Part shown: positions 1 to 64,000 of the stretch, in pieces
Position numbering within the stretch: position 1 is the first letter of the stretch
Layout of the letters: each line of letters starts with the position of its first letter
Assembly: GCF_025628885.1 (NCBI RefSeq)
Contig: NZ_JAOTIF010000014.1
Location: 1-64,000, forward strand
Reading direction: 5' to 3'
DNA length: 64,000 nucleotides
Origin: Paraflavisolibacter caeni
GTDB lineage: Bacteria > Bacteroidota > Bacteroidia > Chitinophagales > Chitinophagaceae
Notes under the pieces: model-generated
Database searches by the model: none
Told to the model about the DNA's origin: nothing
The model's input: the letters and a program-made list of their open reading frames with translations, nothing else
Program-made: the position numbers and the translations under genes

Positions 1-74
1 CCTAAACAGGCTGGCATACAGCCGCCTAAAACACAAAATTAAAGTAAAAATCTCTTGACTTTTAACACAGAATC

Positions 75-107
75 TCTATAACATCTCTATAAGGTCCCTA
101 TAAGGTC
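75..107. repeat. three tandem 11-bp units upstream of an off-window gene
   Basis: Three consecutive 11-bp units lie at 75-85, 86-96 and 97-107 (TCTATAACATC, TCTATAAGGTC, CCTATAAGGTC). Read on the minus strand they are GACCTTATAGG-like. They sit beyond the terminator of the gene ending at 245 and so upstream of whatever lies left of the window. Phased direct repeats near one helical turn are typical of activator binding sites. A regulatory role is inference. I see no coding sequence in 1-177. Confidence 0.45.
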
Positions 108-177
108 GGGGTAGAAGTGTAAAATATAAAACGTCGGGAGTATTGAGGTTTGAATATGCGAAATATTGGAAGAAATA

Positions 178-205
178 CAAAACCCGGTTATGGGACCGGG
201 TTTTG
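178..205 (-). terminator. rho-independent terminator of the 245-2071 gene
   Basis: Perfect 11-bp stem CAAAACCCGGT / ACCGGGTTTTG with a 6-nt loop, starting about 40 nt after the stop codon at 245. The GC-rich stem core flanked by A and T runs is the usual form of an intrinsic terminator and could act on either strand. Confidence 0.8.
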
Positions 206-244
206 CTTGTTTGTTTATAAGAATCTATCAGAAGAGCCCCGATA

Positions 245-2071
245 TTAAGCGAGGGCTGCTTCTTTTTTTTCTAAGGTAGTACTATAGAACTTTTTCAATT
301 CTGCTTCGGCTTCGTCCAGGTTGATGTTCATCTTTTCTGCTGTATTTGGAGCCAACTCAGATGAAGCTGCTAACTGACGATAATAGCTAACACCTTCCTG
401 CAGATTTTTGTAGAAGTCTGTAAAGTATTTAGCTCTTTTGCTACCTGGCTCTGGTACGCCTTCTTCTTCGACCAGTTCTACAAGGTAATTGATGTATAAA
501 ACCAGTTCATTGATGAAGAGGTTCGGACGCTCTACCTGCCCAAGCAGGTCTGTGCGGCCATAAATATGCCCAACCATTTCTGCCAGGGAAGCAATTTTGG
601 TAAAGTAGGCAATGTTGGGCCCAGGGCATATCGTAACGCCATCCTGATTTTTCAGGAAAGGAACTTCATATTTTTTAGAAGCCGCATTGCTCAGCCCTAC
701 GCACAGGCACTCTTTATCCAATAAGGCTTTTAACTGCTTATTATATTCAGCCTCGGGCAGGTTCAAGGATTTTAACTGCTCCATTTTCAGCCTTTGGTAT
801 TTGAGCGAAGCGGTACAAATTGGTTCTTTTGTAAACTCCGTATTGGATACCAGTTGCTTTTCTGTGCAAGGACTTCCCGGTTTTCCTTTTGAAATGCGGT
901 ATGCTTTTTCCAGGTCGGAAGAGGTGCCTTTCAGGTAATGGAAGCGCACGCCTAATGGAGAGTTCTTACTTAAGAAGATATCATCCTGACCTGCTTTTGA
1001 TAACAATTGCAAGGTATTCTGGTCAACCGTTGTTGCTTCGGGAACCAGCAAGAAGGGGGTGCCCCAGCCTGTAGCGTCGACATTATAGTAACGCTTCAGG
1101 AAATCGTCTTCTTCGAACGTACCGATACCACCTTGTACGGTGATCTTGATCGGGTGCGGCTCGCTGAAGCCTTCTCCACCTTTTGCTTTTACAGCAGCGT
1201 TGTAGAGTTGGAACAAGGCAGCGGAAAGCTCTTCTTTTTTGTTCTTGAATTCTTCCATGATGGGACCGAGGAGGTAACCATCGGTAGCAAAAGCGTGGCC
1301 ACCGCAGTTGAGACCAGATTCGATGCGGAACTCACTTACCCAAAATCCTTTTTTAGCCAGGTATTTTCCCTGGATCAAGGCGGAGCGGTAATCACTTACT
1401 TTAATGACGATCTTTTTATCGAACTGACCCAAACCCTTTGCGTCAAACTCCGTGAATTTTTCCAGGTAGTTGTACAGGCGTGGGTTCATACCAGCGGAAA
1501 AGATAAGGGAAGAATTTGAGAGGTTGCTTTTCGCATAGCCTTTCAGGGAAGCCAAAGCGTCGGAGCCTTCCTCGATAACGTTTCCGGCTTTATCCAAGTT
1601 ATTCTTGTCCACTTTGGTCATGATGTTGACGTCAATGGCGCCGGCTTTGATCTCAGCACGCAGCAGGGCTTCGACCTTTTCCTTTTCTTCTTTATCCTGG
1701 AGCCCGATGAAGTGGACGTACAGTTGTTTGAGTTTGCTGTCTTCGGGCAGCATTTCAAAGTATTGTACTATTTCGGAGCCAGCTTCGAAAGCTGCGGTTT
1801 TCAGCTTTTCAACCTGCTCGTTTACCATACGGTTGACCAGGTTCAGATAGTCGGTAATCCGTTTTGCACGGCAGTCATCCTCTTTGGGCGTGATGGGAAC
1901 GTAGGTTTCGCCAATTTTGGGATAATAATACCTGCGCATCATTTCAATCAGCCCATCTTCGATGATAGAAATGGTTGAGGCTATGCCAAACCGCGCCACT
2001 TTTACAGGGGAATCAACCGTATAGGCCAATCCCATTACCGGGATGTGAAATCGGTGCAGAGTTGTTGTCAT
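245..2071 (-). CDS. nitronate monooxygenase-like FMN TIM-barrel protein
   Basis: Cytoplasmic protein of 608 aa with no signal peptide or membrane segment. The middle part resembles the flavin-binding half of nitronate monooxygenase / 2-nitropropane dioxygenase barrels. A GGH motif (GLNCGGHAF) is followed by a hydrophobic strand, then VQGGIGT, then ATGWGTPFLLVPEAT. These match the order AGGH ... AGGIG ... GADGVQMGTRF..TPEA known from that family, where they bind FMN phosphate. At 608 aa it is far longer than the usual 320-380 aa, and the long N-terminal and Lys-rich C-terminal parts are unrecognised to me. The ATG at 2071 is the first in frame. It stands alone, with a terminator after it and a 410-bp gap before it, and has no evident link to the polysaccharide genes. 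Fold assignment is fairly likely; the substrate is unknown. Confidence 0.55.
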   Translation of the reverse strand: MTTTLHRFHIPVMGLAYTVDSPVKVARFGIASTISIIEDGLIEMMRRYYYPKIGETYVPITPKEDDCRAKRITDYLNLVNRMVNEQVEKLKTAAFEAGSEIVQYFEMLPEDSKLKQLYVHFIGLQDKEEKEKVEALLRAEIKAGAIDVNIMTKVDKNNLDKAGNVIEEGSDALASLKGYAKSNLSNSSLIFSAGMNPRLYNYLEKFTEFDAKGLGQFDKKIVIKVSDYRSALIQGKYLAKKGFWVSEFRIESGLNCGGHAFATDGYLLGPIMEEFKNKKEELSAALFQLYNAAVKAKGGEGFSEPHPIKITVQGGIGTFEEDDFLKRYYNVDATGWGTPFLLVPEATTVDQNTLQLLSKAGQDDIFLSKNSPLGVRFHYLKGTSSDLEKAYRISKGKPGSPCTEKQLVSNTEFTKEPICTASLKYQRLKMEQLKSLNLPEAEYNKQLKALLDKECLCVGLSNAASKKYEVPFLKNQDGVTICPGPNIAYFTKIASLAEMVGHIYGRTDLLGQVERPNLFINELVLYINYLVELVEEEGVPEPGSKRAKYFTDFYKNLQEGVSYYRQLAASSELAPNTAEKMNINLDEAEAELKKFYSTTLEKKEAALA

Positions 2072-2481
2072 AATTTACTTTTCGAGCTGGCAACTGTTAC
2101 TTGCAGCATTTTATTATACATATTAAAAATATTGATACAAGGACGAACCTCGTATGAGTTTACCGTAAGGCAAGCAATAAACGTAATCAGGATACGGTAC
2201 AGGAGAAGAAATATTACAGCAGTAATGAGCTCTTTCCACTTTAAACGACTGCCGGATTCATTTCCGTTCAATAATCCGTTTATGCTATTCTCCCTGTCGG
2301 CAGTGAAATTTCTGCTTTATCCTAAAAAACTTCAAAGCAAACATTTTTAAACGGGTGCAAAGATGATTAAAATCAGGAAGAAACCATCATAAATAAGAGT
2401 TTGTGATATTTAATAGTTAAAAAATAGCATTAGCGTGAGCTGTATTGCTGAGCTGGCGGGACTTTCCGGCGTACAAGGGGG
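2072..2481. other. 410-bp intergenic region, no convincing gene
   Basis: Separates the propeller hydrolase (stop at 2482) from the 245-2071 gene. A minus-strand promoter-like element lies inside it (2358-2365). A 67-codon open frame at 2068-2271 overlaps the next start by ATGA but begins with TTG, with no ATG until late, so I do not call it a gene. The rest is AT-rich and shows no hairpin that I trust as a terminator. Confidence 0.5.
2358..2365 (-). promoter_or_regulatory. candidate -7 element for the 245-2071 gene
   Basis: On the minus strand the sequence reads CATCTTTG followed by CACC, matching the Bacteroidota -7 consensus TAnnTTTG at all but the first position. It would give a leader of about 280 nt before the start at 2071. 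No clear TTTG -33 box is seen at the expected distance, so this is tentative. Confidence 0.35.
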
Positions 2482-3546
2482 TTAGAAAATTTTGAAGATG
2501 AAGGAGGAGGCGGTCATGTATTTGCCACCCTGAGAGGTGGTGAACAGGTAGGCCGGTTTGCCTTTTAAGAATAAGATCTGGGGGCGCTCGAAGCGTCCGT
2601 ATCTTTTGAGGTAGGGAGCCGGAGGGGGTTGCTGGATATTATAATGATCGGCACTGTAATAAGCTATCAGGGGTTCATTCCAGTGCTTGCCATCTTTGGA
2701 GTCCATGATGAGGCCGACTTCATGATTATACACGCCCATATCCCGGGCGATCATTTTAAACTTTCCTTTTTCACGCCAAACGAAGGCATCTTCAAACTGA
2801 CGGTTTTGTCCTTTACCGGAAAAGTCTATCACAGGATTGCCCTCATATTTTACATAAGGCCCCTCGAGGTTCTCTGCTATGGCCAATCCATACTTACGAT
2901 TGCCCCTGATGGGACCGGTTTGTGTTTCGTATTCCTTCGTATTCCAAGACTTGTAATAGAGCCAGTACTGACCATTGGGATGCTTGATGAAAGCGGGGTT
3001 GGTGGTGCAATGATCGTCCCATGCACCTTCTGGTCCGGCTTCCAGCAAAGGCTTGTCGGGTCGCTTCCAAGGTCCGTAGAGGGAATCAGATGTAGCCAGG
3101 CCAATGCGTTTTGTATTGGTCTTTCCGTTGGAATTGCCCATATAGAACAGGCAATATTTGCCATCCACTTTTTTAATCAGAGGATTGTGGCAGGTAGTGG
3201 CGTCAAAATAACCCGGCCGGGGGGCGAGGACCGTTTCCACAAACTGGTAGGGACCTTCGGGTTTATCGGCTACAGCATGGGCGATTTCAGAACCGTTGAT
3301 CCATCCGCTCATTCCTTTTTTGTCATCCCAACGGGAAAAGAAGACATGAATCTTTCCATCATCGCCTTCAATGGGACTGTTGCACCAAACATAATAGCCT
3401 TCCATTTCCAAGGCACGGCCGACAGGATGCAGGCGTTTGGCAAAAGAGGATTCGTCATTTAAAACAAAGGAGCCTGCTTGCCCATGAGTGCAGCAGGCTC
3501 CTGCTGTAAATATGGAAAGCTGGGATATAAAGTCTCTACGGTTCAT
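2482..3546 (-). CDS. secreted five-bladed beta-propeller glycoside hydrolase (GH43-like)
   Basis: About 354 aa. The start is placed at ATG 3546 (MNRRDFISQ); a GTG one codon upstream is less likely. The N-terminus looks like a Tat signal (NRRDF followed by a hydrophobic stretch). The mature part has the repeated blade pattern of clan GH-F/J propellers: GDDGKIHVFFSRWD, KVDGKYCLFYMGN, NGQYWLYYKSW, WREKGKFKMIARD and KPAYLFTTSQGG, each an aromatic-rich strand following a turn. Candidate acidic residues include the Asp of GYFDATTCHNP and the Glu of RQFEDAF. It follows the SusD gene by 110 bp with no terminator between, so it is probably the last gene of the A' unit and acts on the sugars that system imports. 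I cannot assign subfamily or linkage. Confidence 0.7.
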   Translation of the reverse strand: MNRRDFISQLSIFTAGACCTHGQAGSFVLNDESSFAKRLHPVGRALEMEGYYVWCNSPIEGDDGKIHVFFSRWDDKKGMSGWINGSEIAHAVADKPEGPYQFVETVLAPRPGYFDATTCHNPLIKKVDGKYCLFYMGNSNGKTNTKRIGLATSDSLYGPWKRPDKPLLEAGPEGAWDDHCTTNPAFIKHPNGQYWLYYKSWNTKEYETQTGPIRGNRKYGLAIAENLEGPYVKYEGNPVIDFSGKGQNRQFEDAFVWREKGKFKMIARDMGVYNHEVGLIMDSKDGKHWNEPLIAYYSADHYNIQQPPPAPYLKRYGRFERPQILFLKGKPAYLFTTSQGGKYMTASSFIFKIF

Positions 3547-3656
3547 CACTGATTTTAAAATTCGAGATCAAGATCAGACCACAGCCTGGCTGTTGGTCAA
3601 CTAATAGCTGTGAAAGATACATTTAATCCTAAATTTCAAAATCTTAAATTTCCTTT

Positions 3657-5615
3657 TTAATATCCTGGGTTTTGGTAATTTTTCTTTTGTTCAGGTGTTA
3701 ATGGTTGCCCTCCTTCTGTGGTTAAGTCGACCTGTGTTTGCGGTATTGGCCTTAGCTTATGGAAGGGCTGAATGCTGGTAGCGTCTTTGTTATAGAGTTT
3801 TGTTCTATCGTACAGCGTTTCTGTCCGCACCAGGTCTTCCCAGCGGTAAAATTCGCCACAAAGCTCCCGTGTTTTTTCATTGAGCATGAAATGGATAAAA
3901 CGATCGGCAGTACTGGTGACAGTTGGCGGATAGAGCTCACTAGGGGCATTGGTAGTAAAAAGGGCATCGGTTGCCATCATTTCAGGGAAAGTGCTTGCTA
4001 CATCACCTTGCGTGCCGCCTTCAAACATCCAATACTGCGGATTTTTCGTTTCTCCCTGATGGTAAGCTGCCCGCAGACGAATGATGTTTACGTATTCCAA
4101 AGCTTTGGCATAATCACCTTTCCGTCCATAGGCTTCGGCCGCAATCAGGTAGGTTTCTGCAAAACGGGCCAAAATGCCTGCGCGCACACCTCTTTGTTCA
4201 TTAAAGTTATTCGTCACTCTTACGGGGTCCAAGTGTTTCACTAAAGTCAGGTATTTATTATTCGAATATCCCGTCAGAATACTTCCAGTGGGTGACAAAA
4301 TATAGCGGGCAAAAACCTTATACCGGTATTTGGCAATATCTGCGGCAGGAATTGGATTAGACTTTTTATTTACAATAAACAGGGCTGCTGTATCGCCAAT
4401 TCCAAATTTCAATTTTCCGACAAGAGATGGGTTGGGCGCATCGGCAGCAGTAAAAACTGGTGTGCCGGAATTGGTATTGGAATAATATACGGTTCTAAAG
4501 CTTTTGTAAAATCTTGAATCATTTTTCCTATCGTAGAGGTCTATGGCATAATCAGATGGACCCAGACGTCGAAAAGGACGCCCGTTAAAGTTATCCACTG
4601 TTCTTACCAAACCAGGAATACCGTTATCATACTGCATGATGAAATACAAATGTGTTTGATTTCCCTGAGTACCAATCAGGTTTAAGTTCGTATTGAATTG
4701 AGCAGCCAATATGATCTCCTTACTTGCCTGAGCTGTCTGAAACTTTGAATAATCGCCTCTAGGAGCGCTACCATTCTCGCCTAAAGGAGGAACGGTTTGG
4801 GTAGGATATACGCCATTCCAAAGATTGGCATAATCTGGCTCCAGCGAATAGGTTTTAGAATTAATTACCAGGTCGGCATAATAAATAGCACTATCAATAT
4901 CTGTTGGCTTTTGTCCTCTTTGATCTGTAACAGCACTGCCACGGGTAAGATATGCTTTTGCCAAAAAGTGATTGGCAGCGCCTCTTGTAGCCCTTCCCAG
5001 ATCTGATGTAGTGACTGCTAAGTTTTCAGCAGCATACCTTAGGTCGCTAATAATCACATTATAAACATCCGGAACAGAAGCGCGGGGAAAGTCGGTACGC
5101 ACCTGGCTGCTGGAACTTAATACGATGGGAACACCACCAAATTGCTGCACCAGCTGAAAATAGTAATAGCCACGCAGAAAGCGCAATTCGGCTACCCGCT
5201 GGGTCTTCTGCGCCTCGGTACCTAAAGTTTTGGAAGCCAAATTGGAATAGGGAGGAATGCGTTCTATCCCTAAATTGCAACGGTTGATACCATCGTAGTT
5301 GTTCACCCACAAGCTGTTGATAAAACCATCCGCAGGACCTAATTGAGGGATGTACGTGTTGTAATAACTGAAGTTGAACTGGTCACCAAGAATAAATTCG
5401 TCTGTACCAAAATTCCAGAGCGCATAAGATTGCTCACTTTCATATTTGAACCGAAGCGGGGTATAGGCTGATCTTACCAAGTCCTCCAATCCCTGGTCGG
5501 TAGTGTAATATTCATACGTTAAAGTGCTCACCAGATCTTCTTCGATGAATTTCTTACAAGCGGCCTGGGACAAAACGATTAAAGAGGTCAGTATATAAAG
5601 GATGTCTTTTTTCAT
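3657..5615 (-). CDS. SusD/RagB-like glycan-binding lipoprotein (A')
   Basis: About 652 aa. The start is set at ATG 5615 (MKKDILYIL), because the 13 codons before it precede the signal peptide. The lipobox SQAAC followed by KKFIEED predicts an outer-membrane surface lipoprotein. The family pattern is present: N-terminal helix region with TTDQGLEDLVRSAYTPL, a central FLRGYYYFQLVQQFGGVP block, and a C-terminal RELCGEFYRWEDLVR plus a PIPQTQ ending with NPGY. SusD proteins cap the SusC channel and bind oligosaccharides. It lies 56 bp after its SusC. It is clearly paralogous to the SusD at 19087-21075 (both KKFI-E-L, LEDLV-SAYTPL, EQSYA--NFG-DEF). At over 650 aa it is longer than the common 500-600. 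Confidence 0.93.
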   Translation of the reverse strand: MKKDILYILTSLIVLSQAACKKFIEEDLVSTLTYEYYTTDQGLEDLVRSAYTPLRFKYESEQSYALWNFGTDEFILGDQFNFSYYNTYIPQLGPADGFINSLWVNNYDGINRCNLGIERIPPYSNLASKTLGTEAQKTQRVAELRFLRGYYYFQLVQQFGGVPIVLSSSSQVRTDFPRASVPDVYNVIISDLRYAAENLAVTTSDLGRATRGAANHFLAKAYLTRGSAVTDQRGQKPTDIDSAIYYADLVINSKTYSLEPDYANLWNGVYPTQTVPPLGENGSAPRGDYSKFQTAQASKEIILAAQFNTNLNLIGTQGNQTHLYFIMQYDNGIPGLVRTVDNFNGRPFRRLGPSDYAIDLYDRKNDSRFYKSFRTVYYSNTNSGTPVFTAADAPNPSLVGKLKFGIGDTAALFIVNKKSNPIPAADIAKYRYKVFARYILSPTGSILTGYSNNKYLTLVKHLDPVRVTNNFNEQRGVRAGILARFAETYLIAAEAYGRKGDYAKALEYVNIIRLRAAYHQGETKNPQYWMFEGGTQGDVASTFPEMMATDALFTTNAPSELYPPTVTSTADRFIHFMLNEKTRELCGEFYRWEDLVRTETLYDRTKLYNKDATSIQPFHKLRPIPQTQVDLTTEGGQPLTPEQKKNYQNPGY

Positions 5616-5671
5616 GTTAAAGGGTTTTTGAGGACGTGAGACGTGAATGGTCAATGGTGAATTGTGAAAGG

Positions 5672-8600
5672 TTATTGCAATCCTATCCTGAGACCGAACA
5701 CATAGCTTCTGTAACTATATGAGGTAGGTCCACCACCTGCATTACTACTGGAAGGATAAGAAGAAACATAAGGTAATGTTTCAGGGTCCACGTCATCCAC
5801 TTTGGCCCACAAGAAGGGATTCAGTGCATTAAAATAGACACTGGCTGAACCTATCTTATACTTACCCAGGAAATCTTTCGGCAAGCGATATGTCAGAGAA
5901 ATACTGCGCACCCGTACAAAAGACCCACTGCTAAAACTTTTTGATTGCCAGTAAGTCTGCACATCTATTGTGTTGTTCAACTGGCTATATTCATTGGTTG
6001 GGTTGGTTGGTGTCCAATAATTCACAAAAGGCCCCACCTGGCGGCCATTGGTTTGCGGCCTTAATATGCGCACCAGAGACCCGTTCCTTACATAGACATA
6101 AATACCCAGGTCAAAATTTTTATACGAGAGTGTACTGTTGAAACTGCCTATCCAATTGGGAACCTGGGAGCCTAATTGTGTTTTATCGGCTTCGGTAATC
6201 AGTGTATCTCCATTCCTATCCTCAACTCTAAGCTTACCTGGTTGTAAAAGCGCATTTGACTTGTTTCCAGCTTTCAACCAGTAATAATCAGCTAGAATTC
6301 CACCTCTTAAAGTGTCAGCATACTGAAAAACGCCTTGTTCCTGGTAATCATAATAAGTGCGGATCGGCCAGCCCAGGAACCACTGGTTACCTATATTATC
6401 CTGATCATTTTCTCCAAATAACGTTTTGATCTCTTCCTTGTTTTTAGAGAACATGAAATCGGTAACCCATCTGAATCCGTTTGGCTGGTTGATATTCACC
6501 GTTGACAAACTAATTTCAATACCCTTGTTTTTTACCTCACCCAAGTTGACCAGTACGGAAGTGAAACCAGAAGCTGCAGGAATGGACCGACTTTGGATCT
6601 GGTCTATTGTTTTAGATTGATAGACGTCAATGGTACCTGTGATGCGGTTTTTCATCATACCAAAATCCACACCGGCATTCAAAGCATTGGTGCGTTCCCA
6701 GGTCAGGTCAGGTAAAGGAAGTGTACCCGGCGCATAGCCACCTGCCGGATTATCTGCCCAGTTGTATAAACTCCTATTTAATGTACCGGCAGTTTGGTAA
6801 GGAGCGATCGCAGAATTACCAACCGAACCATAACCCAACCTCAACTTCAAAGAATTAAATAGGGGAACATTATTCATAAAAGGCTCTGCATCTACCCGCC
6901 AGGCAAAAGCTCCAGAAGGAAACCACAAGCCGGCATGACCTTCAGGGAAAACGGAGGAGTTATCATTACGAATACTTAATGTAAAGATGTATTTGTCCAT
7001 CAGGGTATAGTTTGCCCTACCCATATAAGATAATAGTTGATATTGGGCAAAACTGCCTGTTCCTGTAACCGAGGCCAGGTTATTGTTTTGCAGGGAGTAC
7101 CATTTTTGGCTTTCGTATGTCAGGTTTTCGGCAGAGGTAGTGCTTGTATCTGCCTGTATCTTTTGCAGTTCATTCAACAAGGTAAACGACAAGGCATGCT
7201 TATCGCCAATTTTGGTGTCATAGTTCACTATATTGTCCAGTATCCAGGTGAAGCCATTTCGTATAGAGTAACTTGCATTGGCAGGGTTGCCCTGGCGCAC
7301 AGAAGATATGGCTCCGTTAAAGGTGCCACGGCGAACATTAGCAATGTCGACTCCGAATGCAGCCCTGTATTTCAATCCCTTGTACAATTGGATTTCGGCG
7401 AAAATGCTACCTATTAACCGGCTGATCTTATTTTCATCAATTATGGAATTGGGATCGTTGAGCGGATTGACGATCTGTGCGTCATTACCCGGGAATAATA
7501 TCAGGTTGCCGGCAGAGTCGTATGGCAAGGCCAAAGGTATTTGTCCAACAGAGTTACCATATACGGAAGCCCCGAGATTTTGAATCGCCCAGGTATAATT
7601 CAGATTACTTCCAATATTGATGATCTTAATTGGCCTGAAGTCTGAGCTTTGATTGAATGTGTAGCGGAGGTAATCCTGTCCGGGCTCAATACCTTTCTGA
7701 TCGAAATAGGAACCGGAGAACGCTGCCCTGAATTTTTCAGAACCGCCGGTAATGGAGATCTGGTGGCTATTGGTGTGGCCTGTTTGTAAAGCTAAATCCT
7801 GCCAGTCGGTGGTGCGCACCTTCGAAGGATCATAAATGGCCACACTATCCAGCACGGCAAGCTTCAGGTTACGCAGCAGGGTTTTCTCTTCTTCAGTTGT
7901 TGGTCTTTTTGCCGCGATAAACCTGGATTTATCGATCCAAGTATATCCCATTGCTACTGATTCCCACATATTCAAATCCTGATAAAACAATGCAGAGTCT
8001 GATAATGGGTCCGGAAAATACAGGCCAATTGGAGACTGGCTATTTCTTGTGGGATTATAACTCCTGGAAGCGATAAAAGCATCCCTCCGATACTGGGCCC
8101 ATTCAGGACCGTTAAAAACCTTTACAGGTTCCAAAAGTTTGTCAATGGAATAGCTGCCATTATATTCCACTGAAATTCTCCCGGACTTGCCTTTTTTGGT
8201 TGTGATTTGGATTACTCCATTGGCACCGCGCACACCATAGATGGCAGTTGCAGAGGCATCCTTCAATACATCCATGGATTCGATGTCCAGGGGGTTTATG
8301 TCATCGATATTGTAGCTCTGGGGAATGCCATCTACAACAAATAAGGGCTCATTAGTAGCTCCTAAAGAACGGTTACCCCGAATGCGAATGGTAGCGCCAC
8401 CACCGGGGCGAAAGGAAGACATACTAGCATCCACGCCAGCTACCCTACCTTGCAGGGCCTGGGTAACATTTGTTACAGGTACTGCTTTGATCTTTTCAGC
8501 ATTTACTGTTGCAATGGCACCGGTAACGTCGCCCCTGCGCTTGGTACCATAACCGACTACGACGACATCCTGTAAAGAATTGGCCTGGGGTGCCATAGAA

Positions 8601-8887
8601 ATATTGAGTTGTCCCCTGTTGTTTACGGCTTCTTCGTGTGTACCAAATCCTACATAGCTAAATACCAGTGTAGCATTGGCCGAGGGTGCGCTGATCTGAA
8701 AGGTTCCATCCGGACCACTTACAACGCTGGTTGCGGAACCTTTTACCTGTACGGTTACCCCTGCCAGTGGCTGACCATTCGCATCTACCACCTTACCTGT
8801 GACGGGGAAACTTTGAGCGAAACTTGAAAGGGTGAATAGAAAAAGGAGCAAGACAAGGCAAAGGCCTTGAGTAAAGGTGTTCTTCAT
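5672..8887 (-). CDS. SusC/RagA-like TonB-dependent receptor (A')
   Basis: 1071 aa outer-membrane importer with a signal peptide ending SSFAQ. Domains in order: a carboxypeptidase-regulatory-like domain (about 30-110, VTGKVVDANGQPLAGVTVQVKG), the linker VVVVGYGT, the plug (about 120-240, with LQGRVAGVD, IRIRGNRSLG, FVVDGIP, DVLKDASATAIYGVRGANGV), then a 22-strand barrel ending in LRIGLQ. This class moves oligosaccharides into the periplasm using TonB energy together with its SusD lid. Its promoter region lacks both the paired CRGGAT boxes and the palindrome found before its paralogue at 21115-24366. A weak -7 match TAAATTGC lies at 8931-8924. The difference suggests separate control. Confidence 0.95.
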   Translation of the reverse strand: MKNTFTQGLCLVLLLFLFTLSSFAQSFPVTGKVVDANGQPLAGVTVQVKGSATSVVSGPDGTFQISAPSANATLVFSYVGFGTHEEAVNNRGQLNISMAPQANSLQDVVVVGYGTKRRGDVTGAIATVNAEKIKAVPVTNVTQALQGRVAGVDASMSSFRPGGGATIRIRGNRSLGATNEPLFVVDGIPQSYNIDDINPLDIESMDVLKDASATAIYGVRGANGVIQITTKKGKSGRISVEYNGSYSIDKLLEPVKVFNGPEWAQYRRDAFIASRSYNPTRNSQSPIGLYFPDPLSDSALFYQDLNMWESVAMGYTWIDKSRFIAAKRPTTEEEKTLLRNLKLAVLDSVAIYDPSKVRTTDWQDLALQTGHTNSHQISITGGSEKFRAAFSGSYFDQKGIEPGQDYLRYTFNQSSDFRPIKIINIGSNLNYTWAIQNLGASVYGNSVGQIPLALPYDSAGNLILFPGNDAQIVNPLNDPNSIIDENKISRLIGSIFAEIQLYKGLKYRAAFGVDIANVRRGTFNGAISSVRQGNPANASYSIRNGFTWILDNIVNYDTKIGDKHALSFTLLNELQKIQADTSTTSAENLTYESQKWYSLQNNNLASVTGTGSFAQYQLLSYMGRANYTLMDKYIFTLSIRNDNSSVFPEGHAGLWFPSGAFAWRVDAEPFMNNVPLFNSLKLRLGYGSVGNSAIAPYQTAGTLNRSLYNWADNPAGGYAPGTLPLPDLTWERTNALNAGVDFGMMKNRITGTIDVYQSKTIDQIQSRSIPAASGFTSVLVNLGEVKNKGIEISLSTVNINQPNGFRWVTDFMFSKNKEEIKTLFGENDQDNIGNQWFLGWPIRTYYDYQEQGVFQYADTLRGGILADYYWLKAGNKSNALLQPGKLRVEDRNGDTLITEADKTQLGSQVPNWIGSFNSTLSYKNFDLGIYVYVRNGSLVRILRPQTNGRQVGPFVNYWTPTNPTNEYSQLNNTIDVQTYWQSKSFSSGSFVRVRSISLTYRLPKDFLGKYKIGSASVYFNALNPFLWAKVDDVDPETLPYVSSYPSSSNAGGGPTSYSYRSYVFGLRIGLQ

Positions 8888-8994
8888 ATAGCATGGTTAA
8901 GGGTGAAAAAGTGTCTAAATTTAGCAATTTATATAGACATTTTTTTCATGTATTGTGCTGCATAATTATTATATTCCTTATATAAAAAAGGGTG

Positions 8995-9020
8995 AAACTC
9001 AGCAAATAATAGCTGAGTTT
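8995..9020. repeat. perfect inverted repeat upstream of SusC A'
   Basis: Nine-bp arms AAACTCAGC / GCTGAGTTT around an 8-nt AT-only loop, about 110-130 bp upstream of the SusC start at 8887. On the minus strand it is followed after a few bases by a T run, so it may be a second terminator after 9055-9083. Alternatively it may be an operator for the A' unit. Confidence 0.5.
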
Positions 9021-9054
9021 GGTTCATTGCCGAAATGTTTTGGGACAATAAAAA

Positions 9055-9083
9055 GAGGCTATATCATACTTTGATATAGCCTC
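9055..9083 (-). terminator. terminator of the B' SusCD unit
   Basis: Stem GAGGCTATATC / GATATAGCCTC (11 bp, 7-nt loop) starting about 50 nt past the SusD stop at 9133. A short T run follows on the minus strand. Confidence 0.8.
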
Positions 9084-9132
9084 CTCTAATTAAGCTAGTT
9101 TTTAGCAATCTTGGTGTCAATAATTCAACCTA

Positions 9133-10659
9133 TCAATTATATCCTTCATTCTGAGTATACAAACCGGGTTTGGTTTGTATTTCAACCTGAGGAATAGGAT
9201 AGATCACGTATTGAGGAATCACCTTATTGATGGTAGTCATTTTATCAGAGTTGATCCAATTGTTCATTGTTGTTACTGCCATGCCTTCACGCACCAAGTC
9301 ATTCCAGCGCAAACCTTCACCGATAAATTCTCTTCTTCTTTCTTCCATCAGCGCAGGCAAGTCAACGTTTGATACGGAAGAAAGGCCAGCTCTTGCACGC
9401 ACCTGGTTTACAATAGCATCCACATCTGCTTGTGTGCCGCCAGCGCCATGGAGCATACATTCAGCTTTCATCATCAGGATGTCGGTATAGCGGAGTGCGA
9501 TGAAGTTGATCGGCCAGTCGTCACGTTTGGTACCTTTTTTAGCAATGTTTATATATTTCTTAATAAAAGGACGGGTTGTATCTATTTGTGCATTGGCAGC
9601 TGTGCTTAGTGCAAAAGAATGTTGAATTGAGAATGTATCACGAATATCCACTTTACCTGTGCCCGCGCTTGTGCGGTAAGATTGCATCAGATCTTTTGTT
9701 ACGTTGTAACTTGCAGAACCATAACCATTGCCGTAATTCGATAAACCCAATCCAGCCCAATAAGTATCGGGCACTAACTGGCTTGGGAACTCAGCGCCGT
9801 TGTTTGTTGTCATGAACTGAATATCAAAGAGTACCTCCTTGTTATTTTCATTGGTATATGAAAATATGTCGGTATACTTTGCAAGGAACTGGTATTGGTT
9901 GCTTGCAATGATTTCATTGAATAAAGAAAGTGCTTTACCATATTCATTACTGTTCAAACCTGGACCATCAACACTGTAAGTAGGACCAGACTTTGTAAGG
10001 TATACCAATCCCAAAATCCCTTTAGCAGCTCCAGAAGTTGCCCTTCCAATATCTACGCCAGTATAAGAAGCAGGAAGATTCGCAATTGCATATTCTAAAT
10101 CCTTGATGATAAAACTATAGACATCTGCAACAGAACTTCTAGGAATGCTAGCTACCTGATCAGCCATTAATGGCTTGTCGATGACAGGAGCTTTACCATA
10201 TAAACGAACCAAGTCTAAATAGTAAAAGGCCCTTAGAAAGCGTACTTCTGCTTCAAAACGTTTCCGTAATGTAGCATCAGTAATCACAGAACCATTGGTT
10301 GACAATTTATCTAAAACGACATTGGCATTATAAATACCATTGAAGTCATTGTTCCATGCACCAGCGATAAAAGCTGTTGTTGTAATATTAGGCGAGAAGT
10401 CGTTAATCCCCTGCCAGTCGCGGTTACCATCAGATACAGGCGAAACGTTATCAGACCTCATTTCATTCATCCACATGGCTTGTGTGGCGTAAGATTTCAA
10501 TTTACTGTACACACCATTTACTGCCAATTGAAAATCATTTGTGTTAGAAAAGAAGTTTTCTGTTGACGTACTAGAAACAGGCAGCTGGTCAAGCTCTTTC
10601 GTGCAAGAGCCTAATGTTGTAAGTATTATAAGAGAGGTTATATATGTAAGCTTTTTCAT
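9133..10659 (-). CDS. SusD/RagB-like glycan-binding lipoprotein (B')
   Basis: About 508 aa. ATG at 10659 (MKKLTYITS) is chosen over a GTG one codon earlier. The lipobox LGSC is followed by TKELDQLPVSS. Family blocks visible: TENFFSNTNDFQLAVNGVY near the N-terminus, RFLRAFYYLDLVRLYGKAPV in the TPR-like core, RYTDILMMKAECMLHG, and the C-terminal RRREFIGEGLRWNDLVREG with YPIPQVE. It lies 25 bp after its SusC and is followed by a terminator, closing a two-gene unit. It is a close paralogue of the SusD at 14110-15612: the KELDQ-P-SS opening, the NDF..A.N.VY block and the DILM-KAEC-LHG block are shared. Confidence 0.94.
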   Translation of the reverse strand: MKKLTYITSLIILTTLGSCTKELDQLPVSSTSTENFFSNTNDFQLAVNGVYSKLKSYATQAMWMNEMRSDNVSPVSDGNRDWQGINDFSPNITTTAFIAGAWNNDFNGIYNANVVLDKLSTNGSVITDATLRKRFEAEVRFLRAFYYLDLVRLYGKAPVIDKPLMADQVASIPRSSVADVYSFIIKDLEYAIANLPASYTGVDIGRATSGAAKGILGLVYLTKSGPTYSVDGPGLNSNEYGKALSLFNEIIASNQYQFLAKYTDIFSYTNENNKEVLFDIQFMTTNNGAEFPSQLVPDTYWAGLGLSNYGNGYGSASYNVTKDLMQSYRTSAGTGKVDIRDTFSIQHSFALSTAANAQIDTTRPFIKKYINIAKKGTKRDDWPINFIALRYTDILMMKAECMLHGAGGTQADVDAIVNQVRARAGLSSVSNVDLPALMEERRREFIGEGLRWNDLVREGMAVTTMNNWINSDKMTTINKVIPQYVIYPIPQVEIQTKPGLYTQNEGYN

Positions 10660-10684
10660 CACATCATTTTTTTAGGTTAGAACA

Positions 10685-13600
10685 CTATAAAGACAAGTTG
10701 ATACCAAAGGTTATGGTCTTATTCAGTGGCATTGCGCCGTAATCACCAGGCAGAGGGAAGCCACTGTCGCCACTTACATTGGTATTCTGAGCTTCAGGGT
10801 TCACACCTCCATCATATTTATCCTTTCCAAACCAGTTCAGAGCAGAAGCATACACTCTTGCAGAACTCAGGAAGCCAGTTTTGATTACTTCTTTCAGGTT
10901 GTAGCCCAAGGTAATGTTTTGAACTCTCCAGAAGTCGGAAGAATACAACCAATCGGTAGTGAACTGTGGAATCGTATAACCTATACCGATCTTTCCACGA
11001 GAAGCATTGTAATCCTGATTTTCAGCAGTCCAGCGGTTGCGCCAAACACCTAAGGTTGTGTTTTTTCCGTTTGCAGGGTTGTCAATAGCGCGTCCGAGGA
11101 ATGAATATATCTTCCCACCCATTTGGCCATATACCTGAACACTCAAATCAAAACCTTTGTATTTGAAGTTGTTGGTTAAACCCCAAGTATATTTAGGAGT
11201 TGGCTGACCGGCATTTACACGGTCATTTGCATTGATCAATCCATCTCCGTTCTGATCAACGTATTTGGCATCACCCACAGTCTGGCCTGACAGTTTAGCC
11301 ACTTTAGCATCCGCAATATCAGCTGCAGTCAGGATACCATCAGTCTGGATCAAGTTGAAGCTATATAAAGGTGTACCTATTTGCAAGAGGAAAGGACTGA
11401 AGCCACTGTAGTTAGAAGCTATCTGAATATCAGCTCCATCTGGTCCCAGACCCACTACTTTGTTTTGATTGAAGGAAATGTTTGCATTTGTTGTCCATTG
11501 GAAACCGTGGCTCATGATATTCATAGTATTCAAGCTCAGTTCCACTCCTTCGTTTTTCACAGAACCAATGTTCATCAGAAGAGAAGTAGCACCTGAAGCT
11601 GCCAAAACCGGGATCTTCAACAGGAGGTCTGTATTTTTCTTTTGATAGGCATCAACGGTTACATTCACCCTGCTTTTTAAAACAGCCAGGTCAAAACCTA
11701 CACCATATGTATTAGATGTTTCCCAGTGTAATTTGTCTGTTACAATTCCACCCACAACTTTACCAGAGGCCAGCGTAGTACTAGCTGATCCACCGAAGCT
11801 GTAATTGGAAGCACTCATCGTAGAGATCGGGTAGTCACCAATATTGTTGTTACCGCTCTTACCATAGCTTGCTCTCAGCTTAAGGTCATTGATAAAGTCA
11901 ATTGACTTCATGAAAGGTTCTTCTGAAATTCTCCATCCCAAGGATAATGAAGGGAAAGTTCCCCAACGGCTTCTGGCACCAAAGCGTGAAGAAGCATCCC
12001 GACGCAGAGAGGAAGAAAACAGGTATTTACCATCATAGCTATATTGTACACGACCAAAGTAGGACAACATTGTGCTGTTGCTTTCTGTTGTATTACCAGT
12101 GATGGTTACGCCAGCCGTACTCGCCATGGCATTGTTCAATGTGATCACAGAGTTGTCAGCAAAACCGCCGGCAGTGCTCATGGTATAGTTTTCAATATGA
12201 GCCCAGCTATAAGACATACCACCCAGTACGTTCACGTTGTGCTTTGCAGCAAGGGTTGTGCTGTAGTTTACTGTATTTTCAGTTACAAAGTTTTGCTTTT
12301 TGAAACCGCTATAAGAACCAGAAGCACTTTTACCAGGAGCTGTCAGGTAATTGGTAATATTACCACCTATAAAATCTGAGTTATAAGTTTTCTTATTAGC
12401 AGTTGCCTCATCATAGTTCAGTGTGTTCTTTACTGTAAGGCCTTTTGCAGCCTGTAATTCTGTAAAAAAGCTATACAGGTTCCGGGTGGTCTTCGTTAAG
12501 TTCAGTGTATTATTTAAAAAAGCAACAGGACTTAATGAAGAAGATGCCCAGCCATACACTGCGTTCTTTCCCGCACCGGTATTCATTCCAGCTGTATCTT
12601 CTACTATTGGAGTCATGTTGAACAGCTTCATTAACTGAGCGTCTTTACCTTCTGCAGCAGGCGCATTTGTTTCAGAATAAGAAGGAGCCAGGTTCAATCC
12701 CAGTTTCAGTCTTTTAGAAGCATTTACTTCAATGTTGGCACGACCGGCGTAATTTTTATAACCAGAATTCAACAGTACACCTTTTTGATCCAGATAGTTT
12801 ACAGAAGCATAATATTTCACAGCTTCGGTACCGCCAGAAGCAGAAACTTCATAGTTCTGAAAAGGAGCTGTACGAAAAGCAGAATCCTGCCAGTCCACAT
12901 ACAGCAAACCCGGGTGCCCAGGCATTGACCAACGGTCATCTACCATATAGTTGTAGTTGTAAGCATTTGCGGCCAAACCCAAAATAGCTCTTCTTTCAGC
13001 GGTAGTTTGACTAGCTGTTCTTGAGCCATCGGTAACGGAAGTGATCCATTTATAATTAGCCAGTTCAGTAGCCTGCGCGATCCACTCTTCAGGACTGAGT
13101 ACATCCAGCTTCTTAGCCACTTTACTAAAACCAGTATTTGCATTTACTCCGATTTTAGCCTTGCCCACCTGGCCTTTTTTTGTGGTGATGAGTACTACAC
13201 CATTAGCAGCGCGAGAACCATAAATGGCACCAGCAGCCGCATCTTTGAGCACCTGAATACTTTCAATGTCGTTAGGACTCAGGTTATTGAGCGGGTTGCC
13301 TGTAAAACCACCGCTTGAGTTCTGACTGGCCACATCCAAAGGAAAACCGTCAATTACATACAGAGGTTCATTACCAGCAGAAATGGAACCAGAACCACGA
13401 ACGATAATGCTCATACCCTGACCAGGCATACCAGTTTGCTGGCGCACCTGCACACCGGCCATTTGTCCGACCATTGCCTGGTCTATACGAGTTACGGGTT
13501 TTTCTTCAATCCCTTTGGCATTAAAAGTGGCTATGGAACCGGTAACATCTTTTTTTCTGGCAGTACCATAACCTACTACAACCACACTTTCCAAAGCGTT

Positions 13601-13909
13601 GTTCTGAGGAGTCATGGATACATTAACCAAGGTTCTGTTGTTAACAGCAGTTTCCTGGTTATTGAATCCAACGTAAGAAAAAACCAATACGGAATTCGGA
13701 GAAGGTACATTGATCTGATACATACCTTCATTGTCGCTCAGGGCCCTGATATTGGAGCCTTTTACCTGCACAGTAACATTGGTCAGTGGTTGGCCTTCAG
13801 CACCAACAACCCTACCTTTTACCTGAATACCTTGAGCAAAAACATGAAATGAGAAGAGAAAAGATAGCACTACAAGATGTAAGCTTCGCACGAGTACATT
13901 AACTCTCAT
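10685..13909 (-). CDS. SusC/RagA-like TonB-dependent receptor (B')
   Basis: 1074 aa. Signal peptide ends VFAQG. Regulatory-like domain (VKGRVVGAEGQPLTNVTVQVKG), linker VVVVGYGTARKKDVTGS, plug with MVGQMAGVQV, IIVRGSGSISAGNEPLYVIDGFP and IQVLKDAAAGAIYGSRAANGV, then the barrel ending FGINLSL. The promoter carries the paired CRGGAT boxes but not the upstream palindrome. It is the paralogue of the SusC at 15691-18876, which has both. The plug differs from the A/A' type (GSGS and SRAANG in place of GNRS and VRGANG), so the two pair types probably take different oligosaccharides. Confidence 0.95.
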   Translation of the reverse strand: MRVNVLVRSLHLVVLSFLFSFHVFAQGIQVKGRVVGAEGQPLTNVTVQVKGSNIRALSDNEGMYQINVPSPNSVLVFSYVGFNNQETAVNNRTLVNVSMTPQNNALESVVVVGYGTARKKDVTGSIATFNAKGIEEKPVTRIDQAMVGQMAGVQVRQQTGMPGQGMSIIVRGSGSISAGNEPLYVIDGFPLDVASQNSSGGFTGNPLNNLSPNDIESIQVLKDAAAGAIYGSRAANGVVLITTKKGQVGKAKIGVNANTGFSKVAKKLDVLSPEEWIAQATELANYKWITSVTDGSRTASQTTAERRAILGLAANAYNYNYMVDDRWSMPGHPGLLYVDWQDSAFRTAPFQNYEVSASGGTEAVKYYASVNYLDQKGVLLNSGYKNYAGRANIEVNASKRLKLGLNLAPSYSETNAPAAEGKDAQLMKLFNMTPIVEDTAGMNTGAGKNAVYGWASSSLSPVAFLNNTLNLTKTTRNLYSFFTELQAAKGLTVKNTLNYDEATANKKTYNSDFIGGNITNYLTAPGKSASGSYSGFKKQNFVTENTVNYSTTLAAKHNVNVLGGMSYSWAHIENYTMSTAGGFADNSVITLNNAMASTAGVTITGNTTESNSTMLSYFGRVQYSYDGKYLFSSSLRRDASSRFGARSRWGTFPSLSLGWRISEEPFMKSIDFINDLKLRASYGKSGNNNIGDYPISTMSASNYSFGGSASTTLASGKVVGGIVTDKLHWETSNTYGVGFDLAVLKSRVNVTVDAYQKKNTDLLLKIPVLAASGATSLLMNIGSVKNEGVELSLNTMNIMSHGFQWTTNANISFNQNKVVGLGPDGADIQIASNYSGFSPFLLQIGTPLYSFNLIQTDGILTAADIADAKVAKLSGQTVGDAKYVDQNGDGLINANDRVNAGQPTPKYTWGLTNNFKYKGFDLSVQVYGQMGGKIYSFLGRAIDNPANGKNTTLGVWRNRWTAENQDYNASRGKIGIGYTIPQFTTDWLYSSDFWRVQNITLGYNLKEVIKTGFLSSARVYASALNWFGKDKYDGGVNPEAQNTNVSGDSGFPLPGDYGAMPLNKTITFGINLSL

Positions 13910-13940
13910 AAAGCAAGTTTATTGTGAAAGAATAGGGGGT

Positions 13941-13984
13941 CAAAAGTAGAAACTAGTAGGTCCCAAGCATCCTGCACTATCCTG
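13941..13984 (-). promoter_or_regulatory. activator-type promoter of SusC B'
   Basis: Minus-strand -7 element TACTTTTG (13948-13941). Two CAGGAT boxes at 13984-13979 and 13974-13969, spaced 10 bp, end 21 bp upstream of the -7 start and cover the place of a normal -33 box. The layout matches the promoters at 18907, 24393, 26023, 42499 and 48316. Confidence 0.7.
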
Positions 13985-14052
13985 CCTAGTTAAAATTTAG
14001 CGGTGAAATGGCCGCTTTTAGAGCCAGTTTGAGTAATTAAATCGATAAAAAA

Positions 14053-14078
14053 AGCCTGTCATTAGATAATGACAGGCT
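14053..14078 (-). terminator. terminator of the B SusCD unit
   Basis: Perfect 11-bp stem AGCCTGTCATT / AATGACAGGCT with a 4-nt loop, followed on the minus strand by a run of seven T. It starts about 30 nt after the SusD stop at 14110. Confidence 0.9.
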
Positions 14079-14109
14079 GCCAACGAAACTAAATATGCGA
14101 AAGTCTTAT

Positions 14110-15612
14110 TTAATATCCAGGGTTTTGTTCGTACAATCCTTTTTTGACATCCAACTCGGCTTGGGGAATTGGGTAGATGATGAAGTTTTTCTCGAAAGGC
14201 TTCATTACTTTTTGTACATCGTCTTTGGCAATCCAGGCTGGAATTACAGTTTCTACCAAACCACTTCTCACCAGGTCGTGCCAACGAGAACCTTCAGCTG
14301 CAAATTCCTTTCTTCTTTCTTCCATGAGTTGAGGCAGGGTAACACCGGATAACTGAGTAGTTAAACCAGCTCTTGCACGCACCTGGTTCACAATAGCATC
14401 AACATCTGCTTGTGTGCCAGGAGCACCATGCAGGATACATTCTGCTTTCAACATTAATATATCGGTATAGCGTTGTACGATAAAGTTGATTGGCCAGTCA
14501 ATCCTGTTATTGGTGGGCACTTTGGTGAGATCCACGTATTTCTTGAAGAAAGGGCGGTTTTCTGTTACGCCGTTGTATACGTAACTTCTTACTATAATAG
14601 AATCATCACGGCTATCGCCGGCTTCATAAGAATTCACCAGGTCAGAGGAAATAGGACGAATCGTTAAGCCGCCTTGTGTTGGTTTACCCAAAGATTGAAA
14701 CCATGTGTCGGGAACCAGTACCCATGGGAATGTTGAACCCAAGACAGGAGTTGCACCGTTGATATATTGGATATCAAATACTACTTCTGCATTGTTCTCA
14801 TTCGTGTATGAGAAAATATCCATGTATTTTGGAAGGAATGAAAAGCGGTTGCTTGCAATTATTTCATTCAACAATGTATATGCCTCATTCCATTCGTTCA
14901 AGCCCAAGCCCGGACCTTCGATACCATAGGTAGGACCAGAGCGGGTCATATGCACCAGGGCTAAAATACCTTTAGCTGACCATTTGGTAGGTTTGCCTTT
15001 ATCAGCAGCTGCATTAACAGCTGGTAAATTACCAGCAGCAAAAACCAGGTCGTCCATAATCAACTTATACACTTCACTTACCGGACTTCTAGGAATGGTC
15101 AAGGCTTCAGAAGATGAAACCGGATGATCAACAACCGGCACTTTACCAAACCATCTTACCAGGTCGAAGTAATAAAAGGCTCTCAGGAATCTTGCTTCAG
15201 CCTCCATGCGTGTTCTTAAGGCAGCATCAGTTACAATACTACTGCCATTATCCTTCAATTGTTGCAGTAATTCATTTGCTTTGAATACTCCATTAATATT
15301 CGAGTTATATGCTTCGATTACATATGGATTACTGGCGATGGTTTTATGAAAACTATTGATACCTTCCCAATCGCGAACACCACCATCTGATACTGCATAT
15401 AAATTATCTGATCTTGTTTCAGACAAGTTCAACTGCCTGTCGGGATAACCACGAAGGTTGTTGTAAACAGCGTTGGTGGCCTGTATAAAATCATTTTGTG
15501 TTTTGTAGAAGTTACCGGTAGCAACTGATGAAATGGGCACCTGGTCTAATTCCTTTTTACAAGAAGAAAACAGAACGGTTGCTGCTATAATTGGAAGAAA
15601 TACTTTTTTCAT
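14110..15612 (-). CDS. SusD/RagB-like glycan-binding lipoprotein (B)
   Basis: About 500 aa from ATG 15612 (MKKVFLPII); 18 codons of open frame upstream precede the signal peptide and are excluded. The lipobox FSSC is followed by KKELDQVPISS. Core block RFLRAFYYFDLVRWFGKVPV, then RYTDILMLKAECILHG, and C-terminal RRKEFAAEGSRWHDLVRSG with IYPIPQAELD and a final NPGY. It works as the surface-exposed lid of the SusC encoded 78 bp upstream. The two-gene unit ends with a strong terminator. Confidence 0.94.
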   Translation of the reverse strand: MKKVFLPIIAATVLFSSCKKELDQVPISSVATGNFYKTQNDFIQATNAVYNNLRGYPDRQLNLSETRSDNLYAVSDGGVRDWEGINSFHKTIASNPYVIEAYNSNINGVFKANELLQQLKDNGSSIVTDAALRTRMEAEARFLRAFYYFDLVRWFGKVPVVDHPVSSSEALTIPRSPVSEVYKLIMDDLVFAAGNLPAVNAAADKGKPTKWSAKGILALVHMTRSGPTYGIEGPGLGLNEWNEAYTLLNEIIASNRFSFLPKYMDIFSYTNENNAEVVFDIQYINGATPVLGSTFPWVLVPDTWFQSLGKPTQGGLTIRPISSDLVNSYEAGDSRDDSIIVRSYVYNGVTENRPFFKKYVDLTKVPTNNRIDWPINFIVQRYTDILMLKAECILHGAPGTQADVDAIVNQVRARAGLTTQLSGVTLPQLMEERRKEFAAEGSRWHDLVRSGLVETVIPAWIAKDDVQKVMKPFEKNFIIYPIPQAELDVKKGLYEQNPGY

Positions 15613-15690
15613 TGTGATGTTTTTTGAGTTCATGAGTTCACTAGTCACGAGTTGGTGAATTGTCACTCATTCACTTTTCAACTTTAAAGG

Positions 15691-18600
15691 TTAGAAGGTT
15701 AAGTTTACACCAAGGATCAAGGATTTTGGCAGAGGAAGTCCACCATAATCACCAGCTTCAGGATAAAGTCCGCTACCGCTTAAGTCAGTATTGGTAGCTT
15801 CAGGGTTAAAGCCTCCTTTGTATTTATCAGAGCCAAAGAAGTTTTCGGCAGTTGCATAGATGCGAGCTCCAGAAACTGCTTTACCCTTAAACAGCTGACC
15901 CAAATCGTATCCGAGTGTAATATTGCGTACACGCACGTAATCGGAAGGATATAACCAGTCTGTATTTTTAATACGGCCAAAGGTTGAATAAGCTTTACCC
16001 ACTTTACCAGCACCGGGGTCTGCTTCTGAACGCCATCTGTCTCTGAAGAAGCCTAAAGCATTATCCGTAAAGCCCTGGCCAGTTCTTCCTAATGCACGAC
16101 CGAAAAGCGAGTAAATAGATCCCCCCGACTGGCCTTGCACCAAAACACTCAGATCGAAACCTTTATAGCGCAGGTTGTTGGTAACACCCCATACATAGTT
16201 CGGATTAGGATGACCTACGATCACACGGTCATTAGCATCAATTACGCCATCACCGTTTGCGTCAACATATTTAGGATCTCCCACTGTTTGTGAACCGTAA
16301 AGGGCAGCGCCTTTACTAATATCGTCCTGAGTCAAGATGCCATCCTGACGCACCACATAAATGCTGTTCATGGGTTCCCCAACTTTCAAGATGCTATGCG
16401 AAATATCGAACAGAGATGGAATCAGAATTTGATCCTGGCCTTCACCTAATGCCAATACTTTATTGGAATTATGGCTAAAGTTTACGCTTGTATTCCATTG
16501 GAATTTACCCACGAGGTTGCGAGAAGTCAATTCTATTTCCCAGCCCTGGTTCCTTACTTCCCCTACGTTGCTCAACATAGAATTAAAACCAGTGAGACCA
16601 GGAATAGGCACATTCAACAGTAAATCTGTATTTAATTTATTGTAGTAGTCCAAAGATGCTGTAACGCGGTTTCTCAAAATACCGATGTCCAGACCGACAT
16701 CAAAAGACTCTGATTTTTCCCAGCTTAAGTCAGGATTCACTACGCTTGCAGGAGCCTGGCCAAAAGCTACAGCATTATTGAATGTATAATTAGATGCAGC
16801 TAACAGGGCTTGGGCACTGTAATCACCCACGTTGTAGTTACCAGATTTACCCCAGCTTGCTCTCAATTTAAGGTCACTGATCTGAGGAATTCCTTTCATA
16901 AAATCTTCCTCAGCTATTCTCCAGGCAGCAGATGCTGAAGGGAACCAACCCCATTTTGTATTGTCACCAAAACGGGAAGAACCGTCTCTTCTAATACTTG
17001 CAGAGAACAAGTATTTATCATTGAAGCCGTATTGAATTCTGCCAAAATATGAAAGCAGGACATTCTTTGTTTCTGTTGTATTCCCAGTAATGGCAGCTGC
17101 GGCGTTCAAAGTGTTCACAACGCTATTGCCGAAACCATTTTGAGAGTTCATTTGTGAACGATCAAATTTATCGGAGTTATAAGCAGCACCTGCCAAAAAG
17201 GAAACATCGTGGATATCATTATATACTTTATTATAAGACAGCGTGTTCTCATTAACGAATGTCTGTCTTCTGTAAGTGCTGTACGAACCTGAGGCTAGAG
17301 AAAGGTAATTAGCAGCCTGCCTTGCAGGAAGCTGACCAGAAATGGTGTAAGGAACGTAACCTTTTGAAGTGTTATCTGTATTATCGAAGTTAATGGTGCT
17401 CTTTAAAGCAAGGCCTTTAATGATCTGGTATTCACCAAACAAAGAAGTCAGTGTGCGGAAGCGTTTGGTCTCACCTATGGTTTGTTCCAGTTTACCTATC
17501 GGGCTATTGGGTGAGGTGCTCCATTTATACTGGCCATTGTTGCCGACGTTTGGATACAAGCCCATAGAATCTTCCTGGACAGGTGTCATACTCACCAATT
17601 GGTGCAGGATGTTGTCTTTACCTTCTATACCCGGATCATTGGTAATAGAATAGGTAGGTGAAAGGTTTAAACCAAGCTTTAACTTTTTGCTGGCATTGAC
17701 TTCAACATTTGCCCGTGCAGAATATGATCTGTAGTCCATGCCTTTAATCATACCTTCCTGGTCGGCAAAGTTTCCGGAGACATAATATTTTACGAATTCA
17801 TTTCCACCACTGGCGGATATTTGGTGATTTTGCACCAAGCCTTTTCTGAAGGCTTCGTTTTGCCAGTCGATGTAGCGCAAACCAGGATGGCCTGGCTGAG
17901 CCCAGCGGTCATCAGTCATGTAAGAAGTATTGACACCCCCTGGAGCAAGGCCTAAAATCACACGGCGCTCTTCGTTTGTCTGGCTAGCCGTCCTTCCGGG
18001 TCCGGAAGCTACCCACTGGGCATTGATCATTTCAGTTGCCCTGTCTACCCATTCATCAGCAGACAACATATCGAGTTTGCGGTTTGCCTCCGAAAAACCA
18101 ACGTAAGAGTTGAGGTTAATCTTTGCTTTACCACTTTTACCTTTTTTGGTGTTTATGATCACAACGCCATTGGCGGCGCGGGAGCCATAGATAGCTGCAG
18201 CAGAGGCATCTTTTAATACCTGGATTGATTCAATATCGTTCGGGTTGATGTTATCGAGGGGATTGCCGTTAGCGAAGCTACCTGATCCATTAGGAGCGGC
18301 CTGCGCCAAGGGAAAGCCATCAATCACATATAAAGGCTCATTGCCGGCTGTAACGGAGCCGGAACCTCTTACCTGAACACTCATGCCTTTTCCTAAAGCA
18401 CCACTGGTTTGCTTTACCTGTACACCAGCCAACTGACCGACCAAGGCCTGGTCTACACGGGAAACAGGCCGCTCGTTCAAGTTATCGGCGTTCAAGGAAG
18501 CTACCGCACCCGTGACGTTCTTTTTTTTCTGAGTACCATAGCCCACCACAACTACGTTCTCCAAGGAGTTTTGTTGGGGCACCATGGAAACAGCAAGCTG

Positions 18601-18876
18601 TTTTTTATTTGCGACCTGCACCTGTTGTTCGGCAAAACCGACATAGCTTACCACTAAAACGGCATCGGGAGAAGGCACATTGATCTGGAAGGAGCCATCT
18701 GCGCTTGTTTGGGCAGCGAGGTTTGAACCTTTCACCTTTACAGTTACACCTGCTAAAGGTTGTCCGTCTGCACCTGTGATTTTACCTGTAACCGGGAAAT
18801 TTTGGGCGAAAGCGCCAAAAGAGAATAAGAGAAGGGAGGCGAAGCCCAAGCTTCGCAGCACTGCGTTTTTTTTCAT
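15691..18876 (-). CDS. SusC/RagA-like TonB-dependent receptor (B)
   Basis: About 1061 aa from ATG 18876 (MKKNAVLRS); the 11 codons upstream fall between the -7 element and the true start. Signal peptide ends AFAQN. Regulatory-like domain VTGKITGADGQPLAGVTVKVKG, linker VVVVGYGTQKKKNVTGA, plug with LVGQLAGVQVKQ, VQVRGSGSVTAGNEPLYVIDGFP and IQVLKDASAAAIYGSRAANGV, barrel ending LGVNLTF with the usual terminal Phe. Its promoter has both the CRGGAT boxes and a 24-bp perfect palindrome, as does SusC A, so the two units are probably co-regulated. Confidence 0.95.
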   Translation of the reverse strand: MKKNAVLRSLGFASLLLFSFGAFAQNFPVTGKITGADGQPLAGVTVKVKGSNLAAQTSADGSFQINVPSPDAVLVVSYVGFAEQQVQVANKKQLAVSMVPQQNSLENVVVVGYGTQKKKNVTGAVASLNADNLNERPVSRVDQALVGQLAGVQVKQTSGALGKGMSVQVRGSGSVTAGNEPLYVIDGFPLAQAAPNGSGSFANGNPLDNINPNDIESIQVLKDASAAAIYGSRAANGVVIINTKKGKSGKAKINLNSYVGFSEANRKLDMLSADEWVDRATEMINAQWVASGPGRTASQTNEERRVILGLAPGGVNTSYMTDDRWAQPGHPGLRYIDWQNEAFRKGLVQNHQISASGGNEFVKYYVSGNFADQEGMIKGMDYRSYSARANVEVNASKKLKLGLNLSPTYSITNDPGIEGKDNILHQLVSMTPVQEDSMGLYPNVGNNGQYKWSTSPNSPIGKLEQTIGETKRFRTLTSLFGEYQIIKGLALKSTINFDNTDNTSKGYVPYTISGQLPARQAANYLSLASGSYSTYRRQTFVNENTLSYNKVYNDIHDVSFLAGAAYNSDKFDRSQMNSQNGFGNSVVNTLNAAAAITGNTTETKNVLLSYFGRIQYGFNDKYLFSASIRRDGSSRFGDNTKWGWFPSASAAWRIAEEDFMKGIPQISDLKLRASWGKSGNYNVGDYSAQALLAASNYTFNNAVAFGQAPASVVNPDLSWEKSESFDVGLDIGILRNRVTASLDYYNKLNTDLLLNVPIPGLTGFNSMLSNVGEVRNQGWEIELTSRNLVGKFQWNTSVNFSHNSNKVLALGEGQDQILIPSLFDISHSILKVGEPMNSIYVVRQDGILTQDDISKGAALYGSQTVGDPKYVDANGDGVIDANDRVIVGHPNPNYVWGVTNNLRYKGFDLSVLVQGQSGGSIYSLFGRALGRTGQGFTDNALGFFRDRWRSEADPGAGKVGKAYSTFGRIKNTDWLYPSDYVRVRNITLGYDLGQLFKGKAVSGARIYATAENFFGSDKYKGGFNPEATNTDLSGSGLYPEAGDYGGLPLPKSLILGVNLTF

Positions 18877-18906
18877 ACAGCCTACAATTAAGTGTTTTTC
18901 AGTAGG

Positions 18907-18950
18907 CAAGCTACATGATTCACCTAGCCCGATTATCCTGTACCATCCTG
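18907..18950 (-). promoter_or_regulatory. activator-type promoter of SusC B
   Basis: On the minus strand: boxes CAGGAT at 18950-18945 and 18940-18935, then a -7-like TAGCTTGC beginning at 18913, 22 bp beyond the boxes. The start codon lies about 30 bp further at 18876. No TTTG -33 box is present, so an activator on the boxes is likely to be needed. Confidence 0.65.
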
Positions 18951-18963
18951 CTTTAGGCCAACT

Positions 18964-18987
18964 TTTTACGCAAACGTTTGCGTAAAA
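18964..18987. promoter_or_regulatory. 24-bp perfect palindrome, LacI-type operator (B)
   Basis: TTTTACGCAAACGTTTGCGTAAAA reads identically on both strands; its core is ACGCAAACGTTTGCGT. The central CG and the GCAAACGTTTGC core match the known operator form of LacI/PurR-family regulators. Its centre is 25.5 bp from the distal CRGGAT box, exactly as at 24452-24473. No LacI-family gene is present in the window. Confidence 0.8.
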
Positions 18988-19040
18988 TCAAGAGCTTGTA
19001 TGATTTTGGTCAGATGACAGATACTACGGGGAAGAAAAAG

Positions 19041-19067
19041 AAAGGGCAGCCCGGAGGACTGCCCTTT
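19041..19067 (-). terminator. terminator of the A SusCD unit
   Basis: Nine-bp stem AAAGGGCAG / CTGCCCTTT with a 9-nt loop, followed on the minus strand by CTTTTTCTTC. It starts about 20 nt after the SusD stop at 19087. Confidence 0.85.
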
Positions 19068-19086
19068 AGAAATTATGCTTATTGAA

Positions 19087-21075
19087 TTAATAACCAGGAT
19101 TTTGGTAGGCGGCCATATCGGATGCAGACATGGGTTTGCCATTTTTTGTTTGCGCAATCATTTGCAGGTAAGGAATTGGCCTCAGCTTATGGAATTGAGA
19201 GAATGATCCGCTGATGTCGGGGTTGAACTGTTTTGTTCTTTCATAGAAGGTTTCTGTCCGCACCAGGTCTTCCCAGCGGTAAAATTCACCACAAAGCTCC
19301 CTGGTTCTTTCATTGAGCATGAAATGAATGAACCTCGAAGATGTGCTGGTAGCGCTAGCCGGGTAGTTCTCGCTTGCTGCACTCGTAGTAAACAGGGTCA
19401 TTGTAGCCAAGTTATTAGTTTCAGTATTGTCTAACGTGCTGGGACCGCCTATAAATTGCCAGATCTGCGGGCTTCTTGCTTCGCCTGCTTTATAAGCAGC
19501 TCTTCTTCTCAACACATTCACATATTCCAATGCCTTGGTATAATCACCCTTTCTGCCATAAGCTTCCGCGATCATCAGATAGGTCTCAGCCAGACGAGCC
19601 AGCGTACCATTGCGGATACCGCGGGCTTCGTTATTGATAGAGGTAAGCCTGATAGGATCATTGAACTTGATCATCGCCAGGAACTTATTGGGTGAGAAAT
19701 CTGTTGATACTGCACCGCCGGCTGTAGTTTGCTTGTAGCGCGCATACACAGCATAATAACGCATTTTGGCAATGTTGGAAGTCAGCAATGGCTTGTCAAC
19801 AGGGTTCACAATAAAGATGGCTGCTGTATCGCCAGGCATTACCCTTGGCTTACCCACCAAACTTGGATTAGGTGCATCTGCTGCAGTAAACTTGGGAAAA
19901 GTTTCATTAGCTGTAACTGCAACATTGCGATAGAAGACAGTCTGGAAGGTTTTGAAGAAGCGGGAGTCATTGATCTTATCATAGATATCAATGGTATAAT
20001 CAGTAGGACGCATCCTGCGGAAAGGCCTTCCATTGAAGAAATCCCTTGCCATACCCGGCATACCGGCATCATATTGCGTACCATAGTAAAGGTGTGTCTG
20101 GTTGTTTCCTGCAGATGAAGCCAGGCTCAGGTTGGAAGTGAATTGAGCCGCATAGATGATTTCGTTGCTGGCATTGTTGGCATCGATCTTTGCTTTGCTG
20201 CTCAACGGCGCTGCACCAACCTCACCCAAGGGGGCTATTCTGCCGTCCGGATAAGCAGCATTGAATAAACTTCCATAGTCAGCTTCCAATGCATGGCCGC
20301 TCCTGGTGATCACTGAATCTGCAAACACAATCACGCTGTCCATATCGGTAGGCTTTTGTCCGCGTTGGTCTGTAACAGCACTGCCTCTTGTTAAATAAGC
20401 CTTGGCCAAGAAATGATAAGCCATAGCCCGTGTGGCCCTACCCCTGTTGGCAGCGTCATATTTCCAAGGTAAAACTGGGCCTGCGTTTTTCAAGTCGCCG
20501 ATGACCTGCTGATACACTTCTGCCACAGAAGCCCTTGGAAACTCATATTGCGGCTCGCTGGGCACTGATGTGATCAGGGGAACACCCCCGAATTGTTGCA
20601 CCATCTGGAAGTAATATAAACCTCTCAGGGCTTTGAGTTCGGCTATGCGCAGGTCTTTTTGCGCCTGTGTACCCAGTACTTTTGATGCCGGATTATTATA
20701 ACTGGCTATCATTTCAATACCCTGGTTGCACCGCCTGATACCGGCATAATTATTTGTCCAAAGGCCATTGACAAAGGCATCATTCGCATTCAGGTTGGCA
20801 TCGTAGTCGTTGTAGCGAACGTTATTGAACTGGTCGCCTTCCCTGAATTCATCCACGCCAAAGTTGTGCATGGCGTAAGACTGCTCCTCACTGAACTTCC
20901 ATTGCAAAGGCGTGTAGGCAGACTTTACCAGGTCTTCAAGACCGGCATCAGTTTTATAATAATCCTCGGTAAGTGTCGTTACCAGTTCTTCTTTGATGAA
21001 TTTCTTGCAAGAGGTTACGGTAAGCGCAAAAGCACCGATACCCATCCAAATTATATTTCGAAAGTTCTTTTTCAT
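19087..21075 (-). CDS. SusD/RagB-like glycan-binding lipoprotein (A)
   Basis: About 662 aa from ATG 21075 (MKKNFRNII). Lipobox VTSC is followed by KKFIKEEL. Visible family blocks: YKTDAGLEDLVKSAYTPL, LRGLYYFQMVQQFGGVPL, RLAETYLMIAEAYGRKGD (a TPR-like helix pair), RTRELCGEFYRWEDLVRTE, and C-terminal RPIPYLQ ending NPGY. It is encoded 39 bp after SusC A and is the paralogue of the SusD at 3657-5615, sharing nearly the whole RFIHFMLNE-TREL--EFYRWEDLVRTE region. A strong terminator follows before the operator of the B unit. Confidence 0.94.
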   Translation of the reverse strand: MKKNFRNIIWMGIGAFALTVTSCKKFIKEELVTTLTEDYYKTDAGLEDLVKSAYTPLQWKFSEEQSYAMHNFGVDEFREGDQFNNVRYNDYDANLNANDAFVNGLWTNNYAGIRRCNQGIEMIASYNNPASKVLGTQAQKDLRIAELKALRGLYYFQMVQQFGGVPLITSVPSEPQYEFPRASVAEVYQQVIGDLKNAGPVLPWKYDAANRGRATRAMAYHFLAKAYLTRGSAVTDQRGQKPTDMDSVIVFADSVITRSGHALEADYGSLFNAAYPDGRIAPLGEVGAAPLSSKAKIDANNASNEIIYAAQFTSNLSLASSAGNNQTHLYYGTQYDAGMPGMARDFFNGRPFRRMRPTDYTIDIYDKINDSRFFKTFQTVFYRNVAVTANETFPKFTAADAPNPSLVGKPRVMPGDTAAIFIVNPVDKPLLTSNIAKMRYYAVYARYKQTTAGGAVSTDFSPNKFLAMIKFNDPIRLTSINNEARGIRNGTLARLAETYLMIAEAYGRKGDYTKALEYVNVLRRRAAYKAGEARSPQIWQFIGGPSTLDNTETNNLATMTLFTTSAASENYPASATSTSSRFIHFMLNERTRELCGEFYRWEDLVRTETFYERTKQFNPDISGSFSQFHKLRPIPYLQMIAQTKNGKPMSASDMAAYQNPGY

Positions 21076-21114
21076 TCTTTTAGTTTTTTTCAAATACACG
21101 AATCAATGTTAACA

Positions 21115-24100
21115 TTACAGATCAAGCTTTGCGCCTATCACATAACTTCTGTAGCTATAAGATGTAGGCCCTGTGTTGTTGGTAGTAGAACCAGGGAACT
21201 CCTTGTAAGGCACTGTTTCCGGATCGTAAGTTGAATAACCATGGATCAGGATGGGATTCACTGCACTGATATAGAACGACAGGTTGTTGATGTTTGCCTT
21301 GCCAGTTAACTGTTGGGGCACACGGTAAGACAGTGTAATATTCTTCACTTTGGCATAAGTAGCCTTGGTATAAGTAATTGCTTCCCAACCGAAAGGAATA
21401 TCACTGGTTGATGTTGGCTGCTGGTATTCATTGCTTGGGTTGGATGGCGTCCAGTAATTCACCTCAAAGGTCTGGTAGCGGCCTACGAGGCTTGGACGGG
21501 GCACCCTATATAAACCACCTACGTGGAAATGAATCAGGAAGTTCAGGTCAAAGTTTTTATAGCTCAGTGTGTTGCCAATACTTGCCGTAAAGTCAGGATT
21601 GTGCGAGCCTAAAACAATTCTGTCTGCCGGACTCATTGCTGTATCACCATTGGCATCAAATATCTTAATTCTGCCTGGCAGGTAGTTGACATTGCCTTTA
21701 TTACCGGATTTTTTCCAATAGTAGTCGGCCAGTGCGCCACCTTTTGCAGTGTCACTGTATTGGAAGATGCCTTCTTGTTTATAACCCCAATATACCTGGA
21801 GGGGCTGGTCTATCAACCAAAGGTTGGCATAGTTACTGTTGCCGCTGCCATCAATGTCTACGATCTTCTCTTTGTTTTTAGTGAACACGAAATCTGTAGA
21901 CCAACGGAAGTCTCTTGAAACAATGTTTTGTGTATTCAGGGTAACTTCTATACCCTTGTTCTCTACTTTACCGAGGTTAAAGAATAAGTATCCCACACCG
22001 TTGGCAGTTGGAATTGACCTTTGCTGCAACTGGTCGGTAGTAGTTGATTTATACAGGTCAATCACACCGTTGATCCTGTTTTTAAGCAGGCCGAAATCAA
22101 TTCCTACGTTTGTAGTAGTTGTTTTCTCCCAGCCCAGGTCTGGTGTTTTAAAGGTTAAAGGAGCAGAACCAATGGCGGCCTGTCCATTGCCCCAGTTATA
22201 GTTGGTAAAGGCTAGAGGACCACCGGTCTGGTAAGGAGGAATAGAAGCATTACCTACTTTACCAATACCCATTCTCAACTTAGCAGAATTGAGTACGGAT
22301 TGGCTTCTGAAGAAGTTTTCGCGATCAATTTGCCAGGCCACAGAAGCAGATGGGAACCAGGCACCTTTGTTTCCTTCAGACAATACAGAGGAGTTGTCGT
22401 AACGGTTGCTGACTGTCAGCAGGTATTTATTTCTGAAACCATATTCCACACGGCCCATGTAAGACATATATCGGGCAGCGGCATAAGAACCTGAACCTGT
22501 AACTAATGCATCTGTATTCCTGTTTAAGGAGTACCATTTTTGAGATTCGAAGATCAGGTTATTGGCCGACATGATCAGTGTATCTGTGCGGTTCAGGTTT
22601 TGCAATTCCTGGAGCAGGGTAACATTGATCGTGTGGTTGGACTTGATCGTAGTATTGTATGTCAGGATGTTGTCGTAGACCCAAGAAGAAGCGTTAATAA
22701 TGGTACGTGATGCTTTGGCGGGGCTACCCAATTGGATGGATGACTGGGAGCCATCAAATTTGCCCTGTCTTGAATTACGGGTATCCAAACCAAACATGGT
22801 GCGGTATTTCAATCCTTTAAAGAGTGTCAGCTCTCCATAAACGTTTCCGAATATCCTGTTTGTCTTTGTTTCGTCAAACACGGTATTGTGATCATTGATG
22901 GCGCTCCTGATCTGGTCGTCTTTGTTGGGAATGAGCACCCAGTTGCCGGCAGAATCATAAGGTGTTACCATCGGGATCATACCAATAGCATTACCATAAG
23001 AACTGGTGCTGGTGTTGGTAGTTGCATTTGTATAGTTTACACTGATGCCAAAGGTGAGGTACCTGGCAGCCTTAAAGTCGTTTGAAGCACCAATGGAATA
23101 CCTGGTATAATCCTGACCATATTCAATCCCTTTCTGATTAAAGTATCCTGCACTGAAAGAAGATTTGATCCTGTCGGAACCACCTGTCACACTAATGCTA
23201 TGGTTTGTGGTGCTGCCATTCCTGATCCCTACATTATCCAACCAGTCATAGCTTTTGATCCTGGATGGATCGTAAATATCAATGCTATCTGTTCTCATGC
23301 CACCCATGAACTGGAGGTTTTGCAAAAGTGCCTTTTCTTCAGGAGTTGTTGCTCTTTTCTTTGCGCGGTAAATCTTATTTACCGGGTCATAAACCTCCCA
23401 GGTATAAGCATCTTTAATAGAATTCCACTGCTCTTCGCTGCCGAACCTATTTCTGAACAAGGCCATATCGGATAGAGCGTCAGGATAATAATATAATGAA
23501 TTGGTCGCGGACCTCTTTTTAATATCGCGTGTATACAATGAATCTGCAAAGAATGCCTGTCTTTGGGCATCTACCAGTTGGGATGCATCAAACACCTGTA
23601 TAGGCCTGATGATGCTTTCGATGGACTGGCTGCCCTGGTAGTTTACTGATATTTTACCAGCCTTGCCTTTTTTTGTAGTGATCTGAACAACGCCGTTGGC
23701 GCCACGAACACCATAAATGGCTGTTGCTGATGCGTCTTTCAGGATGTCCACAGATTCAATATCGGCAGGGTTCATATCATCAATGGTATAGCTGACAGGA
23801 AAGCCATCTACCACATACAATGGTTCATTGCTGGCGCTTAATGAACGGTTACCCCTCAGGCGGATAGAGCTTCCTGTACCAGGACGGAAACCACTTGGGG
23901 TAGCTTCCACACCTGCTATACGGCCTTGTAGCGATTGCGTGAGGTTGGTGGTTTGTACTGTGCGCAGCTTTTCGCCTGAAATAGAAGAAACAGCGCCTGT
24001 TACGTCACTTTTCTTACGTGTGCCATAACCTACAACAACTACATCCTGCAGATTATTATCTGCAGATTTGAGCGCAATGGCGATTGCAGATTTACCATTT

Positions 24101-24366
24101 ACAGAAGCTTCCTGGCTGGTGTAACCAATAGAGCTAAACACTAAAATGGATTGAGCAGAAGGCACTGTGATGGTAAACGTTCCATCAGCTTTGGTCGTTG
24201 TGCCGGCGTTAGAACCTTTTACCTGGATGGAAACGCCAGCCAACGGTTGTCCATCAGCGCCGGTGATTTTACCGCTCACAGGAAAACTTTGTGCAAAACC
24301 ATAAAGGGAAAAAAGGAGAAAGAAACAGGGCATACCTAGCCCCCGAAGCAGTCGAAGAATTATCAT
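21115..24366 (-). CDS. SusC/RagA-like TonB-dependent receptor (A)
   Basis: 1083 aa from ATG 24366. Signal peptide ends GFAQS. Regulatory-like domain VSGKITGADGQPLAGVSIQVKG, linker VVVVGYGTRKKSDVTGA, plug with LQGRIAGVEA, IRLRGNRSLSASNEPLYVVDGFP and VDILKDASATAIYGVRGANGV, barrel ending IGAKLDL. Paralogue of 5672-8887 (shared PI-VF segment after the plug, SITGGS-like and YDPS blocks). First SusC downstream of the HTCS and the PL22-like gene. Its promoter has CRGGAT boxes plus a 22-bp palindrome. It is the likeliest main importer of the locus, judged only by position and promoter. Confidence 0.95.
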   Translation of the reverse strand: MIILRLLRGLGMPCFFLLFSLYGFAQSFPVSGKITGADGQPLAGVSIQVKGSNAGTTTKADGTFTITVPSAQSILVFSSIGYTSQEASVNGKSAIAIALKSADNNLQDVVVVGYGTRKKSDVTGAVSSISGEKLRTVQTTNLTQSLQGRIAGVEATPSGFRPGTGSSIRLRGNRSLSASNEPLYVVDGFPVSYTIDDMNPADIESVDILKDASATAIYGVRGANGVVQITTKKGKAGKISVNYQGSQSIESIIRPIQVFDASQLVDAQRQAFFADSLYTRDIKKRSATNSLYYYPDALSDMALFRNRFGSEEQWNSIKDAYTWEVYDPVNKIYRAKKRATTPEEKALLQNLQFMGGMRTDSIDIYDPSRIKSYDWLDNVGIRNGSTTNHSISVTGGSDRIKSSFSAGYFNQKGIEYGQDYTRYSIGASNDFKAARYLTFGISVNYTNATTNTSTSSYGNAIGMIPMVTPYDSAGNWVLIPNKDDQIRSAINDHNTVFDETKTNRIFGNVYGELTLFKGLKYRTMFGLDTRNSRQGKFDGSQSSIQLGSPAKASRTIINASSWVYDNILTYNTTIKSNHTINVTLLQELQNLNRTDTLIMSANNLIFESQKWYSLNRNTDALVTGSGSYAAARYMSYMGRVEYGFRNKYLLTVSNRYDNSSVLSEGNKGAWFPSASVAWQIDRENFFRSQSVLNSAKLRMGIGKVGNASIPPYQTGGPLAFTNYNWGNGQAAIGSAPLTFKTPDLGWEKTTTTNVGIDFGLLKNRINGVIDLYKSTTTDQLQQRSIPTANGVGYLFFNLGKVENKGIEVTLNTQNIVSRDFRWSTDFVFTKNKEKIVDIDGSGNSNYANLWLIDQPLQVYWGYKQEGIFQYSDTAKGGALADYYWKKSGNKGNVNYLPGRIKIFDANGDTAMSPADRIVLGSHNPDFTASIGNTLSYKNFDLNFLIHFHVGGLYRVPRPSLVGRYQTFEVNYWTPSNPSNEYQQPTSTSDIPFGWEAITYTKATYAKVKNITLSYRVPQQLTGKANINNLSFYISAVNPILIHGYSTYDPETVPYKEFPGSTTNNTGPTSYSYRSYVIGAKLDL

Positions 24367-24392
24367 ACAGCAAACAGTTTGTTAATAAAAGA

Positions 24393-24437
24393 CTAAACTA
24401 TCTATTTAGTATACACGAACTATCCTGCACCGTCCTG
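24393..24437 (-). promoter_or_regulatory. activator-type promoter of SusC A
   Basis: Minus strand: CAGGAC (24437-24432) and CAGGAT (24427-24422), 10 bp apart, then a -7-like TAGTTTAG beginning at 24400, 22 bp beyond. The start codon is at 24366. Confidence 0.65.
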
Positions 24438-24451
24438 CATCGGTATATTTT

Positions 24452-24473
24452 TTTACGCAAACGTTTGCGTAAA
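24452..24473. promoter_or_regulatory. 22-bp perfect palindrome, LacI-type operator (A)
   Basis: TTTACGCAAACGTTTGCGTA plus two further A completes a perfect palindrome sharing the 16-bp core ACGCAAACGTTTGCGT with 18964-18987. The centre lies 25.5 bp beyond the distal CRGGAT box and 62.5 bp from the -7 start, the same as in the B promoter. Confidence 0.8.
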
Positions 24474-24576
24474 GTCAGAAACCTTGTGATATTCATCATC
24501 TTTTAATCACATAATTTCAATTGGTAGCAAATAAAGATGAATGACAACCGAAAGGCGAGAAATAATACCAGAATAT

Positions 24577-25977
24577 TTATTTGCTGTATTTTCTCTTAAG
24601 CCAGTTTTCCGGCACAGGAATGATGCAAATATTCATAGACCTACCGTCTTTGGACAGCATGGCTGATTGTATTTGAATTTTTGTACCATCGGGGCTGAAA
24701 GTCGGATGCGTATGATCTGCAGCCGTTTCCTTATGACCTGTAGTCAACATGATCATTTCTCTTGTGTGCCGGTCGATCAAGTATACACTGCGTGAAAAAT
24801 CATCACCAACGGCAAACCTGCCATCCGGAGAACCATGCACGTGCCATAGACCACTGCCACTGGGTGTTTGTCCTGCAATGGTCATTTCTCTTGTTCTCAG
24901 GTTTACAATAGCCAACCCTGTGGGTTTCTCGCGGGTTCCTGAAGGCCCCCAGGCAGCTTCCTGGCCTGGATTTGCACCATAAACAGATGTACCAAGAGCT
25001 ACCTGCTTGTCAGTGCCCGGAATCTTCCGGTGTCCCATAATCGCCATTGCCACTTCGTCGCGAGTGATCACTGCTTCATGCGTGACCCATTCATATTCTG
25101 ATTCAGGATACAAGGGGCGCAGGCCAGTGCCGTCGGACATTACCGTCCAGGTACGCTGAGGCGACTTGCCGCCTGTTTCCCAGCAAAAGACAATTTCTCC
25201 AGGCACCCAAGGATTGGTCTGAATGTGTCCCACTTGAAAAGGAACAGAGATAACATGTTTGACCTCCCCGGTTTTTATGTTCATAGCAGCGATGCCGGAT
25301 GGGCCTGCTCCCATGTTGCGCGGTCCAAAGTTGCCTTCGATTTTGGTACTTGCTGGCAGATGCCTGGCAGCCTCCTCCTTACTAATCCGAAAATATGCCC
25401 ATTCTTCCGCACCATCCAAGGCCATATCACCACCAGCACCCAGTTCAGGCGGTGTAGTACCGCAGACGCGCTGGTATTCTGAAGCTGGTTTCATTTTGCC
25501 CGCTTTGCTGTCGGCAAAAACTTTGGCGAGATCAACTTCTATGATCTGCACGGGTGCCACAGATCGATCCCTTGCAGCGACTGTATCCCCTCGTCTCCTT
25601 AAGGAAGTATCCGTAGAGCGCATGAAGTAGAGTTTCATGGAATTTCTTGCTATGTTGAGCATTCCACTGTAACCGCCTTCTGTTACCTGTACCATCTCTC
25701 CTGTTTGCTCGTTTACCGCCATTGCTTCTCCGGGTACCCTCCCTGTGCGGTAGATCAGCCACTGTCCATCTGATGTCCACTGATTATGGGTGGGATATAT
25801 CTTTGAATCACCTGCAGGTGTGCTGGTAAGGAAGGTGAGCATCGTACCTGTGACCGGGTCTTTGATGACTTTTTTCTCGGAAGGGAAACGTTTACCGATT
25901 TGTGCGTTTGCTGATGGTATTATTATAAGACTGAGTAGCAAATATCCAATGGCAAGTATCTTTTGTTTTTGGCCCAT
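24577..25977 (-). CDS. oligogalacturonate lyase-like seven-bladed propeller (PL22 family)
   Basis: About 466 aa from ATG 25977 (MGQKQKILA). The open frame extends to 26019 but that would lie at the predicted transcription start. Signal peptide ends ANAQI, so periplasmic. Propeller features: SDGQWLIYRTGR, VNEQTGEMVQVTEGG, GHIQTNPWVPGEIVFCWETGG (about 249-270), WVTHEAV (about 298), LWHVHGSPDGRFAVGDD (about 375-391) and HTHPTFSPDG (about 421). In characterised PL22 enzymes several His and a Gln bind the catalytic metal and open unsaturated digalacturonate; the His positions here fit that pattern. Known PL22 enzymes are often cytoplasmic, so the signal peptide is notable. It has its own CRGGAT promoter and lies just upstream of the A unit. 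Confidence 0.75.
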   Translation of the reverse strand: MGQKQKILAIGYLLLSLIIIPSANAQIGKRFPSEKKVIKDPVTGTMLTFLTSTPAGDSKIYPTHNQWTSDGQWLIYRTGRVPGEAMAVNEQTGEMVQVTEGGYSGMLNIARNSMKLYFMRSTDTSLRRRGDTVAARDRSVAPVQIIEVDLAKVFADSKAGKMKPASEYQRVCGTTPPELGAGGDMALDGAEEWAYFRISKEEAARHLPASTKIEGNFGPRNMGAGPSGIAAMNIKTGEVKHVISVPFQVGHIQTNPWVPGEIVFCWETGGKSPQRTWTVMSDGTGLRPLYPESEYEWVTHEAVITRDEVAMAIMGHRKIPGTDKQVALGTSVYGANPGQEAAWGPSGTREKPTGLAIVNLRTREMTIAGQTPSGSGLWHVHGSPDGRFAVGDDFSRSVYLIDRHTREMIMLTTGHKETAADHTHPTFSPDGTKIQIQSAMLSKDGRSMNICIIPVPENWLKRKYSK

Positions 25978-26022
25978 AACTTTTAATTGTATTGGCAAGC
26001 ATTCAATGTGCCTAAGCATTTG

Positions 26023-26067
26023 CCAAGTTATTTAAATATCACACCGGGACTATCCTGAACTATGCTG
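26023..26067 (-). promoter_or_regulatory. activator-type promoter of the PL22-like gene
   Basis: Minus strand: CAGCAT (26067-26062) and CAGGAT (26057-26052), then a -7-like TAACTTGG beginning at 26030. The spacing of 22 bp equals that of the SusC A and B promoters. It supports the start at 25977. Confidence 0.6.
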
Positions 26068-26087
26068 ATTTGAATCTACTATCCATC

Positions 26088-26390
26088 TCATCTTTTGCCC
26101 GCGCCCATCCCCGCATGTTTGTCTATAGCTTCTATAATCCTATTCATAAGGCATTTATTGGTAATCTCATGATCATCATACGTATAGACCTGTTTGTAGT
26201 CCATTATGACCTGCGTACAAAACTGTGGCCGTTTAGACGTTACCACGACTGTTCTATTATTAGAAATAATGTTGAATATTTCTTCTTCATCATTTAAAGA
26301 TTGATGCTTTACCTTATAACATTGGTTACGTCTTTTGTAATTAACGGTAATATAGAATTCACTATCCCGGCGAAGCTTTCTCTGTAACAT
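26088..26390 (-). CDS. 100-aa hypothetical protein
   Basis: Starts at ATG 26390 and encodes 100 aa with no signal peptide or membrane segment. It is basic and polar, with strand-like segments (SEFYITVNYKRRN, NRTVVVTSKR, TQVIMDYKQVYTY) and a C-terminal helix (CLMNRIIEAIDKH). I do not recognise a family. The reason to accept it is the 79-bp element at 26455-26533, which is also found before the GH42 gene and ends about 65 bp upstream of this start. It sits between the HTCS and the PL22-like gene. The long frame could be chance in AT-rich DNA, but the conserved promoter argues for expression. Confidence 0.5.
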   Translation of the reverse strand: MLQRKLRRDSEFYITVNYKRRNQCYKVKHQSLNDEEEIFNIISNNRTVVVTSKRPQFCTQVIMDYKQVYTYDDHEITNKCLMNRIIEAIDKHAGMGAGKR

Positions 26391-26454
26391 TTGATAAAAT
26401 GGTTAGATTATAAATGGGCAATACATTATATAATAATAGTGTAGAATATCAATA

Positions 26455-26533
26455 GGTTGAGGGACGAAGCTACTGTGAATTATCTGTCAGAGACTGGCAA
26501 ATCGTACCAAAAAAACAGCAGATTGATACATTT
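26455..26533 (-). promoter_or_regulatory. 79-bp shared promoter element, copy 1
   Basis: Same length as, and about 80% identical to, 39131-39209 (copy 2). On the minus strand the conserved order is AAATGTATCAATC, GTTTTTTTGGTACGAT, a variable middle, AATTCA, then AGTAGCTTCG and CCCTCAACC. TAGCTTCG (from 26472) could be the -7 element. It has no CRGGAT boxes, so a different regulator is expected. Confidence 0.6.
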
Positions 26534-26635
26534 TTTTATTGTACTATTTTTGCAACAGGTTGATTATAGGCATTTTATAATCAGCAATAGGCAATCCATA
26601 CTTAAATACGGGCTTATCAAAAGGAGTGTGTCTTT

Positions 26636-29600
26636 TTAGAAAAGGTCGCTTTTACCCTGCTGGCTGAACTTTTTTGGTGTCAGTCCAAATTGTTTCTGGA
26701 ACATCCGGCTGAAACTTGTGGAATCGGAATAACCTACTATAAAGGCAATTTCTGAAACTGAAGACTGACCTTCAAGCAGTAGTTCCGCAGCTTTGTTTAA
26801 CCGGATCGTAGTTACAAATTCGTGGACTGACTGGTTTGTCAGCGCTTTGATTTTACGATAGAGTTGCGTCCGGCTTAAAAATAACTGACTGGCCAACCAT
26901 TCCACACTAAGGTCTTTGTTTGACATATTCGATTCTATCATGCCGGTTGCTTTGCTTAAAAAAGCTTTATCGGCAGCATTGGTACCCACCAGACGGGTAT
27001 TAAATCCGGTAGACTGATTGAACAATTGCCGAAGCTTTTTGCGCGACTCAATGAGGTTTTTAATGCGAACCAATAGCAAGGCTGAGCTGAAAGGCTTGCC
27101 GATATAGGCATCAGCCCCGGTTTCGTAACCTTCCATCTGGGATTGGTCTGACTGCCGTGCTGTTAACAGGATTACTGGTATGTGACTGGTTTTTTCGTCA
27201 GTTTTCAACTTTTGGCAAAGTTCAAGCCCATTGAGTCCCGGCATCATGATGTCGCTGATGACAAGGTCGGGTATGGTTTCAATGGCTTTTTCGAAACCCT
27301 CGGATCCGTTTTGGGCTTCAATAACCAGATAATCAGCGATTAAGTTCATTTTAAGGTAGTTCCTCACATCAGCATTATCCTCCACCACCAGCACCACGGT
27401 TGGATCAGCATTGGTTTCCTGCTCCTGAACTAATGGAGTAAACTCCTCAGAACTATCGCTCATTTGAAAGCCGGACGTCCCTGCTTTTTGAAACAGTCCG
27501 GTGTTTTCATCTGCGAGATTACTTAGCATAACAGTAAAGCAGGTTTCGATGTTAGGTCCACTATTTACTGTAATGATACCCTTATGCAGCGTTACAAGTT
27601 CCTTGGTTAATGCCAAGCCAACTCCTGTGCCACCGCTATTGTTATGTTCCTTACTTGCTACCTGATAAAAGGGTTCAAAAATCTGACCGATCAAGTTGGC
27701 TGGAATACCTACTCCATTATCCCTTACCGATAATACAACCTGGCCCGGATTTTCTGAAGCAGCGGCCAAAGACACCGTAATGCGGCCACCCACACTAGTA
27801 AATTTAAATGCGTTGGAAAGTAGATTGTATAGTATTTTGTCTACGACATCCGCATCAAATCCAAATTCCAGCGCCTCGATATCTGTTTGAAATGTAAAAT
27901 TTATATCCTGTTGCTGTGCCTGGAACTCAAAGGCCGCCATGATATTACGAACAAATGCAACAATATCCTGCCTGGTTATATGAAGAGGCATGTTGCCTGA
28001 TTCCAGCTTCCTGAAATCAAGGAACTGGTTGATCAAGCCCAGCAGCCGGCGGGCGTTGCGGTGCATGATTGCATAATAATCCCTCACTTTTTCAGTGGAT
28101 AGTTTTCCGGCTAAAAGTGACTCCAGGGGATCAATGATCAATGTTAATGGTGTGCGGAATTCATGAGAGACATTGGTGAAAAACCGGGATTTAAGCTCGT
28201 CCAGTTCACGCACTTTTTCGGCTTTTAATCTTTCGGTGAGTATCTGCTGGTTATACTTTTGGCGGGCAAGAATCAGCCTGTATACCAGATAGCCGGCCAG
28301 TATTAATAAAAAGGTGTAGCACAAATAGGCCCACCATGTTCTCCACCAGGGTGGCAGCACGATTATTTCAAGCGTGGCTGGAGCAGGGTTCCAAACGCCG
28401 TCACTGTTGGATGCTTTCACTTTGAAGATGTATTTACCCGCTGGCAGGTTCGAATAGGAAGCTATTCGTCTTGATGCATCCGTTTGTATCCAATCTTTGT
28501 CCTGCCCCTCCAGCATGTAGGCGTATTGGTTTTTTTCCGGATTTGAATAGTGGAGTGCTGCAAATTCAATGGAAAAACTACGATCCTCATAGGTAAGCGT
28601 AATTTTCTTTGTCATGTTTATAGGTGCGGATAATACTACCCTCCCATTTATCATCTGCCCGACACCAACAGGTTTGTTCAGCACCTGAAACTCTGTTAAA
28701 ACTACGACCGGGAGAAAGGGGTTGTCAGCGATCTCACCGGGATGGAATGAAACAAAACCTTCCATATTACCAAAATATAGATCACCCGTGGTTTTATCGA
28801 TGCATCCAGAGCCTTCCATAAAATCGTAACCCTGGATACTTTCCTGAACAGCATAATTTCGAATGACGCCTGTTCTAACCGTAAGTTTTGACAAGCCTTT
28901 TTTGTGACTGATCCAGATATTGCCCTGTTGATCAGGCAATAGCTTCGCAATATATTGATCTGCAAGCCCATCCTGCTTTGTATATAATTTGACTTTGCCA
29001 GATCGGGGGTCTATGCGGCAAAGTCCATTTGCCGTACCAATCCAGATATTCCCCAGACGGTCTTCGGTGATGGAATAAACACGCTCATCGGGTAATTTGG
29101 GATTAACGCCATCACCATTATAACTGACTGTATCTGTCCAAGCATGGGTTTTTGGATCGCGCTTTATTTGGATAACACCTAAATATTCAGTTCCAATCCA
29201 TAAGTTATTTTTTGAATCAAAGAACAAGCAAACAGCACTTGGTTTGCCCAAATATTTGTTCAATACCTGTTTTTCAAATGTATTGTTCTTGCGGTTGTAT
29301 TTGAGCACATCATTGAAAGTGCCAAACCAAACTGAACGGTCCGCCGGATCTTCGGCTATGGATAAGAACCGGTAGTTATTTGAATTAATTCCGGTGTTTT
29401 CATGATAGTAATTGATCAATTTATTGCTCCTTACATCGTACCTGTCGAGCCCTGTCCGGTACCCAACCCATATATCACCATAGCTGTCTTTAAAAATTGA
29501 TCTAACACTTTCGCCTGCAGGCCCTGGCATAAAGCGCTTTTCAACTTTGGTTTTTGAGTTTATAAAAACTAATCCATTATCCTGGGTACCCAGCCAAATA

Positions 29601-30313
29601 CCGGAACTGTCAGCCAAAATTGCGCGGATGGGTGCATTTACCGAGGTTTTGTTATCTGATGAAACAGAAAAACTATGGAAAGGTTTGGCATTCAGATCTA
29701 ATTTGTTGACACCACCTGTAGCGGTGCCAAGCCAAAGGATCCCGCAATTATCCTTGTAAACACAATAAACATTATTGTCATCAAGTCCACCTACATTGTT
29801 GGGTTTTGTCCCAAATACGATATGCTCTTTGGTTGGTGAAAGCTGAAATGCTCCAATATGCTCCTGCAGATCTTTTGCTGCAATTTGAAAAGCCAATAAA
29901 TTACGCAGGCGGTTGGTAGAGTCGCGAATGGAGCTTGGTAATTGGTTAGGTGTAAAACGTGTAAAATTGTCTGTTTGGTAGTTGTACCGACAAATAGAAG
30001 AGTTGAAAGTGGCAATCCATAAAGTGCCGTTTCTATCCTTGTAGATATAATGTATTCTGTTGTTGGCTATTGAATTCGTATCGCCGGGAATCGTGCTGTA
30101 AACCTTGAATTTGTATCCATCGTAGCGACAGAGCCCATTATACGTACCAAACCACATATATCCGTACTTGTCCTTAACAATACTTGATACTGTATTCTGT
30201 GCCAGTCCATTTTTTACCGTCAGATATTCGAAATTAAGTTTTTGCGCAGTTAAGTGCTGGCCTCCAGAAACCATGAAAAACAGTAAGGTGAATATTTTCA
30301 GATCGATACGCAT
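26636..30313 (-). CDS. hybrid two-component system sensor-regulator (HTCS)
   Basis: About 1225 aa from ATG 30313 (MRIDLKIF); a TTG nine codons upstream is less likely. Order: signal peptide; periplasmic Reg_prop repeats (about 25-600; WFGTYNGLCRYD, WLGTATGGVNKLD, WIGTANGLCRID); a Y_Y_Y domain (about 585-650); one membrane segment (about 655-680); histidine kinase with phosphoacceptor His in VSHEFRTPL (about 713) and HATPase (NLLSNAFKFT, GVGIP, GGTGVGL); receiver with VVEDN and phosphoacceptor Asp in VISDIMMPG (about 1017); and an AraC-type double HTH at the end (LFLSRTQLYRKIKALTNQS; IAFIVGYSDSTSFSRMFQKQFG). HTCS proteins bind an oligosaccharide in the periplasm and switch on their own utilisation genes. 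It probably controls the genes around it. Only about ten blades are visible, fewer than the usual fourteen. Confidence 0.95.
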   Translation of the reverse strand: MRIDLKIFTLLFFMVSGGQHLTAQKLNFEYLTVKNGLAQNTVSSIVKDKYGYMWFGTYNGLCRYDGYKFKVYSTIPGDTNSIANNRIHYIYKDRNGTLWIATFNSSICRYNYQTDNFTRFTPNQLPSSIRDSTNRLRNLLAFQIAAKDLQEHIGAFQLSPTKEHIVFGTKPNNVGGLDDNNVYCVYKDNCGILWLGTATGGVNKLDLNAKPFHSFSVSSDNKTSVNAPIRAILADSSGIWLGTQDNGLVFINSKTKVEKRFMPGPAGESVRSIFKDSYGDIWVGYRTGLDRYDVRSNKLINYYHENTGINSNNYRFLSIAEDPADRSVWFGTFNDVLKYNRKNNTFEKQVLNKYLGKPSAVCLFFDSKNNLWIGTEYLGVIQIKRDPKTHAWTDTVSYNGDGVNPKLPDERVYSITEDRLGNIWIGTANGLCRIDPRSGKVKLYTKQDGLADQYIAKLLPDQQGNIWISHKKGLSKLTVRTGVIRNYAVQESIQGYDFMEGSGCIDKTTGDLYFGNMEGFVSFHPGEIADNPFLPVVVLTEFQVLNKPVGVGQMINGRVVLSAPINMTKKITLTYEDRSFSIEFAALHYSNPEKNQYAYMLEGQDKDWIQTDASRRIASYSNLPAGKYIFKVKASNSDGVWNPAPATLEIIVLPPWWRTWWAYLCYTFLLILAGYLVYRLILARQKYNQQILTERLKAEKVRELDELKSRFFTNVSHEFRTPLTLIIDPLESLLAGKLSTEKVRDYYAIMHRNARRLLGLINQFLDFRKLESGNMPLHITRQDIVAFVRNIMAAFEFQAQQQDINFTFQTDIEALEFGFDADVVDKILYNLLSNAFKFTSVGGRITVSLAAASENPGQVVLSVRDNGVGIPANLIGQIFEPFYQVASKEHNNSGGTGVGLALTKELVTLHKGIITVNSGPNIETCFTVMLSNLADENTGLFQKAGTSGFQMSDSSEEFTPLVQEQETNADPTVVLVVEDNADVRNYLKMNLIADYLVIEAQNGSEGFEKAIETIPDLVISDIMMPGLNGLELCQKLKTDEKTSHIPVILLTARQSDQSQMEGYETGADAYIGKPFSSALLLVRIKNLIESRKKLRQLFNQSTGFNTRLVGTNAADKAFLSKATGMIESNMSNKDLSVEWLASQLFLSRTQLYRKIKALTNQSVHEFVTTIRLNKAAELLLEGQSSVSEIAFIVGYSDSTSFSRMFQKQFGLTPKKFSQQGKSDLF

Positions 30314-30404
30314 GGAAAAAGCAATCCGTCGAAAATACAATTATTTCAATAATCGAGTTCCGGCTTAGATAAGTAAACATATTTCCATACCTGCAGATTC
30401 GGAG

Positions 30405-30467
30405 AAACGAACCAAGACTTACTACTGATACAGTGGATAGTTCTTTGAGGAAATCTCTACGAAACAC
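30405..30467 (-). pseudogene. Tat signal-peptide remnant of a lost gene
   Basis: A GTG at 30467, only 10 bp past the stop of the SGNH-GH28 gene, opens a frame reading MFRRDFLKELSTVSVVSLGSF: a twin-arginine motif followed by a hydrophobic stretch, as at the start of many Bacteroidota Tat-exported enzymes. After about 21 residues the similarity to a secreted protein ends. The frame then runs on into the HTCS start without recognisable content. I read it as the 5' end of a deleted operon gene. It could be chance. Confidence 0.4.
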
Positions 30468-30477
30468 CGTTGTAAGA

Positions 30478-32496
30478 TCAATTGCTTCTGAAGTTTACCA
30501 CATTTTCATTTATATATTTCTTTTCCTGCACTGAAGCTGTGGTAATGTTTTTAAGTGAAACATTTTCTACCGGTAGATCCTTTTGTCCCAATATCCTAGA
30601 CACAAATTTTACATCTTTTGCCACTACATTTTCCAGGTAAATATCTTTTATGGGTGTGAGCCTTACTTCGTAAGTCGGCACCAATGTTTTCCACTGGTAC
30701 AGCACATCGGTCTCAATGCCCAGTACGCCCAAATCAATCTTACCGGCCTTGATATTGGTGGCATGAATGTTCCTGACATAACCGCCCATGCGCTCATTGG
30801 TCTTAATGAACAGCAGGTGGTTTAATTTGGCGCCATCCACTACCGTACAACTGTCGACAAACACATTCTCAATGCCACCGGAAAGCTCGCTGCCTACAGC
30901 CACTAACTGGTGACCATTCTTCACCGTCAAGTTGCGGATCACAATATTTTTGGATGGGGTTTTTAAGCGCCAGCCCTCAGGGTTTCTGCCTGATTTAATA
31001 GCAATTGCATCATCCCCCTGGTCGAAGATGCAATTTTCAATGAGTACATTCTGGCTCATTTCAGGATCTACGCCATCGTTGTTATGTCCATGAGCGTATA
31101 CCTTTACATTTCGGATCACCACATTTTTACACAAATAAGGATGGATGGTCCAAAATGGAGAGTTGGTTATGGTGATGCCTTCCAAAAGAATGTTTTCACT
31201 GCGGTTGAACTGGATAAACTGTGGGCGGAGATGGGCTGTATCGTTTACCATCTGTCTTTCTTCCACAGGCGTGCGATTCCAGGCTAAATTGTACAGGCGT
31301 TTGATGCTTTCCATGTGTGCCCTGGGGCGTGCAAACCATACCTGCCACACATCCATTTTGGCTTTCACCTCACCTTCACCGGTAATAGCGATGTTTTTAC
31401 ACTCGTAAGCATAGATCAGGGGAGAATAATTATAGCACTCCATGCCCTCCCAGGTAGAGTGCACTGCAGGCAGGTAGTCTTCCGGATTTTCAGAAAACAG
31501 CAGCACGGCACCTTTGTTCAAATGAAGGTTTACATTGCTTTTCAGGTGGATCTTTTTGGTGAGCCACTCTCCTTCAGGTATAACCACGACTCCGCCCCCG
31601 ATTGCATTGGCTTTTTCGATTGCTTTTGCAATGGCCTGTGATGTCTTTTCTTTATCTCCAGGAACGGCACCCAACTCGGTGATGCTGATCTTCGGGGACT
31701 TGCTAAAGTCCGAAACTTTGATAGCAGGCATCTCAAATGGTGCTTTGACTCTTATTTCATTGATTTTTACACCCGGAGCGCTCTTCTTAAAAGAAGAGGC
31801 CTCTTTGGTAATGATTTGCACAACAGGTTCTATTAACTTTCTGGAGGCTGTAGCATCCAGGTGCAAACCATCTTCCGCCATCGTATTGATATCAAGACCC
31901 GGAGTTTTAAATCCATTCACAAAAAGGCATTGATTCCGTTTTGCTACTTTTTGGAAGGCTTTGCTCATCTCTTCTACCCTTTTACCGCCGCCTGTATATT
32001 TTTCAGTTGTCTCAGCTTTTACGCCATAGGGAGGTGGAGAGATGATAATGATCTTTGCCTTGTTGATAGCCGGATAGTTGCAGCTTTTTATTTTTTGAAT
32101 GAGCTTCTCCAGGTTTGCAGGCACTTCTTTCTGCCGGGCGGCAAAAACCGCTTTGGCATCGTTGGTACCCAGTTCGATAACAATAAAGTCAAAGGGACGG
32201 TCTCCTGTAAAATCTGCTGCCTTTTTCAGGTTTTCATCGATCACCAGGAGCGAATTCAGTGTACTGTCACCATTATTGACAAAGCCGATTGTTCTACCTG
32301 ACTTGCTGATGTTGAAGACCTGTGCATTTGGCAGTGTGACCCTGAGTTGCTTAGGCCAGCTTTCGGGAAAGGTGCCATTGCTGTCGCCAAGTGTAAAGAT
32401 ATTGAGTTGTTGATCAGACGAGACAGCGCTTTGTGCAAAGAGCACAAAGGGAAAGAACAATAGTAATAAAAAGGATTTTATTTGAGTTTTCATCAT
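30478..32496 (-). CDS. SGNH/GDSL esterase fused to GH28 polygalacturonase-like domain
   Basis: 672 aa, signal peptide ending LFAQS. N-terminal SGNH hydrolase (about 30-225): LGDSNG with the nucleophile Ser (about 36), GTND (about 111) and DGLH with the catalytic Asp and His (about 209), as in pectin and rhamnogalacturonan acetylesterases. C-terminal right-handed beta-helix of GH28 type (about 250-665): NNDGVDPE (about 473), GDDAIAIKSG (about 497), GHQLVAVGSE (about 531) and FIKTNERMGG (about 566). These correspond to the family motifs NTD, DD, GHG and RIK, with GHG altered to GHQ and RIK to FIK. It would deacetylate and cleave galacturonan-type chains in the periplasm. It lies 18 bp after the GH43 gene in the same operon. 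Confidence 0.85.
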   Translation of the reverse strand: MMKTQIKSFLLLLFFPFVLFAQSAVSSDQQLNIFTLGDSNGTFPESWPKQLRVTLPNAQVFNISKSGRTIGFVNNGDSTLNSLLVIDENLKKAADFTGDRPFDFIVIELGTNDAKAVFAARQKEVPANLEKLIQKIKSCNYPAINKAKIIIISPPPYGVKAETTEKYTGGGKRVEEMSKAFQKVAKRNQCLFVNGFKTPGLDINTMAEDGLHLDATASRKLIEPVVQIITKEASSFKKSAPGVKINEIRVKAPFEMPAIKVSDFSKSPKISITELGAVPGDKEKTSQAIAKAIEKANAIGGGVVVIPEGEWLTKKIHLKSNVNLHLNKGAVLLFSENPEDYLPAVHSTWEGMECYNYSPLIYAYECKNIAITGEGEVKAKMDVWQVWFARPRAHMESIKRLYNLAWNRTPVEERQMVNDTAHLRPQFIQFNRSENILLEGITITNSPFWTIHPYLCKNVVIRNVKVYAHGHNNDGVDPEMSQNVLIENCIFDQGDDAIAIKSGRNPEGWRLKTPSKNIVIRNLTVKNGHQLVAVGSELSGGIENVFVDSCTVVDGAKLNHLLFIKTNERMGGYVRNIHATNIKAGKIDLGVLGIETDVLYQWKTLVPTYEVRLTPIKDIYLENVVAKDVKFVSRILGQKDLPVENVSLKNITTASVQEKKYINENVVNFRSN

Positions 32497-32514
32497 ATTT
32501 TCAATTTGGACATT

Positions 32515-33921
32515 TTATTCATTGATGACAATTTTATCGAGGGACACAAAATAGCCAGTACTGCCGTAATCGCTTTTTCTTTTATCTGACCAGTTACCGC
32601 GTTCACCCATGACCGTCACGGTTAAGGTATAGTTGTCCTTTGCCAGAACAGGACTCAGAAACTTAAGCGTTGCCGCCGGGTACTTACAATACATATCGAG
32701 AATTGAAGACACAACAGTTTTTCCTTTGCTGTTTTGAAGCCTCACATTTGCATAGCCACCATTGGGACGAGAAAGGGCATAAAAGCCAATTTGTGTTCCT
32801 TTAAACTTCAACGAGAAAGAAGCATCTTTTTCATCTGAACTCATTACGGATAAGGTGTCTTGCTTCCAGTTGCCGGAATATTTAATCAATCCTTTATCAG
32901 TACTCTTCATTGTTGTTTTACCTATCGTTACCGGTGAAGCAACGCCAGTCGCCGAATTGATTTGCCATGCTTCCACATATTTTGGAATCGAAAGAAAAGT
33001 GCCGGAAACCGTCAGCGGCTGCCACACGTAAGTAGCGGCCGATGCCTGTTTGGGAAAGGACCACCTGTCACCCATAAACATGAAGGTAGTGTCTTTGGAA
33101 CCCTCAATTGGCAAAACAAAGGTGGTTTGCGAGTTCCAAGTCAGTGTGCCCTTAGGCGCAAAGGTGCCTCTGAAGGTCCAGGGTCCTTTCAGCGAGGTGG
33201 CTGTATAATAATCGTTATCATTTCTTTCCCAACTGGTCAGGTGCGAGCCCAGGAAGTAATACAGGCTGTCCTTTCGGAAGATGGCAGGCGATTCAAACCC
33301 AGAAGTCATGCTTTTATGTACCTGTTCGCTGATGCTTTTGTAATCATCACTGAGCCTGTAAATATCACCACCGTGGAGTAACACATACCCTGCACCATCG
33401 TGATCCTGGAAAGTACCCATATCCCATTTCCTAATCGGATTGCCGCCAAAGAGCAGGGGGCCGCGGAAGCTATAAGGTCCGCTGATTGTCTTTGACGTTG
33501 CATAACCAACAAATTGATCCTTATAGCCAAGGGTGTCGACATGCATATACATAATGTATTCGCCAGTTGCAAGACATTTCATCACCTTCACCCTCTCGCC
33601 AACGCGGTTGGGACCAAGCTTACCGGTGTCTTGCACCGGCAGCGCCAGACTTTCAAATTTCCAGTTGTACAAATCAGTGGAAGAGTAGCAATTGAAACCG
33701 GCAAAGGCGTTACTGGTGTCTGAATGTTTTTCACCGAAAAGGTAATAGCGGCCATTGTCTTTGATGATGTTGGCACCATGGGCGCTCACCACATTACCCC
33801 GATCATCGTACCGGGGAATCCCAGAATAAATAGCACTATACCCTTTTTGCTTTTGGGCACTGGAACCCAAAGAGTTTATTAAAAGTATAATGACAAATAC
33901 AGTTTTGATTATGATTTTCAT
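32515..33921 (-). CDS. GH43 exo-beta-1,3-galactanase-like enzyme with C-terminal beta-sandwich
   Basis: 468 aa; signal peptide ends SSAQK. The N-terminal propeller (about 30-330) opens with SAHGANIIKDNGRYYLFGE, the HG-G-I...YYW-GE signature of GH43 subfamily 24/34-type galactan enzymes. It continues with CYSSTDLYNWKFE, MGTFQDHDGAGYVL, GFESPAIFRKDSLYYFLGS and SQTTFVLP. The usual catalytic-base Asp near the N-terminus is not obvious, as is known for the exo-beta-1,3-galactanase subfamily. The C-terminal 120 residues form a probable carbohydrate-binding sandwich. Its ATG overlaps the GH115 stop by ATGA, so the two are translationally coupled. With GH115 this points to arabinogalactan-type side chains. 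Confidence 0.8.
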   Translation of the reverse strand: MKIIIKTVFVIILLINSLGSSAQKQKGYSAIYSGIPRYDDRGNVVSAHGANIIKDNGRYYLFGEKHSDTSNAFAGFNCYSSTDLYNWKFESLALPVQDTGKLGPNRVGERVKVMKCLATGEYIMYMHVDTLGYKDQFVGYATSKTISGPYSFRGPLLFGGNPIRKWDMGTFQDHDGAGYVLLHGGDIYRLSDDYKSISEQVHKSMTSGFESPAIFRKDSLYYFLGSHLTSWERNDNDYYTATSLKGPWTFRGTFAPKGTLTWNSQTTFVLPIEGSKDTTFMFMGDRWSFPKQASAATYVWQPLTVSGTFLSIPKYVEAWQINSATGVASPVTIGKTTMKSTDKGLIKYSGNWKQDTLSVMSSDEKDASFSLKFKGTQIGFYALSRPNGGYANVRLQNSKGKTVVSSILDMYCKYPAATLKFLSPVLAKDNYTLTVTVMGERGNWSDKRKSDYGSTGYFVSLDKIVINE

Positions 33922-36900
33922 AAGGAGGCTTTTTTAAATGCAGTCTTTGATGCATTTTCAGATTTAGTTTCCGGCAACGTGCTATAGGCTTTTTTCAGTC
34001 CACCCAGATCAATACGGATTTCATCCAGAGTAACACCAGGGTCTACGCAGTATATTCTTAATGTATGATTGCCTTTATCCAGAAACGGCAGTTGTATTTT
34101 ACGCCCGGCCCTGTTGCTTAAGACATTTTGCTTCCACTCCTCACTTCTGCCAAAGGTCCGGAAATCGACAACCTTCACCGGACCATTATCCACAGATACG
34201 GCATAGCGCATGCTGAATTTGTTGTTCAGGGGATGCGTTGGAAGCGTAAAGACATTTACTTCAGGAGCTGCAACGGTAAAGGTGTAAAAATCATACTCCA
34301 CATAAGCACTGTTCTTTTTGATGGATTCTGCATCTGTATACAGGGATACCTCTTTTGTCTTAAATGGTAATACCTGTAATGTTTTTCCTGTATAACCCAG
34401 GTCATCGATCACTTTCCAATGCATGGAACCCTTTGCTGTTTGCCTGGTGAAGTTTGTAGCATTTATGGAAACATAACCATTATTTTCAATGAAGCCCTTG
34501 TAGTGGGACAACTCCGGTTTGCTTAATTTCCTTCCCTGTACTTCTACGATCCTTTCTTTATCAACTCCTCTGAAAACAATACTGCCAGATAATTGTTCTT
34601 CTTTAGAGGCCTTATTCCAATCAACCTCCACCCAGAGGCGCATTTGCGTTTTCCCTGTTTCGGGCGAAAGCACACCACTACTTTGCGAAAGTTTGATCCA
34701 TGGGTGGGAGACGGTAGATGCCCAGGCAACCTGCTTCTTATCATTTAAGAAGATATCTATAAAGTACTTCTGTTTGTATATATCATCAAAGGTGGGTAGC
34801 GTTATAGTAGCCGCTTCTTTGAGAAGAGAAGAATCTTTCCTTACATACCCCTCCGGGGCGATACTCCAACCCTCCCCACCACTAATAGCCATTTCAGGGA
34901 ATACAGGAGTCTGGTAAACAGGCAGGTCTCTTGGCTTGAAGGACATCATGTACTTCCACTTGCCATTTGCAAGCTTAGTATTATAATATTCCGTTTCCGT
35001 AACAATGCTGTCATAAGCCGCCTTAGACAATGCTGCATAGTCCAGTGCACTCCACCTGTTTTGTTTTGCATAAAAGGCTGCTTTATCGCGGTACAAGAAT
35101 TTTTTGTTCATCCAAGAAGCCCCTACTACAGGATAATATACCAGCTCGTAAAAGGCATCTGCTCTTTTTGCATCCACTTTTGCTCTGAGGGCTTTCACCT
35201 CTTTTTCCAGTGCCTCATACTGATCAATGCGCCTTTGTGCCTCATCACCATAGTAGAAGTGATTGTACTCTGTAAGGGAGGTTTTGGTGGTAGGCTCAGT
35301 CTGGCTCCAGCCCATAAACTCAGGCCTCCTTTCAAAGGCTAAATGATAATAGTCCCATAAAATACGGCCTATCCTCTGTGCCTGCTCTTTACCGAAAATG
35401 TTGCTGATCCATTGATTCATGTGCACCCGAACATACCGGCTGTCCCGAAAGGGAGTTGCATCATAAGCCATATCCAGGAACTGCTCTATATTGTATTCCA
35501 GTGGCTTGATGTCTCCTACATTTAGCACCCACAACCTGTTGGCACCTGTCTCATAGGCCTTCATCATTTCTTCGCGCATCAAGGAAGGATGCATTGAGCT
35601 GAGCCAGAGGTAATCATGTGGGCGGCCCCAGTAAGAAGCATGGTAATAAACACCAGAACCACCTGCACGGGCTTGTTCCTTTTCGTTATTCAGGCGCTGG
35701 ATATAACCGTAGTTGTCATCTGGCCAAACAAGGGTAATATCTTCAGGTAGCTTTAATCCGTTGTCATAGATGTCCAACACCTCTTTATAAGCCGTAAATG
35801 CCTGGGGAATGGATGTCACATCTTTAGCCATATACTGACTGAGTAATCCACGCTGGTCAGCAATGATGCGTTCCAGTAAAGGAACAGCCTCCTTTTCATC
35901 CTTAACCCCTTCCATGTGGCTGTCGTGCACTCCGCGCATGCCCATAGTATAGATGGCATCATTTCCCTTGCTTTGTTTTACCCGGTCTTCCCAGTAGCTG
36001 TAAACCCTTTCCTTGTTGGTGATGTAATTGAAATGTCCCATCGTTTTTTCATTCCACTCTCCTACATTGTTACGCAACATGGGCTCTGCGTGTGAAGAGC
36101 CTACAATGATGCCATAGTCAGCAGCCACCTTTGGGTTGCCAGCATAGTGATAAAAAGCTTTTGTGCTGGGATGCATGGCAGGCCAGATCAAATTGGCTTT
36201 CAGGCGCAGCAACAGCTCGAAGATCCTGGCATAGGTCTTTGGCCCGATGTCGCCTGTTTCGGGCTCAAAGGTCTTTGCTGCCCAGGGTTGCAAACCCCAG
36301 TCTTCATCGTTCAGGAATATGCCCCTGTATTTTACAGAAGGAGGCGCAGAGAGGATAGTACCTTTTGTAATAAAGAGTTCCTTTTGAGGCACAGGGGTGA
36401 TATCAGCCCACCAGTAAAAAGGAGAGACCCCCATCATTTTGGAAAGTTCAAAGACGCCAAATGCAGTACCGCGAGGGTCACTGCCTGCAACAATGAGTGC
36501 CTGCTTCACCTTGCCGAAAGGTTGATCAATTACAGAGATGGCAAACCTTTCCCAAGACCCTTTGATCTGAGCTGCCTTCAACTTTTTAGTGGAGATGAGT
36601 TGATCAATCAATTTGCTATTTCCAATGGTTCCAATGATCACACTATAGGGCTGTAAGGCATTGGAACTGTCCAGCGCCGCTGTAATACCTGTAACCAGTT
36701 TGATATCTTCCTTTAATGCTTTGGCGGCAATGCGCACAACCGGAGCATCCGTTGCATCAAAATATATAGAGGATGCATTTCCACCCGTGACTAATGGAAA
36801 CGAACCGCTTTGCTTATTTTGCAGTATTGAGATCTTATTTTCTTTTACCTGCTGGGCATGGACTCCTAAAGTAAATAAGGAGCAGATAAAAAGAATGGCA

Positions 36901-36932
36901 ATCCCAGGCTTCAACAATGTGTAACGATACAT
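33918..36932 (-). CDS. GH115 alpha-glucuronidase
   Basis: 1004 aa with signal peptide ending VHAQQ. Recognised by the GH115 run FGVFELSKMMGVSPFYWWADITP, then VKYRGIFLNDEDWGLQPW, LLRLKANLIWPAMHP, YGIIVGSSHAEPMLRNNVGEW and GMRGVHDSHMEG. The C-terminal part (about 690-960) is a pair of beta-sandwich domains (PWIKLSQSSGVLSP). The family removes (4-O-methyl-)alpha-glucuronic acid from xylan or from arabinogalactan. Full length for the family. It lies 65 bp after GH42 and overlaps the following GH43 by 4 bp. In this company the arabinogalactan role is the better guess. Confidence 0.93.
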   Translation of the reverse strand: MYRYTLLKPGIAILFICSLFTLGVHAQQVKENKISILQNKQSGSFPLVTGGNASSIYFDATDAPVVRIAAKALKEDIKLVTGITAALDSSNALQPYSVIIGTIGNSKLIDQLISTKKLKAAQIKGSWERFAISVIDQPFGKVKQALIVAGSDPRGTAFGVFELSKMMGVSPFYWWADITPVPQKELFITKGTILSAPPSVKYRGIFLNDEDWGLQPWAAKTFEPETGDIGPKTYARIFELLLRLKANLIWPAMHPSTKAFYHYAGNPKVAADYGIIVGSSHAEPMLRNNVGEWNEKTMGHFNYITNKERVYSYWEDRVKQSKGNDAIYTMGMRGVHDSHMEGVKDEKEAVPLLERIIADQRGLLSQYMAKDVTSIPQAFTAYKEVLDIYDNGLKLPEDITLVWPDDNYGYIQRLNNEKEQARAGGSGVYYHASYWGRPHDYLWLSSMHPSLMREEMMKAYETGANRLWVLNVGDIKPLEYNIEQFLDMAYDATPFRDSRYVRVHMNQWISNIFGKEQAQRIGRILWDYYHLAFERRPEFMGWSQTEPTTKTSLTEYNHFYYGDEAQRRIDQYEALEKEVKALRAKVDAKRADAFYELVYYPVVGASWMNKKFLYRDKAAFYAKQNRWSALDYAALSKAAYDSIVTETEYYNTKLANGKWKYMMSFKPRDLPVYQTPVFPEMAISGGEGWSIAPEGYVRKDSSLLKEAATITLPTFDDIYKQKYFIDIFLNDKKQVAWASTVSHPWIKLSQSSGVLSPETGKTQMRLWVEVDWNKASKEEQLSGSIVFRGVDKERIVEVQGRKLSKPELSHYKGFIENNGYVSINATNFTRQTAKGSMHWKVIDDLGYTGKTLQVLPFKTKEVSLYTDAESIKKNSAYVEYDFYTFTVAAPEVNVFTLPTHPLNNKFSMRYAVSVDNGPVKVVDFRTFGRSEEWKQNVLSNRAGRKIQLPFLDKGNHTLRIYCVDPGVTLDEIRIDLGGLKKAYSTLPETKSENASKTAFKKASL

Positions 36933-36997
36933 TTTACAATACGTGGTTTAAAACTAAATGAGATAAGCAGTTCATTTTCCTGGTTTGTTATGCCGAA

Positions 36998-39091
36998 TTA
37001 GTTTTCTTCTACAATTTGAACGCCCCAGGGTTCTAACGATAATTTTTCGCCTTTTTTTACTTTACGTTCTGTAGTTAGTTCTTTACCGTCCGGATTGTTG
37101 TACGTCACGGAATCTGTTTTCGGAGAATAGTTATAGTAAAAATGAACCTTTTTCCCATAATCATTAGTGCCTTGCTTGGCAATCAGCGGCCAATGGATAT
37201 CCTGGTCGCTGGTTTTTATACCGGCACGTTCCATGGCCGATACCAAAATCTTTTCCTGTAAAGCGTCAGAAGGGCGGCAACCTTCGTAGACTAAAGTCCC
37301 TTTTCCAAATTTGTTGCTGGTAATAGCAGGGTATTTTCCGTAAAATGGATGGTCGTAAAAGGCCAGAGCATGTGCCGTTTCGGGGATAATCAATTCAGCC
37401 CAATCTGAAACAGTATTATCCTTATCAGCTACTGCGAATGGATTGTCTTTCAGCTTTAGATCATCGATGTTGGCAAACTCCTGGTAGTAGAATCCGCAAG
37501 CCTTACGTAGTGGCCCTGGCGCAACAACGGGACGTACCATTGAATTCTGATCAGTGAATCCGCTTTTAAACATCATCACCACCTGACCTCCGTTTTTAAC
37601 AAAGTCGGCTATAGCGTTCAACAGCGAATCAGAAGCGACATATAGTGGCGGAATAATTACGAGCTTATAATCTTTAAAGTTGACATGATCAGCAGATATA
37701 AAGTCTACAGCTACACTGTTGTTATAGAGAACGCGGTGTAATTGGTCTGTTTGTGAGCGATAAGCATTACTTCCCTCTTTGTAAGGCATAATGTTCAAAG
37801 CATGGTTGGCATCGTAACTAAAAAGGATGGCTACCTGGGGCTTTATTTTCAAATTCACGAGGCGTGGACCAAATTTTTTAAGTTCCAGTGCAGTCTTCTT
37901 CATTTCCTCATACACCCTGTTAGGTTCCAAGTCGTGCGACAGGATGCCTTTCCAATAGGTTTCCTGCCCGTAATGAATGGAATGCCAATGCCAGTATTCG
38001 ACCATATTGGCACCGGAACCAATGTTAGAATACACATTCAGGCGCAATTGTCCATCATAGGGCGGATGTTGATCTTTTGAATCCCACCCGGTAGTTTGCC
38101 CTGTAGTTTCGGTGACCAGGTAATTGCTATTTTTTACCGAACGGATATAATCACCAGCCATGGCATATTCGGCTCCTGAACATTTATCCTGGGTTGGAGG
38201 ATATTTGTTGAGTCCCAGAATATCCATGCTCCGGCTGGTTGCCCATTTGTCTATTTCGGGAGTGGTCATAAAACAATGCGTCACAAACTGGTCGGGACGT
38301 TTGTATTCATCCACAATTTTTGTTTGCCAGGTGAGGTAGTCGGCAATCACCTTCATTTTATACCGCTCCCATTCCAATTTGTAACCGGTGTTTGTAACAG
38401 AATTGCGATCCGGGAACTCGTCCCAATTGTCCATCGCCATGCCCCAGTAGTTTAAACCCCAGATCTTGTTGAGGGTTTGCGTGGTGCCAAATTTTCCTTT
38501 TACAAAATCAAGAAAGCCTTTCTGAAAGCCTGGATTAGCAGCACCACGGGTCAACGTTTCGTTGTCCACCTGAAAGCCAATGACGGCCGGGTGCTTTGCA
38601 TAGTGTTCGGCGATCTTACGCACGATCCGTTCTGCATACACCAGGAATGTTGGATTAGTAATGTCCACATTTTGGCGAATGCCATAACCCAGTTTCCGAC
38701 CATCAGCGTATTCAATCAACATGTCAGGATGTTTCTTCCATAACCATGGTGGAATGGAGTAAGTAGGTGTACCAACAATTACCTTAACACCAGCTTTGTG
38801 CAACCGGTTAATAATTCGATCCATCCAGGCAAATTCAAATTTACCTTCCTGTGGCTCAAAACCGCTCCAAGAAGATTCTGCCAGGCGAACTACAGATACG
38901 CCTGCATCCTGCATCATCTGTACGTCTTTTTCGAGGCGCTCAGAGGGCATATATTCGTGGTAATATGACACGCCATAAAGAATGTTATTGAATTTGATTT
39001 GGGCAAAAGAGTGCGGCGATAAAGTCAGCATACTCACTAGAAAGATCAACTTGAGGGGAGCCAAAAATACTTTTGTACAAGCAATACGCAT
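36998..39091 (-). CDS. GH42 beta-galactosidase
   Basis: About 697 aa from ATG 39091 (MRIACTKVF); ATG 39100 is possible and the TTG at 39109 unlikely. Signal peptide ends SFAQI. TIM barrel of GH42: GVSYYHEYMP, VVRLAESSWSGFEPQEG, VIVGTPTYSIPPWLWKKHP, with acid/base Glu in GFQVDNE (about 175) and nucleophile Glu in YLVTETTG (about 324). A trimerisation-like domain follows (about 390-610, VIIPPLYVAS) and a C-terminal beta domain. The signal peptide is unusual for GH42, which is mostly intracellular. The gene is first in the unit GH42-GH115-GH43-SGNH/GH28 and has its own 79-bp promoter element. Confidence 0.93.
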   Translation of the reverse strand: MRIACTKVFLAPLKLIFLVSMLTLSPHSFAQIKFNNILYGVSYYHEYMPSERLEKDVQMMQDAGVSVVRLAESSWSGFEPQEGKFEFAWMDRIINRLHKAGVKVIVGTPTYSIPPWLWKKHPDMLIEYADGRKLGYGIRQNVDITNPTFLVYAERIVRKIAEHYAKHPAVIGFQVDNETLTRGAANPGFQKGFLDFVKGKFGTTQTLNKIWGLNYWGMAMDNWDEFPDRNSVTNTGYKLEWERYKMKVIADYLTWQTKIVDEYKRPDQFVTHCFMTTPEIDKWATSRSMDILGLNKYPPTQDKCSGAEYAMAGDYIRSVKNSNYLVTETTGQTTGWDSKDQHPPYDGQLRLNVYSNIGSGANMVEYWHWHSIHYGQETYWKGILSHDLEPNRVYEEMKKTALELKKFGPRLVNLKIKPQVAILFSYDANHALNIMPYKEGSNAYRSQTDQLHRVLYNNSVAVDFISADHVNFKDYKLVIIPPLYVASDSLLNAIADFVKNGGQVVMMFKSGFTDQNSMVRPVVAPGPLRKACGFYYQEFANIDDLKLKDNPFAVADKDNTVSDWAELIIPETAHALAFYDHPFYGKYPAITSNKFGKGTLVYEGCRPSDALQEKILVSAMERAGIKTSDQDIHWPLIAKQGTNDYGKKVHFYYNYSPKTDSVTYNNPDGKELTTERKVKKGEKLSLEPWGVQIVEEN

Positions 39092-39130
39092 ATGGGGCAT
39101 CTTAATCAATAATAGTTGAAAATGTAAATT

Positions 39131-39209
39131 GGTTGAGGGGCGAAGCTACTCTGAATTGGCCGCCCTGAACCGTCAGATCGTACCAAAAAAACGGCTGATT
39201 GATACATTT
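39131..39209 (-). promoter_or_regulatory. 79-bp shared promoter element, copy 2
   Basis: Copy 2 of the element at 26455-26533, ending about 40 bp upstream of the GH42 start. Shared blocks include GTACCAAAAAAAC and CGAAGCTACT (plus strand). The middle (about 39160-39176) diverges while overall length is kept. TAGCTTCG beginning at 39148 is the best -7 candidate. Confidence 0.6.
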
Positions 39210-39263
39210 CAGGTTATCTCATTTGCTCTTTTTTTATTACATAGAGAACGATAGCTGCTTTAT

Positions 39264-39298
39264 AAAATAGCAAAGAGGTTTCCCTCTCTGCTATTTTT
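39264..39298 (-). terminator. terminator of the GH2 unit
   Basis: Long stem AAAATAGCA-a-AGAGG / CCTCT-c-TGCTATTTT with a 4-nt loop and A/T runs at both ends, about 95 nt after the GH2 stop at 39393. One mismatched pair lies in the middle. Confidence 0.85.
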
Positions 39299-39392
39299 CC
39301 ATTTCATGACTTATTAGGGTTTAAGATGTTAAAGTTAATTTAGCATTTTAAACCCTTTATAATAATAACTAATTAAAAAGTCTATTGTAGAC

Positions 39393-42300
39393 TTACCTAC
39401 TATTTGCTGCGGCAGACAGGTTTTGAGCAGGGAGGCTCTCATAGATCTCTGCTTCTATGATGCTCAGTGTTCCTTTAGCCTTCGCGTCATCTCTTGCCAC
39501 ACCATCGTCCAGTTTTTTTCCTGTTACCTCCACCATTTTGTTTCCCCCTTGATCTTCGGAAAGGGTGGCCAACTGAATTTTTACCTTTTTTCCTCTTTGG
39601 GGATTGCAGACAACGGTATAATAACCAAGGGTAGTGGCAGTCTTTCCATTAAAAGCCTCTTTTCCATCAACAGTTATGATCAAAGGATAAACACGGGAAC
39701 GGAAGTTATTCAGCTTTAAGGTGACCTCATTAACAGTAGCCTCTCTTTCCAGCTCATATTCGATCCATGCCGTTGACAATTGTCCATCGTTTACCCAGTC
39801 ACTCAACTCATTGTCATCAAAGCTGGCAAATGCAGAATCTGTGTTTGCTCCGGCTGTTGCTTTCACAATCGCCACAGGTCTGCGCATTATGTTATAGGAG
39901 GGAGTAGATGGCGTAGGACCTCTTTCCAAATTATAGGGGAGCGCAGTGGAAGGCAATACTTTAGTCAAACCATTTTCTGTAGCAAAAGGCTGCGCTGTAA
40001 TAGATATGGCTGCACTTTTCAAACTGTCGGCAGAGGCTTTCAGCGTAACGAGGCCAGGTTTGCTTGTTGAACGGATCAATATCCTGTTCACGCCATTTTC
40101 AACCGGAAGGCTTTGAGCAAGAATACAATTATCTGGCCCTTGAGCCATGCCACCGCGCCATTCTGCAGGTCCTTGCAAAGAGAAGTTGATCGTATTTAAA
40201 GCAGTCGGGCATCGGTTGCCTTGCGCATCAACTACTTCCACTTCCACTAATGCAAGATCATGACCATCTGCAATAAAACCTTTAGGGCTTTTAATGTTGG
40301 TCAATCGAATAGCCACAGGTGTACCTACAGTATTGATCTGTGCTGTGCACACCTGTTTGCCTGCTATGTCATAACCTATAGCGATGATGTTCCCGGCTTT
40401 CCATTCAACATTTTTAAAGGTATACAAGAAGCCATCGCTTTTCTCACCATAGCCAAGTGATTGTCCATTTACTTTCAACTCCACTTTTTCCGCAGAAGAA
40501 ATCACGTAGATATTCTTTTGGACACCCGGAGCATAATTCCAATGGCCTATTATATGTATGCGAGGCTTTTCAGGATTTACCCAGCCATCCCACATCACCT
40601 GGTGGGCATAAAAGTTTTGTTTTTTGATCCGTAAGGCATCTACTTCGCCGCTGCGACGATAATTTTCGGCACCACGATGGTGTGTGTTTGTTTCAGAGAA
40701 AACGATATTTACACCGCCCGAACTTACCCGCTTGCCAGTTCCAGGTCTTTCCAGCCAGAACTCATACCAACGTTTTACATTTTCTACAGCATGTGACTCC
40801 ATATTGCGGTTGTATACCTTTGCATCCGGTCTCTTCTGGATGGTATTGGTCGCAGCTGATCTGTATTCATCAGGACCATCTCCATCCTTGTGATAAGGAG
40901 GCGTATAATCGTCCCAGTACTTTCTTAGACCTTCATCCCTGGAATATTCCATTGCCCACATGGGTATATGTGCGCTTTTGTTGGAGTAGAGCATTTCGCC
41001 GCCATATTCTGCAACTTTGCTGTCCAGCATTTCACGGGAGCCTATGGCCCGGCCTCCATTTGGATCGTATTGATCACGAATTGCTTTCATTTCCTGCATA
41101 TGCGCTTCGCTAATGGACTCATTGCCGCACTCGTAAAAAATAATGCTTGGATTATTTCTATTATAAATTATTGCATCACGCATCACTGCTTTTCGTTGAT
41201 CCCACCTTACACCCGTCACATCATGTTCGGCATCACCTGCAGGCATTGCCTGCATTAATCCTACCCTGTCGCAGGACTCCACATCCTGTTTCCAGGGTGT
41301 GATGTGCATCCACCTCACCAGGTTGCCATTGCTTTCCACCATCAGTTTATTACTGTAATCACTCAGCCAGGCGGGAACGGACATACCAATGGCGGGCCAC
41401 TCGTTGGAAGTACGTTGCGCATAGCCATGCACCATGATCACCCTGTCGTTGAGATAGATCATACCGTCTTTGAAAGCGGTACTGCGGAAACCTGTTTTGG
41501 TAGTTACCACATCTACCGCACTGCCTGCCACTTTGAGCGTTGTTTGGACATCATACAAATACCCGTAGCCCCAGCTCCAAAAGTTCAATCCATTTACGAC
41601 TGCAGCAGCCTTTACAATTTTGGTTTCCCCGGGAGCAATGGTTGCCTGGTCAGCTGTAAAGGTTTTTAATACTGTTCCATTCATATCCTTTACAGACACT
41701 TCATAAACAAGCTGTTGGACTTTATTGCTTTCATTCTTTACTTCGGATTCCGCATGAATGGTTGCAAACTTGCCTTTTATATTGAAATTATCTGCGTAAA
41801 CGTACACACCAGTAGTACCCAAATTTGTGAAAAGAGGAAGTGTTTGATAAATTTTTGGTGTGATGTGCAGGAAAACATTTTTGCAGATGCCACCGTAGTT
41901 GGCATTGAAGTTCTTATCCTCCCATTGATACTTGGTGTTGGTTGCCTTTTCCTTATAGTTCCAGTCGTTGTCTATTCTGGCAGCAATTACGTTGCCTACA
42001 TTCCCAAAGTTTACCAAATCTGTAATATCGAAACCAAAAGCTGTTACGCCGTTTTCATGCATGCCGATACGCTTTCCGTTTACGTAAAACTCTCCGGCCT
42101 GCCGTATGCCTTCGAACTCAATGAACACTTTTTGCCCTTTGCTAGCGGCAGGCAATTTGAAATGCTTACGATACCAGGCTATACCGGTAGAAAGATCGAC
42201 AATATCTTTTTTAAAGGCATCGTCTTCGTTCCAAGCCCGAGGCAGGGTGATAGCCTTCCAGGAGGCGTCATTGAAGTCTGGCTTGTAGGCGTCTGCAGGA

Positions 42301-42425
42301 TCTCCAACAAACAGCTTCCAGCCGGGGTTAAAGTTGTACTTTACCCTTTGTGCATTCACGGATTGCACAGCAACACTGGTGATGAGTGCTATTATCCAAC
42401 AAAGGGTAGTTAATGTTTGTCTCAT
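39393..42425 (-). CDS. GH2 beta-galactosidase, secreted
   Basis: 1010 aa with signal peptide ending VNAQR. GH2 order: sugar-binding jelly roll (WYRKHF, FEGIRQAGEFYVNGKRIGMHENGVTAF, YGGICKNVFLH), an Ig-like domain, then the TIM barrel. Acid/base Glu is in IIFYECGNES (about 434) and nucleophile Glu in IVFSETNTHHRG (about 577). Further Ig-like domains follow (VELKVNGQSLGYG; KGFIADGHDLALVEVEVVDAQGNRCP), and a C-terminal discoidin-like part (about 850-990) may bind sugar. It probably removes beta-galactosyl ends in the periplasm. It has a CRGGAT-type promoter inside the 148-bp gap after GH28 and ends at a terminator. Confidence 0.92.
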   Translation of the reverse strand: MRQTLTTLCWIIALITSVAVQSVNAQRVKYNFNPGWKLFVGDPADAYKPDFNDASWKAITLPRAWNEDDAFKKDIVDLSTGIAWYRKHFKLPAASKGQKVFIEFEGIRQAGEFYVNGKRIGMHENGVTAFGFDITDLVNFGNVGNVIAARIDNDWNYKEKATNTKYQWEDKNFNANYGGICKNVFLHITPKIYQTLPLFTNLGTTGVYVYADNFNIKGKFATIHAESEVKNESNKVQQLVYEVSVKDMNGTVLKTFTADQATIAPGETKIVKAAAVVNGLNFWSWGYGYLYDVQTTLKVAGSAVDVVTTKTGFRSTAFKDGMIYLNDRVIMVHGYAQRTSNEWPAIGMSVPAWLSDYSNKLMVESNGNLVRWMHITPWKQDVESCDRVGLMQAMPAGDAEHDVTGVRWDQRKAVMRDAIIYNRNNPSIIFYECGNESISEAHMQEMKAIRDQYDPNGGRAIGSREMLDSKVAEYGGEMLYSNKSAHIPMWAMEYSRDEGLRKYWDDYTPPYHKDGDGPDEYRSAATNTIQKRPDAKVYNRNMESHAVENVKRWYEFWLERPGTGKRVSSGGVNIVFSETNTHHRGAENYRRSGEVDALRIKKQNFYAHQVMWDGWVNPEKPRIHIIGHWNYAPGVQKNIYVISSAEKVELKVNGQSLGYGEKSDGFLYTFKNVEWKAGNIIAIGYDIAGKQVCTAQINTVGTPVAIRLTNIKSPKGFIADGHDLALVEVEVVDAQGNRCPTALNTINFSLQGPAEWRGGMAQGPDNCILAQSLPVENGVNRILIRSTSKPGLVTLKASADSLKSAAISITAQPFATENGLTKVLPSTALPYNLERGPTPSTPSYNIMRRPVAIVKATAGANTDSAFASFDDNELSDWVNDGQLSTAWIEYELEREATVNEVTLKLNNFRSRVYPLIITVDGKEAFNGKTATTLGYYTVVCNPQRGKKVKIQLATLSEDQGGNKMVEVTGKKLDDGVARDDAKAKGTLSIIEAEIYESLPAQNLSAAANSR

Positions 42426-42498
42426 TTTTTAATGTAATAGTTAATGAATTGAATTAATAATGCGAGTGATTGGACTTTGGGTTCTTTACATACAATAA

Positions 42499-42543
42499 TA
42501 AAAGTACTTTCCTGCTGATGCTCAACTGTCCCGTACCATCCCG
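42499..42543 (-). promoter_or_regulatory. activator-type promoter of the GH2 gene (CGGGAT variant)
   Basis: Minus strand: CGGGAT (42543-42538) and CGGGAC (42533-42528), 10 bp apart, then -7 TACTTTTA beginning at 42506. It is similar over about 66 bp to 48316-48381, including ATAAG-GTCAAA blocks upstream of the boxes (42544-42565). Confidence 0.65.
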
Positions 42544-42573
42544 AAACTGTAGCTTTGACACTTATATCATTTT

Positions 42574-43917
42574 TTATTCTTTACTGTTTTCCACTGTCTT
42601 TCCTGAAGTTGGGACAGGCATGGTTTTACCGTTCACTTTAACTTTCCTGAAACGCAGCTCCTGCACATTTCCTACCTGGAAGTCTGTACTCTTCAATTGT
42701 ACATCTACATTTTCTACCAAAATATCACGGATCACAGTTTGATCATGGCCAGTAATTTGGCCGAAAGAACCGCCTGTACCACGCACATTGGAGATCTTAA
42801 TATTACGAACCAAAGCCTTTGGCGCCTCCTGTCCTTTTAAATCAAAATACTGAGTCCAAGGTGAAACCTTGAAAATCACCGCTCCATTTTTCATGGTAAT
42901 ATCGCTCATACTTACATTTTCGTACTGTTGAGGAGTATCCGGGCGAAGTTTCAATCTCAAGACTGTTGGGCCAAGGGTGATGCAACGTTTAACGTCTACG
43001 TTGCGGACTATGGTTGCTTCACTTCCGAAGGTGACGATGCCTCCTCCGGCTTCGAATATGCAATCACTGATCTGCACCCTTTCTACCGGAGGACTGTCTT
43101 GATCCTGCATGGCAAAAGGTCCCTTTGATCCTTTCAGTGCAATGCAATCGTCGCCTACAGAAAAGAAACAATTGCTAATAACAATGTCCAGAGAACTGTC
43201 TACGTCGATGCCGTCTGAGCTTGGGGCATGGTGGTAAGGTTTAGGTCCCGATGGTGCCTGGAAACGGCAGTATTCTACCGTCACATTCTGACAGCGATAA
43301 AGATGCAGATTCCAGAAGCCTGAATTCAAATAGGTAATGCCGCTGATCCTGACATCCTTTGAATTTTGGATAAAGGTCAGTCTTGGGCGTTCTACGTTTA
43401 AATTAGTGGTTTTATTATCAGCATTCCGCCTGTTATAGAACTCTTTCCAAAAGAGCTCGCCGCTACCGTCAAGCGTACCAAAACCGGTTATTCGAAGATG
43501 ATCAACCCTATCTCCGTTAATTAATGCCGCCCGCCATGGCTCAAAGTGACCTTCAATGCGGGTGCTGAGTTTCGGATAATCGTCAATATTAGTCGACCCC
43601 TTGAGCACTGCTCCTTCCTGCAATTCGATATTTACTCCAGGTTTCAAAAAAAGTGAACCGCTCACAAATATGCCTTTGGGTATGACGAGTATTCCCCCGC
43701 CATTTTGTGCGCATTCATCGATAACTGCCTGAATAGCTTTCGTGTTAAGGGTTTTATTGTCACCGATGGCTCCTCGCTCGGCAATATTATAACGCTTTTC
43801 ATTGATATAGCGGGTTCCTATTCTAATTGGTTCTTGTAGCCTATTGCTATTTGCAACAGCATTTGACAGAGTAAAATAACTAAGTGCGTAAAGCACAATG
43901 AATCGATTCATTTTCAT
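42574..43917 (-). CDS. GH28 family protein, exo-acting type likely
   Basis: 447 aa with an N-terminal signal segment (MNRFIVLYALSYFTLSNAVA). Right-handed beta-helix of GH28: INGDRVDHLRITGFGTLDG, NLHLYRCQNVTVEYCRF, SSDGIDVDSSLDIVISNC (about 230-247), VGDDCIALKG (about 253-262), GGGIVTFGSE (about 290-299) and LRLKLRP (about 324-330). The three family Asp residues are present, but the usual GHG His is replaced by a glycine-rich turn ahead of the FGSE strand and RIK becomes RLK. Such variation is seen in GH28 members acting on rhamnogalacturonan or as exo-enzymes. It follows the propeller enzyme by 118 bp. Confidence 0.85.
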   Translation of the reverse strand: MKMNRFIVLYALSYFTLSNAVANSNRLQEPIRIGTRYINEKRYNIAERGAIGDNKTLNTKAIQAVIDECAQNGGGILVIPKGIFVSGSLFLKPGVNIELQEGAVLKGSTNIDDYPKLSTRIEGHFEPWRAALINGDRVDHLRITGFGTLDGSGELFWKEFYNRRNADNKTTNLNVERPRLTFIQNSKDVRISGITYLNSGFWNLHLYRCQNVTVEYCRFQAPSGPKPYHHAPSSDGIDVDSSLDIVISNCFFSVGDDCIALKGSKGPFAMQDQDSPPVERVQISDCIFEAGGGIVTFGSEATIVRNVDVKRCITLGPTVLRLKLRPDTPQQYENVSMSDITMKNGAVIFKVSPWTQYFDLKGQEAPKALVRNIKISNVRGTGGSFGQITGHDQTVIRDILVENVDVQLKSTDFQVGNVQELRFRKVKVNGKTMPVPTSGKTVENSKE

Positions 43918-44035
43918 GTTTAAAATGATTTCAGATCTGATAGCCTCAATTTTAATTCACAACTCCTTTTGGAGCGTTAATGACACAGTTGATTTTCTAT
44001 GATAAACTTCACAGGTGGCAATGCAATGAGTTCAG

Positions 44036-45160
44036 CTATTGCCAGGCTAAAGAGCATTTACCAATGGCATAAAAGTTCTTATTGTTGACTTTAGTCATGG
44101 CAGTATAAATTACCGTAAATGTTCCATCTTCTTCTTCAATAGCACAAAGTGGTGTTCGTGTGTAATGGTCGCCTGCCTCGGCCCACAAGTTTTTAGGAGA
44201 TTGTACTTTCACCCGGGTTTCCCTGCTCCAATTCAGGCCATCATTTGAGATGCTGTATCCAATTTCATGATCGCCAAAGGAATCAAAAATCATCACATAA
44301 CGCCCATCTTTTAATTTGTACACGATCTCATTTTCCATAAATACATCCGCTACGGGTATTGGGTTAAAACCTTCGGGCATTCTTGTCCATGGTCCGGTTA
44401 ACTTGGGAGCGAAAGCAATGCCTGTTGGCCATGGGCCTTTAGGTGTGTGGTAATGACCATCATACATCGAAAACCATGTATTGCCTACTTTATAAGGATT
44501 AAAACAGGCAACTGCCTGTTGGCCTTCCCAAGGCTGGGAGTGTTCATCTGGTTCCATCATAATGCCCATATCGGCATAGGGGCCTGCAATGCCATCACGG
44601 CCTTTTACAACAGACTTAGCCCGCCATATCCTTCCCTCATAATCATTGCCGGCAATTTCTCCTTTAGTGCTGTCTCCTGCCCGGTAAGCCACATAAAAAA
44701 TATTCCAGGCATCTTCTTCTTCATTAAACACTACGCCTGTCACCCACACTTCGGAGCGTGGATTAGAGGGTGTCCTGCCCGGGATACTATTTACTATGGT
44801 GGATTGTCGTTTCCAGTTGATGGCATCATTGCTGGTCCAATAGGCAATGCGCATATCCCTGTGCGGATGTTCAAACATTTCATTTACAAACATGTGGTAC
44901 ACATCATTGATCTTCACCACCTGCCCAGTTTCAAATCCTGAACGATTGGCACTTGCCAAAACATCCGGATGATCAGCACTGATAACAGGACCTTTGTGAT
45001 CAGTTACCATCTTTAAAATTTTACCATCCGAATTTTTGGAACTCATATTTACAACAGGAGAGGTTTTGACTTTTTGAGCGCACAACTGTCCCAGGTTGCC
45101 TAATAACAAAACAAAAAAGGCAATAAATTTTATAGAGGGATTTAATTTTTTCTCCAACAT
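44036..45160 (-). CDS. secreted five-bladed beta-propeller glycosidase-like protein
   Basis: 374 aa; signal peptide ends LCAQK. Blade pattern: GFETGQVVKINDVYHMFVNEM, MRIAYWTSNDAINWKRQ, SEVWVTGVVFNEEEDAWNIFYVAYR, GNTWFSMYDGHYHTP, MENEIVYKLKDGRYVMIFDSFG and IGYSISNDGLNWSRE. This is a GH43/GH32/GH117-like propeller. Probable acidic residues are the Glu of FETGQ, the Asp of MYDGH and the Glu of MENEIV. I cannot give subfamily or substrate. It is encoded 10 bp after the GH27 gene, so it belongs to that operon and probably works on the same galactose-containing chain. Confidence 0.65.
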   Translation of the reverse strand: MLEKKLNPSIKFIAFFVLLLGNLGQLCAQKVKTSPVVNMSSKNSDGKILKMVTDHKGPVISADHPDVLASANRSGFETGQVVKINDVYHMFVNEMFEHPHRDMRIAYWTSNDAINWKRQSTIVNSIPGRTPSNPRSEVWVTGVVFNEEEDAWNIFYVAYRAGDSTKGEIAGNDYEGRIWRAKSVVKGRDGIAGPYADMGIMMEPDEHSQPWEGQQAVACFNPYKVGNTWFSMYDGHYHTPKGPWPTGIAFAPKLTGPWTRMPEGFNPIPVADVFMENEIVYKLKDGRYVMIFDSFGDHEIGYSISNDGLNWSRETRVKVQSPKNLWAEAGDHYTRTPLCAIEEEDGTFTVIYTAMTKVNNKNFYAIGKCSLAWQ

Positions 45161-45170
45161 AAAGAATCGT

Positions 45171-46334
45171 TTAATTGATTTTTAATACAACTATTCCATG
45201 TTTGGGTATGGTGATTTTTTGCACCTTTCCTATTGTACCCAAGTCCTTGTGCAACCACAAATCTCTAAGCTTGCTTTTGTTACTTATGCCTAATTTTTGT
45301 GCACTTATTGTAAATACCTTTTCTTCTTCTCCCCTGTTCAGGATTGCAATTGCGTTCTTCTTGCTGCTGTTTTCAAGTTGTTTCATCCATACTTCAATGT
45401 CATTGTCTTTTAGAATTCTTCTTGCCTGCATATAGCCACTGTCCTGATTGAGTGCGATGACTTCTTTATTGGTGAGGATCTCTACCGTTTGTCGGGTCAT
45501 GTTGCGTAAGTCATTGCCGGCAAGCAGTGGTGAATTCATCATGCACCACATGGAAAAATGAGTCTTGTCTTCTTCATAGCTCATCCCTCTGCCTACCTGC
45601 AGCATATCCATGTCATTGTAGTGGCCGGCAGAAGCATATTGATACAGATCGGCATTCAGGTCAATGATCTTCATTATGGAAGAAAACCTGGGTTCTATAT
45701 CTCCAGATATCCTCCAGGAGTCAGCCTTTTGAATGGCCCAAGTACCAGGAAATTGCCAGCGGCAGACATTGAATAATATATTTGGGTCAATGGCTTTTAC
45801 TGTATCAATGATCTTCAAGTATTCTGTTTGTTCATCCAATTTCATTTGTTGGCCACCACACCAGTCAACTTTTAAAAAGTTATAGCCCCATTGTTTAAAG
45901 AATTGGTTACAGTCTTTCCCGATATGTCCATAAATTCCTACTCCTATACCATTTTTATCCTTGTCATAAATTGAACCACAGGTATTACTGCCAGCATCGG
46001 TATAAATACCCGCTTTCAGACCTTTACTGTGTATGTAATCAGCTAAGGATTTCATGCCGGAGGGGAATTTCTTTACATCAGCAAACAGCTTACCGGAGGA
46101 ATCCCTGCCACCGAAGTAGCCATCATCGATGTTGATGAATCGGTAACCAGCTTCATACATCCCGGAAGAAACCAGGGCATCTGCTTGTTCCCTGATCATT
46201 TTTTCATCAATATGTACGCGGAAGTGATTCCAGCTGCTCCAGCCCATGATTGGAGCTTTGTGTCTTTGAGCATATAATGAGCTCATTGCTGACAATAATG
46301 CAAAACAGATCAAAAAGCGTCTAAGTGTCTTCAT
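45171..46334 (-). CDS. GH27 alpha-galactosidase
   Basis: 387 aa; signal peptide ends LYAQR. GH27 TIM barrel: APIMGWSSWNHFRVHIDE, YRFINIDDGYFGGRD, FPSGMKSLADYIHSKGLKAGIYTDAG, with nucleophile Asp in NFLKVDWCGG (about 155), acid/base Asp in WRISGDIEPRF (about 210), then YNDMDMLQVG and FSMWCMMNSPLLAGNDL. A short C-terminal beta domain closes the protein. Length is usual for the family. It releases terminal alpha-galactose, or beta-arabinopyranose in some members, from side chains in the periplasm. It is the first gene of the GH27-propeller-GH28 run. Confidence 0.95.
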   Translation of the reverse strand: MKTLRRFLICFALLSAMSSLYAQRHKAPIMGWSSWNHFRVHIDEKMIREQADALVSSGMYEAGYRFINIDDGYFGGRDSSGKLFADVKKFPSGMKSLADYIHSKGLKAGIYTDAGSNTCGSIYDKDKNGIGVGIYGHIGKDCNQFFKQWGYNFLKVDWCGGQQMKLDEQTEYLKIIDTVKAIDPNILFNVCRWQFPGTWAIQKADSWRISGDIEPRFSSIMKIIDLNADLYQYASAGHYNDMDMLQVGRGMSYEEDKTHFSMWCMMNSPLLAGNDLRNMTRQTVEILTNKEVIALNQDSGYMQARRILKDNDIEVWMKQLENSSKKNAIAILNRGEEEKVFTISAQKLGISNKSKLRDLWLHKDLGTIGKVQKITIPKHGIVVLKIN

Positions 46335-46581
46335 TTTACAGATCCAGTTTCTATAGTTTAAAACAAAATTTGGTTATATATTTTATGCTCACTCTTTCAA
46401 TTTTCATAAAGCACATCAGGATTGAGCTTTAACCCAGGCAAAATTCATACAATACCTTTTTTGCGAGCAATAAAACAGATGTCTGAATGAGCAAAAACCA
46501 AAAACTAATATAAACAGAGTATATATTTCATGATCAGTATTCATTAAAATTGAATACAAAACAATTGATAAAATTATAAAA
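46335..46581. other. AT-rich gap upstream of GH27, no gene
   Basis: Together with the following terminator this gap is over 300 bp. No CRGGAT box pair, palindrome or 79-bp element is present, and no confident -7 match. A minus-strand open frame crossing the terminator (46416-46679) has no family features and is rejected. Confidence 0.5.
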
Positions 46582-46603
46582 GCCTCCTGTAGAAACAGGA
46601 GGC
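46582..46603 (-). terminator. terminator of the esterase/deacetylase gene
   Basis: Perfect 9-bp stem GCCTCCTGT / ACAGGAGGC with a 4-nt loop, followed on the minus strand by TTTTATAATTTT. It starts 45 nt after the stop at 46648. Confidence 0.88.
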
Positions 46604-46647
46604 AATGTTTGCTATGATGATTACGATACTGCCATTTAAAACTCTTT

Positions 46648-48115
46648 TTAATAAGAAACTGTATACTTATCCAAATCACGCATGGCGATCACCTTAAAAT
46701 GATGTTCTTTTATGTATTGCAGATATTCCGTAAAAACTTCCGCAGATGTGGTATAATCAGGGTGTGCGATGTCGGGAACGCCATGTATGGTGAAAACTAA
46801 AATCTGGCCAGGCTGTAAACTTTTCAGTGCATACATTGTCCGCTCTCTGAGTTTTTCAGTAGAGCCCATTGTGTAACTGGGTATCACCAAGTGTCCGTCT
46901 TGTTTTGGTTCATAAAATTTACTCCCTCCAGCACGGGCATAACGAAACCCCATGTCTTTTAATACAACTTGTGACAACGAATCTGCTCTATTACCGGGGT
47001 AGGCAAATGAAATAGGTTTAGGAATGCCATTCTCCCTACACTTCGTTTCGATATAACTGATTTCCTGCATCATCTGATCACGATTCAATTTAGTCATGTT
47101 CTTGTGGTGCCCAGTGTGATTACCGATTTCAAAGCCCATTTTATAGAGTTCAAAGATCTGTGGCCATTTCATGTAATAGACGGAATCAACCGGGGATTTC
47201 CAGGGCATTTTACAGACAAAAAAAGTTGCGTCAAAATCATATTTCTTTAAAAGAGGGGAGACAATTGTGTAATGACTTATCTCAGCATCGTCGAAACATA
47301 ATACAACTATAGGATCTTTAAATGGTTCATTTTTGTTTTCTGCGCACTGGGTATTGCCATTTGAATGCAATTTTTTTATGGCTTCAGCATACCTTTTACC
47401 CAATTCTCTTGCTGATGGCGTACTAAAATGAAGCTTATCGCCTTTGTCAGTTAAATCTTTTGCGGAAACCACTGCTGTATTAGGCACCTGTTTGGGCAAC
47501 TGGTTAATGACACCATTGATATAATTGGTTCTATTGAAGTAACCGATCTCGCCAGCCACAAATGGCAGGTTCGGTTGCTGCAGATCGGTGCGAAGCCGGT
47601 TGATCAACGTTTCTAATTTATCCAGGTAAAGTTTTGCATGCAATGAGTCATTATCCGATTCACCCTGGTGCCAGAGTATGCCTTAATACGCCCTGTTTCA
47701 TGGCTATCCGTGCCCGTTTTATTACGTCTTCATAGGGGTGAAAAACATTTAAATAAACAGCATTGGGCTCCCATACCTTGATTGGTGAACCACCAAGTGC
47801 ACAAGGTATCAGGCCTATTCTTATGTTTTTTCTTTTACCAAGCATTTCTTTTGCAAAACTGATTGCAGGACCAACTCCCACCGATTTTGGTTTGTCAAAA
47901 TGAACGGGGTCTGTGGCAGGCACCCAGTGATTTTGAGAATCAAGCATCAGTATTTGAGGGTGTACTTTTTTGCTTTCTGAATCTAAAGGTCCTCTTCCTG
48001 CCATATTGGATTGCCCGATCAGCAGGTACAAATGGAAGTTGCTGTCAATTCTTTCTTTCTGCGCCATGGTAAGCAATGAGGCGAATAATAAACAAATGCT
48101 GAAGATTGATTTCAT
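46648..48115 (-). pseudogene. SASA-type acetylesterase + NodB-type deacetylase fusion, frameshifted
   Basis: Two frames make one gene. 48115-47660 encodes a signal peptide (LLTMAQK) and the first half of a sialate-O-acetylesterase-like SGNH domain (IGQSNMAGRG, nucleophile Ser about 33). It ends in a false tail LRHTLAPG. One frame over, the DNA at 47682-47640 reads GILWHQGESDNDSLHAKL, the conserved second block, and continues to DKGDKLHFS (Asp/His of the triad). A NodB domain follows: CFDDAEISHY, EIGNHTGHHKNM, SFAYPGN and the end FTIHG. The break is near 47681-47686 (one base extra or two missing). Intact, the protein would remove acetyl groups from glycans by two routes. A sequencing error cannot be excluded. 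The second part has only a TTG near its start, so it is unlikely to be expressed alone. Confidence 0.8.
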
Positions 48116-48168
48116 TTTTCTTTACACATTATAGATATACCATTTTACGAACTTGTTAACGTACACAC

Positions 48169-48291
48169 TTAAGTGTAAAAATTTATCCTTCCCCGACTAG
48201 TAGATGGCTTATTACGTTTACTTACAGGCAATGCGAATGCTTGTGCTGAGATAAAAATTAAATAGGATTGAAGAGTAAGATATTTCTTCAT
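48169..48291 (-). pseudogene. 40-codon signal-peptide ORF, gene remnant or small secreted peptide
   Basis: ATG 48291 to TAA 48169. The peptide starts MKKYLTLQSYLIFISAQAFA, a clear Sec signal peptide with an A-x-A cleavage site, and continues LPVSKRNKPSTSRGRINFYT before the stop. It begins 32 bp after a complete CGGGAT-type promoter and is followed 53 bp later by the esterase gene, so it is first in that transcript. The shortness and loss of sequence right after the cleavage site suggest the 5' end of a deleted secreted enzyme. A genuine 20-residue basic secreted peptide is possible. Confidence 0.45.
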
Positions 48292-48315
48292 ATAGCAATT
48301 TATTGATAGGAATTG

Positions 48316-48360
48316 TAAAAGTACTTTTCCGAACGTGATGAACTATCCCGTACTATCCCG
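48316..48360 (-). promoter_or_regulatory. activator-type promoter before the remnant/esterase unit (CGGGAT variant)
   Basis: Minus strand: CGGGAT (48360-48355) and CGGGAT (48350-48345), 10 bp apart, then -7 TACTTTTA beginning at 48323. This is the cleanest example of the box pair in the window. It is related to the GH2 promoter over about 66 bp. Confidence 0.7.
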
Positions 48361-48483
48361 AAATTGTAAGTTTGACGCTTATGAAAAACAACAGAATTCA
48401 CAACAATCAATAATCATTACAGGTATAAATAAGGCTGTTTACATCAGAATAAAATTGACTATCTCTGGCAATCATATTCAATA

Positions 48484-48512
48484 AAAAAGGCTGTACCAGG
48501 TACAGCCTTTTT
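48484..48512 (-). terminator. strong terminator of the FAS1-SusCD block
   Basis: Perfect 14-bp arms AAAAAGGCTGTACC / GGTACAGCCTTTTT with a single-base loop (in practice a shorter stem with a 3-5 nt loop). It starts 43 nt after the SusD stop at 48555 and has A/T runs on both sides, so it can work in both directions. Confidence 0.92.
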
Positions 48513-48554
48513 GTAATGCAAAGCCTCTGCTCTCACAAGAGATTTTGGAGAAGC

Positions 48555-50312
48555 CTACCAATTGAAAGGCAGGTAGTAATCTTTGCTGAGTAGTTTTTGC
48601 TTCGCAGCTTCAGCAAGCCCGGCAGAAGCTCCTGATTTAATCAGCTTATTATAAACCTTATTAGCAATGAATGAAGGCTCATTTCTTCTTAAAGCAATGC
48701 GCAGCAGGTCGGGCCAGCGAGTGCCTTCATAGCCATTTTCCAGACCCAACTCGGTAACTATACTGTTTTCAATTTGAACCAGACTATCACTGGCTGAGTA
48801 AGTATTATTAACCACATTGGCACGTGCTCTTATACCCTGGTGCCTGTACCAATCAGACCGGTAATAAGGAACACCAGAACTTCCACTGTTTCTAGCATCG
48901 AAATTATAAGGGTATGAATCCCAAAGCGTATTATGATAATTCGTCACATCGCTTCCCGGGGCTGGATAAGCGCCAGAAAGGCCGTTATTCACAAATGCGC
49001 TTGCCAGCAGGTAGCGGCCCTCCCTGTTTGCAGCTTCTGCAAAATGAAGGAGAAGTTGTGTCTGACGGAATAAAAACCATTTGCTATTCTTCTGTAAAAT
49101 ATTCACTGGCGCACTGGTATTCTTGTCCAGGTAGTTATACAGATACTTCATTACCACCGGTTGATTACCAATATGACGCCATGTGTAATTCCCCCTGGCG
49201 TCATAAGGTAAGCCATTACCCTGAACTGCTAACTGTGTCTGGCTATTAAAGAGGTCCATTGCCTCTTGTGAAGGCTTCACCAAATAACTGCCTCCAACGG
49301 GACTGAATAGCTTTACAAAAGGATTCTCTGGCTTAAATTTATTATCGAAAGGTATTACCCATATCCATTCATAATTAAAGCCATTATCCTGTGCCCTTTC
49401 AAACATGGTTACCCATGAATTGGTCCATGCCAGTGTTGAAGCATCGCCCATCCTGGTATATCTTACAAAATGGTCGTCTGAACCCGGACTGGTTCTGGAA
49501 CCGCTCCAGCCTAGTTTATACTGCATGTAATATTGTGAACCTGGGGTTCCTGTTGTGGCGGTCTCCATCACCTGCCTAAAATACTCTGCAGCTTTTCTGT
49601 AATTTCCTTTCCACAAATACAAATCACCCAACACTATTTTTTTATTGATATAAAATTTGTTTGTCTGGTATCCATCAACGGATATATTCAATGTTGTTCC
49701 GCTTGGGTACTGATCTTTAAAAGGTATTGCTTCCATTGTTTTGATCAGACTATCCAAAAGGACATCGAATTCCAATTTAGGAAACTTGGATTCATTCTTT
49801 ACATCATCCACTGTTTCAAGAGCATCTGTAACGTATGGAACCTTACCATAGTGAATGCCCAATTGTAAATAAAGGAATGAACGCATACTGGCTACATCAG
49901 AATAACGCTGATTGTACTCAGCTTCCTTTAGTTTGTTCTCCTGGCGCATGATGTTGAAATGCTTCAGCACATCATTACAGTTGATGATCAATTCATAAAA
50001 GGGCTTAGGAGAAGCATACGGGTTGTCTTTAGTAACTGTGTGTGTACTCAACTGACGAAGGTACTCGTCGGCATTAGCCGTATAATCCAGCATATCGGCA
50101 CGCAGTTCATTGAGCAGGATATAACGTTCTGCTAAAGTCTGGAATTTACCATATATCCCAATGATAGCTGCATCAGCATCATACACGTTACGGTACATCT
50201 GTGAAACGTCCAATTGGTCCTTTGGCTCAACATCCAACAACTTTTTACAGGAGACCAAACCTGTTACAGCCATAGCTGCAACTAAAACATTTTTTATCAG
50301 AAACTTTCTCAT
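48555..50312 (-). CDS. SusD/RagB-like glycan-binding lipoprotein
   Basis: 585 aa from ATG 50312. Lipobox LVSC followed by KKLLDVEPKDQLDVSQMY. Visible blocks: DADAAIIGIYGKFQ, MRSFLYLQLGIHYGKVPYVTD (the conserved helix pair), LYLWKGNYRKAAEYFRQVM (TPR-like), LLLHFAEAANREGR, and C-terminal LGLENGYEGTRWPDLLRIALRR. It is the last gene before a strong terminator and lies 88 bp after its SusC. It is not closely related to the A or B SusD types and probably binds a different ligand. Confidence 0.93.
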   Translation of the reverse strand: MRKFLIKNVLVAAMAVTGLVSCKKLLDVEPKDQLDVSQMYRNVYDADAAIIGIYGKFQTLAERYILLNELRADMLDYTANADEYLRQLSTHTVTKDNPYASPKPFYELIINCNDVLKHFNIMRQENKLKEAEYNQRYSDVASMRSFLYLQLGIHYGKVPYVTDALETVDDVKNESKFPKLEFDVLLDSLIKTMEAIPFKDQYPSGTTLNISVDGYQTNKFYINKKIVLGDLYLWKGNYRKAAEYFRQVMETATTGTPGSQYYMQYKLGWSGSRTSPGSDDHFVRYTRMGDASTLAWTNSWVTMFERAQDNGFNYEWIWVIPFDNKFKPENPFVKLFSPVGGSYLVKPSQEAMDLFNSQTQLAVQGNGLPYDARGNYTWRHIGNQPVVMKYLYNYLDKNTSAPVNILQKNSKWFLFRQTQLLLHFAEAANREGRYLLASAFVNNGLSGAYPAPGSDVTNYHNTLWDSYPYNFDARNSGSSGVPYYRSDWYRHQGIRARANVVNNTYSASDSLVQIENSIVTELGLENGYEGTRWPDLLRIALRRNEPSFIANKVYNKLIKSGASAGLAEAAKQKLLSKDYYLPFNW

Positions 50313-50400
50313 AACCGAGCCCGGTTTATTGTTTTATGTATTTTTTGTTTGTGGTTCATAAAGCTACAAGGCTTTCCTTCTATCCGTTGATGAACCTGAA

Positions 50401-53400
50401 TTATAAACCAATGCGAACACCTAATGTCACGCTTTTGAACTGAGGATCCATTCCTACGTCAACACCCTGTGCAAATACACTGCTGCTGGCATTGAACTCA
50501 GGATCATATCCTTTATATTTTGTCAGGGTCAGCAGGTTATTGCCTGTAGCATAAATAGTTGCACTGTTTACAATATTGCTTTTCACGGAAATATAGTATT
50601 GCAGGGAAACGGTGCGTAAGCGTGCATAGGAACCATCTTCTATCCAGCGGTCGCTGAAGCGGCTGTTTCCTAGTGGATCGCCCCAGGTTGCTTTAGGTGT
50701 ATTGGTCACCTGTCCTTCACTGCGCCACCTGTTCTTTGCATATTCCAGTTGGTTTTGCACTCCGCTCATAGATTCCAGTCTATAGCGCACATAGTTGTAT
50801 ATATCATTACCCTGGCTGAAAGTGATCAACGCGTTCAACTCAAAGTTTTTCCAGATCACGCGATTGGTAAGGCCACCAGTAAAATCCGGATTTGGATCAC
50901 CTATAACTGAACGGTCATTTTCATCTATTATATGATCCCCGTTCAAATCTGCAAACCTGATATCACCTGCACCAAATGCGCTATAAGAACCATCTGCATT
51001 CTTCTTTCGTAAATTGGCAGTAGCCGCTTCTGCGCTGGTAGCAAACACACCCTGAGTAGTATACCCATAAAACTGGTTGGCCGGCTGCTCGTTAGCAGTT
51101 AAGATGGTAGCTCCTGCATATTCAGTTGTAAATTGTCCATTTGGTACAGCCACTATTTCATTCTTGTACATGCCGGCATTAACGCCTATATCCCATTTCA
51201 ATTTTTGTTTATTGATCACACGAGCATTCAGAGTAGCTTCTAAGCCTGCATTCTTCATACTGCCGTTGTTGGTTAATACCGTGGCAAAACCTGTCGAAGC
51301 AGCCAGGCTTTCATATACCAGCATGTTTTCCGTCTTAGAGATATAACCGTCAAGGTTCAGGCTAACCCGCTCATTCAGTAACGCAATATCCAATCCGCCA
51401 TTGAGTTTATTGCCAGTTTCCCATTGCAGGGCAGGGTTGGCAATGCCATTACGCACAAGTCCTTGCATACCCAACAGGTTTTGCTGACTGTAAGTCTGAC
51501 GGCTTGAGTAATTTCCAATATCATCATTACCAGTCATGCTATAAGTAGCACGCAACTTCAGCAGGTTAATCTTGGAATTGGCCATAAAGTTTTCTGAGGA
51601 GATCAGCCAGGCAGCACCAACAGAAGGCAGTACGGCAAATTTATATCCATTGATCTCAATGCCTTCTTTTGCCAGTTTGCCAAAACGCGAAGAACCGTCC
51701 ATAGCTGCACTTACTGAAAAGAAGTATTTACTTCTGAATCCATAATCAGCACCTAAATAAGAGTTTACCCAGTTCCACTCACCTAGTCCGCCTCCTACCT
51801 GCCGCAGAGCAGCCAACCCATTTTGAACCGTTACCAGTTCATCAGTTGCCGAATTATAACCTAAAGCATAATGTTGTTGCGCATCATTGTTTTGGTAACG
51901 GACGCCTAAACGTGCAGACAATGTGTGTTCCAGGCTAAATGTGCGGTTATATTCCAAACGGGTATCATTATATAAAGAGAACAACCTCTTTACCTGAGTA
52001 CCCATTCTATTGTTTGCTACCGCATTTCTCAATGTATCTTTTGCGACACCTTTGCTGGGCACAAATATATTTTCACGGATCTTATTGAAGTTGATGCCGA
52101 TCATTGTCTTTGCGCTCAGGTACTTGCTGATGTCGTATTTGAAAATAAAAGAACCGAAAAAGCTGTAATACTTATTATACGCCTGCATGTTGGCAATTAT
52201 AGCAGAAGGGTTGCTTACTCCAAGAGTATCCACATCAGAAAGGTTGGGACTTTCTACACCTTTGCTATTAACTACATGATCGTACAGGAAAGGAGCCTTG
52301 GTAAGTGCCAGGAAAACTGGAGAAGTTTTATCGGCTATTCCCTGGTCTTTCAGGCTCTGTTCATTTTTAGCCATCGAAATGTTGGCGCTACCTGTAAAGC
52401 GTTTAGAGAAATTGAAGTCGGCATTAAAGCGCATATTATAGCGTGTAAGATCTGTAGATTTTACCACACCTTCGTTTTTCATATAACCAACACTTAAACC
52501 ATAAGTAGCAATATTATCGCCACCTGTTACTTTTAAAAACATGTTGTTGGTCATGCTATTCGCGAGCACTTTATTTTGCCAATTTGTATTAAAATGATAA
52601 GTGGAGTAAGATGGATTATTCGGATCATCGTTCATGTAAGGTTGGGCCGCGATATCACTACTGCTCATACCTTTACTTTGCAGCACTTCACTTAAATAAG
52701 TGCGGTAATCAGATGCATTCATAACCGGTAATTGGTCAGGTGCAGCATTAAAACCAGTATAAGCTCCAAAGTCAATTTTTGTTGCCTGCTCTTTTGCCCT
52801 GAGTGTAGTAATGATAATAGCACCATTAGCTCCTTTAGTACCATAAATAGAGGAAGCATCTTTTAATACAGTTACATTATCAATGTCTTTTACATCAATC
52901 ATGGATAATGGATTGGTGTAATTACCGGCAATAATACTTTGACCATAATCATTTGCATCGTATAACATGTTATCGATGATGATCAATGGCTTATTAGTTG
53001 CATATAATGAATTGAATCCACGCAGGAAAAGATTCGCTCCCGCACCTGGAGTTCCTGTACGGCGAATGGCATTCAATCCAGCTATTCTGCCCTGCAACAT
53101 AGCATCAGGAACCTCTGTGATCTGCTGCCAGCCAGATACACTATATTGACCAATTGCAGCAGTTACGTCTTTTTTAGACTGCAATCCACCGGGCATCGTC
53201 ACAGTTTCATATATAGATTCATGGGTTTCATCCAATAAAGAAACATCTACTTTCTTTCTTCCTTTCAGTGGCACGTATTTGGTATCCATTCCTTCTCCGC
53301 TGACCATGATCGTAGATTTGTATGAAGGCACTTTAAGGGTGTATTTACCATTCTCGTCTGTAATAGCAGCCGAAAAATTTTCAACTTGTACCCTGACACC

Positions 53401-53559
53401 AGCAACTGGTTTCTTACTGGCTTCATCAATGATCTTACCTGATACATGCAACTCATTACCGGATGAATGCTTTACAGCAATCGTATCCGCAGCAGGTAGC
53501 TTTTGGGCAGCCAGCGTTCCCGTTACCAATACAAACGCTGTAGCAATTATCAATTTCAT
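50401..53559 (-). CDS. SusC/RagA-like TonB-dependent receptor
   Basis: About 1052 aa from ATG 53559 (MKLIIATAF); 18 codons of upstream open frame precede the signal peptide. Signal peptide ends LAAQK. The regulatory-like domain is VSGKIIDEASKKPVAGVRVQVENF. The usual VVVVGYGT linker is replaced by ESIYETVTMPGGLQSKKDVTAA, an unusual variant. The plug has MLQGRIAGLNAIRRTGTPG, LFLRGFNSLYATNKPLIIIDNM and VTVLKDASSIYGTKGANGAIIITT. The barrel ends VTLGVRIGL. It lies 88 bp after a FAS1 lipoprotein and before its SusD. Confidence 0.94.
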   Translation of the reverse strand: MKLIIATAFVLVTGTLAAQKLPAADTIAVKHSSGNELHVSGKIIDEASKKPVAGVRVQVENFSAAITDENGKYTLKVPSYKSTIMVSGEGMDTKYVPLKGRKKVDVSLLDETHESIYETVTMPGGLQSKKDVTAAIGQYSVSGWQQITEVPDAMLQGRIAGLNAIRRTGTPGAGANLFLRGFNSLYATNKPLIIIDNMLYDANDYGQSIIAGNYTNPLSMIDVKDIDNVTVLKDASSIYGTKGANGAIIITTLRAKEQATKIDFGAYTGFNAAPDQLPVMNASDYRTYLSEVLQSKGMSSSDIAAQPYMNDDPNNPSYSTYHFNTNWQNKVLANSMTNNMFLKVTGGDNIATYGLSVGYMKNEGVVKSTDLTRYNMRFNADFNFSKRFTGSANISMAKNEQSLKDQGIADKTSPVFLALTKAPFLYDHVVNSKGVESPNLSDVDTLGVSNPSAIIANMQAYNKYYSFFGSFIFKYDISKYLSAKTMIGINFNKIRENIFVPSKGVAKDTLRNAVANNRMGTQVKRLFSLYNDTRLEYNRTFSLEHTLSARLGVRYQNNDAQQHYALGYNSATDELVTVQNGLAALRQVGGGLGEWNWVNSYLGADYGFRSKYFFSVSAAMDGSSRFGKLAKEGIEINGYKFAVLPSVGAAWLISSENFMANSKINLLKLRATYSMTGNDDIGNYSSRQTYSQQNLLGMQGLVRNGIANPALQWETGNKLNGGLDIALLNERVSLNLDGYISKTENMLVYESLAASTGFATVLTNNGSMKNAGLEATLNARVINKQKLKWDIGVNAGMYKNEIVAVPNGQFTTEYAGATILTANEQPANQFYGYTTQGVFATSAEAATANLRKKNADGSYSAFGAGDIRFADLNGDHIIDENDRSVIGDPNPDFTGGLTNRVIWKNFELNALITFSQGNDIYNYVRYRLESMSGVQNQLEYAKNRWRSEGQVTNTPKATWGDPLGNSRFSDRWIEDGSYARLRTVSLQYYISVKSNIVNSATIYATGNNLLTLTKYKGYDPEFNASSSVFAQGVDVGMDPQFKSVTLGVRIGL

Positions 53560-53647
53560 CCGAAAAGATTTATTTATGTAATTGAAATCAGTATTCTTTC
53601 TCGTTATAAGCATTAGTCTGATATAAAATGGCTAACAAGAATTAGAT

Positions 53648-55117
53648 TTAGAATTGTGGTTCCAGCCTGATATAGTCACAAACAATTGGGTTCACCGCCG
53701 CTGCGCCGCTATTGGCAGCAGTAAGATAAACATCCAGCACAGGTTTGTAAACTGGCAGCGTAGTTTCACCAAGCAGTACTTCTGTGTACACGTTAGCGTT
53801 TACCGCTGTATAACCATCTGCCTTTTGCAGGGTAAAGGTGTTGGCAGTAGGTGTTTCAAAAGCAAGCTTTTGGTTGAAAGCCGTTCCGCCATTGAAGTCG
53901 TTCAATGCTACCCAGTAAGCTTTGTACTTCACGCCGCTGTACACTTCATTAACACGGTAGTTGATGTTGAACAATACAGTTCCATGATTGTATACATTCA
54001 CATCACGGAAGATTTTACCAGTAACAGGGTTTAAACGGTCGCGGAAATAAGTATTACCACGTTTGTCTACACTAGTAGTTCGGTAGTTCTCTGCCTCGAT
54101 GGTGATGGGCTGGATCTTATGCCTGGGCTGTACATCCACTTTATTCATTATGTAGATTACACCATTGCTGGTTTTGATTGTTTGTACGATGGCGGCTTTG
54201 TCTACAGGCACTTTTACGTTGAATTTAGACAAAACAGTATCTGTCGTAGCGGTAGCATTGTATAAACCTTCAATTGCAAGATCTTTCACAACGGCCCAGC
54301 TTGCAAAGTTTGTTGTGGAATCGGCATTGTTGGTTAGAGTAGTGCAAAAAGGCTTGAATTTATTTAATTCACTTGTCCATGCAGCATCTGTCAATACAAA
54401 CAAAGTAAATTGTTTGCTTTCATCCTTCAGGTCATAAACACTACGCCAAAACTTGTTTATTGTAACAGAGTCTGTACCTGGCTGGTAGATTGGCTCTCCT
54501 GTAGTTTGGTTGATCCCTATTTGCACAGCATTGGTAGGATCAAACATTTTTTGAAACAGGGACAGCATATAATTCTTCTGCAGTGCAGGAATAGATGCAT
54601 CCGTCTGAATTACTTCCCATCCATTGTTCAATACAGGAAGCATTTTATCTATTACCTGTACCACACCATTCTTTGCATACTTGTCTGCTTCCACAATTGT
54701 TGCTACATCAATTGACTTGTTCAGCATGTTCTGGTATTTACCATTAAGCATCTTCAAGCGCAACTGAGTAGTAGCCCCCGTTGTGAAATAGGTCTGTGTC
54801 GTAATATGATTGCCAACAAAGGCGCTCAATTTAGCAGAATCAGCAATAATAGCCGCATCCAGGCTCGCAAGTGCTGCATTTGTAGGCGCAAATACAGTGA
54901 ATGTTCTGGAAGAAGCAAGTACCTTATCGTAGCCTGACTTTGTGATCAGTTCGGCAAACTTGCTCAGATTGGTATTTCCCTTTATTTGTACAAACAGGTC
55001 CTGCTTCAATTCCTGGTCGGTAACATCATTGTGGTCTTCCCATTTCTGGCAACCAGTAAGAATGATGCTGCCGAATAGACAAACTAAAAAAAGCAGTTGG
55101 TTTATTTTGATGCGCAT
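53648..55117 (-). CDS. FAS1 (fasciclin) domain lipoprotein
   Basis: About 489 aa from ATG 55117 (MRIKINQLL). Lipobox LTGC followed by QKWEDH. The first FAS1 domain (about 30-160) has the H1 motif FTVFAPTNAAL and the H2-like NGVVQVIDKMLPV. A second, weaker FAS1 domain (about 165-335) has FTLFVLTDAAW and NGVIYIMNKVDV. The C-terminal 150 residues form a beta-rich domain (ITIEAENYRTTS, YKAYWVALNDFN, VCDYIRLEPQF) resembling carbohydrate-binding modules. FAS1 domains act in adhesion. Encoded directly before SusC it is probably a surface glycan-binding protein of this uptake system; that role is inferred. Confidence 0.8.
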   Translation of the reverse strand: MRIKINQLLFLVCLFGSIILTGCQKWEDHNDVTDQELKQDLFVQIKGNTNLSKFAELITKSGYDKVLASSRTFTVFAPTNAALASLDAAIIADSAKLSAFVGNHITTQTYFTTGATTQLRLKMLNGKYQNMLNKSIDVATIVEADKYAKNGVVQVIDKMLPVLNNGWEVIQTDASIPALQKNYMLSLFQKMFDPTNAVQIGINQTTGEPIYQPGTDSVTINKFWRSVYDLKDESKQFTLFVLTDAAWTSELNKFKPFCTTLTNNADSTTNFASWAVVKDLAIEGLYNATATTDTVLSKFNVKVPVDKAAIVQTIKTSNGVIYIMNKVDVQPRHKIQPITIEAENYRTTSVDKRGNTYFRDRLNPVTGKIFRDVNVYNHGTVLFNINYRVNEVYSGVKYKAYWVALNDFNGGTAFNQKLAFETPTANTFTLQKADGYTAVNANVYTEVLLGETTLPVYKPVLDVYLTAANSGAAAVNPIVCDYIRLEPQF

Positions 55118-55160
55118 TTGTTCAGTTTTTTCAATTATAAAGTTTATATACCTGTTTCCC

Positions 55161-56864
55161 CTACTGGTAAATTTTAGTTCCATCAGTTTTAAAACGAGGC
55201 AGGTATTGGGATTGATCATCAATTGGAATGAATTGGATCATATCCAGATAGTTGTCATTCTGTGTACCATTAAGTGGCGTAAAGCGAATGGTTTGTCGTT
55301 TAGTAGTTTTGAAATCATATACGCCAACTAACCTTCCCGCATAAATCGCATTCGTTGACTCTGTATAACGTTTCCATCCTATCGCCTCTAGTTCGGGATC
55401 TGTACCTGAAGGGCGGGTTTGAGTAAAATTCATTGTATTCGGCATCACGTCCCCATTAATTGATACCTGGCAAAGCTCGTTGGAACCCGAAGATTGCTTA
55501 CGTTGAATATAGCATATCCATACTTTATACTTACCTTTTATGATAGGAGGTGTGGTTAGTTCCCACCAGATAGGCCTGTTTGGTAAACCCATAGGCATTT
55601 GAATGGCATCGAAGTTGACAGCACCATAACCAGTAATACTATTGCTGGAAGAACTATTGTAGTAATAAGTAATGGTGTTGGTACCGGCCAACGGACCCCA
55701 TCCCCAAACAATATCCTTGAGTGGCTGGTCAGACTCAGACTGCCTGGTCCAGGTATAGTTCTGCTTTTTATAATAGGCAGGCAGTTTCAGAATCTCCGAG
55801 AAAGTAGTCACCTCCCAAAACAGGGCTGTAGGCTTGCGGAATTTGAGTGTAAAATGTGCCTGTGCATCGTGCCATACACCGTTCGTAGCCGCATTATCGC
55901 TGCTGGTACGGTTGACAGTAATGCCTTTTTCAAATACTCCATTGAATTCAACTTCATTCAGCACTACTTCCTGGTCCTTTAGTTGTACACTCACTACTTC
56001 CTGCGGTTGCAGGGTTTGATGAGACGGTGAGGTAATTATATCACCCAAAAACTTAATACCCGACAAAATGTGGTAAGCCATATACATGTGTAGGCTATCA
56101 TTTGTATTGGAAGGGTTGCTGGTTTTGGAATATTTAGCTTTAAGCATTGAATAAGAAGTGATACCGCTATCTGCAAATGCTTTGTTGCTTTCGGCAATTA
56201 CAGTCATCCAGCGTTTGGTAGTATCAGCATCCACTGTATTCAACAAATCATAATATCCAGTTTCTTTCATAGCCTGAACAAAAATGGAGTATTCAGCTTT
56301 TGCCTCCAGTTGTTTTGCTATAGTAAGTGTTGAAGGTTCCAGCACGTTATCAATCACATGTATGATCCCATTCCCTACTTTAATGTTTGATTTGGAGATC
56401 ATGGCCTGACGGTTCACCAAATAAGAAGAGACACCTCCTTTGGCGCCCACTCCGGTTACCAGGAATTGTCCTAGCATCGTCGGAACAGGCAACTTACCAT
56501 CTTTAAAAGCAGAAGTGGTGATGGTATCTACCAGCAGGTGGAACTTCACCATATCCTGCAGCTTGGTCATGTCGGCGGCATCCACTGTAGCAGCATTGAT
56601 TTTCGTAAGCCAGGTTTTTACTCCGGAATTGGTAGGAGCAAAAATTGTATAAGCCCCATAAGCATTCAGAAAGGCTGAATTACCGGTACGATCTAAAATC
56701 TGTTTGAACAGGGAAAAGGAATCAATGTTCTTCTCCAGGTATCCTACGATGTTCACATCCCCGGTTGTATATGGATTGATCTCACTCTTTTTACAACCTG
56801 TGATCATCATACTTGTTGAAAAAAATATGGAAACCAAGAGGATAAATAATACTTTATTATTCAT
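55161..56864 (-). CDS. FAS1 (fasciclin) domain lipoprotein, two domains
   Basis: About 567 aa from ATG 56864 (MNNKVLFIL); a TTG three codons upstream is less likely. Lipobox ITGC followed by KKSEINPY. FAS1 domain 1 (about 25-170): YTIFAPTNSGVKTWL and NGIIHVIDNVLEP. FAS1 domain 2 (about 175-320), degenerate: WMTVIAESNKAF in the H1 position. The C-terminal part (about 330-567) is beta-rich with many Trp and Tyr (WWELTTPPIIKGKYKVWICYI, YLDMIQFIPID), which suits sugar stacking. It starts 13 bp after the SusD stop, so it is in the same operon, and is followed 43 bp later by another FAS1 gene. Confidence 0.82.
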   Translation of the reverse strand: MNNKVLFILLVSIFFSTSMMITGCKKSEINPYTTGDVNIVGYLEKNIDSFSLFKQILDRTGNSAFLNAYGAYTIFAPTNSGVKTWLTKINAATVDAADMTKLQDMVKFHLLVDTITTSAFKDGKLPVPTMLGQFLVTGVGAKGGVSSYLVNRQAMISKSNIKVGNGIIHVIDNVLEPSTLTIAKQLEAKAEYSIFVQAMKETGYYDLLNTVDADTTKRWMTVIAESNKAFADSGITSYSMLKAKYSKTSNPSNTNDSLHMYMAYHILSGIKFLGDIITSPSHQTLQPQEVVSVQLKDQEVVLNEVEFNGVFEKGITVNRTSSDNAATNGVWHDAQAHFTLKFRKPTALFWEVTTFSEILKLPAYYKKQNYTWTRQSESDQPLKDIVWGWGPLAGTNTITYYYNSSSSNSITGYGAVNFDAIQMPMGLPNRPIWWELTTPPIIKGKYKVWICYIQRKQSSGSNELCQVSINGDVMPNTMNFTQTRPSGTDPELEAIGWKRYTESTNAIYAGRLVGVYDFKTTKRQTIRFTPLNGTQNDNYLDMIQFIPIDDQSQYLPRFKTDGTKIYQ

Positions 56865-56877
56865 GGCTTGCAATTAA

Positions 56878-58377
56878 TTATTTATAAAATGGATTTTGAA
56901 CCAATAGTTTATTGGTTTGCATTTCGTACAAATAGATTGGCAGGTAATGGCTGTTATAATCCCTCACCTTATTAAATGCTGCCTGCTGACGGTCTGCAGG
57001 AATGCTGGTAGCAACCATATTCAGCAAGTATCCCAGGTTCTGATAGTTATTACGCTTTGCATTGCGGAGCACATCATACCAGCGTTTGCCTTCAAATGCA
57101 AATTCGCGTTGACGCTCCTGTAATATAAAATCTTCCATTCCTGATTTACTGGTAGAATCCATCGTACCATTGAAGTCAAAAGCGTGAGCCCGATCCCTAA
57201 TCATTTTTACCAGGCGGGATGCTTCCAATGGTTGATCCAACTGGTTGATCGCTTCAGCTTTATTCAACAATATGTCAGCATAACGGTAGAATATCCAGTG
57301 TGCAAATGACTGGTCTGATGATCTCAAAGTTGTAGCCGAACTATTGGCACCCATATATTTCCAAATGGTCAGGTCGGTAGCACGCAGGGATGTTCCATTT
57401 CCTCTCAAGTCTTCCAAAGGCACAGTATTGACAACATCCACACCAAAAACTTGCTCCATTAGCTGGGAAGAAGCTCCCCAACGGCGTGTAGAGGATAGAA
57501 ACATGTTGTAAAACGGATTCAACTTCTGGGCGTCAAACTGCAACTCAAAAATGCTTTCGTTAGAATTGCCGTCGTAGTACAGCTCTTTAAAAATGTCCTG
57601 TCCGCCACCAATCAATCCGAAATTATTAGAATTAACGATCTTATCGCACTCAGTCACACATTCATTATATTTTTCCATCCACAGGTAAACATCTGACAGG
57701 ATCGCATTCACTGTATAACGGGTAACTCTGCCCTTATCAATATTGATATTTCCATAAGTAGTAGGCAGATAAGGTTCCGCTCTTTTCAGATCAGCAACGA
57801 TATGGGACAATACAGAATCGCTGCTGCTCTTAGACATTGGTGTAATGTCTTCATCACTGATCGTAGCATCCAATTTTAGTGGCACATCTCTGAAATTGCG
57901 CACAAGGTAGAAGTACATGAGCGACCTGATCGTAAGCGCTTCGCCCACCGCCCTGTTCAATTGCTCCTGGGTAAATGTATTATCTTTTGCCAAGACGCCA
58001 GGAGCCAGTTCAATCACAGTATTGCAGTAGTTGATCGTTTGATAAATGGTCCTCCAGTTGCTATACCTGTTTGTTGGTTGAACGTTCATGTTCACAAAGT
58101 CAATCTCATCAGGATTTGCTTGAAAGCCGGGTGTAATCATTTCAGTCCTGGCTTCGCCCCACAGGAAAAAAAGTTCCACAGGCCCTATGGCTGATCCCGA
58201 CGTACTGGTCAGTAAGGAAGCATAAATCCCTGTTACGGCAGCATCTACCTGTTCTTTTGTTTGCCAGAAATTTTCCCGCACAATGCCATCCTGTGGCTTC
58301 AGGTCCAGCCATTTTTTGCAGGACGAAGCGCTTATCATGAGGACAAGCAAACAAACATATGTGACTAAATTCTTCAT
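56878..58377 (-). CDS. SusD/RagB-like glycan-binding lipoprotein
   Basis: 499 aa from ATG 58377. Lipobox SASSC followed by KKWLDLKPQDGIVRENFWQ. Blocks: EQVDAAVTGIYASLL, IRSLMYFYLVRNFRDVPLKLD, YNECVTECDKIVNSNNFGLI, YRYADILLNKAEAINQLDQPLEA and RQREFAFEGKRWYDVLRNAKR, with a C-terminal LPIYLYEMQTN and ending NPFYK. It lies 62 bp after its SusC and is a typical length. It belongs to a different subgroup from the A and B pairs. Confidence 0.94.
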   Translation of the reverse strand: MKNLVTYVCLLVLMISASSCKKWLDLKPQDGIVRENFWQTKEQVDAAVTGIYASLLTSTSGSAIGPVELFFLWGEARTEMITPGFQANPDEIDFVNMNVQPTNRYSNWRTIYQTINYCNTVIELAPGVLAKDNTFTQEQLNRAVGEALTIRSLMYFYLVRNFRDVPLKLDATISDEDITPMSKSSSDSVLSHIVADLKRAEPYLPTTYGNINIDKGRVTRYTVNAILSDVYLWMEKYNECVTECDKIVNSNNFGLIGGGQDIFKELYYDGNSNESIFELQFDAQKLNPFYNMFLSSTRRWGASSQLMEQVFGVDVVNTVPLEDLRGNGTSLRATDLTIWKYMGANSSATTLRSSDQSFAHWIFYRYADILLNKAEAINQLDQPLEASRLVKMIRDRAHAFDFNGTMDSTSKSGMEDFILQERQREFAFEGKRWYDVLRNAKRNNYQNLGYLLNMVATSIPADRQQAAFNKVRDYNSHYLPIYLYEMQTNKLLVQNPFYK

Positions 58378-58439
58378 TATTGCACTATCATTTATAGAGT
58401 TAATATTTCAGATTAAAATCAATTTTCCGAGAACCATTC

Positions 58440-61400
58440 TTAGAAACCTATCTGAAGACCTAGAATGATGTTTCTTGAAGGTGGCGTCATGGAATAGTCG
58501 TAAGCCATTTTGAAAGGATCGGAACCCGTTGCATTCACTTCAGGATCCTGTCCTGTATACTTCGTAATGGTAAAAATATTCTCGCCTGTTACATAGGCAC
58601 TCATATTCTTCAATTTCATTTTAGACAGTGCTTTGTTGTCAAATGTGTAGCGAAGCGTAATGGTGCGGAACCTCAGGAAAGAAGCATCTTCCACATAACG
58701 GTCGCTACCCAGCCAGTTGTAACCACCTCCTATGATCGCGCGGGGCATACTTGTTTCATCACCTTCTTTTCTCCAGCGACGCAGTGTGGCTGTACTCTGG
58801 TTGTCAAAATTGTACATGGCAGAAGTATTGATCTTCGTACCATTCACAACATCGTAGTCATAACGGAAGGAGAAGAAAGTTGATAATTTAATTTTATTTT
58901 TCCATGAGATAGAAGGTCCGAAACCACCAGTAAACTTAGGATTGCTGTTTCCAAGATAAACCACATCCATATAGTTGATATTACCATCGTGGTTGATATC
59001 TTCATACATCGCATCACCTGGCTGGAATACATAATCCACATTCGGATAGTTAAAACGCATGTAAACGATCTGGCCATTAGGTCCAACAATGTTCTTCCCA
59101 TCCTGGGACTGTGCTATGGTAGATGCTTTATCCTTATAAACACCTTTAAACTTGTAGCCATAGAAAGATCCAAATGGATTATCTACCTGGAGTAAGCGCA
59201 GGTACTCACCTAATTGAGTCACATCACCCTTACTACTGGGATATAAATCAGAGATCTCGCGGATTACGTTCTGGTTGGCAGAAATGTTGAAGTTAAAATC
59301 AACAGAAAGGTTTTTTGTTTTGTAAGGCGTAGTAAATATTGCCAATTCCCAACCCTGGTTATCCAGAGTACCCACGTTCATATTCACACTGCTGTACCCT
59401 GTATAAGAAGCAATCTGCAAACCGTTGAAGAACAAATCTGTTGTCCTGTTTCTGTATAAGTCGGCATCAGCACGGAAGCGACCATTCCAAAGAGATAAGT
59501 TAGCACCGACGTTCGTACCATGGATCGTCTCCCATTTCAGGTTTTTCAATTCCATAGTAGATGGTGCCACGCCGCTTTGTCCCAGGTAGCTCCATCCAAA
59601 GGTGGAATACCTGTTGAAGAAAGTATAATCATATTTTGGAGCGTTTCCGCTTTCTCCATAGCTGGCACGGAAGCTAAACTCATCTAAACCCTTAATACCT
59701 TTTAAGAATTTCTCATCTGACACACGCCATCTAAGTGACACAGAAGGAAACAGACCATACCTGTAATTAGGACCAAACTTGGAATTACCATCACCACGTA
59801 ATGAACCCTTGATCATGTATTTATCCTTAAATCCATATTGTGCTTCCAATACACCTGCCAGGCTGCGGGTTTCCGACATACCTGATACTGATTTCAGTTC
59901 TTCATTCTGAGTCCTCGAAGCAGTAGCCGGGTCAACCAATAAAGAAGAAGCCGTGTTCGAAGTCATTATCTCCTGATTCAGTGATTTGTAATCATTGGAG
60001 AAGAAGCTGAAAGAAGATACCACTGAGTGGTTCGTATTTTTGAAAGTAGGCTGATAGGTCAGGTTCGCCTTGGTATTCACGTTGAACAGGTCAATATCGC
60101 CATCATAAGCCCTGTTCACAACTGTTTCCGTATTGCTACGGCCTGTTGCAATCTGGGGCAAAAAGCTGCTGTTCTTTGTATTGTTGATGTCGAACTGCAC
60201 ATCGAAGCTTGCTTTCAATACCCTTTTGATAATGTCATAATTCATTTGGAAGCGAGGCACGATCCTCTCACCCAACACTGCATATTTAGCCTTTGAAGCC
60301 ATAGCAACCGGGTTATAGATACGGCTGTAGGTTCCTTGAACATTCGACAAAGGAGAAAAATAATTGGGAGTCAGGTTGCCCTGTTCGTCATATTCAAACA
60401 CACTCATATTTGGCATCTTAATATAAGCTACACCACGGATTGCGCCATCTTTATCACTTAGATAGTTCCGGTTTTGGTCGGTGTGCGTATAAGCGATACT
60501 GGTGAATATCTTGATCTTCTCAGAAATATTGTAATCGAGGTTGATACGGGTATTGATACGTTTCAGTGATGTACCCAGGGTAGTACCTGCCTGGTCGTAA
60601 TAACCCATAGAGGCAAAGTACCTTGCTTTCTCACCACCACCGTTCATACTAACAGTATGATCCTGCACATGACCAACTCTTGAAATTTCATCGATCCAGT
60701 TTGTATTGTTGCTATAGTTATAGTACCAGTATGGATCGTTAGGGTCGTAGTTGAACTCACGTACGTTTTGCGAGTTCATTGTTGTACCGATACGGTTCAT
60801 GTAGGCTTCCGGAATCAATGTAGAATATTGATCACCGTTCAGCATTGGGATTGATTCTGGCAGGAATGAAGCAGAACCTTTAAATGCATAAGAAATAGAA
60901 GGTTTACCTTGTGCACCTCTCTTGGTGCTGATCAGCAATACTCCATTGGCTGCGCGGGAACCCCATGCAGAAGTAGCTGCTGCATCTTTTAAAACAGTAA
61001 TTTCCCTGATATCAGCCGGAGAAATGTTCAGTAATTGCGCATAGCCCTGTTCATCGGCAGCACCAAAGTTGAAGTCGCTGGGTATTTCCGTTTCATAAGG
61101 CATACCATCCACAACAATTAAAGGATTGCCTGTGCTGCTAATAGAAGATACACCACGGATCCGGATATTCATGGCCGCACCCGGATCACCACTGGTAGCG
61201 GTAATGTCCACACCGGCCATACGCCCCTGAAGTGCCTGGTCAATACTGGCTGATTGCATTTCTTCCAGGTCTTTGGCATTTACTCTTGATACTGCCAGGG
61301 TGTTGTTCCGCTCTTTTACAGACATCATACCATTGTCCACATTACGGCTGGCAACTACCACTACCTCGTTCATACTTGTGTTCGCATCTTCCATCTGGAA

Positions 61401-61721
61401 ATTGATTGTGGTGCGTCCACCATATGCTTGTGTAATGGATTTATAGCCAATGTAGGAAATGCTGATCCTGTGTTTAGGGTTCGATATTTTCAGAACGTAG
61501 TTACCTTCAATATCAGTTTTTGTACCCTTAACAATACGGTTATCAGCATCCAGCTCTGTTACGGACACATCGCTGATAGGCAAACTTGTTTGCTTATCCA
61601 CGATCTTTCCCTTTACAATGCTTTTATCGGCTCCCGGCGCCGCACCTTGTCCTGCAGATTGCAATACACACAGGCAGATGAGTGCAAAGGAGCAAACTAT
61701 TGTTTGAATATATTTCAACAT
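58440..61721 (-). CDS. SusC/RagA-like TonB-dependent receptor
   Basis: 1093 aa from ATG 61721. Signal peptide MLKYIQTIVCSFALICLCVL followed by QSAGQG. Regulatory-like domain VKGKIVDKQTSLPISDVSV, linker MNEVVVVASRNVDNGMMSVKERNNT in place of VVVVGYGT, plug with LQGRMAGVDITATSGDPGAAMNIRIRG, PLIVVDGMPYETEI and ITVLKDAAATSAWGSRAANGVLLISTKRG, barrel ending LGLQIGF. The RG-VSSISSTG loop and the longer linker set it apart from the A/B receptors. It is encoded between a large FAS1 lipoprotein and its SusD. Confidence 0.95.
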   Translation of the reverse strand: MLKYIQTIVCSFALICLCVLQSAGQGAAPGADKSIVKGKIVDKQTSLPISDVSVTELDADNRIVKGTKTDIEGNYVLKISNPKHRISISYIGYKSITQAYGGRTTINFQMEDANTSMNEVVVVASRNVDNGMMSVKERNNTLAVSRVNAKDLEEMQSASIDQALQGRMAGVDITATSGDPGAAMNIRIRGVSSISSTGNPLIVVDGMPYETEIPSDFNFGAADEQGYAQLLNISPADIREITVLKDAAATSAWGSRAANGVLLISTKRGAQGKPSISYAFKGSASFLPESIPMLNGDQYSTLIPEAYMNRIGTTMNSQNVREFNYDPNDPYWYYNYSNNTNWIDEISRVGHVQDHTVSMNGGGEKARYFASMGYYDQAGTTLGTSLKRINTRINLDYNISEKIKIFTSIAYTHTDQNRNYLSDKDGAIRGVAYIKMPNMSVFEYDEQGNLTPNYFSPLSNVQGTYSRIYNPVAMASKAKYAVLGERIVPRFQMNYDIIKRVLKASFDVQFDINNTKNSSFLPQIATGRSNTETVVNRAYDGDIDLFNVNTKANLTYQPTFKNTNHSVVSSFSFFSNDYKSLNQEIMTSNTASSLLVDPATASRTQNEELKSVSGMSETRSLAGVLEAQYGFKDKYMIKGSLRGDGNSKFGPNYRYGLFPSVSLRWRVSDEKFLKGIKGLDEFSFRASYGESGNAPKYDYTFFNRYSTFGWSYLGQSGVAPSTMELKNLKWETIHGTNVGANLSLWNGRFRADADLYRNRTTDLFFNGLQIASYTGYSSVNMNVGTLDNQGWELAIFTTPYKTKNLSVDFNFNISANQNVIREISDLYPSSKGDVTQLGEYLRLLQVDNPFGSFYGYKFKGVYKDKASTIAQSQDGKNIVGPNGQIVYMRFNYPNVDYVFQPGDAMYEDINHDGNINYMDVVYLGNSNPKFTGGFGPSISWKNKIKLSTFFSFRYDYDVVNGTKINTSAMYNFDNQSTATLRRWRKEGDETSMPRAIIGGGYNWLGSDRYVEDASFLRFRTITLRYTFDNKALSKMKLKNMSAYVTGENIFTITKYTGQDPEVNATGSDPFKMAYDYSMTPPSRNIILGLQIGF

Positions 61722-61748
61722 ACCAGTTTTTATTAGAAGAGACGGTGG

Positions 61749-63986
61749 TTAATATGTATATTTCAAATAATTATTAATGAGATGGATCACAATACGGTTA
61801 CCCAGCTTATTGCTATTGACAATATCTATACTGGCAGTACGGTTATTCATATCCGTAAGTGTCATTGCATTTGGCGTGCTATTGCTCACGAAAATTGAGG
61901 TAGGATCACCATTCGCCGTTTTCAGCAGAGTTTCAAATGAACCACTCTCCTTCCCGTCAGTTGCAACAGATTTTTTATTCAGGATGTGATACAGTACGAA
62001 TTTTTTAATTAATTCGATCTCAGGATTCGTTAAACCAGTGAACTTAGGCGTTACTGTTGAACCAGAAACTGTACCCGGCAATAAACCAGCCTTGATGGCA
62101 TTTTCAATAGCTAACTTGTTGGGCACAAAGAAGGTATAGAAGGAACCGGTAGAAGGACCAGAGTTAAATTCATCAGTAGTTGTATTATACAGATCGGTAC
62201 TGGTCACATAGCGCCAGAAATAGTTGTACTCTGAAGTTGTGGCTGCTCCCAATCGTTTCAGGTAAATGCCAATTGCGTAATTGCTATAGGTCAGCGGCCT
62301 GTCAATATAATATACAGTGCCATTCTTAGCAGTTTTACTTTTTTGTACAATAACAGGTGCATTGTACTCAGCATTACCAGATCCCTGCACTTTTCCATTA
62401 TCATATGTAATGAATTCACCACCATAGGTTTGAACAACACCTGAGCCAGAAAGACTGGTTTGATCGCCTAGAACTACATGCATGTTCAGCATGCGCAGCA
62501 AACGCACCAAAGCCGAACTACCTGTAATGACGGTACCTCCACCTGGTGATGTATAACGCCATTGCTCATTTACAATATTGCTTACTGAAGGATCTGCAAA
62601 AAAGCCTGAATCATTCAATGCTTTGTTGCTCACCAGGAACAATGTATATTTCTGGCGGATATTGGATATCTGGTATTTCAGTTCCTGACTCAGCAAGCTT
62701 GTCATCATCGAATAATTCGGATCGAGATAAGCCCTACCAAAAACACTGCTGAATACATTTGCTTCCTGCACTTTACTGGTACCATAAAAAATACCATTGC
62801 TCAGGATCCTCTTATCTATGATGTCAGCTTGACTAAAACGAGCTTCTTCGCCCAGGGAATTGAAAGTTGTTGTAAATTTAGAAGGCCATACGGCTGTTTG
62901 CCATAAATGAGCATTGATAAAATCGTAAATAATGTTTATAGGCAACTCCTCAATTTTTTTGTTAGGATAGTTTTCCATCAAAACATTATTGAGATAGCTT
63001 GTCAACACATCGTTGGTTGGAACAAACATACTATAGGAATTCGACTGTCCGTCGTTATCCTGCAACTTCAAAAAGTTCTCGTTATTGGGTGAGAAAGCCA
63101 GGGCAGAATTAAATACTTTGGTAAATACCTGTGAGGTGGAGTTATTCAAACTCTGATACTTCTGAGTTACGCTGGAGTTCAATGCATATGTTATCAGGAA
63201 CTTTTCAAACAGTTTTCTGAACTCACTGTAATTCGGATTGCTTGCCAGGTATTCATCCAGACTTGGTAAAGTTGTGATTACCTTATTTACCACATGGATC
63301 ACACCATTTTCAGCAGCAATATCTTTTTCTGTTACTACAGCATCCACCACATTAAAGCCTGTATAAGTAGTGTTTGGATAGAAATAATTATAGTCTGCGG
63401 CAGTCAATCCTTTACTGGCCATATAACCATCCGCGAAATAAGGAATATACTTGTTGTTATTGTCCGCATCCACATAAAATGTAGTCCCGTTGTTATTGCG
63501 GTTACTGGAAATAACCTTGATAGCATTACCGGAATTATCGTTACCGTTGTAAATACCAGTGTAGCTCGCTGTACGTCTCTTAAATGCAGCGTTGGTCACC
63601 CAACCAGTTACACTTTGGTAATCATCGATCCTGTCCGTTTTGAATGCATTGTACACCAGGCAATAAGTCACGATCTTCTTACAAGCTGCACTATCCAACT
63701 GATCGATGCCGCTAATATTTTTCTCTTTGAAGTAAACCTGGAAAGCAGAATCGTGCGGAGCAAAAAATGTCCAATAACCGGCTGCACTTAAAATATCCTT
63801 ATAACCAGCCTTGTCGATAGCTGCTAATAAGTTTTTAAAATTTCCTTTACCCTGCAATATTTGATAAATTGGGGGCTCCAGGTTTTCCGGTCTTCCGTAA
63901 TATTCATCCCACTCTTTTTTTGTGCAATTCACCAGCAGCACTCCTAGAGTAAGAAGGGGCAAAATTCTGAGTAGAAACTTGTTCAT
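61749..63986 (-). CDS. large multi-FAS1 domain lipoprotein
   Basis: 745 aa from ATG 63986. Lipobox VLLVNC followed by TKKEWDEYYGRPENLEPP. At least three FAS1-type segments are visible. Domain 1 (about 45-240) has WTFFAPHDSAF and ENGVIHVVNKVITT. A middle domain (about 245-400) has SYSMFVPTNDVL. Further segments follow with TLFLVSNKALNDSGF (about 455) and FYTFFVPNKLA (about 615), and a final GNRIVIHLINNYLKY in the H2 position. It is the first gene of the FAS1-SusC-SusD-FAS1-FAS1-SusC-SusD block within the window; only 14 bp lie upstream, so its promoter cannot be judged. Confidence 0.82.
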   Translation of the reverse strand: MNKFLLRILPLLTLGVLLVNCTKKEWDEYYGRPENLEPPIYQILQGKGNFKNLLAAIDKAGYKDILSAAGYWTFFAPHDSAFQVYFKEKNISGIDQLDSAACKKIVTYCLVYNAFKTDRIDDYQSVTGWVTNAAFKRRTASYTGIYNGNDNSGNAIKVISSNRNNNGTTFYVDADNNNKYIPYFADGYMASKGLTAADYNYFYPNTTYTGFNVVDAVVTEKDIAAENGVIHVVNKVITTLPSLDEYLASNPNYSEFRKLFEKFLITYALNSSVTQKYQSLNNSTSQVFTKVFNSALAFSPNNENFLKLQDNDGQSNSYSMFVPTNDVLTSYLNNVLMENYPNKKIEELPINIIYDFINAHLWQTAVWPSKFTTTFNSLGEEARFSQADIIDKRILSNGIFYGTSKVQEANVFSSVFGRAYLDPNYSMMTSLLSQELKYQISNIRQKYTLFLVSNKALNDSGFFADPSVSNIVNEQWRYTSPGGGTVITGSSALVRLLRMLNMHVVLGDQTSLSGSGVVQTYGGEFITYDNGKVQGSGNAEYNAPVIVQKSKTAKNGTVYYIDRPLTYSNYAIGIYLKRLGAATTSEYNYFWRYVTSTDLYNTTTDEFNSGPSTGSFYTFFVPNKLAIENAIKAGLLPGTVSGSTVTPKFTGLTNPEIELIKKFVLYHILNKKSVATDGKESGSFETLLKTANGDPTSIFVSNSTPNAMTLTDMNNRTASIDIVNSNKLGNRIVIHLINNYLKYTY

Positions 63987-64000
63987 AGTAAGTAAAAAAA

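Follow-up and report, generated by a model that had tools for sequence, protein, structure and literature searches.

Two-box sites in the cluster

The window, a 64,000-nucleotide stretch of DNA from Paraflavisolibacter caeni, carries a pectin-degrading rhamnogalacturonan cluster that includes SusC-type genes, a PL22-like gene, a GH2 gene, an esterase unit and a complete HTCS gene. An earlier note on this DNA described a two-box site common to six promoters. Each of the six stands on the minus strand where the note places it, with no mismatch to CRGGATNGTNCRGGATNGT in one site and one mismatch in the other five. Each consists of two 10-bp direct repeats, followed by 16–17 bp and a box resembling TAnnTTTG. 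The features are as follows.

13941–13984, minus strand: site B′; boxes 13965–13984, 16 bp, −7 box TACTTTTG at 13941–13948; SusC-type gene start at 13909
18906–18950, minus strand: site B; boxes 18931–18950, 17 bp, weak −7 box TAGCTTGC at 18906–18913
18876, minus strand: probable start codon for the SusC-type gene downstream of site B
24393–24437, minus strand: site A; boxes 24418–24437, 17 bp, −7 box TAGTTTAG at 24393–24400; SusC-type gene start at 24366
26023–26067, minus strand: site of the PL22-like gene; boxes 26048–26067 (first box CAGCATAGTT), 17 bp, −7 box TAACTTGG at 26023–26030
26636–30340, minus strand: HTCS gene, complete, assigned by domain models; the earlier candidate regulator
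42499–42543, minus strand: site of the GH2 gene; boxes 42524–42543, 17 bp, −7 box TACTTTTA at 42499–42506; gene start at 42425
48316–48360, minus strand: site of the esterase unit, boxes perfect; boxes 48341–48360, 17 bp, −7 box TACTTTTA at 48316–48323; first ORF start at 48115
Contig C6, 64300–64319, just beyond the window end: seventh site of the set, perfect, same geometry with a 16-bp gap

For the PL22-like gene, a start at 25977 is preferable to the mechanical ORF start at 26019, which lies too near the −7 box; every family model tried on its protein stayed below its cut-off. Scanning the window with CRGGATNGTNCRGGATNGT and allowing up to three mismatches yields seven matches, against 1.12 expected from shuffles, and the seventh of these (at 52275) has three mismatches. 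When the genome (7.01 Mb) is searched at no more than one mismatch, eight matches are found, seven of them in this single cluster and the eighth on contig C42 within an ORF of about 720 residues.

The description of the six genes as unrelated does not hold. Sites A, B and B′ precede SusC-type paralogues, promoters A and B carry an identical perfect palindrome at equal distance, and the GH2 and esterase promoters resemble each other; the sites therefore represent fewer than six independent events. The distance to the −7 box also needs correction from 21–22 bp: counted between the second box and the TA with which the −7 element opens, it is 16 bp for B′ and the seventh site, and 17 bp for the remaining sites. 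The −7 boxes are unequal in strength. That of B fits four of the six scored letters. When the downstream bases are shuffled, P reaches 0.05 at the PL22-like gene, 0.11 at A and 0.23 at B, and lies at 0.003–0.009 for the other four.

The same site at rhaT and other promoters

Among 80 rhaT loci taken from other genomes, 71 have the site with its spacing upstream of this rhamnose transporter gene, compared with 2 of 80 in a reversed-sequence control; it is also found before other promoters in many genera. Within the P. caeni genome, the promoters of rhaT, a GH106 rhamnosidase gene and a GH88-type gene carry the site. A matrix built solely from 66 foreign rhaT promoters places the seven cluster sites at ranks 1–5, 7 and 9 among about 160,000 positions in 80 kb. 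On this matrix the best reversed control (6.8) outscores site B (4.8), and position 29459 inside the HTCS gene, at 12.5, outscores the PL22-like site. A pattern count found at least one match in 134 of 294 genomes, with the backwards pattern matching roughly 16 rows by eye; many matches are single and may be coding, and the case does not rest mainly on these counts.

The duplicated appearance of the A/B and the GH2/esterase promoters is what might be expected if the likeness were due to chance or merely to promoter duplication within the cluster. However, the recurrence of boxes and spacing at rhaT and at further promoters across many genera, and the high ranks that a foreign rhaT matrix gives the cluster sites, speak against both. 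Given this cross-genome conservation, we regard such an origin as refuted and give it almost no credence.

Comparison with other genomes also lends outside support to the claim that the spacing is constant beyond chance. When the boxes are picked solely by their own sequence, the two expected offsets hold a −7 box matching at least five of six letters in all 69 rhaT promoters whose loci passed the box filter (69 of 80), and in 46 of 51 other sites, the window's own among them. This fixed spacing, along with a second box that has no −33-like TTTG, bears out the proposal that a regulator site stands where the −33 element would be. The repeat period is 10 bp, and neither a set of 60 mixed sites nor one of 67 rhaT sites has a conserved column at −21. 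Conservation in rhaT promoters lies mainly in the boxes and the −7 element, and there is no second strongly conserved element.

Candidate regulators

The HTCS encoded at 26636–30340 had been put forward in the earlier note as the natural candidate for reading the sites, with the link marked there as inference. Its AraC-type domain would contact both boxes as a monomer on two adjacent major grooves and activate all seven promoters. The gene is complete and located in the cluster, and control of neighbouring clusters by HTCS proteins is common according to portions of PMC3878776. However, the boxes have a period of 10 bp rather than about 21 bp, and neither the window HTCS (E ≤ 1e-40) nor its AraC-type domain (E ≤ 1e-5, used as a single query rather than a family model) has a match in any of the 80 rhaT loci, 71 of which carry the site. 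The closest HTCS relatives in nine site-bearing genomes are 31–41% identical. Among 35 stretches from site-bearing genomes, one contains an HTCS (L181) and two contain AraC-type domains (L152 and L160), and a 100-kb stretch of genome G018 that holds its own cluster of such sites has no HTCS. Followed through its own genome, the nine site-bearing genomes, the 35 stretches and the 80 rhaT loci, the assignment of the HTCS as reader finds no support, and we consider it quite unlikely. The HTCS might still influence the cluster by way of a different site.

Other regulators were considered and rejected. PF12833 was mapped in three genomes as a sign of another AraC-type regulator, and the matches listed include none within positions 2490000–2590000 of G018, where the matching cluster lies; the query with the AraC-type domain of the window HTCS likewise gave none in the 80 rhaT loci. 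An AraC gene is present near the G187 cluster (L152), and further AraC genes occur in stretch L160 of G116. The LacI genes that lie close to the clusters of G018 and G187 (L185 and L186) were set aside as readers because the boxes are not palindromic.

Genes for a GntR/LacI-hybrid regulator co-occur with rhaT and with the sites, and are frequently adjacent to them. In an unbiased clustering of ORFs, this family ranks next after the four rha enzymes (48 of 81 loci), and among the first 40 ORF clusters no other regulator family is so widespread at rhaT. Twenty-eight of the genes lie within 450 bp upstream of rhaT. The regulator, with its GntR and LacI-like sensor parts, is present in 47 of 80 rhaT loci, and the site is found in 46 of these 47 and in 25 of the 33 loci with no such regulator in reach. 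Across 117 genomes, 54 have both the regulator and rhaT, 57 have neither and 6 are discordant, 4 of these carrying rhaT without the regulator (54/4/2/57; Fisher 7e-26). Around 20 regulator genes, 290 kb contain 14 two-box matches, 7 of which lie within 0.5 kb of the gene, compared with none in the reversed control.

Three copies of the hybrid regulator are encoded in the P. caeni genome, and none lies in the window cluster.

T1, contig C12, 69890–70999: near rhaT; candidate at L188:3887–4999, with PF00392 at 41.0 bits (cut-off 27) and PF13377 at 37.0 bits (cut-off 26.5), that is, a GntR winged helix and a LacI-like periplasmic-binding-type domain
T2, contig C18, 13301–14329: second copy
T3, contig C67, 202573–203553: third copy

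Pfam assigns the sensor of T1 to Peripla_BP_3, and MocR models fit only the N-terminal part, far under their cut-offs. T1 or T2 could read the window sites; T3 is a less likely candidate. The rhaT site of this genome differs from the window sites in reading CAT instead of CRG, and two paralogues may therefore be involved.

The idea that 10-bp repeats accompany every distant paralogue was rejected. Beside 20 further copies, 19 of which share less than 46% identity with T1, there are 11 generic repeats followed by a −7 box, compared with 20 in the reversed control; the matrix finds six matches there, one of them within 0.5 kb of a regulator gene.

The 25 site-bearing loci among the 33 that lack a hybrid regulator in reach would also fit a model in which some other regulator reads the boxes and the rhaT-linked hybrid works through a different site. 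DeoR-type rhamnose operators with 10–11-bp periodicity, described in parts of PMC3870299, offer a precedent. This model is hard to reconcile with the absence of any equally recurrent family among the first 40 clusters and of a second strongly conserved element in rhaT promoters, and we judge it very unlikely.

Predicted operators and known systems

The same site fronts rhamnose genes of related bacteria, and the cluster site is therefore most likely read by a GntR-type protein rather than by the HTCS. Judging from sequence, the six sites, or seven with the one outside the window, are probably operators of the family that joins a GntR winged helix to a LacI-like sensor and is linked to L-rhamnose catabolism in this branch of Bacteroidota, and would serve as activator sites. 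Binding, activation, the ligand and which of the three paralogues acts are parts of this proposal that we infer. Two regulator DNA-binding domains would bind the repeats in head-to-tail orientation, in the position of the −33 element, and the bound regulator would recruit RNA polymerase to the −7 box in a class II-type activation. The trigger would be a cytoplasmic sugar on the sensor domain, most likely L-rhamnose or a derivative. The rhamnogalacturonan cluster would thus respond to a signal from inside the cell, in addition to any that the HTCS detects on the outside.

The known sugar regulators of GntR and LacI type are mostly repressors, AraR included. The same hybrid family might accordingly act on these boxes as a repressor that blocks RNA polymerase until freed by sugar, an arrangement compatible with the overlap of boxes and promoter and with the naming of AraR as a repressor in PDB entry titles. 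In contrast, the exact 16–17-bp spacing and a second box without a −33-like TTTG are needs of an activator, not of a repressor, which makes repression unlikely.

AraR binds palindromic operators, and is a repressor according to its PDB entries, whereas the site described here consists of direct repeats in an activator position. The AraR subfamily of GntR proteins otherwise resembles the hybrid regulator in combining a winged helix with a LacI-like sensor for sugar catabolism, as portions of PMC4494728 describe; operators of GntR proteins are usually palindromic in the same portions. The direct repeats of the candidate operator, unlike the usual GntR palindromes, count against assignment to the hybrid regulator.

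MocR/GabR-type GntR regulators likewise have a winged helix, use direct-repeat operators, activate and are often divergent from their target gene (PMC5320631, in part), although their sensor has an aminotransferase fold and that of the hybrid regulator is a LacI-like domain. HTCS operators of Bacteroides thetaiotaomicron, as presented in parts of PMC3878776, are also direct repeats before SusC/D and glycan-degradation operons, rhamnogalacturonan loci included. However, those repeats average 21 bp apart, compared with 10 bp here, and the site-bearing rhaT loci here lack an HTCS. The RhaR of Bacteroides similarly controls an L-rhamnose operon through a direct repeat, but belongs to the AraC family and has 21-bp periodicity (PMC3878776 and PMC3870299, each in part), in contrast to the 10-bp period and the linked GntR/LacI hybrid. 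The DeoR-type RhaR of other phyla, with a rhamnose regulon and direct repeats, would fit the 10-bp period (PMC3870299, in part), although its protein family differs from the hybrid.

A literature search, with RegPrecise, most subscription papers and the supplementary logos of PMC3878776 and PMC3870299 outside its scope, yielded no description that we recognised of the motif or of the regulator at rha genes. The 10-bp-period site is absent from the available parts of PMC11253607, PMC12125979 and PMC5698469.

If the proposed assignment to the hybrid family is correct, a polysaccharide cluster with its own HTCS is also, or instead, under a regulator encoded elsewhere, which most likely senses a released intracellular sugar. 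The hybrid would then be a further type of rhamnose regulator, next to the AraC, DeoR and LacI types given in parts of PMC3870299. The operator, defined by two boxes, spacing and −7 element, is sharp enough for regulons to be read across many soil Bacteroidota genomes.

A broader possibility, offered tentatively, is that Chitinophagaceae- and Sphingobacteriaceae-type bacteria have diversified GntR/LacI-hybrid activators that act on 10-bp direct repeats replacing the −33 element at an exact distance from the −7 box. Recognition-helix residues that vary between paralogues would pick the third base of each box (TAEKG with CAT, VEKA with CAG). Rhamnose catabolism and the rhamnogalacturonan clusters would then each follow a cytoplasmic signal of their own, the signals being related yet separable, and this control would come in addition to the HTCS. 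This would represent a regulator type outside those listed for rhamnose, an activator with AraR architecture. The regulator tree is midpoint-rooted and has no support values, and one row of only 11 residues renders its root meaningless. Among 48 rhaT-linked regulators, one of whose loci has no helix match, counts made with no correction for kinship reveal that the helix RDTAEKGY goes with T as the third base in each of the two boxes in 38 of 41 cases. T also occurs with one RDTVEKGY and one RDTVEKSY, and the lone RDTVEKAY regulator is accompanied by G at this position in both boxes.

Two-box promoter sites in the Paraflavisolibacter caeni genome

The two-box observation of the earlier note is confirmed and extended. 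All six sites that it had claimed are present where it placed them, on the minus strand, and each consists of a pair of 10-bp boxes (approximately CRGGATrGTn) followed by 16 or 17 bp and a TAnnTTTG-like -7 box. The distance from the boxes to the -7 box had been given wrongly as 21–22 bp; it measures 16 bp before the SusC-type gene B′ and 17 bp at the other sites. One site matches CRGGATNGTNCRGGATNGT perfectly and five carry one mismatch, and when as many as three mismatches are permitted the window holds 7 matches, compared with 1.12 expected from shuffles. A scan of the whole assembly (7.01 Mb, 89 contigs) with no more than one mismatch yields 8 matches, namely the six window sites, one within an ORF of roughly 720 residues on contig C42 and the following seventh site, on the same contig as the window (C6).

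C6:64301–64319, just outside the window: seventh site, with perfect boxes and 16 bp to TAATTTCG

This site lies 333 bp upstream of a fasciclin-domain gene (beginning at 63986) that is followed downstream by a SusC/D pair. Directly after its promoter region are genes for a LytTR response regulator and its histidine kinase (L031:4691-6484, equivalent to C6:64691-66484, outside the window).

Individual -7 boxes are uneven, with that of site B agreeing at 4 of the 6 scored letters; p values from shuffling are 0.23 for B, 0.11 for A, 0.05 for the PL22-like gene and 0.003–0.009 for the remaining sites. Moreover, the promoters had been described as serving six unrelated genes but are partly non-independent: three stand before SusC-type paralogues, and two of these, A and B, share an identical palindrome at equal distance. 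Evidence from outside the window was needed. This perfect palindrome, TTACGCAAACGTTTGCGTAA (18966–18985 and 24453–24472; 0 expected in shuffles), is separated by 15 bp from the boxes downstream of it in both B and A. It is of LacI type, and the SusC promoters may come under the control of a second, LacI-like regulator. Beyond the window, near C6:64.33 kb, an imperfect relative precedes the seventh site.

From a longer set of weak matches, 23 own-genome loci with 1–3 mismatches were inspected, of which 18 fall within ORFs 250 residues long or longer. Two of the remaining five have a correct -7 box, one preceding a GH106 alpha-L-rhamnosidase gene and the other a GH88-family gene. The rha operon of this genome, whose genes were assigned by similarity as rhaT (rhamnose transporter), rhaEW (at C12:78217), mutarotase, isomerase and kinase, is preceded by CATGACAGTCCATGATAGTC, 17 bp and TACTTTTA. 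Each of its boxes carries T rather than G as the third base.

The same site in other genomes and at rhaT promoters

Of the 294 family genomes scanned, 134 have site pairs with no more than one mismatch. G018 and G187, which belong to one genus, have seven sites each, all within about 80 kb in G018 and divided six to one between two contigs in G187; a second genus has 8, 10, 6 and 4 sites per genome, scattered across many contigs of fragmented assemblies. The flanks in both genera show the identical gap and -7 box. In all, 62 sites were aligned, the seven described here included and those with 2–3 mismatches admitted only with a -7 box. The logo of 60 of them, two without a good -7 box being left out, conserves the two boxes and the -7 box, little else and nothing at -21. 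The G018 cluster encodes RhaT, a bifunctional rhamnulose-phosphate aldolase/dehydrogenase, a rhamnose mutarotase and a BT4151-type galactosidase over NCBIfam cut-offs, as well as an isomerase, a kinase and a BT4145-like rhamnosidase below them, and one of its sites begins 79 bp upstream of the rhaT start codon.

Scanning species genomes gave 576 candidate rhaT loci, and the best 80, from Niastella, Longitalea, Pedobacter, Mucilaginibacter, Niabella, Dyadobacter and other genera, were analysed. The matrix built from the 60-site logo set scores at least 8 in 71 of them, compared with 2 of 80 reversed-sequence controls. The site is absent at the other nine (L190, L213, L231, L255, L256, L261, L264, L266 and L268), which include the three Dyadobacter loci of the set. 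With boxes picked by sequence alone, 69 of the 80 loci pass and all 69 have the -7 box at one of two offsets, 36 or 37. The same is true of 46 of 51 other sites, and TTTG is found in the second box of none of these promoters and sites. Conservation in 67 non-redundant rhaT promoters stays below 0.7 bits in every column other than those of the boxes and the -7 element.

Conversely, with a matrix built solely from 66 rhaT promoters, the seven sites take ranks 1–5, 7 and 9 among roughly 160,000 positions (C6:1–80000). Position 29459, inside the gene for the hybrid two-component-type protein HTCS, scores 12.5, above the PL22-like site (11.0), and position 73811 scores 5.4, above site B (4.8). The best reversed control reaches 6.8, and thus site B gains no support from this test alone.

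Candidate regulators of the two-box sites

The earlier note had proposed one gene of the window as the candidate reader of the boxes:

26636–30340, minus strand: HTCS gene, with an AraC-type domain

This gene is complete and is one among many of its kind in the genome; its best relatives in nine site-bearing genomes are 31–41% identical. Its proposed role at these boxes is not supported, as neither the HTCS nor its AraC-type domain has a match in the 80 rhaT loci, and the repeats of published HTCS motifs lie on average 21 bp apart (PMC3878776). An HTCS gene occurs in one of 35 stretches from site-bearing genomes, and AraC-type domains are encoded in two more.

Clustering of ORFs of at least 120 residues from the 80 foreign rhaT loci and our own gave families present at 81 (rhaT), 75 (rhaEW), 72 (isomerase) and 72 (kinase) loci, followed at 48 of 81 by a protein of about 343 residues that joins a GntR winged helix to a LacI-like Peripla_BP_3 domain. 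This hybrid, found in 48 of the foreign loci by tblastn and 47 by clustering, is divergent from rhaT in 23 loci and upstream on the same strand in 5, the gap being 36–441 bp in both arrangements, and lies 4–6 kb away in the remaining 20. Presence or absence of the regulator (E ≤ 1e-80) matches that of rhaT in 111 of 117 family genomes (54 have both, 57 neither, 4 only rhaT and 2 only the regulator; Fisher 7e-26); with a limit of 1e-35 the counts are 54, 53, 4 and 6. In 25 of the 54 genomes with both, no more than 600 bp separate rhaT from the best regulator copy, and in 33 no more than 10 kb. Where the regulator is in reach, 46 of 47 rhaT loci have the site, versus 25 of 33 where it is not (p 0.003); for full-length loci only, the counts are 37 of 37 and 17 of 23.

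In 290 kb surrounding 20 copies of the regulator, taken from ten genomes that have the sites, there are 14 two-box matches, one of them (L290) also part of the training set, and none on reversed sequence. Seven lie within 0.5 kb of the regulator gene, at least one being a rhaT promoter (L295) and one, in L300, having a poor -7 box. Two results speak against this regulator: generic repeats are not enriched around 20 further, mostly distant copies, and no copy lies near the window's cluster. By eye, a close copy in G116 (L287, gene 9245–10264) adjoins arabinose isomerase-, epimerase- and kinase-like genes, so the role of the family may extend beyond rhamnose.

The sites most likely form part of a rhamnose/rhamnogalacturonan regulon that would be read by the GntR/LacI-hybrid family. 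The window's enzymes fit the proposed rhamnose-type signal; its GH28 proteins are near the BT4153 rhamnogalacturonidase and BT4155 galacturonidase models, both below equivalog cut-offs. The rhamnose regulators described in PMC3870299 are of AraC, DeoR and LacI type, in contrast to this candidate. GntR regulators mostly bind palindromes, but single FadR/HutC members bind direct repeats (PMC4494728), as do MocR-type members, which act as activators and frequently stand divergent to the genes that they control (PMC5320631).

As the earlier note held, the boxes replace the -33 element, whose position follows from the Bacteroidetes promoter consensus: they span its place, keep an exact distance to the -7 box and lack TTTG. 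This geometry fits an activator that would contact RNA polymerase.

Own paralogues and other genes of the cluster

The P. caeni genome has three copies of the hybrid regulator, T1 (C12), T2 (C18, 59% identical) and T3 (C67, 42% identical). The recognition helix RDTAEKGY accompanies CAT boxes at 38 of 41 rhaT-linked loci, and RDTVEKAY accompanies CAG boxes in a single case, L251, near which the tree places regulator copies of the genus of G018, G187 and G116.

L281 (C18) 9298–10329: T2 gene, with altered-first-box sites at 10436 and 16608

Both promoters near T2 keep the box geometry, with the second box CAGGAyGGTT and a different first box, and T2 has the helix RDSVEKAY. T2 may thus read the window's sites and T1 the rhaT site, or one paralogue may read both. 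T2 is divergent from an operon for iron-type alcohol dehydrogenase, DapA-like, PdxA-like and DUF1537-type kinase-like proteins, then SusC/D. The substrate of this operon may be four-carbon acid sugars.

Within the window's cluster, the proteins of 245–2071 (608 residues) and 44036–45160 (374 residues) match no Pfam family at the threshold applied, and the latter faintly resembles mannan phosphorylases. A SASA esterase domain is split across ORFs 47660–48115 and 46648–47643, the second of which also has a polysaccharide deacetylase domain. The gene (46648–48115) looks broken, in keeping with its earlier description as a remnant.
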